Source of the DNA: Chrysoperla carnea
Lineage: Eukaryota; Arthropoda; Insecta; Neuroptera; Chrysopidae
Assembly: GCF_905475395.1 (NCBI RefSeq)
Contig: NC_058339.1
Coordinates: 49,795,172 to 49,859,171, forward strand
DNA length: 64,000 bases
Direction: 5' to 3'
A program made the position numbers and the translations under genes. Shown here piece after piece: positions 1-64,000 of this stretch. The notes under the pieces are model-generated. The model searched no databases and was not told the origin of the DNA. It saw nothing but the letters and a program-made list of their open reading frames with translations. Position 1 is the stretch's first letter, and each line of letters opens with the position of its first letter.

Positions 1-195
1 GTCAGGTCGAGTTCGTAAATGAGCAATATAGGTCAAATTTCATTGTAAACCGTTAGAGATAGAACAAATGTTTAAATGTAAAAAATGTTCCTTATAAAAA
101 AATTAACAACTTTTGTTTGAAACATTTTCTTGTAAACATCACTGTTTACCCACGAGGGCGCTAATTAGGTGAAAATTTTGTAGTATGTATTAATA

Positions 196-2198
196 GTCCC
201 GGAGCTGACCGTAAGAACGCGAGCCGATCAGCGGTACGCATAAAATATATTTTCCCTACTACTACTAACCATAGTCAATAGGATGGGGCTTTAGTGCCTC
301 AACGCAGTGGGCACATATAACATGGGTGCTTTCTTGAAAGTAAAATTTTTGTTGACGAACTGTACCAACTTTGTCCTGCTTGGTAATTACTTTAAAATCT
401 TCTATTCATTGAATAGAACAAAATAATATTTAAGTGCCTCTACGCAACCGGTGATAACACGGTGGCACGGATTTTTCAATGAATTTTCCCGTGTGCACGA
501 ACTATACCCATTCCGATCCGCTTAAAACTTTAACCAAATGAAAATTTAAACAATTTTATATACAAAAAAAAATAAGTGCCTCATTAGTTGCGGTTCTATA
601 TGCCTGGCAGGACGCCTAACATTTCGCGAGCTCCTATGCTACTATGTAGATAACTCTTCCGTCCGTCCGTCCGTCTGTGGTCACGATTACTCAAAAACGA
701 AAAGAGATATCAAGAAATTCAATATCATCAACAAATTTTATAGTATGTATGTATTAATATAGGAATATCAAAGTGAATATCTTTTGTTATTTACATGACG
801 TCAAAAAAAAAAACAAACGATTGCGCATCAACACTTGCGCATTATATGAGAATATCAGTTAAATATGTCAGATATGTATGTACATATGTGAAATGTGACA
901 GAGTTATCAACACTGCCTATACATGGTATTTCAACAATTAACTCAGTCAATTGTTTGTTTTCACTTGTTTAGAGTACTTTTAATATTTTGCTCAATTAAA
1001 AGCCTTATAAAACGATAAAAATGAAAAATCAGTGCTTTTTATGCCGTTGTGGTGAAAATTTGGTACCTTTTGATCAAACTCATTTCGAAAAGGCCAGACG
1101 AATGGCAATGTATCGAAAATATAAAAACCATAAATACGGAGACATTGATTTTCCTACAACAATGGAAAACGCTATGTATCATCCTGAGTGTTATGGAAAA
1201 TTCGTGGTATTGAAAGCAAAATATAAAGAAGAATTTAACATGATGTTACAACGTGAAGGTGTAAGTATGATTTTGAAAATATATGAACTTATTAATTATG
1301 ATATTATTATTTTCGATAATTACTGGTTCATATTTTACACTGATTGAAGTGTCATAATTAAATAATTCTGAAACTAACTACTTCTTAATAACAAAAGATA
1401 TTCACTTTGATATTCCTATATTAATACATACATACTATAAAATTTGTACCTAATTTGTAATTAACGCCCTCGTGGGTAAACAGTGATGTTTACAAAAAAA
1501 TGTTTCAAACAAAAGTTGTTTATTTTTTTGTAAGGAACATTTTTTACATTTAAACTTTCATTCTATCTCTAACGGTTTACAAGATGGGTACTACGGACCC
1601 ATGACCCAATTGACCCATGTTGCTCATTTACGAACTTGACCTCACTTTTTACGTCCTAAGCACGCTGTAAAAATTTCAGCTTGATATCTCTTTTCGTTTT
1701 TGAGTAATCGTGACCACAGACGGACGGACGGACGGAAGAGTTATCTACATAGTAGCATAGGAGCTCGCGAAATGTTAGGCGTCCTGCCAGGCATATAGAA
1801 CCGCAACTAATGAGGCACTTATTTTTTTTTGTATATAAAATTGTTTAAATTTTCATTTGGTTAAAGTTTTAAGCGGATCGGAATGGGTATAGTTCGTGCA
1901 CACGGGAAAATTCATTGAAAAATCCGTGCCACCGTGTTATCACCGGTTGCGTCGAGGCACTTAAATATTATTTTGTTCTATTCAATGAATAGAAGATTTT
2001 AAAGTAATTACCAAGCAGGACAAAGTTGGTACAGTTCGTCAACAAAAATTTTACTTTCAGGAAAGCACCCATGTTATATGTGCCCACTGCGTTGAGGCAC
2101 TAAAGCCCCATCCTATTGACTATGGTTAGTAGTAGTAGGGAAAATATATTTTATGCGTACCGCTGATCGGCTCGCGTTCTTACGGTCAGCTCCGGGAC
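196..2198. mobile_element. DNA element with ~520 bp terminal inverted repeats
   Basis: The left arm (196-715) and right arm (about 1679-2198) are near-perfect reverse complements. The outer tip reads GTCCCGGAGCTGACCG on the left and CGGTCAGCTCCGGGAC on the right. An inner, separate inverted pair (about 737-795 and 1388-1446) surrounds an exon-like ORF on the plus strand. The flanks TTAATA and TATAATA could be an imperfect target duplication. No transposase is visible, so it is presumably non-autonomous. Long arms suggest a foldback or MULE-like class, but the family is not identifiable by eye. The near identity of the arms implies a young element or arm homogenisation. Confidence 0.75.
1021..1260 (+). 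CDS. Exon-like ORF with Cys/His motif, inside the long-TIR element
   Basis: An open frame starts at ATG 1021 and reads about 80 codons to a good splice donor (GGT then GTAAGTATG at 1261). Without splicing it runs on to a stop at 1347. The peptide begins MKNQCFLCRCGENLVPF and carries a CxxCxC cluster, then a basic stretch (KARRMAMYRKYKNHKYGD), then YHPECYGKF. A pattern of this kind (short Cys cluster, 'L-V-x-F', later 'YH-x-x-CY') occurs at the start of uncharacterised arthropod proteins; I infer a small zinc-binding module. No second exon was found before the right arm, so it may be a captured first exon or a gene fragment. Coding status is uncertain. Confidence 0.4.
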
Positions 2199-2368
2199 TA
2201 TAATATGGGAATATCAGTTATGTGTGTGTGGCTATATAAGAGTGGAAATTAACTCAGTCAATTGTTTGTTTTCACTTGTTATACAAAGCTTTAAGCTTAT
2301 TACGCAACTCAATAATTTATTTATTTAATAAAATTTTAAAACATACATTATTAATTTTGAAAACTTAC

Positions 2369-2470
2369 CTGCAATGAAGTACATTCTTTCAATATGTCAA
2401 TAACATGAAAAATTGTTTGTAAACTTTCCTTTTCCGCCATACAAGTTCTGCATATTTTCTCAAATTTCAT
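2369..2470 (-). CDS. Z0: ZAD zinc-finger gene, exon 1 only (rest off the left edge)
   Basis: On the minus strand an ATG at 2470 opens 34 codons, starting MKFEKICRTCMAEKESL and ending ILKECTSLQ, followed by the donor CAG|GTAAGT at 2368. This is the ZAD N-terminal half with its first CxxC (CRTC), in the same frame and with the same phase-0 donor as exon 1 of every other gene in the cluster. It is shorter than its neighbours because the start lies nearer the CRTC. No exon 2 is found down to position 1, where R1 and the long-TIR element lie, so intron 1 exceeds 2.3 kb or the remainder has been lost. With exon 1 alone, whether the gene is intact is unknown. Confidence 0.7.
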
Positions 2471-3690
2471 TGTTACTTTTATCACTTATAGTTTTTTTTT
2501 ACATATTATTATTTATACCTAGTAGTTTGATTACTTTTTTGGCGTCGCGTTATTTACAGGTAACTTAAGTCGTAAACAAGAACAGTGAACACTATAAAAA
2601 GGCATGGAATGCATATAGATAAAATATGGTAAAAGCAGAGAATATATCGGTAAAATATAGCCTCTGGGTAGAAGGAAACTGAAGGACTGGAAGCTTAAAC
2701 GGATGTTTTTTTTCAATGTACTTCGTGAGGGTCAGAGAGAGGAGTCACCGAGTCGCGGTGGTATTTACTGGAGCAAAACTTCCAATTTGTTAGTACTGGT
2801 ACACAAAGCTGTATAATGGCTAACATTTCTAATGGATTTATCCAAAATTTTTTTTAACTTTGCCAATAGAATTTAAAAATAATTGTTCACCAAAAAGTTT
2901 CTAAATTTTAAAAAATCTAATAAAACGGTTTTCTACTTTTATCAATTATTATCTCGAAAAATAATAAAATAATATTTAATAAAAAACCATTTTTGGGTAT
3001 GTCGAGAGTTTTTCCTTTAGAACAAGTAAACTGAAATTGGAAAGAAAATAAATAAATAAAAACTTGGACGAATCCATAAAATATTGGTTATATTAAAGAT
3101 TGCTTCTCTGAGATACATACAACTCTGATATTTTGTATTATTATTGTTTAGAAAGAAAATAGAGAAAATATACTTTCTGCCTCATAAAACCTAAAAACTT
3201 GAAATTCACGTAAAACTGCTATCTCTGTCTGTATGTTTCGAGCATCACAAAAACAATTTGGCCAATTTGATGAAGTTGAATTTGTTTAAAAGCTTATGAT
3301 TTGACTTTAAAACGCTGGTGTTCAAGCGGGTGGTAAGGAGAACAAGCGGAGTGAAGTATATTATGCGGAAGTATGTTTTAAAAGTTGGTTTTGGCTATAC
3401 TGCTTGCGAAATGAGCTCTGAGGCCAAGGGCGTAAACCAGTTTGTAGGTCGCCTTATTGACAAGGTCGAAAGTGCCTCCCACGAATGTGAATAAAGCTGG
3501 TGTAAGAATGAAAGAGGATCTCAGTGAGAGCAAGAAGAGTGAAATGATTTTAAGGTTGTTATTGACCAGAGAAGCAAGCAAGTAAAGCTAGTACTATATT
3601 ATATAAATTACATTATGTGCTACAAGGATGAAATTACACAAAAAATCAATATAATTAAAATATGTTACTTTTATTTTCATATTAATTATA
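2471..3690. other. Intergenic stretch between Z0 and Z1
   Basis: This is AT-rich DNA with no supported gene. The open frames on either strand here (for example around 2531-2716 and 3378-3581) have no recognisable domain and no resemblance to the cluster exons. An AATAAA signal for Z1 on the minus strand lies at about 3670-3675. Confidence 0.6.
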
Positions 3691-6600
3691 TTAAAATCTG
3701 GGAGTAAATAAATATCCAATTTTAACTTTTGGTGGATCTTTAATATTATGTATTCGTTTATGTTTTGCTAGAATACTTGATGATGCGTACCTCTTAGGAC
3801 AAATATCACAAATAAATGGTTTTTCTCCTAAAAAATTGTAATTGTTAGCTAAATATATGTCTAATTAAGACATTTGTAAGGTAATCCAACAATGATTTTA
3901 ATTTTATAATGCTGAAAAATAATATGGAGATAATAATCAAATAATTTACAAAAATAAACTATACAAAAATTCGCGCTATAATAAGTTAACTGACATAAGT
4001 GACATTATTGCGCTATTAGAAATTAACAAGATCATTTTTATTTTAATAATTCTCATCATCCAGAAGCATTTCTAATATTGTTAATTGGAGGCTAGAATAG
4101 CTTGCTGTTTTCGTAATAATGTTACCAATTTTCGAGCTTACGTATAAAATGTGCGCGGTCCTTTTTTCATTTTAGAATTTAAAGGTTTATTTATAAAAAA
4201 GACACCGAAATTTAAAATCAGTTTTATGCTTGGACTACCTTAACTAAAAATCAATAAATATTTACCAGTATGGTTTCGTTTATGTATAGTAAGAGATTGA
4301 GCTCTTGCAAATGCTTGATCACAAATTGTACACACATACGGTTTATCACCAGTATGAGTTCGTAAATGTAATTTTAACTGATCATTTTGTATAAATCGTT
4401 TATTACATATTTGACAGGCGTAAGGTAATTCTCCAGTGTGCCGTCTCATATGTATTGTTACATAATGTGCTTGTGTAAAACTTTCACCACATATTGTACA
4501 CAAAAACGGACGTTCTCCGGTGTGTGTCAATATATGCCTTCGAAGCATAAATAAATGTGAAAATGCTTTTGGGCATAATTTACAACTAAATTTTTTCACA
4601 TCACTATGTGACCGCATATGTGACGCCAAACCACCTGTATCTACAAATCGTTTACCGCATACTGGACATATTTCCGGTTTTTCACCTACAGAAAAAAGAA
4701 AATTTATTTGATTTAATACACAAGCTACCCAAAACTGATATGTGCAAAGTTGTGAAATGAGATAAAAATTTGAAATCAATTACAATTGATTTAAAAATAT
4801 AGAACATTTTAGGGAAGGTACAAAAAATTTTCCTAAACTAATTTTAATTCAAAATGGGTCTTACATAAAATTGGAAGCTATGGAAATAATGTTTAATCAT
4901 GTTATTATAATAAGTGATTATCAGATACTAAGTAGTAATGCCGGGACACCTACACCTCATCTCAAATTCAAAATAGTTCATTGAATGAGAAACCCAAAAT
5001 ATCTTATAAGTAATTTGCCAAATCGACCATATCTATTGGGCATGTTTTTAGCTATAGTTTCGCATAAAAGTAGCTTATTCAAACCAGATATAAGAACTAA
5101 AAACTAGTAAATAGCAAAGAAACACTTTATATTAGAAATTTATTTCAAAACCTATTTGGCTATTTGTTTCCAAAAACAAATAGACAACTTACAAAAATAG
5201 AAACATACTCTCTCAAGATATACATATTCTGCTTTCCATTTCTGGTAAATGTATTCGTTTATCGAATATTTTACGCTTTGGTTCTCATGGTAAATCCCAC
5301 AGCCTAATTTACTTTAAGCTTAAATCCACGAGTATAAAAGCCCTCCGATTTGGATATATCGTTTAGATAAACAAGAGTTTTTAGAACAGTGTGTCGACTT
5401 AATGATGAGTCGAGCTAATGCGTATGCAGTGAAAATTCATATGAAATTTGGATATTATATACCTGTGTGTACTCGTAAATGTCGAATACGTCCACCTGGT
5501 GCAGCAAAACGTTTATTACAAACATTACACTTGTATGGTTTATTAGTCATGTGAATATTAAGATGTCTTTTTAAATTGTTTATATTTTCGAAACTCTTAA
5601 AACATTTTGGACACTTTAGTTCTTTAAATACTTGATGTGTAATCATATGAATTTCTAAATCTGATTCTAGCTCAAAACTGCGTTTGCATTTTGGACAAGG
5701 TAAGCCTTCTTGAATAGCATTTATATCTTTTCTTTTTAATTTTGCTTTTTTATTTATTTTTAATTGTTTTCTTGTTTTATTTTTCAAAATTTCACAATTA
5801 CTGTTCGATTCATTCATCTCTCTTTCTAAGTTGAATGTATTTATTTGGTTGTTGTTTAAGTTTTCTGAGAAATTATTGTCTTGCTTAATTCTATTAATTA
5901 AAGGCTCATCTTCACTATCATCATTAAAATTATGAAGATCTAAATCTGTGTTACTATAAGAATTTTCTGATTTTAAATCGATGTCTGTTTCCTTGTTTAA
6001 TGATTTATTATCTTCAAATTTAACAGAGTCTTTTAATTCGTTCAATGTTTTATCCGAAATTTTACATTGCTTTCTGAATTCAAAAGCATTGTGTAATCGA
6101 TTAAGACATTCCAAACATATTAACTCTGGCAAACCATCGCCCATGTTTATCTAGAATGAATATTTTGATGATTAATTTAATTGTGATTTTAAAAATTTAT
6201 AAAATCTACGCTTAAAATTTTAGTACCAGATGTTTTAAAGAAGTAATAAAGAATATAAATCTTTAATTTTAGCTTTCTTTAAATATTTAACATCTAAAGT
6301 TTTTTTAAGTTATTTATTTTAAAAAATACCGAGATTTTTTTTTGTGGAGCATTTGAGTTTTTAAAGCAAATAGTTTTATATTTATAAAATAATTCTAACG
6401 TTTAGTAGAAAATTTAAAGGTAAGATCTCAGGGAACAATGGCAAAAATATAAAAAATTATTATTAGCCAAATCTTGGCAAAGAAAGAGTTATTTCTATCA
6501 AATGTTTATTTGTTTATAAATTAAACAATTGATTTTGTATAAACAAAAATGAAACAAAACTACTAGTGAAACAACAACATATAGTAATATTGAATCTAGG

Positions 6601-7920
6601 ACATATCTATTCGATCTACCATCTCCACCATATTCTTATGTTTTAAAAACTATGTTCTCGACTCTCTAATATCATATAGTCTAGATTCTAGAATATTATT
6701 TACAATTTTTACCTGAAAATACGAACTCTCTGTTGGTTAGTATGTTTGTAGTTGGAGATATGATAAAATTATTGTTTATAGAGTTAGAGAGATGTATATA
6801 TGATTTACTGATGGTCATGGTAACCGTCTGCTGAGCCTTAAATATGATAGTAGGTAATGTTCCAAGCCACCCTGTAAGGTTTCTCGAATTTCTATGTGTC
6901 ATATTCCCCACCCCCCCCCCCAGGGGGAGATTTGAAAAACTGTCACTAAGTTATGGTTCTGGAAACTGTCTGCTTGTTGGATAATTCATTAGATGTGTTT
7001 CTGAACAGTCATCCTGCAAAGTTTGAGGTCAACAAGTCGTCCCATTCCCGATCATTATGCCAAAAAACCGAAAATGTCGTTACGCGGTAAAAAAATTTGA
7101 AGTGATGGTTCTGGAAACTGTGTATAACTTGTTTGATTGTGTTGAGGATGTCAAAAGGATCAGGAAAATATGTCTGGCAGAAAAGCAAGTGGTCAGTGGT
7201 GGGATATTCCCTGGGGTGGGAATATGACACATAGAAATTCGAGGAACCTTACAGGGCGACTTGGAACATTACCTACTATCATATTTAAGGCTCAGCAGAC
7301 GGTTACCATGACCATCAGTAAATCATATGTACATCTCTCTAACTAATATACACCTGGTTGAGTATACCCAGCAGTTTTGACATGTCCTAGTGTAAGTATT
7401 CCACAGAAACCAAACCGTTTAATTCAAGCAGTTAAAAACGTAAATCAACTCCTAGGTAAATTATTGCGGGATGTGTAATTTCTCTTCAGACATAATTGAG
7501 TCTTATATCATTAGGCTATTTTTCTAATAAGAATAGTAATAAGGATTTGTTTAAGAAATCAAAACAAATAAAGATATTCAATTAAGTCGAATATTTCCCG
7601 GAGATTTGTCACCTTCGTATGACAGATTGTTTTCAAGGAGGACACAGAGGATCCGTTGAAATTGATCTAGATGCCAGAGATCCATTTGTGGTTTCTTATG
7701 TTTTAGTATTATTATTAAGTCGGATATTTTCGGAAGACTAACTATTCCAAGTATTTAGAAAACTGGACAATAGTAAGATTTCTAATTATTAACAACTTAC
7801 TTGAACTGATGTGCACTCTTTTAATATATCGATAACATGGAAGATAGTTTGCATATTATCTTTTTCAATAACACAAGTTCTACAAATTCTTTGGAATTTT
7901 ATAATTGTATTCTCATCCAT
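3691..7920 (-). CDS. Z1: ZAD-C2H2 zinc-finger transcription factor, 9 fingers
   Basis: The exons (minus) are 7801-7920, 5463-6150, 4266-4685 and 3691-3827, giving 454 residues with phases 0, 1, 1. Exon 1 gives MDENTIIKFQRICRTC; exon 2 opens with I-N-M-G-D-G-L-P and ICLEC, completing the ZAD CxxC pair. The linker has IDLKSENS-like and SEDEPLINRI motifs. Fingers F1-F3 are in exon 2, F4-F8 in exon 3 and F9 in exon 4, with a tail of 15 residues (KDPPKVKIGYLFTPRF type). ZAD dimerises and the fingers should bind DNA in the nucleus. F3 has G instead of D at helix position 3 (APGGRIRH), unlike its paralogues. Intron 1 (1650 bp) holds a foldback element. Z2 is its closest relative, to the very C-terminus. 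I see no frameshift. Confidence 0.88.
6748..7350. mobile_element. Foldback element in Z1 intron 1
   Basis: Two ~140-160 bp arms, about 6748-6908 and 7205-7350, are imperfect reverse complements (for example GGTCATGGTAACCGTCTGCT on the left against AGCAGACGGTTACCATGACC on the right) around a ~300 bp centre. Both arms abut short C or G runs at the inner edge (CCCACCCCC at 6909 and GGGGTGGG at 7211). No transposase is seen. This is a MITE-like hairpin; transcription of Z1 would copy it into pre-mRNA as a long stem. Confidence 0.75.
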
Positions 7921-9075
7921 GTTTCAGTTATTTTTGTATTCTCATTCAGTGTTTAGTGTGATTATATTCATACACAAGCGGATCTCAAGGTATACCTGAT
8001 GCACTTGGAACTGGCATCAAAAATTGCAGAAATTCGAATAAAAATAATTAAAATTTTTCCTATTTTCTTGTATAAATGTATAACGGAAAGAAACATTTGA
8101 TATGCAGTAATTTTTGAAAAACGTTAAAAATAATTAGAACAGAAATTTTAATTTATTTCCTTATAATTGAGCAATAATTTATAAGCTGTGTCTAATCACA
8201 AAACTATCAAAGGAAATTACTCATATTCGAAAAAAACAAAAAGCGTATCTATCATATTCTCTTAAATAGTAAAGCAATTTGTATTTCATCTATTTAAAGT
8301 TTGTCCATCAGGGCCCGACCTCAGAGGGGCCTGTCGTGCAAATGCCCAAAGCGGCAAAATTGAGGGCGCTGGACGATACCACAGAGTCCTCAATTTTTTC
8401 TCTTGGATATTTTTTTCTATGGATAGAAAAATTTTATTAAAATTACTATGCTTTAAAATGATACTTTTGGAAGCTTTAAAGTCAAGTCGAAAAGACGCGA
8501 AGAAGAAATACCTAAATAAGAAAGAAGAAAGTTCAATTTTACATTTCTGAACTGAAAAACTTTTTCCTTTCGTTTATGTTTAACGGGGATTTCCCACAGT
8601 GTTTATATATGTAATTATTTCTAGATTCCTACAATGAAATTTTAGAAGAACTCCTAAATTATGATATACAGGGTGAACAAACCTACCGAAGTTAGTGGAC
8701 GCCTCTTATTTTTCACTTACGAGCTTATAAACATGGATACATACATACTTACTCTCATGCTTTTTTGTACACTTGTTCAGAAGTACCAGAATAACTAAGT
8801 GACTATTATACAATTCCCACCATATCATACAGGTAACATCCCACCTTTGGAATAACAGGCACATGACTAGGTATATAGTGTTAGTGTAAAGGACGGCAAA
8901 CATTATTTTTGCGCGGATCGGCAAAATAGCTAGATAAGGCTCTGTTGTCTATTAATGTACTGGCTTTGTATTTGCCACGATGCATATTCTCGTCTTCGAT
9001 TAATGGTTATTGTAAGAAAATTAAACAAAAAGATAAATAATTCAAATTTATTCGTTTTATTTTCTATTTTAATTA
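7921..9075. other. Intergenic stretch between Z1 and Z2
   Basis: No gene is supported. A short GC-richer patch around 8310-8390 stands out from the AT-rich background and may be an old transposon end, but no inverted terminus was found. The Z2 poly(A) signal AATAAA (minus) is at about 9056-9061, some 15 bases after the stop codon. Confidence 0.5.
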
Positions 9076-11770
9076 TTAAAATCTGGGAGTGAATAGATAT
9101 TCCGTTTTAACTTTTGGTGTCTCTTCAGTATTATGTATTCGTTTATGTTTTGCTAGGCTACTTGATGATGTGTACCTCTTAGGACAAATATCACAAATAA
9201 ATGGTTTTTCTCCTAAAAAAATTGTAAGAATTAGCAAACAATATCCATTTATGACAATACGTAAGGTAATAGGGTATTATCGTTAGCCATAAATAAATTA
9301 TGAAATTTGAAAAAAGTTAAAATTTATGTAAAAATATACCTAAATATTCTGATTTCGAGTCATAAAAGCACATTTTTCTTTTAAAATATTAAAATTAAAA
9401 ATCGTAATTTTTAAACTGTATATCACGTGACCTAAAACGCGAACAAGCCTTGTTGTGATGTCATATCGGTATGAGCCATAGACCATCAATTAGTTCAGTG
9501 TAGACAGTTGGGTATAGTATATACATAGATAATAAGTATTTATATTTATTATAATCAGATGTCTATGAATATATCTGTCAAACTTATTTGTGTTATTTCG
9601 TGTAATGATACCGATATTACGTTATCAAATTGGATGCCCGCGTTTTTGACAATTTAAAAAAGGTTTAAAATTTAATTTTAGTTTTTGGCAAGAAAGCGTG
9701 TATATTTTTCCGAAATAAATTTTTGGTGGCGTTTTATTAGCAAAATCGACATTTTGAAGTACTTTTTCAAAAATAGTTGAATACCCTACAATGATTTTAA
9801 TTTTATAATACTGCAAAATATTCATATTTACCAGTATGGTTTCGTTTATGTATAGTGAGGGATTCAGTTCTTGCAAATGCTTTATCACAAATTTTACACA
9901 CATACGGTTTATCACCAGTATGAGTTCGTAAATGTAATTTTAGATTAACATTTAATATAAAACGTTTATTACATATTTTACAGACGTAAGGTAATTCTCC
10001 AGTGTGCCGTCTCATATGTATTGTTACATAATGTGCTTGTGTAAAACTTTCACCACATATCGGACATAAATATGGCCGTTCTCCAGTATGTGTCATTGTA
10101 TGTCTTCGAAGCATAAATAAATGCGAAAAAGACTTTGGACAAAATTTACAACTAAATTTTTTTACATCACTATGTGTACGTAAATGTGATGATAAACCAC
10201 TTGAATCTGCATATCGTTTGCCACATACTGGACATATTTCCGGTTTTTCACCTATAAAACAATAAATTTTTTATTTAAAAAAAAATATTTAAAATACATT
10301 ATAATTTTGAGATATTTAAACGCAGTTTTTTGGCGCTCTCTGTTGATGACGTATAAGTACGTGATCTGTCAATTGGTGACAGTTCAATGTATAATTTACA
10401 CTTTATAAAAATGAATTTACAACACAGAATTTTTAAAAAAAGCCGTAGAATAGTATAATTTAATGAAATACCATATAAAATGTAAGTAATTATTATCATA
10501 CAGTATTTCAATAAATTTGACAAGCCTGTACTTTGATGTCACGTCCGTATAAAAATTTGAATTTCCGTTTTAGAAATTTTTAAATGCCCTCACTGAATTT
10601 GTACTTTTATTAATTAATTTTATGTAATTAAAAAGATATTAATTACTAAAATAATGGTTTAGTTGAAATGTCCAGTCGTGAAAGTTACAGAAGAAAAATA
10701 TTTGAACCAAATTTAAATTTCATGAATATTCCCTATTTTATTATCATAATTTTTAATTGAATACCTGTATGAACTCGTATATGACGATTTCGATCACCGG
10801 ATCCTGCAAAACTTTTTGGGCACAAATGACATTTATAAGGCTTATTAGTCATATGTATGTTGACATGTTTCCGCAAGTTTCTTATATTATCAAAAGATTT
10901 TAAACATTTTGTACACTTGAGTGTATCAGTTTGTTGATGTATAATCTGATGGACTTCTAAATCTGATTCTAATTCAAAACATTTTTTACAGGATGTGCAA
11001 GGTATTCCATTAATTATTGTTGTATCATTCTTTTTATTTGTTTTAGATTTCACTTTTTGTTTTACTGTGCCTTTTTTATTTCGTTTCTTTTTATTGTGCA
11101 CCAATTCATCAGTGTGATTCGTTTCTTTAGAATTCCTTTCTGTTTGAATAAGATTCTCTGAATTTTTGACATCAGTAACTTTTTTATCTTTAGTTAACCT
11201 TTTAATAAGAGGTTCATCTTCACTAATATCTTCTTTTACAGGCTCATCATCACTGTTGTCATCATTATCCGCATTAGATGTTTCATGAAAATCTGAATCA
11301 TTTAAATTATCTGATGTTTCCGATTTAATTTCAAAAGTTGATTTAAAACACTCAGTTTTAACAAATTTAATCTCTTTCGTTTTGAAATGTTCTCTTAGGG
11401 TTTTATCTGAAGTTTCACATTGTTTTCTAAATTTAAATGCGTTATTTAAACTATTTACGCAATCTGTGCAAATCCATTCGGGTAGACCATCACCTATATC
11501 CACCTGGAAGTTAATTGCATTTTAATAGATATAAACTACTGGAAAAGTAGTGATAGGGAGAGCTTAAACCTAGCTCTACGCATTTTTATATTAATGTTAT
11601 TTTTATTGCCTTAAAAACTAATAAGTTTAATACCTTGTTAAATTACTTACTTGTATTGAAGTACACTCTTTTAACATATCAATAACATCAAAAATTGTTT
11701 TTAAATCATCTTTTTCGATAACGCAAGCTCTACATATCTTTTGAATCGTTAAATCAAAATTCTTACTCAT
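9076..11770 (-). CDS. Z2: ZAD-C2H2 zinc-finger transcription factor, 9 fingers
   Basis: The exons (minus) are 11651-11770, 10765-11503, 9832-10251 and 9076-9212, giving 471 residues. Exon 1 reads MSKNFDLTIQKICRACVIEK, with CRAC in place of the usual CRTC (both cysteines kept). Exon 2 begins V-D-I-G-D-G-L-P with ICTDC. The linker is strongly acidic, with FEIKSETS and two DEP motifs (NSDDEPV and SEDEPLIKRL), then a Lys-rich block before F1. F4-F9 are very close to Z1: F6 is identical at all helix positions (Q, H, Y, I), and the C-terminal tail ends YLFTPRF as in Z1. F7 differs (L, V, N, L against Q, D, Q, L). Intron 2 contains a truncated TA-type element. Z1/Z2 look like a duplicate pair. The frame is intact throughout. 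Confidence 0.88.
10275..10733. mobile_element. R3 element, left-truncated, in Z2 intron 2
   Basis: This is homologous over its length to the complete copies at 33518-34086 and 57965-58539, including the block TTTTTTGGCGCTCTCTGTTG and the right terminus CATGAATATTCCC followed by TA. The left ~100 bp and left terminus are missing. It lies wholly inside an intron. Confidence 0.75.
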
Positions 11771-11963
11771 TTTTTCAAAGTTTTTATAACAATTTTCTTA
11801 GAATAAATTTTGACACATATTTTACGATAAAAAAATTTATGACATACAAGATCCTTAACATTATGCTAATTTAATCTCTGTCAAAAATTGCCATTAATGA
11901 AGTTAATCCAATCTTACTAATTCTTTCTATTTATTGATGTATTATCAATTTCTTATAATTATT
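11771..11963. other. Upstream region of Z2
   Basis: This is short AT-rich DNA upstream of the Z2 start codon. No TATA box or other promoter element can be called with confidence. Confidence 0.4.
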
Positions 11964-12464
11964 ATACCTTGCATATCAAGGTATAGTAAGTTTAGTCCCA
12001 AGTTTGTAACGCTTAAAAATATTAATGCTACGAACAAAATTTTACTATAGGTGTTTATAAAATCACTTGATTAGTCCATTAGTATTAACCGTCTGTCTGA
12101 CAACATGATAACTCAAAAACGAAAAAAGATATCGAGCTGAAATTTTTACAGCGTATTCAGGACATAAAAAGTGAGGTCGAGTTCGAATGAGCAACATAGG
12201 TCAATTGGAGGACCCATCTTGTAAACCGTTAGAGATGGAACAAAAGTTAAATGTAAAAAATCTTCCTTATGAAAAAATAAACAACTTTTGTTTGAAACAT
12301 TTTTTCGTAAACATCACTGTTTACCCGTGAAGGGGTAAATTGTATAGTATGTATTATAAGGGGATATCAGTTATGTATGTGTGACATACATGTATGAGTA
12401 ATCAACACTGTCTTTGCATGGAATTTCAACAATTAACTCAGTCAATTGTTTGTTTTCACTTGTT
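11964..12464 (+). repeat. R1 dispersed repeat, full-length copy
   Basis: It starts at the palindromic ATACCTTGCATATCAAGGTAT end and finishes at the TTGTTTGTTTTCACTTGTT end, with the same internal order of blocks as the copies at 36.6 and 56.1 kb. It has no coding potential. Confidence 0.8.
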
Positions 12465-13610
12465 TTCTATATAAAATACATATGATTACAGAAGCTAAAA
12501 TAACAAAAATTTCTACTACAAGAGTGGTGAGCTTAAATTCAATGTCAGCCAGAGCGAGTTAAGTGAATTTTAACGTTATCTTTCAATTTCATATTCTACA
12601 TTTAATTTTTCTTTCTTTAAAATTACAATTGAGCTGTTTTCGATACAATTATTATTGCCAGATCACTTTCCCGTTGTGACGTTTAGGATAGGGAAATCAG
12701 GAGTAATTTAGACTTGACGAATGTACCAATGAGTATTCAGATAAAAACTAACAAAAATTTTTATAAAACAATATTTATTCTTTAGTATTTATTATTTAAA
12801 TAATGTTACAATGAATAAGGAAATTGAAATAACAATACAACTAAAAAGACCCGGAAAAACCTTGCATATCACACATAATAAAACCAATATTGATTAGTGT
12901 GAGCAGTTCTTCAAAGTAATGCATTTTCGGGCATCTCGCATCTATTAAAAAAGTTCATATCTGCTGATTCCCTGAATATTCTGTTAGTAATTGCGTTTTT
13001 TGCTCATATCAAAATTAATAATTCATCATTTCAATGGAACCGTATTCGTATTAATCAGATTAATGCGAATGCTTTTCCATCAAAATGACGAATTTAATCA
13101 CTTTGATACAATAAAAAAACGTAACTAGTATATAGCACAATATAAATAATTTATAATATTGCACATATCTCTTATTTTTTATACTTAATTATATATTTGT
13201 TAGCAATTTTTTAAATTTTTATATCATAAAATATTAAATATGGTAATTTAAATGTTAAAAATCTTCAATATTACTTTGATGACTCCTTAAGCAGATTCCA
13301 GAATTATATTATATATAGACTGACAATGCTGTTATAAAACATCAGACCGAAGACTGTGAATATTTTGTCGATACAATTGGTAAAAATGAAATTCACACAA
13401 CCAGTTGGTAGTGGAAAATGATAAATTATAACAAGAATTAAAAATATTTTTATTTACAGTAGGTATTTTACAAATATACTTAGCTACCATGATCGTGAGA
13501 ATTTTAAGAGAATCAATTATAATTGACAAAATTATTGTGGTCTACGGTATAATGTCACCTGATATTGATCCACATGAATAATTTAAATATATTTTGGGGT
13601 ATTATATTAA
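12465..13610. other. Intergenic stretch
   Basis: This is AT-rich DNA with no supported gene, inverted repeat or tandem array. Confidence 0.5.
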
Positions 13611-14103
13611 AGACTGTCAGATAATGACAGAAAAAAGAATTAATGTTTTGCAGTCTGCTAATGTTAGCGGACATCATGGTGGTATTATATAGAGGAGATG
13701 CAGTAACGTTGGCTAAAGCGTTATCAGGTATTTGTACTACACATTTGTCAAATAGTAGAAAGATTGATATAACACATATTGGTACTACAAATTTGTCAAG
13801 TAGTAGGATACCATTTTGTGTGGAAGTTGTTGAATGTAACAGCGTCTCTTTTTTATAATACCTCCATAAAGGACATATATAAGGGCACAAACAACAGAAA
13901 ATTTTCTTGCATTTTATTCAAATGAATGACAGACTGTAAAAAGTTTTTCTCTTTGTTTTACAAACAAATGTTAATTTTTAACTATGCATTAATGCGTTAT
14001 GCATGTTATTTTATACATTTTTTTGTTGCTTGTGAATATATCCCCTATCATTAGCAGACTGTAAAAAAATCTTTATTTTTTTTCTGTCATTAGCTGACAG
14101 TCT
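13611..14103. mobile_element. Non-autonomous DNA element with ~25 bp TIRs
   Basis: The left terminus AGACTGTCAGATAATGACAG at 13611 mirrors the right terminus, ending CTGACAGTCT at 14103 (one to two mismatches over ~25 bp). Internal GCAGACTG/CAGTCTGC motifs near 13650 and 14055 repeat the terminus sub-terminally. Length is 493 bp. The flanks (TTAA / ATTAG) do not give a clear target duplication. The 71-codon frame inside it on the plus strand is not a recognised protein. Confidence 0.7.
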
Positions 14104-14384
14104 ATTAGCGGTCTAAGGTATTTTGCAGCTTATGATCTGTTCTTGATTCGGAAGTCAGAGTAGTATTATCCGAATTTTTTGTTTATTTCTGATTATTTTG
14201 TTTAACATAATAAAATATTAAAATACTTTTTTTTATTTAATTATAAAAAGAAATTCACTTTAGAGGATACTTAATATGGAGACACTGTTCAAATCTTTAG
14301 TAAATGAAAGTTCTGAATTTTCGCAACATTCTTGTGATAATGTTAAGTTCTTAACGTTAGATTTAATATTTTCATATTACGCGG

Positions 14385-14502
14385 GAAATAATTATTATTC
14401 TATTTAATTTGAATTAATTCATTATAAATATGTTTAATTATTGGAAATAATTAGTATTCTATTTAATTTGAATTAATTCATTATAAATATGTTTAATTAT
14501 TA
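14385..14502. repeat. Two-copy 59 bp tandem repeat
   Basis: Two adjacent units of about 59 bp (GAAATAATTATTATTC... and GAAATAATTAGTATTC...) start at 14385 and 14444 and are nearly identical. They are intergenic, downstream of Z3. Confidence 0.8.
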
Positions 14503-14697
14503 AAAAAGCTAACAAATATAATTCTATTCAGTTCAATTTATGGTTTTAAAACAAAATTTAAACAAAACAAAAAAGTGTAGATCGAGTTTTTAAACTAAAT
14601 CAAGATTGTAAAAATAAAATTCTAAAATTGTTAAACGTGAATTATAATTGGTATAATTCAATCTTTGATCGAAAATTCATTGAAATTGTAAAAAAAT

Positions 14698-17600
14698 TCA
14701 ATGTAAATGGAATGCAGCTATTAATTCATATGATTTTCCATCTTTGTGTGTACGTTTGTGTTGTGATAAGGCACTGGATGATATATATCTTTTTGGACAC
14801 ATGTTACATGCATATGGTTTATCACCTAGAAATAAATAAAAATATAGTTCGCATCCACTGATTTCATAGCGTATATTTAATAGACTTTTTTTTAAATATT
14901 CTTTTTTATTTCGAGCATTAAGTCAAAAAATTATTCAAGACAACATGTTTAACAATGGTTAAAAGTATTTGGTTTTTTTTTTATTTGTAGTAAAATTTTT
15001 GACCCGAAACAAAAGGTAACCCGTTTAAAAATAAATAGATTAGTTATATTTATTTTCAAACTATAATCAAGTAAACACCTTTCAGTTGATTTATCTACGG
15101 TCACTTGAGTATCTAACAATACTGTACTCGAAATCAACTACGAGCCTTTGGTCACGTAATTAGGAAAGCGCAACATTTTTGTATACTCAGGACATTTAAA
15201 ATTAAATATTAAATTTCGAGATGTGATAATTTATAATAGTTATTTCACAATTAAAAAAAAAAAAACAAAAAAAAAAAACAAACTTTTAAATGCGACGCCG
15301 CGATTATCACGCGATGAACGAAGAGTTAAGTCTACATTTTATAACTAAAGAATAAAGATACTTACCAGTATGTGACCGCATATGCCTTACAAGAGATTCC
15401 GGTCTTGCAAAAGCTTTCTCACAAATTTTACAAACATTGGGTCTGTAACCAGTATGTGTACGTTCATGCATTTTCAATTGATCGCGTAATCTAAATCGTC
15501 TGTCACACATTGTACATAAATATGGGAGTTCTCCAGTATGATTACGCATATGCATTGTGACATTATATGATTGTGTAAAACCTTTGCCACATACATTACA
15601 TAAGAATGGTTTTTCACCGGTATGCGTTAACATATGTCGCCGTAACATAAATAAATGTGAAAATGATTTCGTACAAAATTTACATTTAAAGTCTTTTCTT
15701 TGTGTGTGTGTTTTCATATGTGACCACAATCCACTAGTGTCACCAAACGTTTTTCCACATACAGAACATATTTCTGGTTTTTCACCTATAGCAAAAATAA
15801 TAATATAAGTTTTAAAAATTTTATTGAAGCTCTTGAACAAGACTATAGTAGTTGGCAGTCATTTCAGAATGACTGGAAATTTGAGAAACTATTAGCAAGG
15901 CTATTTTCAGAGGTTTTATTTATTCATTGAAAGGAATATTCAAACGGATCGTTTCCAGGTCGGTCCATAAATTGTTTTAGTTTATGTTTAATATAAATAA
16001 TTTTAAAGATTTGGTATTCATTTTCTAAATCCAAATTATCGATCTCAAAATAATACAGTACCTGTATGTACTCGTAGGTGTCGAACATAGTAACTTGATT
16101 CAGTGAAACCTTTGGTACAAATGGTACATCTATATGGTTTAATAACCATATGTTTACGTACATGCCGAGTGAAACTTCTTCGTGTTTTAAAACTTTTCAC
16201 GCATTTTGTACAGTTTAAAGTTTTCTCATGCAAAATCATGTGTAGTTCTAAATCCGATTGTAATTCGAAACATTCCTTACACTTTGGACATGGTGTACCC
16301 TCTTGTGGAGTAACCTGAATTTTTTCTTTTGACCTCTTTTTTGAAGTAATATTTTGTTTTTTACGATTTTTCTTTGCCTTAGCTAACGAATCATTTTCGC
16401 TATCTACTTCATCTAATTTTTCATTCCTTTCATCAGACGATTTAATAGCATTAACTTCAGTATTTTCAGATTTAACATCAATACTCGCGAATGTATTATC
16501 GTCATTTTGGTTTCGTTTTTTTATTCTTTGTGACAAAGGTTCATCCTCACTGTCATCGTCACTGTCTGTTATATCACAAGTATCATTCAAATCAAAATCA
16601 TTTTTTGTAAACGAATTTTCTGATTTAATATCTACTTCGACTTCTATGTTGCTAACATTATTATCTTCAAATGATGGTGGTTCATTTGATACTCCATTTT
16701 CCTCGAATTTAACTGATATTTCTCCAATACCCCCTAATTGTCTTAAAGTTTTATCCGATGTTTCACATTGTTTTCGAAATTCAAAAGCGTTGTTTAATCT
16801 ATCAAGACATTCTGCGCATATTAATTCTGGCAATCCATCACCCATATTGATCTTAAATTAAAAATTAAAAAAACTTATTTGGACCTGGATAACAAAGATC
16901 TTAAAGGGGTCTAGGATTTTTTAATTTTTATTTTACTCAGTTTCAAATAGCCATGTTGAGACAGTAAATTTTCCAAAAAGCCAGGTTTACAACCTGGATA
17001 ACAAAGATCTTAAAGGGGTCTAGGATTTTTTAATTTTTATTTTACTCAGTTTCAAATAGCCATGTTGAGACAGTAAATTTTCCAAAAAGCCAGGTTTGTG
17101 AAGAAGAAAACTGAATATTTGTAAACAAAAGTGCCGCAACTTGTCCAAACAAATATTCAAAATAATTTCCCTACTATAAAGATTATTGAGCTAAAAAGTC
17201 CCAATTATAGAGGTAAATATCGACAATATCGAAAAAGTGAAATCTAAGCTATACGGATTTAATTATTTCCAATAAAAGAGATGCAAAAGTGCCACGACCT
17301 CATTGTAATCTTAACTGCGTTTTTAAACGCAGTTTTCTCGAAACTCTTAATTTTTAAAGCAATATAACTTTTTTTTTGGCATTTTAAAATCAAGAATTTC
17401 GAGAAAATTAAGCTTAAAGCCCAATATCTAGTGACAAAATGAAAACAAATCTATGGATACATACATTTTAAGAATATATCAGTTTCCAATAGACCTTTAC
17501 ATTTAAATTACGATTCATTATTGTTTCGTACAGTCAGTAAGAATCAGACAAAGATACAAAATATTTGTTATTCATTTTATCAAAATTTTATCCGAAACAA

Positions 17601-18611
17601 AAAGTAATCACTTTTTACCAATGAAATTGTTGCCAGCGTTGCCACATACGTGTCTGTACTTTAACAGAAGATATAAAAATCGGGGTTGTTTATATAACTT
17701 TTAATAATTCCATGATTGTTTTAAAAATTAAAAATACGTAAATGTGCCTAAGATTTCCTAAATAGTACACGCAATATATCGTGTCAACATCGAGCGAGTA
17801 TTTAATTAGTCAGTCTACTACCCGGCCGAATAGAATAGTGAATAAACCCTCTAAACTTCAGCAAATGAGTCTGTATATATATTGCACAAAATCCTTCTTG
17901 GATCTTGCTATAAAAATTTCTTGTCGCGCAATTAAGGGTTGTAATAACTAAGAGCTATGGTTTTATAATCCATATTGAAGCTATTTAATTATTTCGTATA
18001 ATAATGAACATCTTCCAGTAACTACTCGGGAATAGTTTTCGACAGATAATCTACACGTAATGAATATTCCGCACGATTTAGACTGAAAACTATCTTAGAG
18101 TAAACAAAGCTAAACACCCATGTAAACATCGTGCATTAATTATTTAAGAAATAAATGAATGCATAAGACTAGTCTCTCAAGCCCTACGCATTTTGAATAT
18201 TGATAACCACTCGCCCGAAGTCGAATTATTAGATCAAGTATCAAACCCGAGGCTAATTTTTCGAATGCATATTGTGTATTTAAACAATCAATTGCTTATA
18301 TTATGAATCGGAATGAATCAAATTGTACCTAACTGTAAAATAATAAATGACATAAGATTTGCAATATTTCTAAGTAGAAGTTGGCAAATAAATTTTCTCC
18401 GAATAATTTGTAAAATTTATTCGTAAAGATGTATAGGTACTTTGTCTTCTTATTTATAGATATATAGGATTTAACTATTTAAGATACTTACTTGTATTGA
18501 AGTACACTCTTTTAATATATCAATAACGTGGAAAATGGTTTGCAAATTTTCTTTTTCTACCACACAGGTTCTACATATTTTTTGAAATTTTATTACTATA
18601 TTATCATTCAT
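14698..18611 (-). CDS. Z3: ZAD-C2H2 zinc-finger transcription factor, 9 fingers
   Basis: The exons (minus) are 18492-18611, 16062-16851, 15366-15785 and 14698-14825, giving 485 residues. Exon 1 reads [20 protein letters not shown]. Exon 2 opens I-N-M-G-D-G-L-P with ICAEC and has the longest acidic block of the left subgroup (ITDSDDDSEDEPLSQRIKKR), VDIKSENS, and VKFEEN near the ZAD. F2 (KTRRSFTRH) and F3 (TESSYYVRH) depart from the cluster consensus; F3 lacks the G-D-R helix shared by most others, so its DNA contact should differ. F4-F6 follow the Z1/Z2 subgroup, including HLFMLRRH in F5. The C-terminus is HKDGKSYELIAAFHLH. Intron 1 (1640 bp) holds a perfect tandem duplication. The frame is intact. 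Confidence 0.87.
16883..17098. repeat. Two identical 109 bp tandem units in Z3 intron 1
   Basis: The block beginning ACCTGGATAACAAAGATCTT at 16883 recurs at 16992 with no difference visible over ~105 bp. Such identity in intron sequence implies a very recent duplication, or possibly an assembly artefact. Confidence 0.85.
17506..17620. repeat. Dispersed repeat, related to 23.2 and 33.4 kb
   Basis: The block ATTACGATTCATTATTGTTT to about AAAGTAATCACTTTTT is shared with 23241-23367, and its core (AATATTTGTTATTCATTTTA) also occurs inverted in the 33.4 kb copy. It lies in Z3 intron 1. The short 33.4 kb copy suggests a small MITE. Confidence 0.55.
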
Positions 18612-18879
18612 ATTTTATTGAGAAAAAATGATCAGTTCTAACAAATTTCACAACATTCATTAGACTATGTAAAAACTTCCAATATTATCTTAGTTATGAA
18701 ACTTAATTTTTTAACAAAAATTAAAGTTCGTAAATCTTATTTGATTAAAATATTGCAAATAAAATTTAGAAAATAATAATAATATTCTTGATAATTTTTG
18801 TGTATTAATTTTCCATGTATCGCAATTTTTAAGTAAAATAAAGGTTAATAAATCCTGATTACCAAATAGAGAATTCAGA

Positions 18880-19355
18880 ATAAAAACAAACAATTGACTG
18901 AGTTAATTGTTAAATACTATGTATAGATAGTGTTGATTACGCAATCGTTTGTTTTTTACGTCATGTAAGTAAAGAAAGATAGTCTCTCTTACACACAAAG
19001 TAATATGAGTGTCTTTCTTCGGACTTAGTGGATAAAAGTATATATGCTATTAAACTATCATACATAATATGTATAACGTTTAAATTTAAAATGTATACAA
19101 TACCTGTATACATAATATGCAATGTTTCTACGTTTACGAAAAAATGTTTCAAACAAAAGTCGTTAACTTTTGATAAGAAATTTTTTTTTTAATTTTTGTT
19201 CTATCTCTAACGGTTTACAAGATGATTGACATTTCTTTTCGTTTTTGAGTCGTATCCACAAACAGACATGAACACCTATACCAAAATTTTTTTTTAGCAT
19301 CAATATTTTTAAGCGTTACAAATTTGGAACTTAGTATACCTTGATAGATTTCACC
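18880..19355 (-). repeat. R1 dispersed repeat, diverged copy
   Basis: This copy is in reverse orientation. It starts with the AACAAACAATTGACTGAGTT end and runs to CTTAGTATACCTTGATAGAT. Internal deletions make it shorter than the full copies. It lies just upstream of the Z3 start codon. Confidence 0.7.
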
Positions 19356-20174
19356 TTTCACCTTGTAGCGTGTGTTAACGCCTTTCTAGTATACTTTTTG
19401 TTAAAGAAATTTCCTTTGGTATGCTTTTCATGAGTAAATTTTTTAATAATTGAGACTATAGGTCAGTAAGGCTAAGTGTGTATGTTGCAATTCACAGTTA
19501 AAAAACTATATTTTTTTAAAAACATTAATATCCAAGGTTTTTAAATTTTCTAGGAGTTTTAAACAAACCAATCATGTTGGGGTTTCCACTTTCCAGAATT
19601 TGTTTTGGTTATTGATAATGTTTCGAGAGAAAATTAATGAAAATGATGAAAATTATTTGCAGGATAGGAAAAAAACCTCCACTTTACATGGCCTGAGTTA
19701 GTACGAGTTGGTCGATTTTTTATAATTGATATTAAACGAATTACACAGAAATATGTAGTTTTTTTAACCTGAAAATAATTTTTATTTCTATTTTATGGGC
19801 GGAGGGAAATCCAGAAAGAATCAACGGATATTTTATCGTTGTTTACTTGAAAAGTTACAACTCCCACGTGTCCCGAATATATTGAGGTAATACTGTTTAT
19901 TTTTTTTAATCAAAAATTTTAGATTAGAAAATATTGTACAGTTTTGTTATTAAATAATGCCGAACGTTCAAGTAAACCAAAGGCCCTAAACACTGCAATA
20001 TGGTTTCATTTACTACAAAATACATATTTTCAGGGATAGTAAAAAAAGGCCTTTAAATCCTTCATCAAATCATAACATTTAATTTTTGAATCCTTTCATA
20101 AAACATAATTGAATTTTTTATCAGGATATCAAACAAAGAATACAAATAAGAAATTTCTGAAATTTTTATTATTT
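19356..20174. other. Intergenic stretch between Z3 and Z4
   Basis: No gene, array or inverted repeat is supported in this AT-rich stretch. Confidence 0.5.
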
Positions 20175-21993
20175 TTACAAATTAGTACTAAAAATTGAAC
20201 ATAACTTTTCTTTTCTTTCCTTATTATGGGTCCGCTTATGTTGTGATAAATTTTTACTTGACACAAAACTTTTTTCACAAATATTACAGCAAAACGGTCT
20301 TTCGCCTAAAACACAACATAACGTCAAAAAACAATTCATTATTTTGAATATTCTTTAATCTTACCAGTATGTGATCGATTATGAATAACAAGAGATTCTG
20401 GTCTTGCAAAGCCCATTTCACAAACTTTACATATGTGAGGTTTGTAGCCAGTATGTGTTCGCGTATGAAATTTGAGCTGTTCCTTTAGCCGAAAAGTTCT
20501 GTGGCATTCAGTACATGCGTAAGGACGTTCTCCCGTATGTTTCCTTTTATGCTTGGTCAAGCTGTAGGATTGACTAAAACTTTCTCCACATTCAGTACAT
20601 AAATAAGGTTTTTCACCAGTATGTACACGCATGTGGCTTCGAAGTTCAGATGGAAATATAAACGATTTAGAACAAATTGTGCATACAAAGCTTTTAACAC
20701 CAACATGATATTTCATATGTGCCGACAATCCACTGGAGTCTGGATATCGTTTTCCACATGATGAGCATATGTAGGGTTTTTCACCTAGAATCAAAATTTT
20801 AAATAATAAGATATAGTTGTGTTGTCTCCCCCAAAATGAAGATTTTGATTATGAAAGAATGTACAATTGGAAAAAGCAGTAGTAACATTTATTGTACTTT
20901 AGAACTAAAAAATGAACAAGAGTTATCCAAAAATTTACCTCACCTGTATGGATTCGCAAATGACGATTTCGATCACCAGATCCAGCAAAACTTTTGTCAC
21001 ACATAGTGCATTTATATGGTTTGTTTATCATGTGTGTATTGAAATGTTGTTTTAAATTATGTTCGTTTTCAAAATATTTTGAACATTTAGGACAAATAAA
21101 CTCATCAAATTTTTTATGTTTAAACATATGAATTTCAAGATCTGTATCTAAGTCAAAAGATTTTTTACATTTAGGGCAAGGTAACCCATTTTTATTTGTA
21201 TCCTCTACTTTTTTTAATTTTCTTTTTTGCCTGGGACTAGATTTTCTTTTGTGTTTATTTTGTCTTAAATCCACAATTGCATCTTTACTTTGATGTGAAG
21301 AATTACAATCATTGTCTGAAATCAAATGACGACTTTCATTGTTTAATCTTTGGATTAAAGGTTGGTCGTCGATGTCGCAGTAAGAAATACAATTCCAATT
21401 TTCCAAACTAATATTTTGTTTCTTAGAATTATCGAAAATAATTTTATTACCAGTAGTGGTTTCAATAGTCTCACATACAATATTTAAAGGTTTAACTTTT
21501 TCCAATACATCGTTAATTTTAAATGTATAATTTTCATCACAAATATTCGAAGGTTCTTCATTTAAATTAAAAGAACCCTCGGATTTAATATCGATTTCGT
21601 TTGTTTCTAAATTTTCAGTTTTATCTAATTCCGAGTTTGGTTCGAATTTAACAGGTATTTCGTTCTCAAATTCCATAAGTTGCAATAATGTTTTTTCAGA
21701 TAATTCACATTGTTTTCTAAATTGAAAAGCATTAGTTAATTTATCAGAACATTCTAGGCAAATTAATTTTGGTAAATCGTCTTTCATATCGATCTAAAAA
21801 TTATACAAAATTATATCAAAATATCATCAAAATCATTACTCCTTTTTACTATATTTACGTGTATTGAAGTACACTCTTTTAATAAATCAACAATACGAAA
21901 AATTTCCTGTAAGTTATCCTGCTTTATCAAACAAGTTCTACAAATTTTATGAAAACGTCTTTTTAAATTTGTTATACGCAAATTCTCGTTCAT
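20175..21993 (-). CDS. Z4: ZAD-C2H2 zinc-finger transcription factor, 9 fingers
   Basis: The exons (minus) are 21859-21993, 20944-21793, 20365-20784 and 20175-20305, giving 511 residues. Exon 1 (45 codons) starts [20 protein letters not shown] and ends SIH before GTAAAT, where most paralogues end SIQ. Exon 2 opens I-D-M-K-D-D-L-P with ICLEC. The linker carries [15 protein letters not shown] and [12 protein letters not shown]1-F3 have the consensus of the right-hand subgroup, with F3 [10 protein letters not shown]5 switches to the FPSEL helix, against HLFML in Z1-Z3. Exon 3 is closest to that of Z11 (both [17 protein letters not shown]). F9 is followed by a basic tail (KERKEKL). Compact introns 1 and 3 (65 and 59 bp) mark the right-hand subgroup. 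The frame is intact. Confidence 0.88.
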
Positions 21994-22078
21994 TTCGTCA
22001 GAAATTTGATTATACTCTTACAATTTTTAAGTTATCAATTACTTTTTAGGATTCCGTACCATTGATGGCAGGTGAGTT

Positions 22079-22943
22079 CACAGATTGAAGTTTTAATTTA
22101 AAACAGATCTGCAACTCCCTGTAAAATGTTTACTATTTTCTTTCTCTGAATGTGCCTTTCTCCAGGTGGTTCTACACGTTATATTCGTATAGGACCATCT
22201 ATTAGTTTTGATAATAATTTATCCATTTCAATGGTTGTTGGGGAAACAATATTTTATATATTTTTAAATAAATAAACAATACGTTTTTCAAAATTCGTTT
22301 GCATGTCATTAAAATTCGTTAAATTTCTTTGTGTGTATTCTCAATTGATTGTCTTTATTAACATTTTGTGGATTATTTGTTTAGTGGCATTATTTAAGTA
22401 TTTTGGCCGTTTTCATTGTGCCCCAGTTCATTAACTAATTAGTGTAATTTAGTCGTTTTAGGTGTGTTTATATTATTTTCCGATTTTTTTATGGTATGTA
22501 CTGAGTTTATTTTAGCGCTTAGGTCTTGTTAATCGTGCTGGTTAAATTTAGGTAGTGTTTAATTGTGATTATAATTGACTATTAACAAAATAAAATGATT
22601 TTACATTGCATTAAACTTACATCAAACTAATAATTGTTATTAAGGTATAATGTTAATATTAAAATAAATGTACCCTATTTTATTTCAAATATTGCAATAA
22701 ATTATTATTTTATTAATATTTGTTATTTTATTTAAAAAACTTCACTTTATTTAATTAGAAGACAAATAAATACAAAAAATTTAAAAAAAAAGATAAACTG
22801 ATTAGAAATATTTCGAATAGTACCTAATTCCCGCCATTTAAAAAAAATAGTTTATTGTGTCTTTCTCCAGAGGGTTTTTTGGACAACATTTTTAATGTAC
22901 AGTAGAGTTGCCTATCTATTTATGTAATAAATTATAATCGGTG
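22079..22943. mobile_element. hAT-like non-autonomous element, older copy
   Basis: It matches the 42647-43455 element along its length. The left end reads CACAGATTGAAG and the right end is a decayed TATAATCGGTG. No target duplication is evident. It lies about 85 bp upstream of the Z4 start codon, so it may sit in or beside the Z4 promoter. Confidence 0.7.
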
Positions 22944-23240
22944 GTCGATAAAAAAAAATTGAAAAGCTGGACCAAGGAAAATGTTTATGGATTGGCCTTC
23001 CTTTACCATCACAATAATACGAGAATAGTGGCTTTATCACAAAAAGTTTTATCAATTGCATTCGGTATAGCTTTTTCATTTATCTAATTTTTTTTTCTTT
23101 CTTAAATATGTATTATAATGTAATTATTGTTTTTTTATTGTATTATTCCAGTCCTACGCACAGGTAATATTATTTACCTCTGTAGGTAATAATTTACTTT
23201 CTGTAAATTTTCTTTCTGGAAAATATATTATTATTATTTC

Positions 23241-23367
23241 AATTACGATTCATTATTGTTTCGTACAGGTAATAATAAGTTGGACGAAGATACAAGATAT
23301 TTGTTATTTATTTTATCACATTAGTTTTTTAACAAACTGTCTGCAACAAAAAGTAATCACTTTTTAA
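23241..23367. repeat. Dispersed repeat, related to 17.5 and 33.4 kb
   Basis: It shares ATTACGATTCATTATTGTTT and the following ~110 bp with the copy in Z3 intron 1. Intergenic. Confidence 0.55.
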
Positions 23368-23623
23368 AGGTTTATAAGTACTAATTATTGAATTTGTAAA
23401 ACCAAATAAAAAATAGTGATACCAAATTTTTGGCTACCCTGTACATTGTTTAGAAGTTTTAAATATTCCTACATATTTTTCAGAATAAGCAACATTTCTT
23501 ATAAAGAATGACTTTTTTTCTTAAAATGCGAAATAAGAAAATTTACAAGTATACCTGTATCCGGGGACACACTGTATATTCAACATTATTTCATTTTAAG
23601 ATACTACGATGTGAGTTAACATT

Positions 23624-23668
23624 TCATTTTCTTTGATTATGATTTCTTTTATGTTGTGACAAACCCCA
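23624..23668 (-). pseudogene. Relic of a ZAD-gene last exon
   Basis: Read on the minus strand, this short stretch gives G-L-S-Q-H-K-R-N-H-N-Q-R-K and a stop, matching the end of F9 in Z4, Z5 and Z11 ([10 protein letters not shown]). The first half of the finger, with both cysteines and the acceptor, is gone. It lies 240 bp beyond the true last exon of Z5 and belongs to no complete gene, so it is debris of a dead paralogue. Confidence 0.65.
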
Positions 23669-23911
23669 CTTCGCAACGTAACCCCTTTTTACCCCTTATA
23701 CTTATGTAACGTAATGTAAAGTAACTCCTTCCTACTTAATTTATGATGAAAGATGATTTCACACTCATTGCAAGAGTAGTGACAAACTTCCCCAACAAAG
23801 ACCACGAATTTACATGTTTCCGTTTACGCTATTATTATAATAAATTATAATAAATTTTTGTTATCGATAATGAATAACATTGTATCGTTATTGTTAGTGA
23901 ACAATTTATTT

Positions 23912-25631
23912 TCAATTTTTAATATTGTGTGTTCGTTTATGTTGTTTTAAACATTTACTTGACTTAAAAGCCTTTTCACAGATATTGCAAGCATAAGGTC
24001 TCTCTCCTAAAAGAAACATAATATCAATTAATTATATTATTTGGTATTATAAATATCTTGAATCTTACCAGTATGAGTTCGAAAATGTATAACAAGGTAT
24101 TCGGGTCTGGCAAATCCAATTTTACAAATTTTACATACATGTGGTTTGTAGCCTGTATGTGTTCGTATATGAAATTTTAGGTGTTCTTTTAATCGAAAAG
24201 TCTTATCACACTCTGTACATGCATGAGGACGTTCTCCAGTGTGTTTTCTTTTATGTTTAGTTAAGCTGTAGGATTGACCAAAGCTCTCTCCACATTCAGT
24301 ACATAAAAACGGTTTTTCACCGGTATGCACACGTATATGCATTTGAAGTTCAGATGGAAACACAAAACCTTTGGAACAAATTGAACATACGTAACTTTTA
24401 ACTTTACTATGATATTTCATATGTTGTGATAATCCACTAGAATCTGGAAATCGTTTTCCACATGTTTGGCATATGTACGGTCGCTCACCTTAAATATAAT
24501 AATACAAATACATGTTCTTTATCAGCATCTTATTTATTAATGATATACATTACCTGTATGAGTTCGTAAATGACGATTTCGATCGCCTGGTCCAGCAAAA
24601 CTTTTCTCGCACAAATCGCATTTATACGGTTTGTTAACCATATGTATATTTAAATGTCTTTTTAAATTGTGTACATTCCCAAAAGACTTTGAGCACTTGG
24701 GGCAAATCAAATCATCAAACTTTTGATGTTTAAGCAAATGAATTTCTAAATCGTCTCTTAATTCAAAGGATTTTTCACAATCACAACATACTAATACATT
24801 GTTTAATGTATTGTCATTTGTATTCACTTTCACTTTCAATTTTTTATTTACTTTAATTTTTAATTTTCTACTTCGATAAGTCGATTTTTTATTATATTCA
24901 ATCGTTTTTAATTTTCTAGATTTATCACTTGAATTCAGAAGTATATAATCATCATTATCTTTCTGAACTGAATCACTATTTGCATTAATAATTCTTTCAC
25001 TTAAAGGTTGATTATCAATATCACTGTCATCATCAATTTTCTTTGATATGTTATAATTTGATTTTAAATCGACATTTTTCAATTTAGAAGCGTCCAAAGT
25101 GTTTTTATTTTCGTTAATAATAGTTTTGGACGAATCACTTGAAATATTTAAATTGTTATTTACAATACTAAATACATTGTTAATTTCAAATGTATTATTT
25201 TCATCATATGTATCCAAATTATTCTCACTTATATCACTAGAACCATCGGATTTAATATCGATTTCATTTATATCCAAATTGTCAGTTTCATGTTCAACAG
25301 GCGCTTCCTTACATTCTCTAAATTGTAACAAGGTTTTCTCAGACAATTCGCATTGTCTTCTAAATAAAAATGCATTATTTAATTTTTGGGTACATTCGAA
25401 GCAAATTAATTTTGGTAAATCATCTTCCATGTCGACCTAAGTGAAATGTACATTTTTTTTGTAAATACCAACTTCATATTTGTAAGTATTTATTGTACTT
25501 ACTTGTATTGAAGTACATTCTTTTAATAAATTTATTATAAGAAAAATTCCGGATAAATGATCATTTTCTATCAAACAAGTTCTACAAATTTTGTGGAAGT
25601 TTAATTGAAAATTCGGTAAATTATCGTTCAT
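23912..25631 (-). CDS. Z5: ZAD-C2H2 zinc-finger transcription factor, 9 fingers
   Basis: The exons (minus) are 25503-25631, 24554-25436, 24069-24488 and 23912-24006, giving 508 residues. Introns are only 66, 65 and 62 bp. Exon 1 (43 codons) starts [20 protein letters not shown]. Exon 2 opens V-D-M-E-D-D-L-P with ICFEC. The linker has IDIKSDGS and DIDNQPLSERI, then a long Lys/Arg run before F1. F1 is of the DCEKSFEL type shared with Z7. Exon 3 and even intron 3 are nearly identical to those of Z10, differing at a handful of residues, including F7 position 3 (H here, Q in Z10) and F8 (Y here, S in Z10). AATAAA overlaps the region just after the stop. The frame is intact. Confidence 0.88.
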
Positions 25632-25985
25632 TTTATTTGGAATCTGACTATACTTAAGATGTGAAATTAAATTTGAAATTTAGTGCAGTTTGCGTTAAGA
25701 GGTGTGACACGTGCCATGATTCTGTAGACCTTTTCTGCCACTGATCTCTATATAACTGAATAGGGGATTTATGTGGCATAAAAAAAAATCAAGTATCTTT
25801 CTATCTCTATATTTATTTTATTAAAACATCCCTAGCGTCTCAGAATGAAAGGCTCAGAACTAAATATAACCATTCAACCCATGCTATATGTTTTAATTTT
25901 TTTAGTTCTAGCCACTCATTTGGTGGCACTAGTATGTATCTATATCTCTCAAATTCAGACCAATTTTAATACATGAGATCAAGAA
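25632..25985. other. Upstream region of Z5
   Basis: Part of this stretch (about 25650-25690) is echoed near 30830-30875 beside an exon 1 relic, showing that an upstream segment of a Z5-like gene was duplicated. No promoter element can be called. Confidence 0.5.
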
Positions 25986-25989
25986 CTTA

Positions 25990-26226
25990 TATAAAAGGGC
26001 ATAAAACTCCCGTGATTGAATTTAAGGTGCCTGGCTACGCGGGATCTAGTCATCTATGGTTGCGTACTTTGTACTACGCATCAGGTTGTCTAAATGATTG
26101 AAGAAAAAAAAAATTGAAAACAAAAAACAACCTGATGCGCAGTAAAAAATACGCAACAACAGAGAGGAAGTACGCAACAACCTCGTCTAGATAGGCGCCT
26201 CTCCACTCGAGTTTATGTCCTTTAAT
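25990..26226. mobile_element. Foldback element upstream of Z5
   Basis: Arms meet around an A-rich loop near 26105-26125. TACTACGCATCAGGTTGT on the left mirrors ACAACCTGATGCGCAGTA on the right; GGTGCCTGGCTA mirrors AGATAGGCGCC further out, and the outermost AAAGGGCATAAAACTC mirrors GAGTTTATGTCCTTT. The whole hairpin is ~235 bp. It is a MITE-like palindrome with no coding content. Confidence 0.7.
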
Positions 26227-26999
26227 ACATATGCATATTGCTTGGGATCCTTTAACTATATGTTATATATCTATGTTTTCTGCTGATCACTAACTTTGAT
26301 GAGTGGTGAGCAAACCTTAATATTTCCAAAAATTTCACTGTCAATACAAAATTTTTATCTAAAACTCAATAGAATATCATATTTGCGACAATTTAGTCAT
26401 TATACAAAAAGTAAATATTTTTCATATTTCAAATAAATTCAGCAGAAATTTCATGTAAAAACCTATCTATCCGTACATTTAATTCAATTTCTGATAATGA
26501 TAAGAGATAGATTATTATAAATTGACAACAAATACAAATACAAATAAGTTTTGTTGGAAACACTAAAAAAAAAAAAAAAACTATTATAGTTAATGTATAT
26601 TAAGGCTGCTGTTTCCCTACAAATATTTACCACTTTATAACACCACAGTATATTATATATTTCTCATACAATATATTGTACTCAAAATTGCAATTTTGCT
26701 AACATAGAAATAGACATTTTCTTTTTTTTTTAAATGAAAGTAAATGTCTTGATAAATAGGCTAATTTTTTCCACGATTTTTTGGAGCCATATGACCGAGA
26801 AAACAGACAATGAAAACCATTAAAATTCAAATTGATTAAAACGATCCGGAAACACACGTAGTTACACGAAGGTTGGTATGACGTAATTTAAAGTTGATAA
26901 TAATGATATATTAATACAACTGTTGACACTGTTTTATTGTCATTGCTTGTCGGATTGACATCACAGATCACGTGTGCGGTGGAGCAAAAAAAAAAATCG

Positions 27000-27157
27000 T
27001 TTAAAAATATTTCAAATAATTGTGACTTTTTTACAATTTTTTTCAAAGTGTTTTTATTGATAAAAATGCGTAATTTCCGAGTTGCAGGCTCTACTCGACC
27101 TATATTTTCATAAAAAATTAAGAAAAAAGCATTTCTGTTTCTCATGAAAAAGATCTA
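27000..27157. repeat. Dispersed repeat shared with 63.1-63.3 kb
   Basis: About 150 bp (ATTGTGACTTTTTTACAATT and onward to CATGAAAAAG) is nearly identical to 63135-63283. Here it abuts the exon 1 relic at 27158, suggesting it inserted into or truncated that exon. Confidence 0.75.
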
Positions 27158-27218
27158 TTCTACAATTTTTTTGAAAATTTATTTGTAAATTTGGTAAATA
27201 TAAATTATCGTTAATTTT
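27158..27218 (-). pseudogene. Relic of a ZAD-gene exon 1 (5' part)
   Basis: On the minus strand the stretch reads [16 protein letters not shown], matching the start of exon 1 in Z7 and Z11 ([16 protein letters not shown]) except that the ATG is lost. The matching part stops at the first Cys, where the dispersed repeat begins. The rest of the gene is absent at this point. Confidence 0.65.
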
Positions 27219-27672
27219 GTGTGAGAATCATATCATTTATGGTTCCGAACCATTTAAGTTAATATCTTCTAAAAATTTGTCAATAACTGCGAGTTTCTCA
27301 ATCATTTTTAAATAAATAAATCTATTAACATATCAACTTTTTGTTTTCTAAATTATTCAACTCACGATGGATAAAAAAAAAAAGTAAAAATTATTTTTTT
27401 TAATGAAAATTTCACAAATAACATTTGTGCTTTAACATGCTTTTATATTCTTTTTTTTTAAAGTTTATAAATATTACAATTCATCAGCAAACTAGTTTTT
27501 AATCAAATATAAAAAAAGTTTTTTATTTACAAAAAAAATATTTTTCTCGCTTCTGAAAAATTTTAATTAGCGGACTATTTTTAATTAGTAAGGTCCTTTT
27601 GGAAATGATAACTTATTTAACATACACATTTATAGGATTTATAATTCTATCGAAAATGTGTTGCTTGACATT
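27219..27672. other. Downstream flank of Z6, duplicated at 34.1-34.5 kb
   Basis: This AT-rich stretch aligns with the downstream flank of Z8 (about 34140-34460), for example AATGAAAATTTCACAAATAA in both. It marks one edge of the Z6/Z8 segmental duplication. No gene lies in it. Confidence 0.65.
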
Positions 27673-29726
27673 TTATTTTCTTTTATTATGTGTTTTTTTA
27701 TGACTATTTAAATTTTGCCAAGATCTAAAAGTCTTTTCACAAATGTCGCAGGCATAAGGTCTCTCTCCTAAAATAAACTTAATATCAATTTGTTGTAATT
27801 TAATATTATAAATATTTTGAATCTTACCAGTATGAATTCGATTGTGCCTAGTAAGATTCTCTTTTCTCGCAAAACCAGCTTCACAAAGTTTACATACATG
27901 TGGTTTGTAACCTGTATGAGTTCGCATATGAAGATTTAAATGTTTTTTTATTTTAAAAGTCCTATCACATTCCGAACATGCAAAAGGACGTTCTCCGGTG
28001 TGGTTTCTTGTATGTATTTGTAGATCAGTAATACCACGAAAACCCTTTCCGCAAAGAGAACATAAAAATGGTTTTTCATCAGTATGCACAAGCATATGGC
28101 GTCGAAGTTCTTGCGGAAACATAAAAGGTTTGGAACAAATTGAACATACGCAACTTTTGACTTTATTATGATATTTCATATGACGTGTTAATCCACTAGA
28201 ATCTGGAAATGGTTTTCCACATGTCTGACATATGTACGGTCGCTCACCTAAAATACAATAATATAAATAAATGTTCATTATCAGAATCTTAGTATTTATT
28301 AATGATAAATTACCTGTATGAGTTCGTAAATGACGAATTCGATCGCTCGACCCAGCAAAACTTTTGTCGCAAAAATCGCATTTATACGGTTTGTGAACCA
28401 TGTGTGTATTTAAATGTGCTTTTAAAATGTGTAACTTAGCAAAAGACTTTGAGCATTTGGGGCAAATCAAAGCATCAAACTTTTTATGTTGTAACTTATG
28501 AATTTCTAGATCTTCATTTAATTCAAACGATTTTCCACATTGAGGGCATTGTGATTCAATGTTTGCTGTATCATCTACTTTCACTTCTAATTGTTTATCA
28601 TCTCTAGCCTCTTCTATTTTAATTTTTTTAAGTTCAAATTTTCTATTTTGTTCAATGTTTATTATTTCGACATACTTTTTTGTTTCTAACTTATTTTTAT
28701 GTTTCAATTTTCTATTTAACCTATTAGTTTTTCTAAACGGTTTTTTCTTCCTTAAATCTAAATATTCAGCGCTATTTTGGCTAACACTTTCACAATTCTC
28801 AAAATCTGAGTGCTTGGGCTCTTCTTTAATAAATATTTCGCTTAAAGGTTGGTCATTAAAATCATGATCATCATCAATTTTATTTAGGGTGTTATACTTT
28901 GATTCTAAATTGACATTTCGCAATTTAGAAATGTCTAAATTGTTTTTATTTTCGTTAATAATTGTTTCGTACCTTTCAGATGAGCCACTTGCAATATTTA
29001 ACTTGGTATTTTCATCACCAAATACATTGTTAATGTTAAATGTATTATTTTCGTCAAATGTATTCAAATTATCCTCATTTATATCATCATGAATTTTCTT
29101 TGAGGTATTATATTTTGCTTTTAAATTAACATTTTGAATTTTAGAAATAATCAAAATATTTTCATTTTCATTAACGGCATTTTCAGAAAACTCACCCACA
29201 ATACCTAACTTAGTATTCACAATAGTAATCAAATCAAAGGTTTTGAATATTTTTTTTTCTTCACATGTATTCGGAATGTCCTCATTTTCATTATTAGAAC
29301 TTTCAGATTTGATTTCATTTACTATTATATTTTTTACTGCATTATGTGATGAAGAATTAGCTTCATTTTCTTTATTAAATATACTATTCTCTTGAAATTG
29401 CCTTAATTGTAACAAAATTTTTTCTGACACTTCACATTGTCTCCAAAATTCAATCGCATTATTTAATTTATTCATACATTCGAAGCAAATTAACTTTGGT
29501 AATTCGTCCTCCAAGTCAATCTAAAAACGAATAAAATTTGTTGTTAATAACAAATCCTTTTTGTTGGTATTTAGTTTTTAATTTTACTTACTTGTATTGA
29601 AGTACACTTTTGTAATAAAGGTATAAAACTAACAATTTCTCTTAAATCATTTTTGTCCATTAAACAAGTTCTACAAATTTCTTGTAAATTTAATTGCAAA
29701 CTTGATAATCTTAAATTTTCATTCAT
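27673..29726 (-). CDS. Z6: ZAD-C2H2 zinc-finger protein, longest linker, 9 fingers
   Basis: The exons (minus) are 29592-29726, 28314-29520, 27828-28247 and 27673-27767, giving 618 residues, the longest of the cluster because exon 2 has an internally duplicated linker (two blocks with NLNTFDENNTFNINNVF-like or EEKKIFKTF and NIVNTKL-like motifs, and two SKYNT segments). Exon 2 opens I-D-L-E-D-E-L-P with ICFEC. F1 is of the CPQCGKSFEL type. F2 (KLHILKAH) and F6 (GITDLQIH) differ from its duplicate Z8. Introns 2 (66 bp) and 3 (60 bp) are multiples of three and contain no in-frame stop, so the unspliced sequence reads as a single 613-codon frame from an internal ATG. The canonical donor and acceptor of each intron are conserved with paralogues, so splicing is the likelier norm. 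Confidence 0.87.
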
Positions 29727-30634
29727 ATCGTGAGAAATTGTACAAGAGCTGAAGTGGGTTTTTATTACGAAAAAAACGCTGAAATAAAATTCTAATTCAT
29801 AATGTCAAACTGACAGTTATTGACATTCGCCATTGGCGTCACTCATTGACTTTATAGTTTTATATAGACTAAGCATCGTCTATCTTTCCGTACAGTGCAA
29901 ACATCTGAGGTAATTGCATAGGTCAGCTAGGGACATAGGGATATACATTTATCAAAAAAATTTATATTGAATATAGGGACATTTATCATGAACACATACA
30001 TTGAAAGTCAAATTTTCATATCACAAAATGTTCTACAGAAAACATCGTGATTTCACTGAAATTTTTCGCTATTTGACTTTAAAAAAATTTATCACGAATC
30101 ACTTTACATTTTTTCTTACGAATCTACAATGATTAGACCTAAGCAATTACCTCAGATGTTGACACGCTTATAATTGTTTGACACTCAGTCTATATAGCTC
30201 TAACGTCAATGGAATTACTTTAGATTTGGCATGGTATTCGTTGTGTGCGTAGTCATGGTAGAGACAATAAAATCGATGTCAGCGCTTCCAGTGAAAAATT
30301 TTGGCGATAAAGGATGCTGTTATGACTAATTTGCAGTTCTTTACATATATGTTAATCTTAGAAAATGTCAAATTAAACTTATTTAAAAACACTAATTAAT
30401 TAAGCTAAATGCATTAAAAATTGTGAAGATAAGAAATCAAATTGCACAAATATTATTTTTCAAATGTAAATTATCATAATTATTTATTTAAATTTATCGT
30501 TACCATGGAAACGCCTCCTATAAAACTCACGCACGGTGCGAATATAGTATGTACAGGGGAGAAATGCAGAGTTGGATTACGAAATTTTGTGCCCATAGAC
30601 AGTTTTAAAAATTGGCGCCTTCCGCTATATTTGT
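29727..30634. other. Intergenic stretch upstream of Z6
   Basis: No gene is supported. A short inverted pair (GACATTCGCC.../TCAACATCTGAGG-like, AAGCAATTACCTCAGATGTT near 30144 against AACATCTGAGGTAATTGC near 29900) brackets ~230 bp and suggests a decayed foldback element of about 29860-30190. Confidence 0.5.
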
Positions 30635-30766
30635 ACTTACTAGCATTGAAGTATATTCTTTTAATAAATAGTATGAAAAATTTTCGATAAATTCTCTATC
30701 AAACAAATTCTACCAAATTTTGTGGAAATTCAATTGAAAATTCGGTAAAAGTAAATCAATCGTTCA
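30635..30766 (-). pseudogene. Relic of a ZAD-gene exon 1
   Basis: On the minus strand this aligns over its full length with exon 1 of Z5, from the ATG to the exon end and a GTAAGTAC donor-like sequence. It has stops soon after the ATG and near the end, and the first ZAD cysteine codon reads Gly (G-R-I-C for C-R-T-C). No exon 2 follows on the downstream side before Z6, so it is a dead fragment. Upstream of it, to about 31.4 kb, the sequence resembles the Z5 upstream flank. Confidence 0.75.
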
Positions 30767-31472
30767 TTTTAAATGAAATATGAATTTACTTTTAAAATTT
30801 AAGTGTTATATTATTATCTTAGATTTCATATTGTAATTAAATTTGAAATATTAGTACAGTTTGCAGTAAGATGGATGAAGCGAGGCATGTATTCTAACAA
30901 GTCCATTCTTTCAACTTCTGTTATCTACTTTTGATGAGTAGAACAATTATCTAAAACTCAATATCATATTTGCGACAAGTTAGCAATTTAGTAATTTTCC
31001 ACTAAAGTAAAAACCCAAAGTCCCATATATGGGATAAAATATTATACCGTTGAGCCCAATTAATAAATGGATTATTTTTTCTTGTTGTTAAATATTATAA
31101 CTACCCGATAATTGAAAGCTTAAAAAAAAAGATAACTTAATAGTTTTTCAATATTTCCCGTTTATGAGACATAAAATATAATTGTTTGTACTTTTACGTC
31201 ATCTAAAATAGAAAATGAGTGTCCCATATTTGGGACAAAAGTTATCAATAGATGTAAAAATGAACTAAGTGACTATGGTTATCATGAGGTTAATTCAATT
31301 TCTGACAACGATAAGGCAGATTTCAGAGAATATCTTTAAATTAGATAATCAGTCTTCATAAAAATACAAATAAATTTTGTTTAAAATTTTGTAAAAAAAA
31401 AAAGATAATATTCTATGTACATTAATAAATATATCAACAAGATGCTCTACGATCTAGGTAGTTCAGATTATT
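30767..31472. other. Duplicated Z5-like upstream flank, no gene
   Basis: Short blocks match the region 25640-26600 in the same order (for example ATCTAAAACTCAATA and ATATCATATTTGCGACAA, then AATTCAATTTCTGA), indicating an old segmental copy. The foldback of 25990-26226 is absent here. Confidence 0.55.
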
Positions 31473-32940
31473 TCATTTTCCTTTACTATGTGTTCTTCTA
31501 TGTTTTGATAAACTTTGATTTGATGTAAGAATTTTCCTACAAATATTACAGCAAAACAATTCCTCTTCAACACCTTCTACATCTCTTGTATGTTTACGTT
31601 CATGTGTTTTTAAGCTTAATGCTGATTTAAAACTATCTCCACATTCAGTGCATAAATAAGGTTTTTCACCAGTATGCACACGCATATGAACTCGAAGTGC
31701 ATTTGGAAACAAGAAGGATTTAGGACAAACTGTACATGCGAAATCCTTTACATCGCTATGGTATTTCATATGTTTTGATAATCGACTACTATCTGTATAT
31801 GCTTTACCACACGTTGTGCATATGTACGGTTTTTCACCTAGAATGTTATATATGTTTATAAACTATATTTTGGGTACTTGTTTGAACGATTTGATATTTA
31901 CCCGTATGAAGTCGTAAATGACGATTTCGATCACCAGGTGCAGCAAAACTTTTATCACAAAATTTGCATTTAAAAGGTTTTGTAATCATATGTGTGTTTA
32001 AATGTCTTCTTAAATTGTGTCTATTTGCAAAAGATTTGGAACATTTAGGGCAAATAAAATTATCAAACTTTTGATGTTTCAGCATATGAATTTCAAGATC
32101 TCCTTCTAATTCAAAAGATTTTTCACAGTCAAGACATACCAGGCCATCGGTTATTGTATTATAATTTGTTTCTTCTTTCAATTTTCGATTTATTTTAATT
32201 TTCAATTTTCTATTGGATCCTTTAAATTTATTATTCCATTTATTTGTTTTTGAATCTACAGATTGGTCACTACATAATTGATCAGGAATTTCGTAATCGT
32301 TATCTTCCTGTACTGAATCATTGTGCTCATTGAATAATCGTTCATTGATAAGTTGATCATCAAAATCACAAAGTAAATTTTTCTTAGCTGTCTTATGATT
32401 TCCTTCTAAGCTACTATTTTTTATTTTAGTATCATCTAAGGAATTTTTATTTTCATTAAATTTAGTATTTTCAAAACTTAACACATTGTTTATTTTAAAT
32501 GTATTATTTTCATCACATGTATACAAATTATCTTTGTGTAAATCATTAGAACCCTCGGATTTAATATAAACTTCATTTCTTTCTAACTTTTCATGCTTAA
32601 TAGATGTTTCCTTAAATTCTCTTAGTTGTAACAAAGTTTTTTCAGACAATTCACATTGTTTTCTAAATAAAAAGGCGATATTTAGTTTTTTGGTACATTC
32701 GAGACAAATTAATTTTGGTAAATCATCTGCCATATCGACCTAAGAAATGTACGTATCTTTTTGTAAACATCAACCTTCATTTTTGTAGGTATTTATTGTA
32801 CTTACATGAATTGAAGTACATTCTTTTAATAAATCTACAATACGACAAATTCTTTGCAAACCCTCATTTTCTGTTAAACAAGTTCTACAAATTTTTTGAA
32901 AACTTATTTGTAAATTCGGTGAACATAAATTCTCGTTCAT
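31473..32940 (-). CDS. Z7: ZAD-C2H2 zinc-finger protein, shortened to 7 fingers
   Basis: The exons (minus) are 32806-32940, 31902-32739 and 31473-31837, giving 445 residues in three exons instead of four. Exon 1 starts MNENLCSPNLQISFQKICRT; exon 2 opens V-D-M-A-D-D-L-P with ICLEC. The linker has VYIKSEGS and FDDQLINERL (the usual QPL reads QL). Exon 3 runs F4, F5, F6 and then, after an odd spacer (TRDVEGVEEEL) in place of the TGEKP linker, directly into an F9-like finger (FCCNICRKILTSNQSLSKH) and stop. F7, F8 and intron 3 are therefore missing. The last finger lacks the core Phe (ILT for SFxx). The frame is open. The acidic spacer should stop F9 tracking the DNA groove with F6. Confidence 0.85.
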
Positions 32941-33380
32941 TTCGTGTGGAAAGTGATAATAAATATGCTACTACACTAACACTACTATATTTCTTAAGTT
33001 AGCAAATCAAATACTTCTAAGGTTCCGTTCCGTGGCCTACATCTATCATTTACCGACGAACCCCGATACGTTTCAGTACATGTGTTGGCTAAAGACAATA
33101 TAAAGACAGTGTTGGCAATTTAGAAGGAATGCTTTTGTTTTTTCAGTGCATTTATTTCACGATTTTACTGTTTTTGTTTTGTATCGGAGAAGTCGAATAC
33201 GTAGCAATTATTCGTGTTATAAGATGGTTAGAGTGGCTGTCCTGGGGTGGGACACTTAGACTATGGGGTCCGTTGTGATACCGTTAATGGGTTGGTCAAT
33301 CCCCGGCCATTACTCCATGAACCATTTGGAGCTGTTTAAGAACAGTAGGATGGCTTTGACGTCGACTGATTTACTTTTGT
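32941..33380. other. Upstream region of Z7
   Basis: No gene is supported. The GC-richer patch at about 33230-33370 (GGACACTTAGACTATGGGGT and onward) faintly resembles the SINE-like sequence at 57.72-57.80 kb. Confidence 0.4.
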
Positions 33381-33466
33381 TTCGGACTAAATGATTTATA
33401 ACAAATGTGATAAAATGAATAACAAATATTTTCTATCTTAGTCCAACTTATTGCTGTCAGTCCGAA
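33381..33466. mobile_element. 86 bp MITE-like element
   Basis: The ends TTCGGACT and AGTCCGAA are perfect inverted repeats, and the interior matches the core of the 17.5 and 23.2 kb repeats in inverted orientation. It is probably a minimal member of that family. Confidence 0.5.
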
Positions 33467-33517
33467 AAATAAATAGCTGGGGCGAATAGGGGAAATAGCA
33501 ATCTATGTACTATGATA

Positions 33518-34086
33518 GGGAATATTCATGTATTTTTTTTATATTTTTAATTCATAGTTTACACTGTTATAACAACGTAAAAAATATAAATACTGTTTAA
33601 AAATGCCGTATATAAGTGTAAAAAAATATTTAAAATACATTATAATTTTGAGATATTTAAACGCAGTTTTTTGGCGCTCTCTGTTGATGACGTATAAGTA
33701 CGTGATCTGTCAACTTTTGACAGTTCAGTGTATAATTTACACTTTACAAAAATGAATTTACAACATAGAATTTACACTCGTTATTTTTAAGTTTTCTAAT
33801 AAAAAGCCGTAGAATAGTATAATTTAATGAAATACCATATAAAATGTAAGTAATTAATATCATACAGTATGTCAACAAATTTGACAAGCCCGTACTTTGA
33901 TGTCACATCCGTATAAAAATTTGAATTTTCGTTTTAGAAATTTTGAAATGCTCTCACTGAATTTGTACTTATATTAAATATTTTAAAGATATTAATTACT
34001 AAAATAATGATTTAGTTAAAATGTCCAGTCAATAAAATTACGGAAGAAAAATATTTGAACCAAATGTAAATTTCATGAATATTCCC
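33518..34086. mobile_element. R3 element, complete copy with TA target duplication
   Basis: The left terminus GGGAATATTCATG (33518) and right terminus CATGAATATTCCC (34086) are perfect 13 bp inverted repeats, each flanked by TA (33516-33517 and 34087-34088). Length is 569 bp and there is no transposase. TA duplications are typical of the Tc1/mariner superfamily; the assignment is inference. The element lies between Z7 and Z8. Confidence 0.85.
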
Positions 34087-34489
34087 TATTTCTATCTTTG
34101 ATAACAACTTCTTACTTGTGAACCTACTGCATATTGCAAATTAAAAGAAGAGTTTCTCCAATCATTTTTAGATATAATAATCTATTCAGATATCAACTTT
34201 TTCCAAATCGCGTTGAATTAATAGAAATGATAAGACTGATAAAAATTAATTTTTTTAATGAAAATTTCACAAATAACATTTTTTGTTTTGCTTTTATATT
34301 CTTTTTTCTAAGTTCATAAATATTACAATTCAATATCAAATTTATAGTATTTAATCAAATATAAAAAAAGGTTTCTTTTACAATAAATACATATTTCTTG
34401 GTTTTGAAAAATTTTAATTAGCGGACTCCTGAGGAACCTTTTTGAAAAATGTATTGCTTAACATTTTATTTTCTTTTATTATGTGTTTG

Positions 34490-34681
34490 TTTATGACTTT
34501 TTAAATTTTGCCAAGATTCAAAAGCCATATCACAAATATTGCAACTAAAGATTTCTCTGCTAAAATAAACTAAATATCAATTTGTTGTAATTTAGTATTG
34601 TAAATGTTTTGAATCTTACCAATATGCGTTCGATTGTGTATAGTATGAACCTCTTTCCTCGCAAAACCAACTGCACAAATT
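34490..34681 (-). pseudogene. Dead F8/F9 exon remains of Z8
   Basis: The minus-strand sequence 34618-34681 aligns with F8 of Z6 (FARKExx...HNRTH), and 34480-34560 aligns with F9 (an AG acceptor is still present, and LKSHKQTHNKRK is legible in another frame). Neither is in frame with the open part of Z8. Confidence 0.7.
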
Positions 34682-36353
34682 TTACATACATGTGTTACCT
34701 GTATGAGTTCGCATATGAAGATTTAAATGTTTTTTTATTTTAAAAGTCCTATCACATTCCGAACATGCAAAAGGACGTTCTCCAGTATGGTTTCTTGTAT
34801 GTATTTTTAGATCAGTACTATCACGAAAACCCTTTCCGCAAAGAGAACATAAAAACGGTTTTTCACCAGTATGCATTCGCATATGGCGTCGCAGTTCATA
34901 TGGAAACACAAAACCTTTGGAACAAACTGAACATATGTAACTTTTGATACTATTGTGAAATTTCATATGTTGTGATAATCCACTAGAATCTGGAAATGGT
35001 TTTCCACATGTTTGACATATGTACGGTCGCTCACCTAAAATATAATAATACAAATAAATGTTCATTATCAGCATCTTAGTATTTATTAATGATATAAATT
35101 ACCTGTATGAGTTCGTAAATGACGAATTCGATCACCTGATCCAGCAAAACCTTTCTCACAAAAATCGCATTTATACGGTTTGTTAACCATATGCATGATT
35201 AAATGTCTTTTTAAATTTCGTTCGTTTCCAAAAGACTTTGGGCACTTGGGGCAAATCAAATCATCAAACTTTTTATGTTGTAACTTATGAATTTCTAGAT
35301 CTTCATTTAATTCAAACGATTTTCCACATTGAGGGCATTGTGTTTCAATGTTTGCTGTATCATCTACTTTCACTTCTAATTGTTTATCATCTATAGCCTC
35401 TTCTATTTTAATTTTTTTAAGTTCAAATTTTCCATTTTGTTCATTGTTTATTGTATCGACATACTTTTTTGTTTCTAGTTTATTTTTATGTTTCAATTTT
35501 CTATTTGACCTATTAGTTTTTCTAAATGGTTTTTTCTTCCTTAAATCTAAATATTCAGCGCTATTTTGGCTGACACTTTCACAATTCTCAAAATCTGAGT
35601 GCTTGGGCTCTTCTTTAATAAATATTTCGCTTAAAGATTGGTCATTAAAATCATTATCATCATCAATTTTGTTTTGGGTGTTATACTTTGATTTTAAATC
35701 GACATTTCGCAATTTAGAAATGTCTAAATTGTTTTTATTTTCGTTAATAATAGTTTCGTACCTTTCAGATGAGCCACTTGCAATATTTAACTTGGTATTT
35801 ACAATATTAAATACATTGTTGATTTTAAATGTATTATTTTCATCGTATGTATACAAATTATTCTCACTTATGAATAACTTTTTTTCTTCACATGTATTCG
35901 GAATGTCCTCATTTTCATGATGAGAACTTTCAGTTTTGATTTGATTTACTTTTATAGTATTTACTTCATTATGTGGTGATGAATAAGCTTCCTTTTCTTT
36001 ATAAAATATACTATTCTCTTGAAATTGCCTTAATTGTAACAAAATTTTTTCGGACACTTCACATTGTCTCCAAAATTCAATCGCCTTATTTAATTTAGTC
36101 ATACATTCAAAGCAAATTAACTTTGGTAATTCGTCCTCCAAGTCAATCTAAAAAAGATTAAAATTTGATGTTAATAACAAATCCTTTTTGTTGGTATTTA
36201 GTTATTAATATTACTTACTTGTATTGAAGTACACTTTTGTAATAAAGGTATAAAACAAACAATTTCTCTTAAATCATTTTTGTCCATTAAACAAGTTCTA
36301 CAAATTTCCTGTAAATTTATTTGCAAATTTGATGCTCGCAAATTATCATTCAT
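34682..36353 (-). CDS. Z8: ZAD-C2H2 zinc-finger protein, C-terminally truncated (7 fingers)
   Basis: The exons (minus) are 36219-36353, 35103-36147 and 34682-35034, modelled at 510 residues. Exons 1-2 are very close to Z6, with CPQCGKSFELNEDLEIH in F1 and FNDQSLSEIF in the linker (QSL for QPL). Exon 3 has F4-F7, then reads HTGNTCM and stops, because relative to Z6 five bases are missing just after F7, shifting the frame. The F8 and F9 sequences are still recognisable at 34490-34680 but out of frame, and F9 has a further one-base difference. Alternatively the CATACAG|GTAACA just after F7 could act as a donor. Fingers F1-F7 and the ZAD are open, so it may be a functional shortened protein or an early pseudogene. 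Confidence 0.75.
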
Positions 36354-36564
36354 TTCGTGAGTCTAAATTCATATAACGCGGTATGAAATATTTTTTTGAC
36401 AATAGTTCGAGTTAGGTTTTTATTGACGTTGAAATTCGAGAATATTGTTAAGATCTCAGCGCCGCGGTGGCAAAAAAAATGAATTTCACTCTTTTTCGTA
36501 CACTAATTGAATTCAAAATTTTGTACTTTGCTCTTATAACATTTGTTGGTAACTCAATCTTGTT
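36354..36564. other. Upstream region of Z8
   Basis: This is short AT-rich DNA with no recognisable element or promoter motif. Confidence 0.4.
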
Positions 36565-37147
36565 ATACCATGTATATGAAATATACATAGTATATTATTT
36601 TTAGTCCCAAGTTTGTAACGCTTAAAAATATTGATGCTACGAACAAAATTTTGGTATAGGTGTTTCATAGAATCACCTAATTAGCCCATTTCCGTATGTC
36701 TGTCTGTTTGTCGTCTGTCCGTCTGTCATCACGATTACTCAAAAGCGAAAAGAGATATCAAGCTGAAATTTTGATAGTGTGCTTAAGACGTAAAAAGTGA
36801 GGTCGAGTTCGTAAATGAGCAACATAGGTCAATTGAGTCTTGGGTTCGTAGGACCCATCTTGTAAACCGTTAGAGATAGAACAAATGTTCCTTATAAAAA
36901 AATAAACAACTTTTGTTTGAAACATTTTCTTGTAGACATCACTGTTCACCCACGAGGGCGCTAATTAAGTGAAAATTTTGTAGTATGTATTAATATTGGA
37001 ATATCAGTTATACGTGTGTGTAGCTATTTAAGAGTGGAAATCTTTCTTTATTTACGTGACGTCAAAAAACAAACGATTGCGTCATCAAAACTGTCTATAC
37101 ATGGTATTTCAACAATTAACTCAGTCAATTGTTTGTTTTAACTTGTT
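36565..37147 (+). repeat. R1 dispersed repeat, full-length copy (583 bp)
   Basis: It starts at the palindrome ATACCATGTATATGAAATAT and ends at GTTTTAACTTGTT. It is the best uninterrupted reference for the R1 copy split at the left edge of the window, including the 'TTTCTTTATTTACGTGACGT' block that others lack. Confidence 0.8.
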
Positions 37148-37723
37148 TAATTACTAGTTGGCTAGATTGGGTTTATCGACTATAAAAGAGTTGGTTGGGT
37201 TCTGAAGATTTTAGCCCGTTCAAAAGTAGGACCCTATTACAGAAAACGGAGATATTATCGTAAACTATAAGTTCAAATTTTTACATCCATGCATATTTTT
37301 ATAAATAAAAAATATGCGCGCGGCATCCTCCGCAGTAGTAATTAGCGTCACTTTGAAATCAGTTATCATTTTGACTTTTATTTTTGATCCAAAAAAATAC
37401 AAACATAGCTAAAAACATAAAAACATAGCTAAAAAAAATCAAAATCGTTTCATTCGTTTAGGAGTTACGATGTCAAAGGCAGAGACACCCACACAAAGCG
37501 GTCAAACTTCTAACACTCCTTTTTCTGGTTCGGAGGTTGAAATACAAAAATCGAATTTATTTAAGGATTAAGTGAGCAGTTTTTGCGATATTGATAATAG
37601 TACCCTTTGTAAAGAGGTTTTTATTTCGCAGCAATTTTGGAGATTTCTACTTTATTGAAGTAAAAATTAATAAAAAGTATTCAAATTCAATTAATTATTC
37701 AATAACTTTTATTGAGTAAAATT
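37148..37723. other. Intergenic stretch downstream of Z9
   Basis: No supported gene, inverted repeat or array. Confidence 0.5.
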
Positions 37724-40700
37724 TTAACAATTCCGTATTATTTTGTTATGTGATCGATTGTGTTGATACAAATCTTTGCTTGATTTAAAAGTCTTGTCAC
37801 AAATTTTACAAGGATATGGTCTCTCTCCTGAAATAAAATTAAAATTAATTCTTTGTAATAGTCTGAGAGTCAGCAGCCGACTGACTTATATTATTTCTTT
37901 AAATTACATATTAAGTTGGATGTTCTTTAATACTTACTGTAATTTCATTTAAATGGAGATTTACTAATTGAAATGGAGATTTGATATTCTGACTGATGCT
38001 AACTGTGGAAACTTAATGAGCAATGAGTTAAGTTGTCACAGATAGCCGTATACAAATAGAGGACTAAAAATCATGATCCACATAAACTTTTCAAAACAAA
38101 CTAACAATAATTGTGAAATTAATAGATCGGATATCCGTCAGTATATGCTGTCATTGAGAAATACACCTTTAAAAACTATTGTGTGACGAAATTATGCTTA
38201 GTCTATCGACTTTTCTTCTACGCAAATTTAAGTATTATATCAAAAATAGTTTCAGATCAAAACTTGAAATTTATTTTCGAAGTTTTGGGATGATTTAAGT
38301 TCAAAAAGAAAATTTTTGGGTGTCCTGAAGAAAAATTTCGGGCGTACTTACAAAAATTATCATAGAGAAACAAGGCGCTAGGCTAAGCGTATCTAAAATT
38401 TAAAAGAATTTCTAGAGGATTATTTATCAAAGTAGTTTTTACTTTTTAAATGTCAATTACTTTCCAAATTTTAATAAAATGATTTAACTGCTGAAATATC
38501 GCATGTTAGCCGAATTCTAGCTAGTTATAAAGAGTATCCTAAAATTAATGCAAGATTTAAATTTTATCCTTTTGTACAATAAAGTGTTGTCAATAAAAAA
38601 ACAAATAAAGCGCGTAAGCTGACAGTTTAGGGTTTTTAAAACTGTAAGGCTCATTCAAAATCATGAAATTTAACCTCCATGTTGGATTTTTTACTTTGGA
38701 ATTTTTCACAATCTCTCGATTAATCAAGTCTTCGAGAGAAAATTGAAGGCTGTATCAACGAAATTCAGCAAAATGGTGATGGAAAATTACGAAAACAAAG
38801 TTCGTATGAGCCAGCAAAGCCTACTTACTTTATGAATTACAATGCATACTTTATGAATTAATACAATATGTAGGTTTTTCAATCAGAAAACTTCGACAAG
38901 CTGCCCAGAGATTGTGAGATTTACAACATGAAAGGTTACATATCAGCAACTTCCCAGATAGGGGGGCACATATCAGCAACTTCCCAGATAGTCAGGCCGC
39001 AACTTCGGGCACTTGAGATATCAAGATTTCAACCGAGGATAGTCTATGAATGCTTTGAGAAACTGAACCTCCTGGATCTAGGTAACACTGTCAAATTGAT
39101 CTGAGTACCGGGTTATTCTGTCGTTAAAAGAAATTCAGCAGCGGACTCGTTGACACGAGAGGGGGTCGTCTCAAGCACTCATTTCACTTGTGCACGACAT
39201 TCTCATAGCAAGATGGCTACAGGAAGCTCATCTTGAATACTGGAACATTAGGCAGACGCTAGAGCACAGTTGAGGAAAATGATGGGACTCTTATGTATTA
39301 GTACTATAACAATTATGAATTAACAAAAATTTTTTTAACATATTTTAACTAAAAATCTGTGTTTTAAAAATATTTCTTGCGTTACTTTTGGGACACTCTC
39401 TATGTATAATATATGAAACTTACCAGTATGTGAACGAGTGTGTATAACCAGATAATCTGATCTTGCAAAACCCATTTCACATATTTTACAAACATATGGT
39501 TTTTCACCAGTATGGGAACGCATATGAACTTTCAAATGTTTATTTAAAAGAAAAGTCTTCTCACATTCTGTACATGGGAATGGACGTTCTCCTGTATGTT
39601 TTAGTTTATGTAGTTTTAATCCATTAGGATGACTAAAACTTTTTCCACATTCAGTACATAAATAAGGTTTTTCACCGGTATGAACACGCATATGAATTCG
39701 AAGTTCAGATGGTTTAAAAAAGGATTTTGAACAAATCGTACATACGAATTTTTTTTCACCTATATGGTGTTTCATATGTCTCCACAATCCACTAGAATCT
39801 GGAAATTGTTTTCCGCACGATGAGCATATGTATGATTTTTCACCTGGAAAACAATAAAAATCAAAGGCGTATTTCATTTACAGAATAATAAAACAAATAT
39901 TCAAATAAACATATTTATGCTTGCTTTAGATATACAGTTGTTAGTTTCCCTAAATATTTGAATAAGGGTTCGAAGTTATAAAATTTTGTTTGGCCTTAGG
40001 ATTAAACTGTATTATTTATAAAGGTTTCATATTCCAAATAATAGGGATGCTAACAAAATTTTTTTTAATTCCCACTGGACGGCAGAAAAGTGAAGTTGGT
40101 TTTTGAAAATTTTTGGTAGTATGTAACATATGACGTTTAAAATTTCTAATTAAACAAAGAGGAAGGAAGATATAGTTTAGTGAGGTCATTGCACGGTATC
40201 ATCATAGAGATTATATATAGAACTTTATTTTGCTAAAAGGAGATGGGCAACAATCTTCGAATCTTTACAACTTCTTTGTTTTTTAATCAATTTTAATTTT
40301 ACTTTCAAACTTTGCTATGCTATCAAATTTAATTTTACATTTTTGTGGGTAACATAGCAAAGACATCAGGCATTTACCGTATTGATCGGTATGAAAAAAA
40401 AAAAACGATACATACATAGAGTATTTTTGTAACTTAGTGTTTATATATTAGTTACGATTTTCTAAAAAGCATAAGTAAATATATATTGTTTATGTATCGT
40501 TGTGAGGAGGCCCGGATTTAGAAATTTGTCGCCCCTATAGGCAGTTGATTATTGGATTGCAAAGTCATTGATAATGTTAACACAATTTAAAGACATGAGC
40601 AAATATAACTCTATAGTTAACAAAGCGAGTGTATTTAATCGTTCTGGAACCAGTGGAAAATGGCAGAACAAAACATCAATTCCCACGAATTAAATAAGTT

Positions 40701-42193
40701 TTCAAAGCTTCCGCCCTACTACTGATAAATATAATTTACTTTCTATATCATACAATTTATACGACAATACAGAGAGAATGGAGAAGAGCATTAAATTTCC
40801 TTTCAAGCAAACAAACAAATTCAAAATCGGTTCATCCGTTAAATAGCTACGTATCCACAGGCAAACACACAGACAGACACATGCACACACGAAGTAGTCA
40901 AACTTATAACAATCCTCTTTTGTGTCGTGGGTTAAAAAAGTGTTCGCGAGAAAGGGGATATCTCTTTCGGTTACTTAATAAATAAAGCCAAAATTTGAAC
41001 TAAAACACCTACGAAAATACTTAAGTGTTACTTTTAAAAATTTCTAGTTATGAGAATGTAAGTTTGAAGAATACAAGAAATTAGTTTCCATTCCCATCTT
41101 TTTGAACACATGAAGATGGTCAAGGGCTTTTGAGACACTCTGTATATTACCTGTATGAATTCGTAAATGACGATTTCGATCACCGGCTCCAGCAAAGGTC
41201 TTATCACAAAATTTACATTTATAGGGCTTGTTAACCATATGTATATTTAAATGTTTTTTTAAATTACGTTCTTTTTCAAAAGTCCTTTTGCACTTAGGGC
41301 AAACTAAATGATCAAACTTTTGATGTTTTAACACATGGATTTCTAAATCTATTTGTAATTCAAAAGACTCTTCACATTGATTACATACAAATTCATTCCG
41401 AATATCATTATTTATTTTCGTTTGTATTTTTTTAATGACTTTTGTTTTAATTATTTTATTTCGTCGACTAGATTTTTTATTAGGTTTATTTTTTCTTAAA
41501 TTTATAGATTCCTCACTACTTTGATTAGAATTGTTATAATCGATATCGTCATGATCTGAATCCCTGTTTTCATTAATTAATCTTGCGCTTAAAGGTTGTT
41601 CATCAAAATCACTCAAATTACTTTTATTATCAATAATGGTAGTTTCAGAAAAATCAACCCCCGCATTACTTATCTTAGTATTTACAATATTGAATACATC
41701 ATCAATTTTTAATATCTTATTTTCATCACATGCATTCAAATTGCCCCCGTTTAAATTATAAGAATTCTCTAATTTAATGTAGATTTCATTAATTTCTAAG
41801 TTTTCAGTTTTATGTAATTGCGAATTTGACCCGTTGTTTTCGAGTTTAATAGGTGTTTCCTTAAAGTCTCTTAATTGATACAAAATTTTTTCAGACAATT
41901 GGCATTGTTTTCTAAACTGAAAAGCATTATTTAATTTATTATTACATTCAATGCAAATTAATTTTGGCAAATTATCTTCCATGTCGACCTAAAAATTATT
42001 GTGGATAAATTTTAAAGTAATATAAAATTTATTTTTGTTTATAGTGCAATCTTCTTACTTGTACTGAAGTACATTCTTTTAATAAATCAATAATTCGAAA
42101 AATTGCTTGTAATTCATCTTTTTCTGTCAAACAAGTTCTACAAACTTTCTGAAAATTCATTGGAAAATTAGATAAACGTAAATTCTCGTTCAT
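37724..42193 (-). CDS. Z9: ZAD-C2H2 zinc-finger transcription factor, 9 fingers
   Basis: The exons (minus) are 42059-42193, 41151-41988, 39424-39843 and 37724-37827, giving 498 residues. Exon 1 starts MNENLRLSNFPMNFQKVCRT; exon 2 opens V-D-M-E-D-N-L-P with ICIEC. The linker has PIKLENN, IYIKLENS and DFDEQPLSARL. F2 reads KRTFEKERNLKKH. Exon 3 is closest to that of Z12: F6 helix HPNGLKL and F7 LNKHLKV are shared almost exactly, while F5 has KPSEL. The last exon ends NKIIRNC. Introns 2 (1307 bp) and 3 (1596 bp) are far larger than in compact neighbours; intron 3 holds a LINE RNase H fragment. The coding frame is intact. Confidence 0.88.
38940..39290 (+). mobile_element. Decayed LINE fragment (RNase H region) in Z9 intron 3
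   Basis: A plus-strand frame gives PRIVYECFEKLNLL, then VKLI, a stop, VPGYSVVKRNSAADSLTREG, which matches the RNase H signature WVPGHSGxxGNExADxLAxxG of insect Jockey/R1-type non-LTR retrotransposons. It has at least one internal stop and frameshifts, and no reverse transcriptase or 3' tail nearby. A ~32 bp direct duplication (ATATCAGCAACTTCCCAGAT at about 38939 and 38973) lies at its left end. It is antisense to Z9. Confidence 0.7.
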
Positions 42194-42638
42194 TTCGTAT
42201 AGAATTTTAATATATTGTTAAAATTTATAAGTTATTATTATCACTTGTCAAACATTTTTTAGAATTCCGTACCATTAATAAAGAATTTAAATTATTACAC
42301 ATCCCTGGTGGAAAAAAAATTTGAGAAAAGAATTAGTCTTAGGAGCTCTGAATTTCTCAACGTTTTTGAGATTAAAATCAGAATTAACTTTTAATATAAT
42401 TTTTATAATTTGAGCATAGTATGCCAAATGTTTTCCTTCTAACATAGGCTTTCAGAAATACAAAAAAAGCATTAACAATTTCTTATTTTAGTGACAATGT
42501 TTCTCGATAACGAGGAAAAATGCTCATTCTCAGTTGATGTGAGCTAAATAGTCACTACAGCTTTTCAAATTTTGGATATTATCTACGTGTTGTATGCTTG
42601 TTTTTTTTTGTCTACCTAACCCATATGATTCCTCGAGT
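42194..42638. other. Upstream region of Z9
   Basis: No gene or element is recognised before the hAT-like element at 42647. Confidence 0.45.
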
Positions 42639-42646
42639 GTTCGAGG

Positions 42647-43455
42647 CACAGATTATAGTTTTTAAATTAAAACAGATCTACGACTCGCTGTAAAATTTTT
42701 ACTATTTTGGTTCTGTGAAGGTGCCTCTCTCCAGATGGTTCTACACATTATATTCGTGTAGGGCCATCTATTAGTTTTGATAATAATTTGTCCATTTCAA
42801 TGGTTGTTGGACAATATTTTATATATTTTTAAATAAATAAACAATACGTCTTTCAAAATTCGTTTGCATTTCATTAAAATTCGTTAAGTTTCTTTGAGTG
42901 TATTCTCAATTGATTGTCTTTATTAACATTTTGTGGATTATTTGTATATAATGACATTATTTAAGTATTTTGGCCGTTTTCATTGTGCCCCAGTTCATTA
43001 ACTAATTAGTGTAATTTAGTCGTTTTAGGTGTGTTTATATTATTTTCCGATTTTTTTTTATGGTATGTACTGAGTTTATTTTATCGCTTAGATCTTGTTA
43101 ATCGTGTTGATTACATTTAGGTATTGCATTTAACTTACATCAAACTAATAATTAATTGTTATTAATAATGTTAATATTAAAATAAATGCTATTTTGTTTC
43201 AAATATTGCAATAAATTATTATTTTATTAATATTTGTTATTTTATTTAAAAAACTTCACTTTATTTAATTAGAAGACAAATAAATACAAAAAAATTGATA
43301 AACTGAATAGAAATATTTCGAATAGTACCTAATTTCCGCCATTTAAAAAAAAAAAAGTAGTTGATTGCAAGTGTCTTTCTCCAGAGGGATTTTTGGACAA
43401 CATTTTATGTACAGTAGAGTTGCCTATCTATTTATGTAATAAATTATAATCTGTG
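42647..43455. mobile_element. hAT-like non-autonomous element, intact ends, 8-bp target duplication
   Basis: The left terminus CACAGATTATAG (42647) mirrors the right terminus TATAATCTGTG (43455). Both sides are flanked by the same 8 bp, GTTCGAGG (42639-42646 and 43456-43463). An 8-bp duplication with a short TIR starting CA is the hAT pattern. The element is 809 bp with no transposase. A longer, decayed copy is at 22079-22943, and a ~175 bp inverted piece is at 45242-45417. It lies immediately downstream of the intronless zinc-finger gene. Confidence 0.85.
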
Positions 43456-43641
43456 GTTCGAGGCGTTAAGTTTGTTTCTCCCGTCTCGGCTAAAGATAAA
43501 TTTCTCGAAATTCTCGAGCAGAAACCCTATGCCTTACTGTAAAAAAAGGCACTCAAAAAAATTATTTACACATATACATATTTATTTTTATCTGTACATT
43601 CATATAAATGTTTCTATACATTTCGCAAAATAACTTATGAT

Positions 43642-45012
43642 TTATAATGGTTTTTCTCCACTATGTACCCGTTCATGTCTAACTAAAATGCGTTTATCAC
43701 TGAATGTTTTATTACAAATATCACATGAAAATGGTTTTTTTCCGCTATGAAGTCGTTTATGTTTAACTAAAGATTTTCGCTCAGTAAACGTTATATTACA
43801 AATGTCACATGAAAATGATTTTTTTCCACTATGAACTCGTTTATGTGAAACTAAATTACGTTTATCAGCAAATGTTTTAATACAAATATCACATGAAAAT
43901 GGTTTTTCTCCACTATGAACTCGTTCATGTTGAACTAAGTGATGACGACGACCAAATGTTTTATTACAAATATCACATGAAAACGGTTTTTCTCCACTAT
44001 GAACCCGTTGATGTTTTACTAAAGCACTTTGCTGAGTGAACGTTTTATTACAAATGTCACATGAAAATGGTTTTTCTCCACTATGAACTCGTTTATGTGA
44101 AACTAAATAATAATGACGACTAAATGTTTTATTACAAACATCACATGAAAACGGTTTTTCTCCACTATGAAGTCGTCCATGTTTAACTAAAGAACTTCGT
44201 AAAGTAAACGTTTTATTACAAATGTCACATGAAAATGGTTTTTCTCCACTATGAACTCGTTTATGTGAAACTAAATTATGTTTATCACTTAATGTTTTAT
44301 TACAAATATCACATGAAAACTGTTTTTCTCCACTATGAAGTCGTCCATGTTTAACTAAAGAACTTCGTAAAGTAAACGTTTTATTACAAATGTCACATGA
44401 AAATGGTTTTTCTCCACTATGAACTCGTTTATGTGAAACTAAATAATAATGACGACTAAATGTTTTATTACAAACATCACATGAAAACGGTTTTTCTCCA
44501 CTATGAAGTCGTCCATGTTTAACTAAAGAACTTCGTAAAGTAAACGTTTTATTACAAATGTCACATGAAAATGGTTTTTCTCCACTATGAACTAGTTTAT
44601 GTTGAACTAAATGATGACGACGACCAAATGTTTTATTACAAATATCACATGAAAACGGTTTTCTTTCGTTATGATCTTGTTGTGGTTCTATATCACTTAC
44701 ATACAATATTTCATTTTTAATAACAATTTCTGTATGTAATTCTTTTTCAAGCTTAATATTTTCATAATTAACTGTGCACAATTGTTTCACATTTTCATGA
44801 ACAAATTCATGTTTTACACTTAGAACACTATCAATATCGTTGCTGCCTTCTTCTGGTATTTCATTTTTAATTCGTCCAATTTCCATTACAACATTGTCAT
44901 CAAATGTTTCATTTTTAATAATTACTTCTGTATGTAATTTTTTTTCAAGTTTAATATTTTCTTTATTGATAAACAAATGACTATTTGTATCACCAAATGA
45001 ATTATTTGCCAT
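43642..45012 (-). CDS. Intronless 12-finger C2H2 zinc-finger protein without ZAD
   Basis: A single open frame of 456 residues starts MANNSFGDTNSHLF. The N-terminal ~115 residues hold a duplicated segment (ENIKLEKKLHTEVIIKNE and ENIKLEKELHTEIVIKNE), each with Ile-Lys-x-Glu motifs. Twelve uniform 28-residue fingers follow, with HSGEKPFSCDICNKTF linkers, ending SGEKPL at the stop. Fingers 2, 4 and 6 share the helix TLRSSLVKH; fingers 3 and 7 share SRHYYLVSH, so a two-finger unit has been copied recently. Finger 5 has Leu for the core Phe (KTLSD), and finger 11 has NITF. The HSGEKPFSCD style and lack of introns are unlike the ZAD genes. It is presumably a nuclear DNA-binding protein. It is flanked by hAT-like repeats in opposite orientation. 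Confidence 0.85.
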   Translation of the reverse strand: MANNSFGDTNSHLFINKENIKLEKKLHTEVIIKNETFDDNVVMEIGRIKNEIPEEGSNDIDSVLSVKHEFVHENVKQLCTVNYENIKLEKELHTEIVIKNEILYVSDIEPQQDHNERKPFSCDICNKTFGRRHHLVQHKLVHSGEKPFSCDICNKTFTLRSSLVKHGRLHSGEKPFSCDVCNKTFSRHYYLVSHKRVHSGEKPFSCDICNKTFTLRSSLVKHGRLHSGEKQFSCDICNKTLSDKHNLVSHKRVHSGEKPFSCDICNKTFTLRSSLVKHGRLHSGEKPFSCDVCNKTFSRHYYLVSHKRVHSGEKPFSCDICNKTFTQQSALVKHQRVHSGEKPFSCDICNKTFGRRHHLVQHERVHSGEKPFSCDICIKTFADKRNLVSHKRVHSGKKSFSCDICNITFTERKSLVKHKRLHSGKKPFSCDICNKTFSDKRILVRHERVHSGEKPL

Positions 45013-45241
45013 TCTGTTTTAAAATTTAATATTTTCTTTTTTACTTATTTCTCAAAGCATAAATTCTACTTATAAAAATGGAATACAGGTTATGTTAACC
45101 ACAGACCACACTTAAGTTAAATCATTAGAGGTACAATAACATCGTGAATAACATAGAGACGTAAAAACATTGGAAACGTAATAATTGAATTATTGACTGC
45201 TAAAAAAGATATCGAACAAGTGAAAACAACTATATAAAATA
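45013..45241. other. Upstream region of the intronless C2H2 gene
   Basis: This is AT-rich DNA. The block TTATTGACTGCTAAAAA (45190) recurs at 45419 on the other side of the hAT-like fragment. Confidence 0.5.
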
Positions 45242-45417
45242 TTGTTTCCCCTACAACCATTGAAATGGATAAATTATTATCAAAACTAATAGATGGCCCT
45301 ATACGAATATAACGTGTAGAGCTACCTGGAGAAAGGCACCTTCAGAGAACGATATACAATAGTAAAAATTTTACAGGAAGTTGTAGATATGTTTTAAATT
45401 AAAAACTATAATCTGTG
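45242..45417. mobile_element. Truncated hAT-like element, inverted relative to 42647
   Basis: It is the reverse complement of the first ~175 bp of the 42647 element, ending ACTATAATCTGTG at 45417. The flanking sequence TTATTGACTGCTAAAAA plus a GAACAAGT-containing tail is present on both sides (about 45190-45228 and 45419-45463). Confidence 0.75.
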
Positions 45418-45445
45418 TTATTGACTGCTAAAAAGGAGATCGAAC

Positions 45446-45578
45446 AAGTAAAAACAAACAATTGACTGAGTTAACTGTTGAAATACCATAGACAGTGTTG
45501 ATTACACTGTCACATTACACATGCATACATGTCGCACTGACATAACTGATATTCCCATGTAATAGATACTATCCAATT
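45446..45578 (-). repeat. R1 fragment
   Basis: Only the first ~130 bp of R1 (AACAAACAATTGACTGAGTT end up to GATATTCCCATGTAAT) is present. Confidence 0.7.
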
Positions 45579-46176
45579 TTCGATGATTTTTCGCAAAGAT
45601 ACAGCTGTTTGAAATTTTGGGAAACTTTGTGTGAACAAAATTTTCCTTCGATACTTTGGTTCTGTCTATTAAGGGATTTTAAGGAAAAATATTTCAAAGA
45701 ACATTTTACATTTCATGTATTTCACTTTTCTGGTATTCGAAAAAATTTTGAGTTGGCAAGCTAAATTTTAATTAAAAAATTTAATGATTCAGTAAAAAAA
45801 AATGTTGTCAGTAATAAGTGGCATGCTCGATACCCGAATCTTCAATGCCTAATTTTTGGTACTAAAAATGTGGAAAATCCCATATATGTAATATACTCCT
45901 ATATGGGCAGTTGGTACGGGAAAGAATGTCCAAACATTACGGTGCCGACAATATTTGTTTTCTCTCTCGTTCGAGACATTTTATCTATACTGCGCATGCT
46001 AAAAATGCGCAGAGCATGCGCAGAGCTGACAAATGCGATCGGAAGAGTGAGAGAACGATACACTATCTGTTTCACTTAGTCCGAACGCCTTCCACTTATA
46101 GGAACTGACCATATATGTTTACGTATTACATATATGGAAAATCCTTACTTTTTCAAGTTCGTTACTTTATAAAAAT
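45579..46176. other. Intergenic stretch
   Basis: No supported gene. A GC-richer island at about 45990-46060 contains the overlapping palindromic GCGCATGC/GCATGCGC motifs (TGCGCAGAGCATGCGCAG). The open frames of 65-69 codons across it have no recognisable domain. Confidence 0.45.
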
Positions 46177-46420
46177 ACTAGCAATTACCCACCCGCTTCG
46201 CTTGGCAATACAGTCTACCTCGTTGTAACCATCACTTTCCTAGCATTTATTTAACTCTCTCCCCCTTTGTTACAATTTCATGGGTTTTAATTTTTTGGTG
46301 CGGCTTTTTTTCTATAGGTGAAATAATTTTTAAAATCGGTCCAGTAGTTTTTGAGTTTATCCATTACAAACAGAAACAAAAAAAAATCAAATGTTTCCTC
46401 TTTATAATATTAGTGTAGAT
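46177..46420 (+). mobile_element. Short interspersed element with ACCCACCCGCTTCGC head
   Basis: It begins ACTAGCAATTACCCACCCGC and ends TTTATAATATTAGTGTAGAT, with AAAATCGGTCCAGTAGTTTT near the 3' end. The head is shared with 47172-47630. Similar head and tail sequences occur in small non-autonomous insect retroelements; the class is inference. Confidence 0.55.
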
Positions 46421-46577
46421 TAATTTTTACTCTGCTTATAGGGATGAGACTCACTACTTTTTTTAAATTGAAATTACAAAAACTATAAAATTTTTTGAAA
46501 ACACTTTAATAAAATTTCATTAACTAAAAAATAAAAATAAATACAAAATATTGATAATGTTGGTGAACAATTTATTT

Positions 46578-48747
46578 TCAATTATTATTAATATTGTGTG
46601 TTCGTTTATGTTGGTTTAAACATTTATTTGACCTAAAAGCCTTTTCACAGATATTGCAAGCATAAGGTCTCTCTCCTAAAAGAAACATAATATCAATTAA
46701 TTATATAATTTGGTATTATAAATATCTTGAATCTTACCAGTATGAGTTCGAAAATGTATAACAAGAGATTCGGGTCTAGCAAATCCAATTTCACAAATTT
46801 TACATACATGTGGTTTGTAGCCTGTATGTGTTCGTATATGAAATTTTAGTTGTTCTTTTAATCGAAAAGTCTTATCACACTCTGTACATGCATGAGGACG
46901 TTCTCCAGTGTGTTTTCTTTTATGTTTAGTTAAGCTGTAGGATTGACAAAAGCTCTCTCCACATTCAGTACATAAAAACGGTTTTTCACCGGTATGCACA
47001 CGTATATGCATTTGAAGTTCAGATGGAAACACAAAACCTTTGGAACAAATTGAACATACGTAACTTTTGATATTATGATGATATTTCATATGTTGTGATA
47101 ATCCACTAGAATCTGGAAATCGTTTTCCACATGTTTGGCATATGTACGGTCGCTCACCTAAAATATAATCATACTAGAGTGATACCCACCCGCTTCGCTG
47201 GGTTTAAAAGTAAAGATTGATAAAGATTGCTCTCGCTTATCCCCGTTCTATAACACTCGAAATAATGGTAAGGATTGTTTTAAACAGGTAAAAAATACGT
47301 ATGGTTTTCTATTTTTTTAAATGTATAATAATCGTAATTATTCATTGAGTATACCAGAAAAGATGGCTGTGAAATATTTTATATTGACTATTTTTACAGA
47401 AATCTGTAATTTATGGTAATGTCAAATGACTACTTTTACAGAAATCTGTAATTTATGGTAATGTCAAATTAAATTAATTTTTTTATTATTATTATATCTT
47501 CATAAATTATAACTCTTGTGTTATTCTGATGTATGAGCTATATTGTTGTTAGTTTCATTAAAAACCATTCGCTAGTTTTAGCGTGAAACAAACAAACATG
47601 CTTACTTTCGCATTTATAATATATAGAGATAAATACATGTTCTTTATCAGCATCTTACTTATTAATGATATAAATTACCTGTATGAGTTCGTAAATGACG
47701 AATTCGATCGCCTGACCCAGCAAAACTTTTCTCACAATAATCGCATTTATATGGTTTGTTAACCATATGTATATTTAAATGTCTTTTTAAATTTTGTTCG
47801 TTCCCAAAAGACTTTGAGCACTTGGGGCAAATCAAATCGTCCAATTTTTTATGTTGCAATTTATGAATTTCCAGATCTTCTCTTAATTCAAAGGATTTTC
47901 CACATTGAGGGCATTGTAATCCAATGTTTACTGCAGTATCATCATCTACTTTCACTTCTAATTCTTTATCATCTATAGTTTCTTCTATTTTAAATTTTTT
48001 AACATCAAAATATCTATTTTGTTCATTAGATTTTTTACGTTTTTTTGCTCTTAATTTTATAGATTCGTCTTTACATTGGCTAAGAATTTCATCATCTTTA
48101 TAATCTAAATTCCTGTTTGCAGTAATTAATCTTTCGCTTAAAGGTTGCTCATCAAGCAGAGTACAATCAACATCAATTTTCTTTGCTGTTTTTAAGTTAA
48201 CATTTTCATTTTCATTAATGACAGTTTCACAAAAATCACTTACATTACTTAACTCGGCATCTTCTTTAGTTTTGGAGATCTTGCTTCCATTACGTGTATC
48301 TGATATATCTTCGTGTAGATGATCATAAGAACCCTCAGGTTTAATATCACTTTCATTTATTTTTACATTTTCTATTAAATTAGGTGCAGAATTAGTTTCC
48401 TTTTGTTGAATTTCTCTTAATTTAAATATTATCTTTTCAGATACTTCACATTGTTTTCTAAATTCTATCGCATTATTTAATTTATTCATACATTCAAGGC
48501 AAATTAATTTTGGTAAATCATCCTCCAAGTTAATCTAAAAAAATAATACAAAAATGTTTAACAGTAAATTATCCTTTTTTAGCATTTATTAATTTAATTA
48601 GTAGATATTTACCTGTATGGAAGTACATTCTTTTAATAAAGGTACAAAACAAAGAATTTCTTTTAAATTATCTTTATCTATCAAACAAGTTCTACAAATT
48701 TTTTGAAAATTTATCCGTAAATTTGATAAGCGTAAATTTTCATCCAT
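46578..48747 (-). CDS. Z10: ZAD-C2H2 zinc-finger transcription factor, mosaic, 9 fingers
   Basis: The exons (minus) are 48613-48747, 47679-48534, 46738-47157 and 46578-46675, giving 502 residues. Exon 1 starts [20 protein letters not shown] and, like Z6/Z8, has the EIxxFxPLL variant. Exon 2 opens I-N-L-E-D-D-L-P with ICLEC; its C-terminal part (LEVKVDDD, CPQCGKSFEL, KHKKxDDLICPKC, GNLYH into the intron) is nearest Z8. Exons 3-4 and intron 3 are instead almost identical to Z5. The linker has DIKPEGS and DEQPLSERL. Intron 2 (521 bp against ~65 in Z5) is enlarged by an inserted element. The C-terminus is HKRTHNINNN. The frame is intact, so the mosaic is probably functional. Confidence 0.88.
47172..47630. 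mobile_element. Element inserted in Z10 intron 2
   Basis: Aligning Z10 intron 2 with Z5 intron 2 shows a clean ~460 bp insertion between AAATATAAT and AAATACATGTTCTTTATCAG. It begins ACTAGAGTGATACCCACCCG and ends TTTATAATATATAGAGAT, as in the 46177 element. Inside is a 2 x 42 bp tandem duplication (47386-47469). Confidence 0.75.
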
Positions 48748-49088
48748 GTCGTGGGAAATTTTTTATCCATATAACGCGGTATAAAATTTTTAAACAGGTT
48801 AGAAATCACAGACCTTATTTAGACTATAGAAGAAAATATGATGATGTCTTCTTAAAAATAAATAAAACATATTGTTAAGTGGATGCGATATGCGTAGCGA
48901 GAGAGAAAACTGTCAGTGAGTTCCCCTGTGTCCTGGTCATAATCGTATATAATATACTTATTATGTATGTATTAGTAAGTATAAGTATATGTATTAGACA
49001 AAGACGCAGGAGAAGTTCTGCTGCTAGAGAACTAGCGTTCTCTATCTGCATATCTCTATGAGTACATCATAATGTATCTTATGGACAA
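48748..49088. other. Upstream region of Z10
   Basis: No gene is supported; the short plus-strand frame at 48879-49061 has no recognisable domain. No promoter element is called. Confidence 0.4.
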
Positions 49089-49628
49089 CAAGTGAAAACA
49101 AACAATTGACTGAGTTAATTGTTGAAATACCATGTATAGGCAGTGTTGATTACTCTTTCACATTACACATACATATATGTCACACATATACCACTAGTTC
49201 GATTTACATCTAGGCATATAAATATCGCGAGTATGACAAAGTACATGCGTTAAGCAATGCATCTAAATAAGAGATATTATAGATGTTATATGAAATTGCA
49301 AAAAAAGACTTGTATCGTGGCTTCGATGTCTTTTCAGCTATACAACAGTTCTTCTGGTGTGTGCCTGCATAGAGTGGGAGAGAACACATGTATATAATAC
49401 TGCTCACTTAGATGGATTATATAAAAATTTCAGCTTGATATGTTTTTTCGTTTTTTAGTTATCGTGATGACAGATGGACAGACGACAGACAGACAGACCG
49501 AAAATGGACTAATTTAATGATTTTATGAACACCTATGACAAAATTTTGTTCATAGCATCAATATTTTTAAGCGTTACAAACTTGGGACAAAACTTAGTAT
49601 ACCTTGGTATATTTCATATACATAAACT
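49089..49628 (-). repeat. R1 copy with its middle replaced by a foldback-family copy
   Basis: The ends 49089-49192 and about 49425-49628 are R1 (AACAAACAATTGACTGAGTT end; CTTAGTATACCTTGGTATAT end). The middle 49193-49424 is related to the foldback element at 51861-52130 (CTAGTTCGATTTACATCTAG, then ACATGCGTTAAGCAATGCAT). Confidence 0.7.
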
Positions 49629-49642
49629 AAAGTACATAAACA

Positions 49643-50880
49643 AAAAATCGAAAAAAATTTATGGTTTCTGATTTGAATGAAACTTAGTATATAAGGTAAT
49701 TTTGACCCAAAAATTCAAAAATCGTATTCATTTGTTGATTGAAAGCATAGTTTTAGAAATATCACCCATTTTCTCATATTTTGGCTCGATATCTCCGAAA
49801 CTAGTTGCCTAACCGTTATATTAATACCATTTTTGTAATTTATGGATCAAAATTACCTTATAAACAGAGTTTTATCGAAATCGGAGCCAATATTTTTTTT
49901 TCGATTTTTTCGATTTTTGTAAAGGGGTACACCCCTTAAAAAAATTCCAAAAAATCGAAAAAAATTTATGGTTTCTGATTTGGATAAAACTTAGTATATA
50001 AGGTAATTTTGACCCAAAAAATTCAAAATTCGTATTCATTTGATGATTGGAAGCATAGTTTTTGAAATATCACCCATTATCCCATATTTTGGCTCGATAT
50101 CTCCGAAACTAGTTTCCTAATCGTTACATAAATACGATTTTTGTAAATTATGGGTCAAAATTACCTTATAAACAGAGTTTGATCGAAATCGGAGCCAATA
50201 TTTTTTTTTCAATTTTTTCGATTTTTGTAAAGGGGTACCCCTTAAAAAAATTCCAAAAAATCGAAAAAAATTTATGGTTTCTGATTTGGATAAAACTTAA
50301 TATATAAGGTAATTTTGACCCAAAAAATTCAAAAATCGTATTCATTTGATGATTGAAAGCATAGTTTTTGAAATATCACCCATTATCCCATATTTTGGCT
50401 CGATATTTCCGAAACTAGTTTCCTAATCGTTATATAAATACGATTTTTGTAAATTATGGGTCAAAATTACCTTATAAACAGAGTTTTATCGAAATCGGAG
50501 CCAATATTTTTTTTTCGATTTTTTCGATTTTTGTAAAGGGGTACCCCTTAAAAAAATTCCAAAAAATCGAAAAAAATTTATGGTTTCTGATTTGGATAAA
50601 ACTTAATATATAAGGTAATTTTGACCCAAAAAATTCAAAAATCGTATTCATTTGATGATTGAAAGCATAGTTTTTGAAATATCACCCATTATCCCATATT
50701 TTGGCTCGATATCTCCGAAACTAGTTTCCTAATCGTTACATAAATACCATTTTTGAATTTTTAGGGTCAAAATTATCTTATAAACAGAGTTTTATCAAAA
50801 TCAGAGACAAAAAAATTTTCTCGATTTTTTCGATTTTGTAAAAAGGGGTACCCCTTAAAAAAATTCCAAAAAATCGAAAA
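49643..50880. repeat. Tandem array, four units of ~306 bp
   Basis: Units start near 49643, 49950, 50256 and 50562 (landmark TTTATGGTTTCTGATTTG at period 306-307). Each has TTTTGGCTCGATATCTCCGA, CCTTATAAACAGAGTTT and a junction palindrome AAGGGGTACCCCTT (the first unit has GGGGTACACCCC). Units 2-4 are more alike than unit 1. It is A/T-homopolymer-rich, non-coding and satellite-like, and lies between two R1 copies. Confidence 0.88.
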
Positions 50881-50988
50881 TAATATAATAATAATTTTGA
50901 ATGGAATACGCAAAGTAGAGCTGCCTATTCGTTCAAATAAATTTTAGTAATTTTTTTATTATTGAATAGTTTAAATATTTATGAATAA

Positions 50989-51550
50989 ACAAATGAAAAC
51001 AAACAATTGACTGAGTTAATTGTTGAAATACCATGCATAGTCAGTGTTGATTTCTTTATCACATTACACATACAAACATGTGACACATACATAACTGATA
51101 ATTAAGTATAGTACATATTATAAAATTTCCGCCTAATTGGCGCCCTCACGGGTAAACAGTGATGTTTACGAAAAAATGTTACAAACAAAAGTTGTTAAAT
51201 TTTTGATAAGGAACATTTTTTACATTTAAACTTTTGTTCTATCTCTATCGGTTTACAAGATGGGTCCTACGGACCCAAGACCCAATAGACCTATGATGCT
51301 CATTTACGAACTTGACCTCACTTTTTACGTCCTGAGTACGCTGTAAAAATTTCAGCTTGATATCTTTTTTCGTTTTTGAATTATCGTGTCCACAGACGGA
51401 CGGATGGACGGACAACCGGAAATGGACTAATTAGGTGATTTTATGAACACCTATGACAAAATTTTTTTCCTAGCATCATTATTTTTAAGCGTTACAAACT
51501 TGGAACTAAACTTAATATACTATGCATATTTCATATATACGTGGTATAAA
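50989..51550 (-). repeat. R1 dispersed repeat, full-length copy
   Basis: It runs from the AACAAACAATTGACTGAGTT end to TTTCATATATACGTGGTATA. Blocks are in the same order as the other full copies; the short frame within it is not coding. Confidence 0.8.
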
Positions 51551-51860
51551 AATATGCGACACTGTGCTGTACATCAGATATATTTGGTGGGGAATATTTT
51601 AAAAGGGGTGGAGTATAACCGAGTGGGATGAGTCTCACTCAGGGGGAAGAGGCAGGGTATCATTGTGCCTACTTTCTATTGGCTGTTAACTAGGCGCATG
51701 CCTCGCAAGTTAAGAAAGCTTAACTCGAAAATACGTCGATTAATTTTAGTTTTTTAATGCCATAACTGCTACACTATTGATTTTAGCGAAAAAAGATCGA
51801 AAGAATTTTTGTAAAGAATGAAATTTCCTATTAATATACAATATAATAATATTAATATAC
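51551..51860. other. Intergenic stretch
   Basis: No feature recognised; about 51600-51720 is less AT-rich than the surroundings. Confidence 0.4.
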
Positions 51861-52130
51861 TAATCGTTCAGTTTACATCTGGGCATAGACGTCTACCACG
51901 AGTATGACAGAGTACATGCGTTAAGCAATGCATGTAAGTAAGAGGTATTATAGATGCGTTATATGAAATTGCAAAGTATGTCTTACAACTCCAAGCGTCT
52001 TACAACTAACTCAACGTCTATCGAAGCTTCAACACATGCCTATAACACCTCTTTCTTAGATACATTGCTTAACGCATGTATTCTGTTATACTCGTGGTAG
52101 GCCTATACCTAGATGTAAACTGAACACTAG
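51861..52130. mobile_element. 270 bp foldback element
   Basis: The left half (CTAATCGTTCAGTTTACATC, then GAGTATGACAGAGTACATGC) and right half (GATGTAAACTGAACACTAG, with GCATGTATTCTGTTATACTC inside) are reverse complements over ~100 bp per arm around a ~60 bp loop. A related sequence sits inside R1 at 49193-49424. Confidence 0.8.
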
Positions 52131-52245
52131 GTATAATTTTATCAAATTTTAAATAATTAAGATACAATAAAATTTTACAGTTTATTTTACCATAAATATA
52201 AATACATATAACGAAAATATTTTGTTATTTACTCGTCTTAACAAT

Positions 52246-55200
52246 TTATTTTTCTTTATTATGTGTTCGCTTATGTTGTGATAAATGTTTACTTGACATA
52301 AATTTTTTTTCACATAAATTACAACAATAGGGTCTTTCTCCTAAAAAAATTAATAAGAATTAATACATATTAAATTGTTTTTCAAGTATTGTTAATAAAT
52401 GGTGTAATGTAATAAGTCGTTAATTAAGATCCTGCTATTACTAGAAACAAACGACTAAAATCAAGAAAATATTGCTTTTATAAATTTTGAGCATTGAAAA
52501 CCTTGAAAAATAATTTCAGCTTCATATTCGTACGAATAATATTTTTTTATTAATTGTAGGTATAGTGTAAGAGGTAGCAACGTTACAAAACAGTGAATTT
52601 CAGGTCGACTGGATTTTTTCTATTTCTTTTTTATTATTGAAATTTGATATAAAAATAAAGTGGTAACAGAGAGCAGTGTCGTTTACTGCGTTAAGTAGGA
52701 GTGCGCATTATTCCTCTGCAGGTAAAAATGGCGATTTTAAAATTATTTAAACACAATTTTTGAAGTAAAACTTCTTTAGACACACTTGACCTGGAGAATG
52801 TATGAATAGAATGTTAATGTTACGAAAATGTATGATCAATCTTGAGAGGGAGATATAAGTGAAAATTGAAAGAGAGAGAGAGTTACGTTTCAATACATAA
52901 CAACATCCATGTGTGATTTTACTAAACTGTTTCCCGCCACGGCACTGATAAACTTTATAAGGTTTATGTATTACACCAATCCGGACGAAGTGTTCGGATT
53001 ACGACTGAACGTGTCGGACTACTGAATGATCGGTTTACTGAGACTCTCCTGTATTTACTATTAAATTTTATTTTACTGATTGCTCCTAAATTATTGAACA
53101 TTGGTAGAAGTATAAGAGGAAAGAACTTTTTTTACAAAACACCCCACAAATATTCTTGAATATTACCTGTATGTGTTCGTGTGTGTATAACAAGAGACTC
53201 TGGTCTAGCAAAACTGGCATCACAAAGTGTACAAATATATGGCTTTTCTCCTGTATGTGTATGCATATGAAATTTTAATTGTTTATTTGAACTAAAACTC
53301 TTATCACATTCTGTACATGAATACGGACGCTCTCCAGTATGTTTTCGTTTATGTACTGTTAAGCTGTAGCATTGACTAAAACTATCTCCACAAATAGTAC
53401 ATAAATAAGGTTTTTCACCAGTATGCACACGCATATGACATTGAAGTTCTGATGGAAACAAAAATGATTTGGAACAAATTGTACAAACAAAACTTTTTAT
53501 ACCAATATGGTACTTCATATGTGCTGATAATCCACTAGAATCTGGATATCGCTTACCGCACGATGAGCATATGTATGGTTTTTCACCTGAAGTGTAAAAA
53601 TATAAATGTCATGACAACGTTTGACGAATATACAAAAAAATATTGACGGAACTTTCGAATAAGGCCTTTCTCCAATGAGCTTCAAATTTTGTTACTAATT
53701 TCTGTTACTATATTATAATTTTAAAGTTCAAGGTTGTTGTCTCCCAACACCATTGTAGATATCTCTCTTCAACCACCAATAGTCTAACTGTAGTCTTTTC
53801 TATTCAAAAATAAAATTGATTAACCTTTCGTTAGTATATCTCAACAATGAAACGGTCAATAATGTCGGTTTTTCTTTTTTTAACTAGGTCAGTCAGTTTT
53901 CTGAAAATTCCCGAAGGTTAGTTTTTTTTCAGAATTAAAGAACACACAACCTCTCCTATGCTCTCATCGTGAATTATATGAATTTTAATTAAATTTATCT
54001 CGAATTAGGTCAATCGACTTCAAATTTTTATGATAATTGTATTATAATAACCTTAATAAGTATAATAACAAATGAAAACTAACAATTGACTGAGTTAATT
54101 GTTAAAATACCATGCATAGACAGTGTTGGTTACTCTATCACATTACACATACATACATGTCACACATACATAATCTTCTGATATTCCCATATAATACATA
54201 CTATACAATTTAGGCCTAATTTGCGTCCTCACGGGTAAACAGTGATGTTTACGAAAAAATGTTTCAAACAAAAGTTGGTTATTCTTTTATAAGAAATATT
54301 TTTTACAATAAAACTTTGGTTCTATCTCTAACGGTTTACAAGATGTGTCCTACGGACCCAAGACCCAATTGACCTATGTTGCTCATTTACGAACTTGACC
54401 TCATTTTTTACGTCCTGAGTACGCTGTAAAAATTTCAGCTTGATATCTTTTTTCGTTTTTGAGTTATCGAGTTGACAGACGGACGGACGGACAACCGAAG
54501 ATCGACTAATTAGGTGATTTTATGAACACCTATAACAAAATTTTGTTCGTAGCATCAATATTTTTAAGCGTTACAAACTTTGGACTAAACTTAGTATACT
54601 TTGCATATTGCATATATGCATGGTATAAAAATTAGAATTTTCTGATACAATTCTCATAGCGAGACAATAGCCATGAAATTTAATATTTTTCAAAACAATT
54701 TTCAGCATAAGAAAATCTAAAAATCTAAAACCTAAACCCAAACAAATTTTAGGATGATATGAGTTGGTTTGGGTACCAGAAAATAGTGAAGTTTATTTTT
54801 GGCATGTTTTGAAAATATTTAGAAGCTTATGTAAAACGGCCTTAAACGAACTTCTCAACAAAATATTATTATTATATATACCGGTATGAATTCTTAAATG
54901 GCGATTTCGATCACCAGCTCCAGCAAAACTTTTATCACAAAACTTGCATTTATATGGCTTGTTAATCATGTGTGTGTTAAAATGTCGTTTTAAACTGTGC
55001 GAGTTATCAAAAATCTTTGGACACTTAGGACAACTAAAATTGTCAAATTTTTGATGTTTCAACATATGCATTTCTAGATCTACTTCAAATTCAAAGTATT
55101 TATCACACTGAGAACATGGGAGTCCATCTGTTTTGTCGTCTTTGGTTTTCACACTTAATTTTTGTTTATCTTTTTGTTTCGTTTTTTTATTAGATTTATT

Positions 55201-55970
55201 TTTTCTCAAAATTACAGGCTCATTGTTACATTGATCAGAGATATCACAATCGTTATCTTCATGAACTGAATCATTGTTTTCGATCTTTAATCTTTCACTT
55301 AAAGGTTGGTCATCAAAATCAAAAGACGGACTATTATTCACTGCGTTAGAACTTTTATTTTCAAAATTATTATTTTTTTTCTTAGAAATATCGAAAATAG
55401 TTTTAGTTGCATTTACATTAGTTTCAGAAAAACCATCTACTTTACTTAGCTTTGTTTTCGCAACATTAAGTATATCATTAATTTTAAGTTTATTATTTTC
55501 ATCACATGTATCCGAGTTATCATCATTTATATTATAAGAACTCTCAGATTTAATATCGATATCGTTTATATCTAAATTTTCGGTTTTATGTAATCGAATG
55601 TTTGAAACTTTATTTTGAAATATAACAGGTGTTTTGTCAATTCCTCTAAGTTGTAACAAAATTTTTTGAGATACTTCACATTGTTTTCGAAATTCAAATG
55701 CATTATTCAGTTTATTAACACAATCAAGGCAAATTAATTTTGGTAAATCATCCTCTATGTCAATCTAAAATTAATTTTTGTTTATCAATAATAAAACATT
55801 TTTGGTTTATTAATTAAAGGTATCATTGTACTTACTTGTATTGAAGTGCATTCTTTTAATAAATCTATAATGCGAAAAATAGTTTGTAAATTATCTTTAT
55901 CTGTCAAACAGGTTCTACAAATTTTCTGAAAATTTATTTGTAAATTTGGTAATCGTAAATTTTCGTTCAT
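52246..55970 (-). CDS. Z11: ZAD-C2H2 zinc-finger transcription factor, 9 fingers
   Basis: The exons (minus) are 55836-55970, 54882-55764, 53167-53586 and 52246-52340, giving 510 residues. Exon 1 starts [20 protein letters not shown]. Exon 2 opens I-D-I-E-D-D-L-P with ICLDC and has no early Met, so an ATG-based gene call would miss its ZAD half. The linker has IDIKSESS and [16 protein letters not shown]1 has [18 protein letters not shown]3 is AGAGDRNRH. Exon 3 is nearest Z4 (F4 identical), but F7 carries SSNKQLKF and F6 QCYSLTV. The last exon ends THNKEK. Introns 2 and 3 are 1295 and 826 bp; intron 2 contains a full R1 copy. A stop-overlapping AATAAA follows the coding region. The frame is intact. 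Confidence 0.88.
54066..54632 (-). repeat. R1 dispersed repeat, full-length copy in Z11 intron 2
   Basis: It runs from the CAATTGACTGAGTTAATTGT end to the CATATATGCATGGTATAAAA end. It lies wholly within the intron, in the same strand sense as the gene. Confidence 0.8.
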
Positions 55971-56100
55971 TTCGTAAATCTGTATTTAACACTTTTAAAT
56001 TATTAGAAAGAAAGTAACATAGTAGAACTGTCTAATTCTAAATGAAAGTATTATAAATATAAAATTCATATTCTTTCCAGGATTCCGTACCGCAATAATT

Positions 56101-56633
56101 ATACCATGTATATATAAAATATACATAGTATATTAAGTTTAGTCCCAAGTTTGTAACGCTTAAAAATATTGATGCTACGAAAAAAATTTTGGTATAGGTG
56201 TTCATAAAATCACCTAATTAGTCCATTTCCGGTTGTCTGTCTGTCTATCATCACGATTACTCAAAAAAGAAAAGAGATATCAAGCTGAAATTTTTATAGC
56301 GTGCTGAGGGCGTAAACAGTGAGTTCGTATGAGCAACATAGGTCAATTGGGTCTTGGGTCTGGGTTGACCCATCTTGTAAACCGTTAGTGATAGAACAAA
56401 AGTTTAAATGTAAAAAATGTTTCTTATAAAAATATAAACAACTTTTGTTTGAAACATTTTTTCGTAAACATCACTGTTTACCCGTGAGAGCGCAAATTGT
56501 ATAGTATGTTTGTTATAGCTATTAAGTTATATATGTGTGACATGTATATATGTGTAATGTGACAGAGTAATCAAAACTGTTTATACATGTTATTTCAACA
56601 ATTAACTCAGTCAATTGTTTGTTTTCACTTGTT
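56101..56633 (+). repeat. R1 dispersed repeat, full-length copy upstream of Z11
   Basis: It starts ATACCATGTATATATAAAAT and ends TTGTTTGTTTTCACTTGTT. It lies ~130 bp upstream of the Z11 start codon, in opposite orientation to the copy in Z11 intron 2. Confidence 0.8.
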
Positions 56634-57000
56634 AAATATTAGATTATAAGATACAATATACTTAGTCTCTGATAATATTTTATACCACTTTTCATGAGTT
56701 CTAGGCGTACCAATTAATTTGAATGAACTGCTATAATACAAAAGGATTTTTTACTGTCAAAATATAATTTTTCATTAGCCCACCGTTGAAAAAATAAATT
56801 GAACACAAACACAAAAATGTTCGTGAAATTGACCCCGATGAAGAAGCGAAATGATGATATGGAAAAGGGTAATTGTACTATTACAACTACATGTTTGCAC
56901 TTTTTTTTATGTTTGTAATACATATACTGTTTGAAGCCATATCGTTAGTTATTTATGTTATATAAATATTATATTATATAAATATTAAAGTAAGGAAAGT
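56634..57000. other. Intergenic stretch
   Basis: AT-rich; no gene or repeat recognised. Confidence 0.4.
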
Positions 57001-57156
57001 TCTTATGTATAAAACAAAGAGGGGTTGTATATGTGTATACATTAACCCAACCTGTCAGATTCATCACTTGAAGTTGTACACATATAACACCAATCACGCA
57101 CAGTAACACATAACCATAACACACAGCACACATCCCCTCTTTGTCTTATACATAAT
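57001..57156. mobile_element. Small foldback element
   Basis: TTATGTATAAAACAAAGAGG (57003) mirrors CCTCTTTGTCTTATACATAA (57136). The hairpin spans ~155 bp with a TG/CA-rich loop. Confidence 0.65.
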
Positions 57157-57321
57157 AACGTCTATTGAAAACTCTTCTTACTTCATATATTTATATGGCT
57201 AACGAGATAGCTTACAATCGGTATAAGGAAACACATGGTGGAAAGGCAATATTAAACAAGTAAATGAAAATTATTTATTTTTTATTATTATTTAACTTAT
57301 TTAGTAAAAAATTAACAAGTT

Positions 57322-60245
57322 TTACCTTCCTTTATTATGTGTTCGTTTATGTTGATATACATCTTTGCTTGATTTAAAAGTCTTTTCACAAATCTTACAA
57401 GAATACGGCCTCTCCCCTAAAATAAAATTAAAATCAATGAATTATAGTTGTATTTTCAATAAAGGGTTTTTTTGTAATATTAGTGAAAAACAATTAAAAA
57501 ATTTTTGCTAATTTAACTAAGTGATTTGGATAACAAACTACCTTAAATTGTGTAACAACATTTTATTTTTGAAACACATTTTGAAAAATAGTAGACTGTG
57601 ACCGAAAGAGCAATATCTTTCTATTTTCCTTGGATAGTAAAAATATTTTATGGAAGACATTCCTCCACAATAAGTTACACTTAGATGGTTGGTTAATTAG
57701 TTTATATTGGCTGTCTACAAAGGACTCTTAGGCTATAGAGCCCATTCTCCTCAATCATTTTCACAGGCTAAGTGCATCTCCTTCATGCATATACCATGCA
57801 CTACACCAGCCTATCACAACTATTAATTAAATTCATTTTTGTTGTGACGGCAGGAATCGAACCCGTTAACCTAGGCATACCGCGAACGGAATTGGTTACG
57901 TTTTAACATATTGAGTTTTTAAGTAACTTACACTTACTAATAACAAATACTGACGTAGTTAATAGGGAATATTAATTAATTTTTTTATATTTTTAATTCA
58001 TTGTTTATACCGTTATAACAAAGTAAAAAATATAAATACTGCTTAAAAATGCTGTATTTAATTGTAAAAAAATATTTAAAATACATTATAATTTTGAGAT
58101 ATTTAACGCAGTTTTTTGGCGCTCTGTTGATGACGTATAAGTACGTGATCTGTCAATTGGTGACAGTTCAATGTATAATTTACACTTTAAAAAATGAATT
58201 TACTACACAGAATTTACACTCGTTATTATTAAGTTTTCTAATAAAAAGCCGTAGAATAGTATAATTTAATGAAATACCATATAAAATGTAAGTAATTAAT
58301 ATCATACAGTATGTCAACAAATTTGACAAGCCCGTACTTTGATGTCACGTCCGTATAAAAATTTGAATTTCCGTTTTAGAAATTTTTAAATGCCCTCACT
58401 GAATTTGTACTTTTATTAATTAATTTTAAGTAATTAAAAATATATTAATTACGAAAAAAATGATTTAGTTGAAATGTCCAGTCATTAAAGTTACGGAAGA
58501 AAAATATTTGAACCAAATTTAAATTTCATTAAAATTCCCTATTCAAATAATCGAATATTTATCTCACTGCATTAAAAATCGTATAGGGGGTTTTTTTTTC
58601 TAAAAATTTTATTTTCTAACACTATATTGTCTGAAACTCTAAATGTATACAGTATATAAATCTTACCAGTATGTGATCGGGTGTGCACAACAAGATAATC
58701 TGATCTTGTAAAGGCCATATCGCATATTTTACACACATATGGCTTTTCACCTGTATGAGAACGCATATGAACTTTTAAATGTTTATTTAAGAGAAAACTC
58801 TTTTCACATTCTGTACATGGAAATGGACGTTCTCCTGTATGTTTTAGTTTATGTAGTTTTAATCCGTTCGAATGACTAAAGCTTTTTCCACATTCTGTAC
58901 ATAAATAAGGTTTTTCACCAGAATGAACTCGTATATGACTTTGAAGATCTGACGAAAACATAAATGATTTAGAGCAAACTGTACAGATGAATTTTTTAAC
59001 ATCAAGATGATATTTCATATGACGTGATAATTTACTTGAATCTGCAAATCGTTTACCACATGATGAACATATGAAAGGTTTTTCACCTAAATTAAAAAAC
59101 AAAGACTGTTACTTTTTTTTTGAAACTTTTTGTTTAAAATACATCTAATTACCCGTATGAATTCGTAAAATATGTCGATTACGATCACATGATCCTGCGA
59201 AGCTTCTATCACAAACATTGCATTTGTACGGTTTGTTAATCATGTGGGTATTAAAATGCTGTTTTAAATTTTTTTCGTTTTCGAAAGTTCTTGAGCATTT
59301 AGGACAAGTATTATCATTATATTTTTGATGTTTTAGCATATGAATTTCCAAATCTACATCTAATTCAAAACATTTTTTACATTGTGGGCATGGTAGTCCA
59401 TTTTGAATTGTATCATCATCTTTTATCACCTCCAATTTATTCTTGTCCTTTTGTTTACTAGATTTTTTATTACCTTTGGTACTTTTTTTACCTTTATTTT
59501 TTCTTAACTTTACAATTTCATCACTACTTTTATTGGAAACTTCACAATGGTTGTCTTCAGGAGTTGATTCACTGTTTTCTAACTTTAGTCTTTTGTTTAA
59601 CGGTTGCTCATCAAGGTCAGAAGAAAGTAAACTATTCTTCCCAATATTAGTATTTGTACTATCTAAGTTAATATTTTGTTTCTTTGAAGCATCCAAATTA
59701 TTTTTATTTTCGCTTGTTTCAATAAAATCATCTTCATTATTAAACGGTTTAATATTCACATAACTAAATACACTGTTAATTTTATATTTATTGTTTTCAT
59801 TGCATGTATCGGAATTATCCTCGTTTATATTATAAGAATCCTCGGATTTAATGTCGATTTCATTTGCTTCTAATTGTTGAGAATTTAAACCATTGCTTTC
59901 AAGTTTAACAGGCGTTACTCCAAATTCTCTGAGTTGGGACAAAATTTTTTGAGACACTTCACATTGTTTTTTAAATTCAAACGCAGTATTTAGTTTGTTA
60001 GTACATTCAATGCAAATTAATTTTGGTAAATCGTCCTCCAGATCAATCTAGAAAATAAAGCCAATTTTTTAAAAATTAAATATTAATGTGTTGATATTTA
60101 CTATACTTACTTGTATTGAAGTGCATTCTTTTAATAAATCTACAAGACGGAAAATTGCTTGTAAGTTATGTTTTTCTATTAAACAAGTTCTACAAATATT
60201 CTGAAAATTTGCTTGTATATTTGATAATCGAATATATTCATCCAT
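57322..60245 (-). CDS. Z12: ZAD-C2H2 zinc-finger transcription factor, 9 fingers
   Basis: The exons (minus) are 60111-60245, 59153-60047, 58667-59086 and 57322-57416, giving 514 residues. Exon 1 starts MDEYIRLSNIQANFQNICRT. Exon 2 opens I-D-L-E-D-D-L-P with ICIEC; it has no Met until MSQ-like positions past the ZAD, so ATG-based calls lose its start. The linker has PVKLESN, IDIKSEDS and DLDEQPLNKRL, then a very Lys-rich block (KNKGKKSTKGNKKSSKQKDK). F3 has one extra residue between the zinc histidines (H-I-L-R-I-H), a tolerated but unusual H-x4-H spacing in this cluster. F4 is SSKLSRH, F5 FSSDLQS; F6-F8 are close to Z9. Intron 3 (1250 bp) holds an R3 element and a SINE-like stretch. The frame is intact. 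Confidence 0.88.
57700..57905 (-). mobile_element. Probable tRNA-derived SINE in Z12 intron 3
   Basis: On the minus strand there is a tRNA-like 3' half with a perfect box B (GGTTCGATTCC, near 57849-57859), preceded by TATGCCTAGGTTAACG and followed by a ~110 bp body unrelated to a tRNA. No complete tRNA cloverleaf is present. The body faintly resembles about 33230-33370. It is antisense-neutral intronic DNA. Confidence 0.5.
57965..58539. mobile_element. R3 element, complete copy in Z12 intron 3
   Basis: It is 575 bp, flanked by TA on both sides (57963-57964 and 58540-58541). The ends, GGGAATATTAAT and ATTAAAATTCCC, are slightly decayed from the 33518 copy. The interior is nearly identical to the other copies. 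Confidence 0.8.
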
Positions 60246-62952
60246 TTTGTTAGAAATTTTAATTTTACGACTAGTTTTTTATAAGTGTTAACGTCTTGAC
60301 CCATGAAAAATCAACATATTGGGTGGGTGCATTCAGAGTATTCCGATTTCCGACAAATTAAGACTAATTTATGAATGATATAAAATATAATTAGTTAACG
60401 TATGATTACTCAGAGACTCCGTTTAAAACAAGATATTTCATTTAGTAATATTTACTGATTGTAAAATCTATCGCTAGATCAAAATTCAATAGAATTCATT
60501 GGAAGAATCTGTCAATATTTGACTGTCGCTCATCACGCGTGACGTGGCCATAAAATCGAAAAGCTATTTCTAAACATTCAGGGTTGTCAGATTGGGCGTT
60601 TTTCCACAATTTGGGCTATTTTGAAGCTAGCCTATACGATATTATTTAAGAATTAATAAATCTTTTAAACTTTACTTTTCGATCTATTTCCATAGACATA
60701 TACTTTTACACCCGCCACCTGCCTTTTGCATCACATATGTATCAGTAAATCGTTGCACTTTTCTATCGAGATTGGTATTTCCAATCTATATCTATATCCA
60801 TTTCAAAAATTACAATAATTTATGTCTTCGTGTCTAAAGAACATAATTTGTGCAATTTTTTATATATTTTTATATAATCTCACGATTAACTTATTTTTAA
60901 AATTATATGGAAATACCATTTTTTGTTATTTATCACTTTATTTTCAAAAATAAAATATTTGAAAACATTGAGCGGTTTTTTTTGTAACGGCAACCCTATA
61001 AACGTTGACTTATTAGTTTGAATGCCCCTTTTTAAGAAAAATTTAAAAGTTAAAGCTATTTTTAATGACAAGATCTTAGCCCTACTAGTGTGGCAAAAAG
61101 GGGGAAAAAATTCAAAATTGCAGAGAAAACAGTTTATTTTGACGTATTATTGTGGAAATGTTATCGTTAAACTAGTACAATATGAAAACATGTTTTGAAA
61201 ATAAATGATTTTTTAATTATCTAAATCTTTTGTTTTATTAATAATAATATGTTTTGTTTTTAATAATTTGTTTACTTACACTCAGAATATTGTTTAGTTA
61301 TGTTTCTTTTTTTAATCGTTAGATACAGTCTTTCTTAAATGGAAAATTCAACAGTTAAATTTAACTACCCATCAGATAAAATAAAAAATTCGGCATTATA
61401 TTGCCCTAGACAGCCACTTATTTACTTATTAACTCTAAACAATTTTCGTAAATACATGGGAAAAAATTTTCTCTACCGAAATAATATAAGTTAAATATAA
61501 ATAAATTATTATAAATAATAAACTAGTATAATTCAAAAAATACAACCTTTCAATATTCTGCAAAAACTTTAAATAAATTTTTTTCTACTAATATAAATAT
61601 ACTAGTTAAATATAAATAATAAACTAGTATAATTTAAAAAATGCATCTTTTGAATATTCAATATTTTGCAAAAAGTTTTAATAAATTGTCTGATCAAATG
61701 TAAAATATTTTAATTAGAATAATTAAAAAGCAAGCTATTATTTCCCAGCCAATTTTTAACCTGAATTCGTAAGACTGCCCCAATTATATAATTGGAATCT
61801 CAGATCATTTAAAAATCATTTTTATATTATTATTTTCTTCCCCGAAAAAGAAAAAAATTTTGGCTACAGATACAAAAAAAAAAAAAATTAATTTATTCAA
61901 TTTCTCGTATAAAACAAGAAAAAACTCTTGTGAGGAATTTTTTTTCACTAATGTTAAAAAAAATTAAATGAAATAAAACTATATTATCTGACATCGATGA
62001 TATACATTCAATTATATAAAAATAAATTACTAAACATGTAAAGTAAAATTAAAACTTACAAATACATCCATATAAAAATTAATGATAAAAACAAATAAAA
62101 TGATAATACGAATGTAATACTAATTAATTTGAACTTTGTATTTAAAACACGATGCACTGCTTATTAATACTTTCCCAGTACATAAGTTATCATTAAATAG
62201 CTGGTAAGAAATAGAGAAAAACTTTAAATTCGAAAATTTTTCTTCATAAATAATTAACAACTTTTGTTCAAAACATTTTTTTGTTCTTCACTTCCTCGTT
62301 ATTTTTTTAACCAGTAAATCCAGCGCCGTTTTCGAGAACTCAAGAATGTAGTCTAATTCAGTACTGTCAAATGTATGTTAGAAACAGACAAAGTAGTTCT
62401 ACCGAATAAAAATATTTTAGATTTTTAAAGGGGGGAGGGAGTTATATTGAAATTTGTCAAACCTATATTTAGCTTTTTGTACGATAGACCCATTATTTGG
62501 AGTATCTACCAGAAGGAGGGCTGAGTGACATTTTGGAGTAGTTATTTTAGGCACCTTGAAAACTAGTTTAATAATTCTTCTGCAATAGCTGAATACGAAG
62601 TGAACCTGGTTGGCCTTTTAAAAATATTAATTTTTAATGGCAAAGATTGTTGTGTTCAAATTTCAAATTATCTCAAATATGTTTTTTGGATTTTTGGCAA
62701 AATAAATTTTGTTTGAGGATATGATAATTTCAAAACGCCTCAAGAACATTTTTTTTTTCGGAAAAAAAAATATTTAGAAATTTGTGAGTTGGACCAATTT
62801 CTCAACCTAGTTCACTTCGTGTTTAGCTATCGTAGAAGGAGTATTAGATAAGGTTTCAAAGTACTGATCCAAAATATTACTCAGCTCTTTTTTCTGTGCT
62901 GTATAAACACAAACTAGAAATATACATTATCCTGTGGATTCATGTTGTTGTT
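60246..62952. other. Long intergenic stretch between Z12 and Z13
   Basis: About 2.7 kb of very AT-rich DNA without a supported gene. A loose two-copy repeat of ~115 bp (AATAATAAACTAGTATAATT at about 61516 and 61626) is visible. The only open frame of note (minus, 60886-61071) has no recognisable domain. The region is less repeat-loaded than the rest of the window. Confidence 0.55.
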
Positions 62953-64000
62953 TTAGTATGTTAATTTATTATATCCCAAATAGATTGGTATTTTTTCCTC
63001 TTTTTCTTTATGATGCGTTCGTTTATGGGCTGCTATATTCTTATTAGATATAAAAGTCTTATCACAAATATCACAACTGTACGGTCTCTCACCTAAAATA
63101 AAATTAATAGTAGTTAATAATGATTTAAAATAATTTCAAATATTGTGACTTTTTTACAATTTTTTTCATAGTGTTTTTATTGATAAAAATGCGTAATTTT
63201 CGAGTTACAGACCTTCTACTCGACCTATATTTTCATAAAAAATTAACAAAAAGCATTTCTGTTTTTCATGAAAAAGGTCTATTAGTCCTTAGTCCGATAA
63301 ATGGATCGGGAGTCTGGGTTTGGAAATCACAAAATGTGAATTCTCATTCACTTTTTTATCACGATTTAAAGATCCGAAAACGTACGAAATATGATACGGA
63401 TTTTGACGAATGAAAAAACGTCATAGAGAAGTAAGAAAATTCGTTATCAACGAAAATAAAGATTATTTTATTGTTCTGGTAAAAAATTTGATTTGAAAAC
63501 CATATAATATTATAGTTTGGGCTTTTATAAACACTTTTTGACTATTGACATTTTTTATCTTACCTCATTATTTTCGAAATATAAGCGTTTAATAATAATA
63601 AATTTAAAGGATATTTATAAATTTTATCTAAAAAATATTTATATGTGCAAATAATAATATCTTACCAGTATGGGTTCGAACATGTATAATCATATTATGT
63701 TTTCTACCAAAACCCATATTACATATTTCACACACAAACGGTTTTTCGCCAGTATGAGAAAGCATATGAGATTTTAAATGTGTTTTAGAAAGAAAACTCT
63801 TGTCACATTCTGTACATGGAAACGGGCGTTCTCCTGTATGTTTTAGTTTATGTATTTTGTAGTTATCAGCGTGACTAAAACCTTTTCCACATTCTGTACA
63901 TAAATAAGGTTTTTCACCAGTATGTTTACGCATATGAATTCGATGCTCTGATGAAGACATAAATCTTTTAGAACAAACTGTACATTCGAATTTTCTAATA
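62953..64000 (-). CDS. Z13: ZAD-type C2H2 zinc-finger gene, 3' part only
   Basis: The visible exons (minus) are 63666 to beyond 64000 (exon 3) and 62953-63092 (exon 4). Exon 3 shows most of F5 (KFECTVCSKRF, helix SSSEHRI), F6 (HADNYKI), F7 (LSKTHLKS) and F8 (GRKHNMII), then the usual CATACTG|GTAAGA donor. Exon 4 gives F9 (YSCDICDKTFISNKNIAAH) and a longer tail (HHKEKEEKIPIYLGYNKLTY). F5 and F6 lack the Leu at helix position 4 (His and Tyr instead), a change in the hydrophobic core not seen in its paralogues. F8 is also the most diverged. The F6/F7 framework resembles Z9 and Z12. The ZAD lies off the right edge and is inferred from the cluster. Intron 3 carries a dispersed repeat. Confidence 0.8.
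63135..63283. repeat. Dispersed repeat shared with 27.0-27.16 kb, in Z13 intron 3
   Basis: The match to 27010-27157 is nearly base for base up to TGAAAAAGGTCTATT. A plus-strand 80-codon frame running through and beyond it is not conserved at 27 kb, where the sequence diverges, so it is not called as a gene. Confidence 0.75.

Follow-up and report, generated by a model that had tools for sequence, protein, structure and literature searches.

What kind of gene expansion sets copy after copy of one zinc-finger design side by side in the green lacewing Chrysoperla carnea, and do its members follow changing DNA targets? A first-pass annotation of a 64,000-nucleotide stretch of chromosome 3 (the window) had described fourteen minus-strand copies of one ZAD-C2H2 gene, all in one direction, in a cluster cut at both window ends and so larger than the window. 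Our gene models (B0–B13) recover the fourteen ZAD-C2H2 genes, 12 lying entirely in the window and one cut at each end, and extension into the flanks yields a tandem array of 24 genes over 116 kb (C3:49,761,906-49,878,018). The single direction holds for the window only, as the whole array comprises 17 minus-strand and seven plus-strand genes, the latter (six at the left, one at the right) all lying outside the window. All 123 C2H2 motif matches of the window are minus-strand, compared with a chance mean of 0.17 (maximum 1, strands combined) in 30 first-order Markov simulations. Dispersed repeats are present in the array region, and a search for RNA families returned no matches at gathering scores.

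Gene models and domain identity

The genes share a four-exon design, in which exon 1 encodes the N-terminal half of the ZAD, exon 2 its C-terminal half, the linker and three fingers, exon 3 five fingers and exon 4 a single finger. Extra three-finger blocks occur in six array copies, and finger number, which for B8 is the count before its frame break, ranges from 7 to 15 across all 24 models and from 9 to 15 in most. All four parts are open in 21 of the 24 array genes. GT follows exon 1 in every gene with an identified exon 1 (23/23), and AG precedes both exon 2 and exon 3 in 24/24; the exon-2 donor was set as a model requirement and provides no independent test of the models. Gene modelling did not find exon 1 of C1, so the ZAD model of this gene is incomplete. 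The 300 bp upstream of 23 genes contain no strong common motif, the top 8-mer being AT-rich and present in 9 of 23 (2.6 expected).

From the left edge of the window, all on the minus strand and with exons given from first to last, B0 (2369–2470, its left end being where the first-pass cluster begins) consists of exon 1 alone, encoding the ZAD N-half, and its remaining exons lie left of the window. Nine fingers are encoded by each of B1 (3691–7920; exons 7801–7920, 5464–6150, 4267–4686 and 3691–3828; 455 aa), B2 (9076–11770; 11651–11770, 10766–11503, 9833–10252 and 9076–9213; 472 aa), B3 (14698–18611; 18492–18611, 16063–16851, 15367–15786 and 14698–14826; 486 aa), B4 (20175–21993; 21859–21993, 20945–21793, 20366–20785 and 20175–20306; 512 aa), B5 (23912–25631; 25503–25631, 24555–25436, 24070–24489 and 23912–24007; 509 aa) and B6 (27673–29726; 29592–29726, 28315–29520, 27829–28248 and 27673–27768; 619 aa). 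Introns 2 and 3 of B6 are open in frame by chance, and a relic exon-1-like stretch lies near 27158–27220. B7 (31476–32940; 32806–32940, 31903–32739 and 31476–31838, the last exon reading to a stop) encodes 445 aa with seven fingers. B8 (34481–36353) retains exons 36219–36353 and 35104–36147, the frame of its exon 3 (34685–35035) is disrupted, and it is probably a pseudogene or a sequence error. Nine fingers are again encoded by B9 (37724–42193; 42059–42193, 41152–41988, 39425–39844 and 37724–37828; 499 aa), B10 (46578–48747; 48613–48747, 47680–48534, 46739–47158 and 46578–46676; 503 aa), B11 (52246–55970; 55836–55970, 54883–55764, 53168–53587 and 52246–52341; 511 aa) and B12 (57322–60245; 60111–60245, 59154–60047, 58668–59087 and 57322–57417; 515 aa). 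At the right edge, B13 (62953–64000) is represented by exon 4 (62953–63093) and a partial exon 3 from 63667, with exons 1 and 2 to the right of the window. An intronless minus-strand open reading frame (ORF) at 43642–45018, with 12 fingers and no ZAD, is a zinc-finger gene from a different, dispersed family and stands outside the ZAD array.

The first-pass annotation had proposed a profile check against PF07776 (zf-AD) and PF00096, and both profiles agree with its domain calls. PF07776 is matched through its second half by eight of nine window ORFs scanned (E ≤ 0.01), and seven of these reach the Pfam cut-off, ORF 27673–29520 falling below it (24.7 bits); the ninth, ORF 43642–45018, has no match. 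When exons 1 and 2 are joined, PF07776 matches all 19 ZADs submitted from the family of 27, and one of these scores 52.8 bits (cut-off 28) over positions 1–74 of 75. Across the 19 joined ZADs C3, C6, C42 and C45, which we take to be the zinc-binding cysteines, are invariant. PF00096 is found in 9/9 ORFs scanned, and no KRAB domain appears among Pfam matches at E ≤ 0.01 in the nine ORFs and 19 joined ZADs. Among solved structures, a profile built from the 19 ZADs picks out chains 7pok (LD15650p, E = 4.5e-8) and 6fp5 (CG2712, E = 2.2e-4) and, weakly, 7po9 (E = 0.065), all three presumably Drosophila ZAD structures.

Probable descent of the array from a single gene

All 27 family ZADs fall in one clade that includes none of 40 other C. 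carnea ZADs, sampled from at least 132 such ZADs in the genome. The UFBoot support of this clade, 89, is moderate and based on about 70 residues, a length that drops to about 40 in C1 and in 20 of the 40 other ZADs. Intron positions are common to the array genes. B6 and B8 are younger duplicates, about 91–93% identical in DNA over stretches of 1.4 and 0.5 kb, as are B13 and B14 (88% over 1.1 kb). The first-pass annotation had proposed a lineage-specific expansion. Together, the ZAD clade, the intron positions and these younger copies support tandem growth from one ancestor within the C. carnea genome, an expansion that may be lineage-specific. Sampled members of other ZAD arrays often lie near one another in the tree, and some lie beside genes from other chromosomes.

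The array would have grown by DNA-level duplication of one ancestral ZAD-C2H2 gene, with three-finger units multiplied by block duplication and part of the array switched in orientation. Exon-scale gene conversion or partial duplication would also have acted between copies; B5 and B10 share a 626-bp tract, 96.2% identical, that covers exons 3–4, and outside it their amino-acid identity is 64% in the ZAD and 40% in the linker. The median NG86 dS of exon 3 is 0.86 over 210 pairs, which indicates that the array does not consist chiefly of very recent duplicates. Two family relatives lie 10.7 Mb from the array, and the DGLPEL-type subfamily (B0–B3, C1, D1 and D2), which has a support of 100 in both trees built, occurs within the array, at the right-hand end and also at this distant site.

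One further family copy, an old one on chromosome 2 (C2:30.16 Mb), is intronless, with an open frame of 544 codons from stop to stop (534 from the first Met) in which the four exon equivalents are fused at the predicted junctions. That it lacks all three introns and lies on another chromosome suggests retroposition; the 700 bp downstream contain no clear poly-A tract. Its exons joined at the predicted junctions imply past germline expression, so that at least one ancestral family member would have been transcribed in the germline. A literature search returned nothing combining Chrysoperla, zinc finger and ZAD, and no title among the matches listed concerned Neuroptera ZAD genes.

Selection and the rival explanations

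Codon models fitted to 24 sequences, with exon 4 and the linker left out and branch lengths shifted little from the nucleotide tree, give an ω of 0.02 at structural finger positions, 0.18 in the ZAD and 0.29 at other finger positions. At contact positions −1, 2, 3 and 6 ω is 0.44, equal to that of the non-contact helix positions 1 and 5 (0.44). Contact ω spans 0.24–0.66 by finger, from 0.24 in finger 1 and 0.27 in exon-3 finger 1 to 0.66 in exon-3 fingers 3 and 4, with branch lengths and κ fixed. Under the same settings M1a places 40% of contact sites at ω = 1, and M2a detects no positively selected class among the 32 contact codons of the 24 sequences (2ΔlnL 0.00 relative to M1a). Contacts do evolve faster than the remaining finger positions (2ΔlnL 30.44), with a point estimate of 1.23 at a single contact site, but an ω of 1 at contacts is rejected (2ΔlnL 150). 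The cruder pairwise NG86 estimates for exon 3 in close pairs (35 of 210 pairs with dS < 0.6, among 21 genes) are higher, at 1.02 for contacts, 0.75 for helix positions 1 and 5, 0.38 for other finger positions and 0.06 for structural positions. We prefer the codon model, because NG86 is inferred to underestimate synonymous change in this AT-rich sequence. These estimates place the ZAD and the fingers under purifying selection, and contacts may have undergone relaxed or episodic change.

The linker has the highest ω in 11 of 13 pairs (0.32 to 0.81, plus 1.99 in B5–B10), the pairs being hand-chosen, sharing sequences and in one case involving D1; in B6–B8 and B13–B14 the fingers are highest. The B5–B10 value is discounted, since the 96% tract shared in exons 3–4 breaks the common-branch assumption. 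Overall, the sequence evidence suggests that the ZAD and fingers are constrained and that the linker evolves faster in most of the pairs compared; it gives no clear indication of an arms race at DNA-contact residues.

Such an arms race, with KRAB-ZNF-like silencers each following a diverging transposon or satellite through adaptive change at contacts, would account for the pairwise contact ω of 1.02, the faster contacts with their near-neutral sites, the differing finger counts among copies and the dispersed repeats of the region. The 1.02 falls to 0.44 once the codons are modelled on the tree, however, and with contacts no faster than helix positions 1 and 5 and no selected class in M2a, the first-pass suggestion of diverging repeat or satellite targets is not supported. 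Contact residues are also identical in 6 of 12 fingers between A1 and B15, and published work places positive selection on Drosophila ZAD-ZNF genes chiefly in the linker, not the fingers (PMC7655104), and reports that dipteran ZNF numbers do not follow retroelement numbers (PMC10547256). We consider this account unlikely. A 306-bp tandem repeat was considered as a target satellite and rejected, being a dispersed short tandem repeat (at least 334 matches, counted in 40 scored of 2159 candidates) with nothing linking it to the proteins of the array.

The broken frame of B8, the shortened B7, C1 without an identified exon 1 and the relic stretch near B6 would suit a mostly inert array of birth-and-death leftovers, retained by chance with few functional copies; we judge this very improbable, as 21 of 24 genes keep four open parts and splice sites despite the median exon-3 dS, and structural finger positions are strongly constrained (ω as above). 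A stronger rival, though still one we doubt, is an ancient pan-neuropteran array with each copy having a 1:1 orthologue in distant lacewings and no recent lineage-specific expansion. It fits the high synonymous divergence of most copies and the spread of the old DGLPEL-type subfamily, whereas B6/B8 and B13/B14 are younger duplicates.

Proposed function and known relatives

We lean moderately towards a reading in which the copies descend from one ancestor by DNA-level duplication and encode nuclear, dimeric DNA-binding factors with a SUMO-modified linker, acting as repressors or architectural proteins. One C2H2 finger covers about 3 bp of DNA, so nine fingers cover about 27 bp; the copies would be nuclear proteins that dimerise via the ZAD and have putative DNA sites of about 27 bp. 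In 20 of 27 members the first-finger contacts read L-x-D-I; contacts vary most in exon-3 fingers 3 and 4. Near-fixed fingers alongside these variable ones suggest that the copies would have part of their DNA site in common and differ at its centre. The linker is acidic and has repeated ψ-K-x-E motifs, which occur in 26 of 27 linkers and total 68, compared with 12.6 ± 3.4 (maximum 26) in 1000 shuffles, the counts being drawn from related sequences that are not independent. This linker would carry SUMO and recruit chromatin co-factors, and the copies would together act as related repressors or architectural proteins, active in the germline or early embryo. Direct HP1a binding as in Oddjob is not indicated, as the 27 linkers hold one PxVxL motif (B13, PPVKL) and two looser matches (A5 and A6).

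A more elaborate proposal, which we hold to be quite improbable, is a modular recognition set of 24 SUMO-regulated dimeric factors, in which most copies would place near-fixed outer fingers on a common DNA core and differ mainly in the middle ones (exon-3 fingers 3 and 4), reshuffled by exon-scale gene conversion. If true, the 24 factors would cover sites with like ends and unlike centres, for instance the variants of a single repeat or regulatory-element class.

The array is a large, mostly intact case of an already known kind of gene expansion. The Drosophila Oddjob-Nicknack cluster has five genes and the Cucoid clade clusters four to five each; these adjacent ZAD-C2H2 genes have intron positions in common and are read as DNA-based tandem duplicates, and intronless, dispersed CG9215 is read as a possible retrocopy (PMC9810180, PMC7655104). 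The lacewing array resembles these clusters in its adjacent genes and common intron positions, as the chromosome 2 copy resembles CG9215, but holds 24 genes in 116 kb where the complexes so described hold four to five. Three-finger block duplication is seen in the lacewing array. Clusters are likewise described for tetrapod KRAB-ZNF genes and cyprinid FiNZ-ZNF genes, which encode an N-terminal domain before many C2H2 fingers (PMC10547256); in the lacewing proteins this domain is a ZAD rather than KRAB or FiNZ. In that account positive selection was favoured in four of seven FiNZ clades, in contrast to the lacewing contacts. The mostly intact 24-gene array offers an independent case in which to ask whether expansions of this type track changing DNA targets. 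Drosophila Kipferl (CG2678) shares with the lacewing copies a ZAD and finger arrays; the Kipferl ZAD forms dimers, and chromatin occupancy is lost when this domain is deleted (PMC9531945).

Extent and gene anatomy of the cluster

With the flanks included (60 kb on the left of the window, 40 kb on the right), the whole cluster comprises 24 genes spanning C3:49,761,906-49,878,018 on chromosome 3 of the C. carnea genome (559,487,470 bases, 337 contigs). From left to right these are A1-A6 (plus strand), B0-B16 (minus strand) and C1 (plus strand). The first-pass annotation had described fourteen ZAD-C2H2 zinc-finger genes running in one direction and had predicted a cluster larger than the window. 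The larger extent is confirmed by the flanks, and the single direction holds within the window but not beyond it, where A1-A6 and C1 are found on the plus strand. The fourteen genes correspond to B0-B13 and are borne out by both C2H2 pattern and PF07776 (zf-AD) matches. The minus strand of the window contains 123 C2H2 finger pattern matches and the plus strand none; 30 first-order Markov simulations of the window gave 0.17 matches with both strands summed, and a maximum of 1.

Eight of nine scanned ORFs match the C-terminal half of zf-AD (Pfam, E ≤ 0.01), although the match at 27673-29520 scores 24.7 bits, under the curated cut-off; the only ORF lacking a match is ZAD-less. Of 14 places examined, 13 have the N-terminal half on an exon of its own further upstream; the fourteenth, near 27158-27220, is a relic. 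When the halves were joined, all 19 ZADs submitted to the PF07776 search that had been proposed gave a match, and the member displayed in full covers positions 1-74 of 75. The identity of the cluster as ZAD-C2H2 genes is firm.

Exon 1 ends in the middle of the ZAD in phase 0, and exon 2 continues with the second half of the ZAD, the linker and the first three fingers; five more fingers follow in exon 3 and a last one in exon 4. A GT donor follows exon 1 in all 23 genes in which this exon was found (during modelling of the 24 cluster genes, exon 1 of C1 was sought and not found), and an AG acceptor precedes exons 2 and 3 in 24 of 24 genes each. All four parts are open in 21 of the 24; B7 has 7 fingers and terminates within exon 3, and the exon 3 reading frame of B8 is broken. 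Finger numbers of 12 or 15 result from added three-finger blocks in exon 2 (a second block in A1, A3, A4, B15 and B16, a third in A5), and finger exons are additional or unusual in A3, A6 and C1.

Common ancestry and an intronless relative

We built a ZAD tree of 67 sequences, 27 from the cluster family and 40 from the 132 other ZADs listed, using the second ZAD half alone for 20 of the 40 outsiders and for C1. All 27 family members form a single clade that excludes every one of the 40 outsiders (UFBoot 89). Within the C. carnea genome, this supports the tandem expansion contained in the earlier proposal of a lineage-specific expansion. The genome-wide PF07776 search (150 of 484 candidates scored) returned at least 150 ZADs, with at least 14 groups of three or more members (neighbours within 60 kb). 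The present cluster is the largest group among the ZADs listed, with 15 there, and is a large new case of an already known kind of gene array. Sampled ZADs of other arrays are often neighbours in the tree, some mixed with genes of other chromosomes. Additional arrays lie on chromosome 2 at 9.45-9.49, 23.05-23.11, 72.83-72.89, 77.56-77.64 and 95.66-95.72 Mb; their listed ZADs span almost the whole domain in a single open frame, in contrast to the present cluster and an array on chromosome 1 (C1:127.64-127.76 Mb), where an intron splits the ZAD.

When exon 3 of B12 was searched against the genome, 150 of 3499 candidates were scored and 26 places exceeded 149 bits, the next best scoring 142. They comprise 23 of the 24 cluster genes (B7 is missing), the genes D1 and D2 (C3:39.04-39.05 Mb) and one gene on chromosome 2 at 30.16 Mb. 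The latter (L023, G000:C2:30159537-30161169) is a single open frame of 544 codons stop to stop, 534 from the first Met, with 12 fingers, as in A1, A3, A4, B15 and B16; it adjoins A1, B15 and B16 in unrooted trees. Its four exon equivalents are fused at the predicted intron sites, supporting the cluster gene models. Because it is intronless and on another chromosome, this copy is most plausibly a processed retrocopy, which implies germline transcription and splicing of an ancestral family member. The 700 bp downstream contain no clear poly-A tract.

Exon 3 has a median NG86 dS of 0.86 (210 pairs, 21 genes). Higher similarity links B6 and B8 (about 91-93% identity across 1.4 and 0.5 kb) and B13 and B14 (88% across 1.1 kb). 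B5 and B10 share 626 bp spanning exons 3-4 at 96.2% identity, whereas their ZADs and linkers have only 64% and 40% amino-acid identity, a pattern suggestive of either gene conversion or a partial duplication.

Selection on the fingers and the linker

Pairwise NG86 omega across 35 close pairs is 1.02 at the contact positions (-1, 2, 3 and 6), 0.75 at helix positions 1 and 5, 0.38 in the rest of the finger and 0.06 at structural positions. A tree codon model of 24 sequences (21 cluster genes, D1, D2 and the chromosome 2 copy; A6, B7 and B8 excluded) gave 0.44 for contact positions (32 codons from 8 fingers), 0.44 for helix positions 1 and 5, 0.29 for other finger positions, 0.02 for structural positions and 0.18 for the ZAD. 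In this model the contact rate exceeds that of other finger positions (2dlnL 30.44) and is below neutral (2dlnL 150). No positively selected class was detected among the 32 contact codons (M2a vs M1a, 2dlnL 0.00); M1a assigns 40% of the contact sites to omega 1, and the point estimate for one site is 1.23. By finger, contact omega is lowest in the first finger (0.24) and the first finger of exon 3 (0.27), and highest in the third and fourth fingers of exon 3 (0.66). The contact residues may reflect relaxed or episodic change, and the suggestion that the family tracks diverging satellite targets finds no support from the sequence.

The linker is the fastest part in 11 of 13 hand-chosen pairs. 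The motif psi-K-x-E, the SUMO consensus, occurs 68 times across 27 linkers vs 12.6 in shuffles and at least once in 26 of the 27 (B5 has none), suggesting that the linker could be SUMO-modified; a loose [DE]PLxxRL-centred pattern occurs in 14 of the 27. The focus on linkers is common to Drosophila ZAD genes, for which Kasinathan et al. (PMC7655104) report positive selection focused on linkers between D. melanogaster and D. simulans. PMC9531945 describes the Kipferl ZAD as promoting antiparallel homodimerisation, with chromatin occupancy dependent on the domain. By this behaviour and the gene anatomy, the cluster proteins would be dimeric DNA binders with long sites and a regulatory linker, whose role, judged by known relatives, would most likely be in repression or chromatin architecture.

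Other elements in and near the window

An intronless 12-finger ORF without a ZAD, with 84-bp finger repeats, lies on the minus strand at 43642-45018. It belongs to a dispersed family with at least 147 matches (E ≤ 1e-20, from 92 of 2156 candidates scored), several with in-frame stops; among the best 50 other places, 23 are on chromosome 5 and 4 have a listed ZAD exon within 10 kb. At 49641-50884, a 306-bp tandem repeat of about four copies with internal inverted repeats is perhaps part of a mobile element. The unit has at least 334 matches (40 candidates scored) and forms short arrays at many places, with chromosomes 2-5 among the matches listed.

Elsewhere, some 1.1 Mb before chromosome 1 ends, there is a cox1-like gene whose frame is open with the bacterial code (L025, G000:C1:138886126-138887466), with 36-39% GC across the first 3 kb and adjoining ORFs that by eye are bacterial in appearance; the region may be inserted bacterial DNA, perhaps rickettsial, or a contaminant.

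A repeat of about 580 bp occurs in both orientations at 33515-34093 and 57961-58543 and in the left flank (C3:49781372-49781955), with roughly 90-93% identity among several places in the cluster. Intron 1 of B0 holds a 522-bp inverted repeat (193-714 and 1680-2201) whose arms are 100% complementary and enclose 965 bp, and which looks like a recent fold-back insertion.
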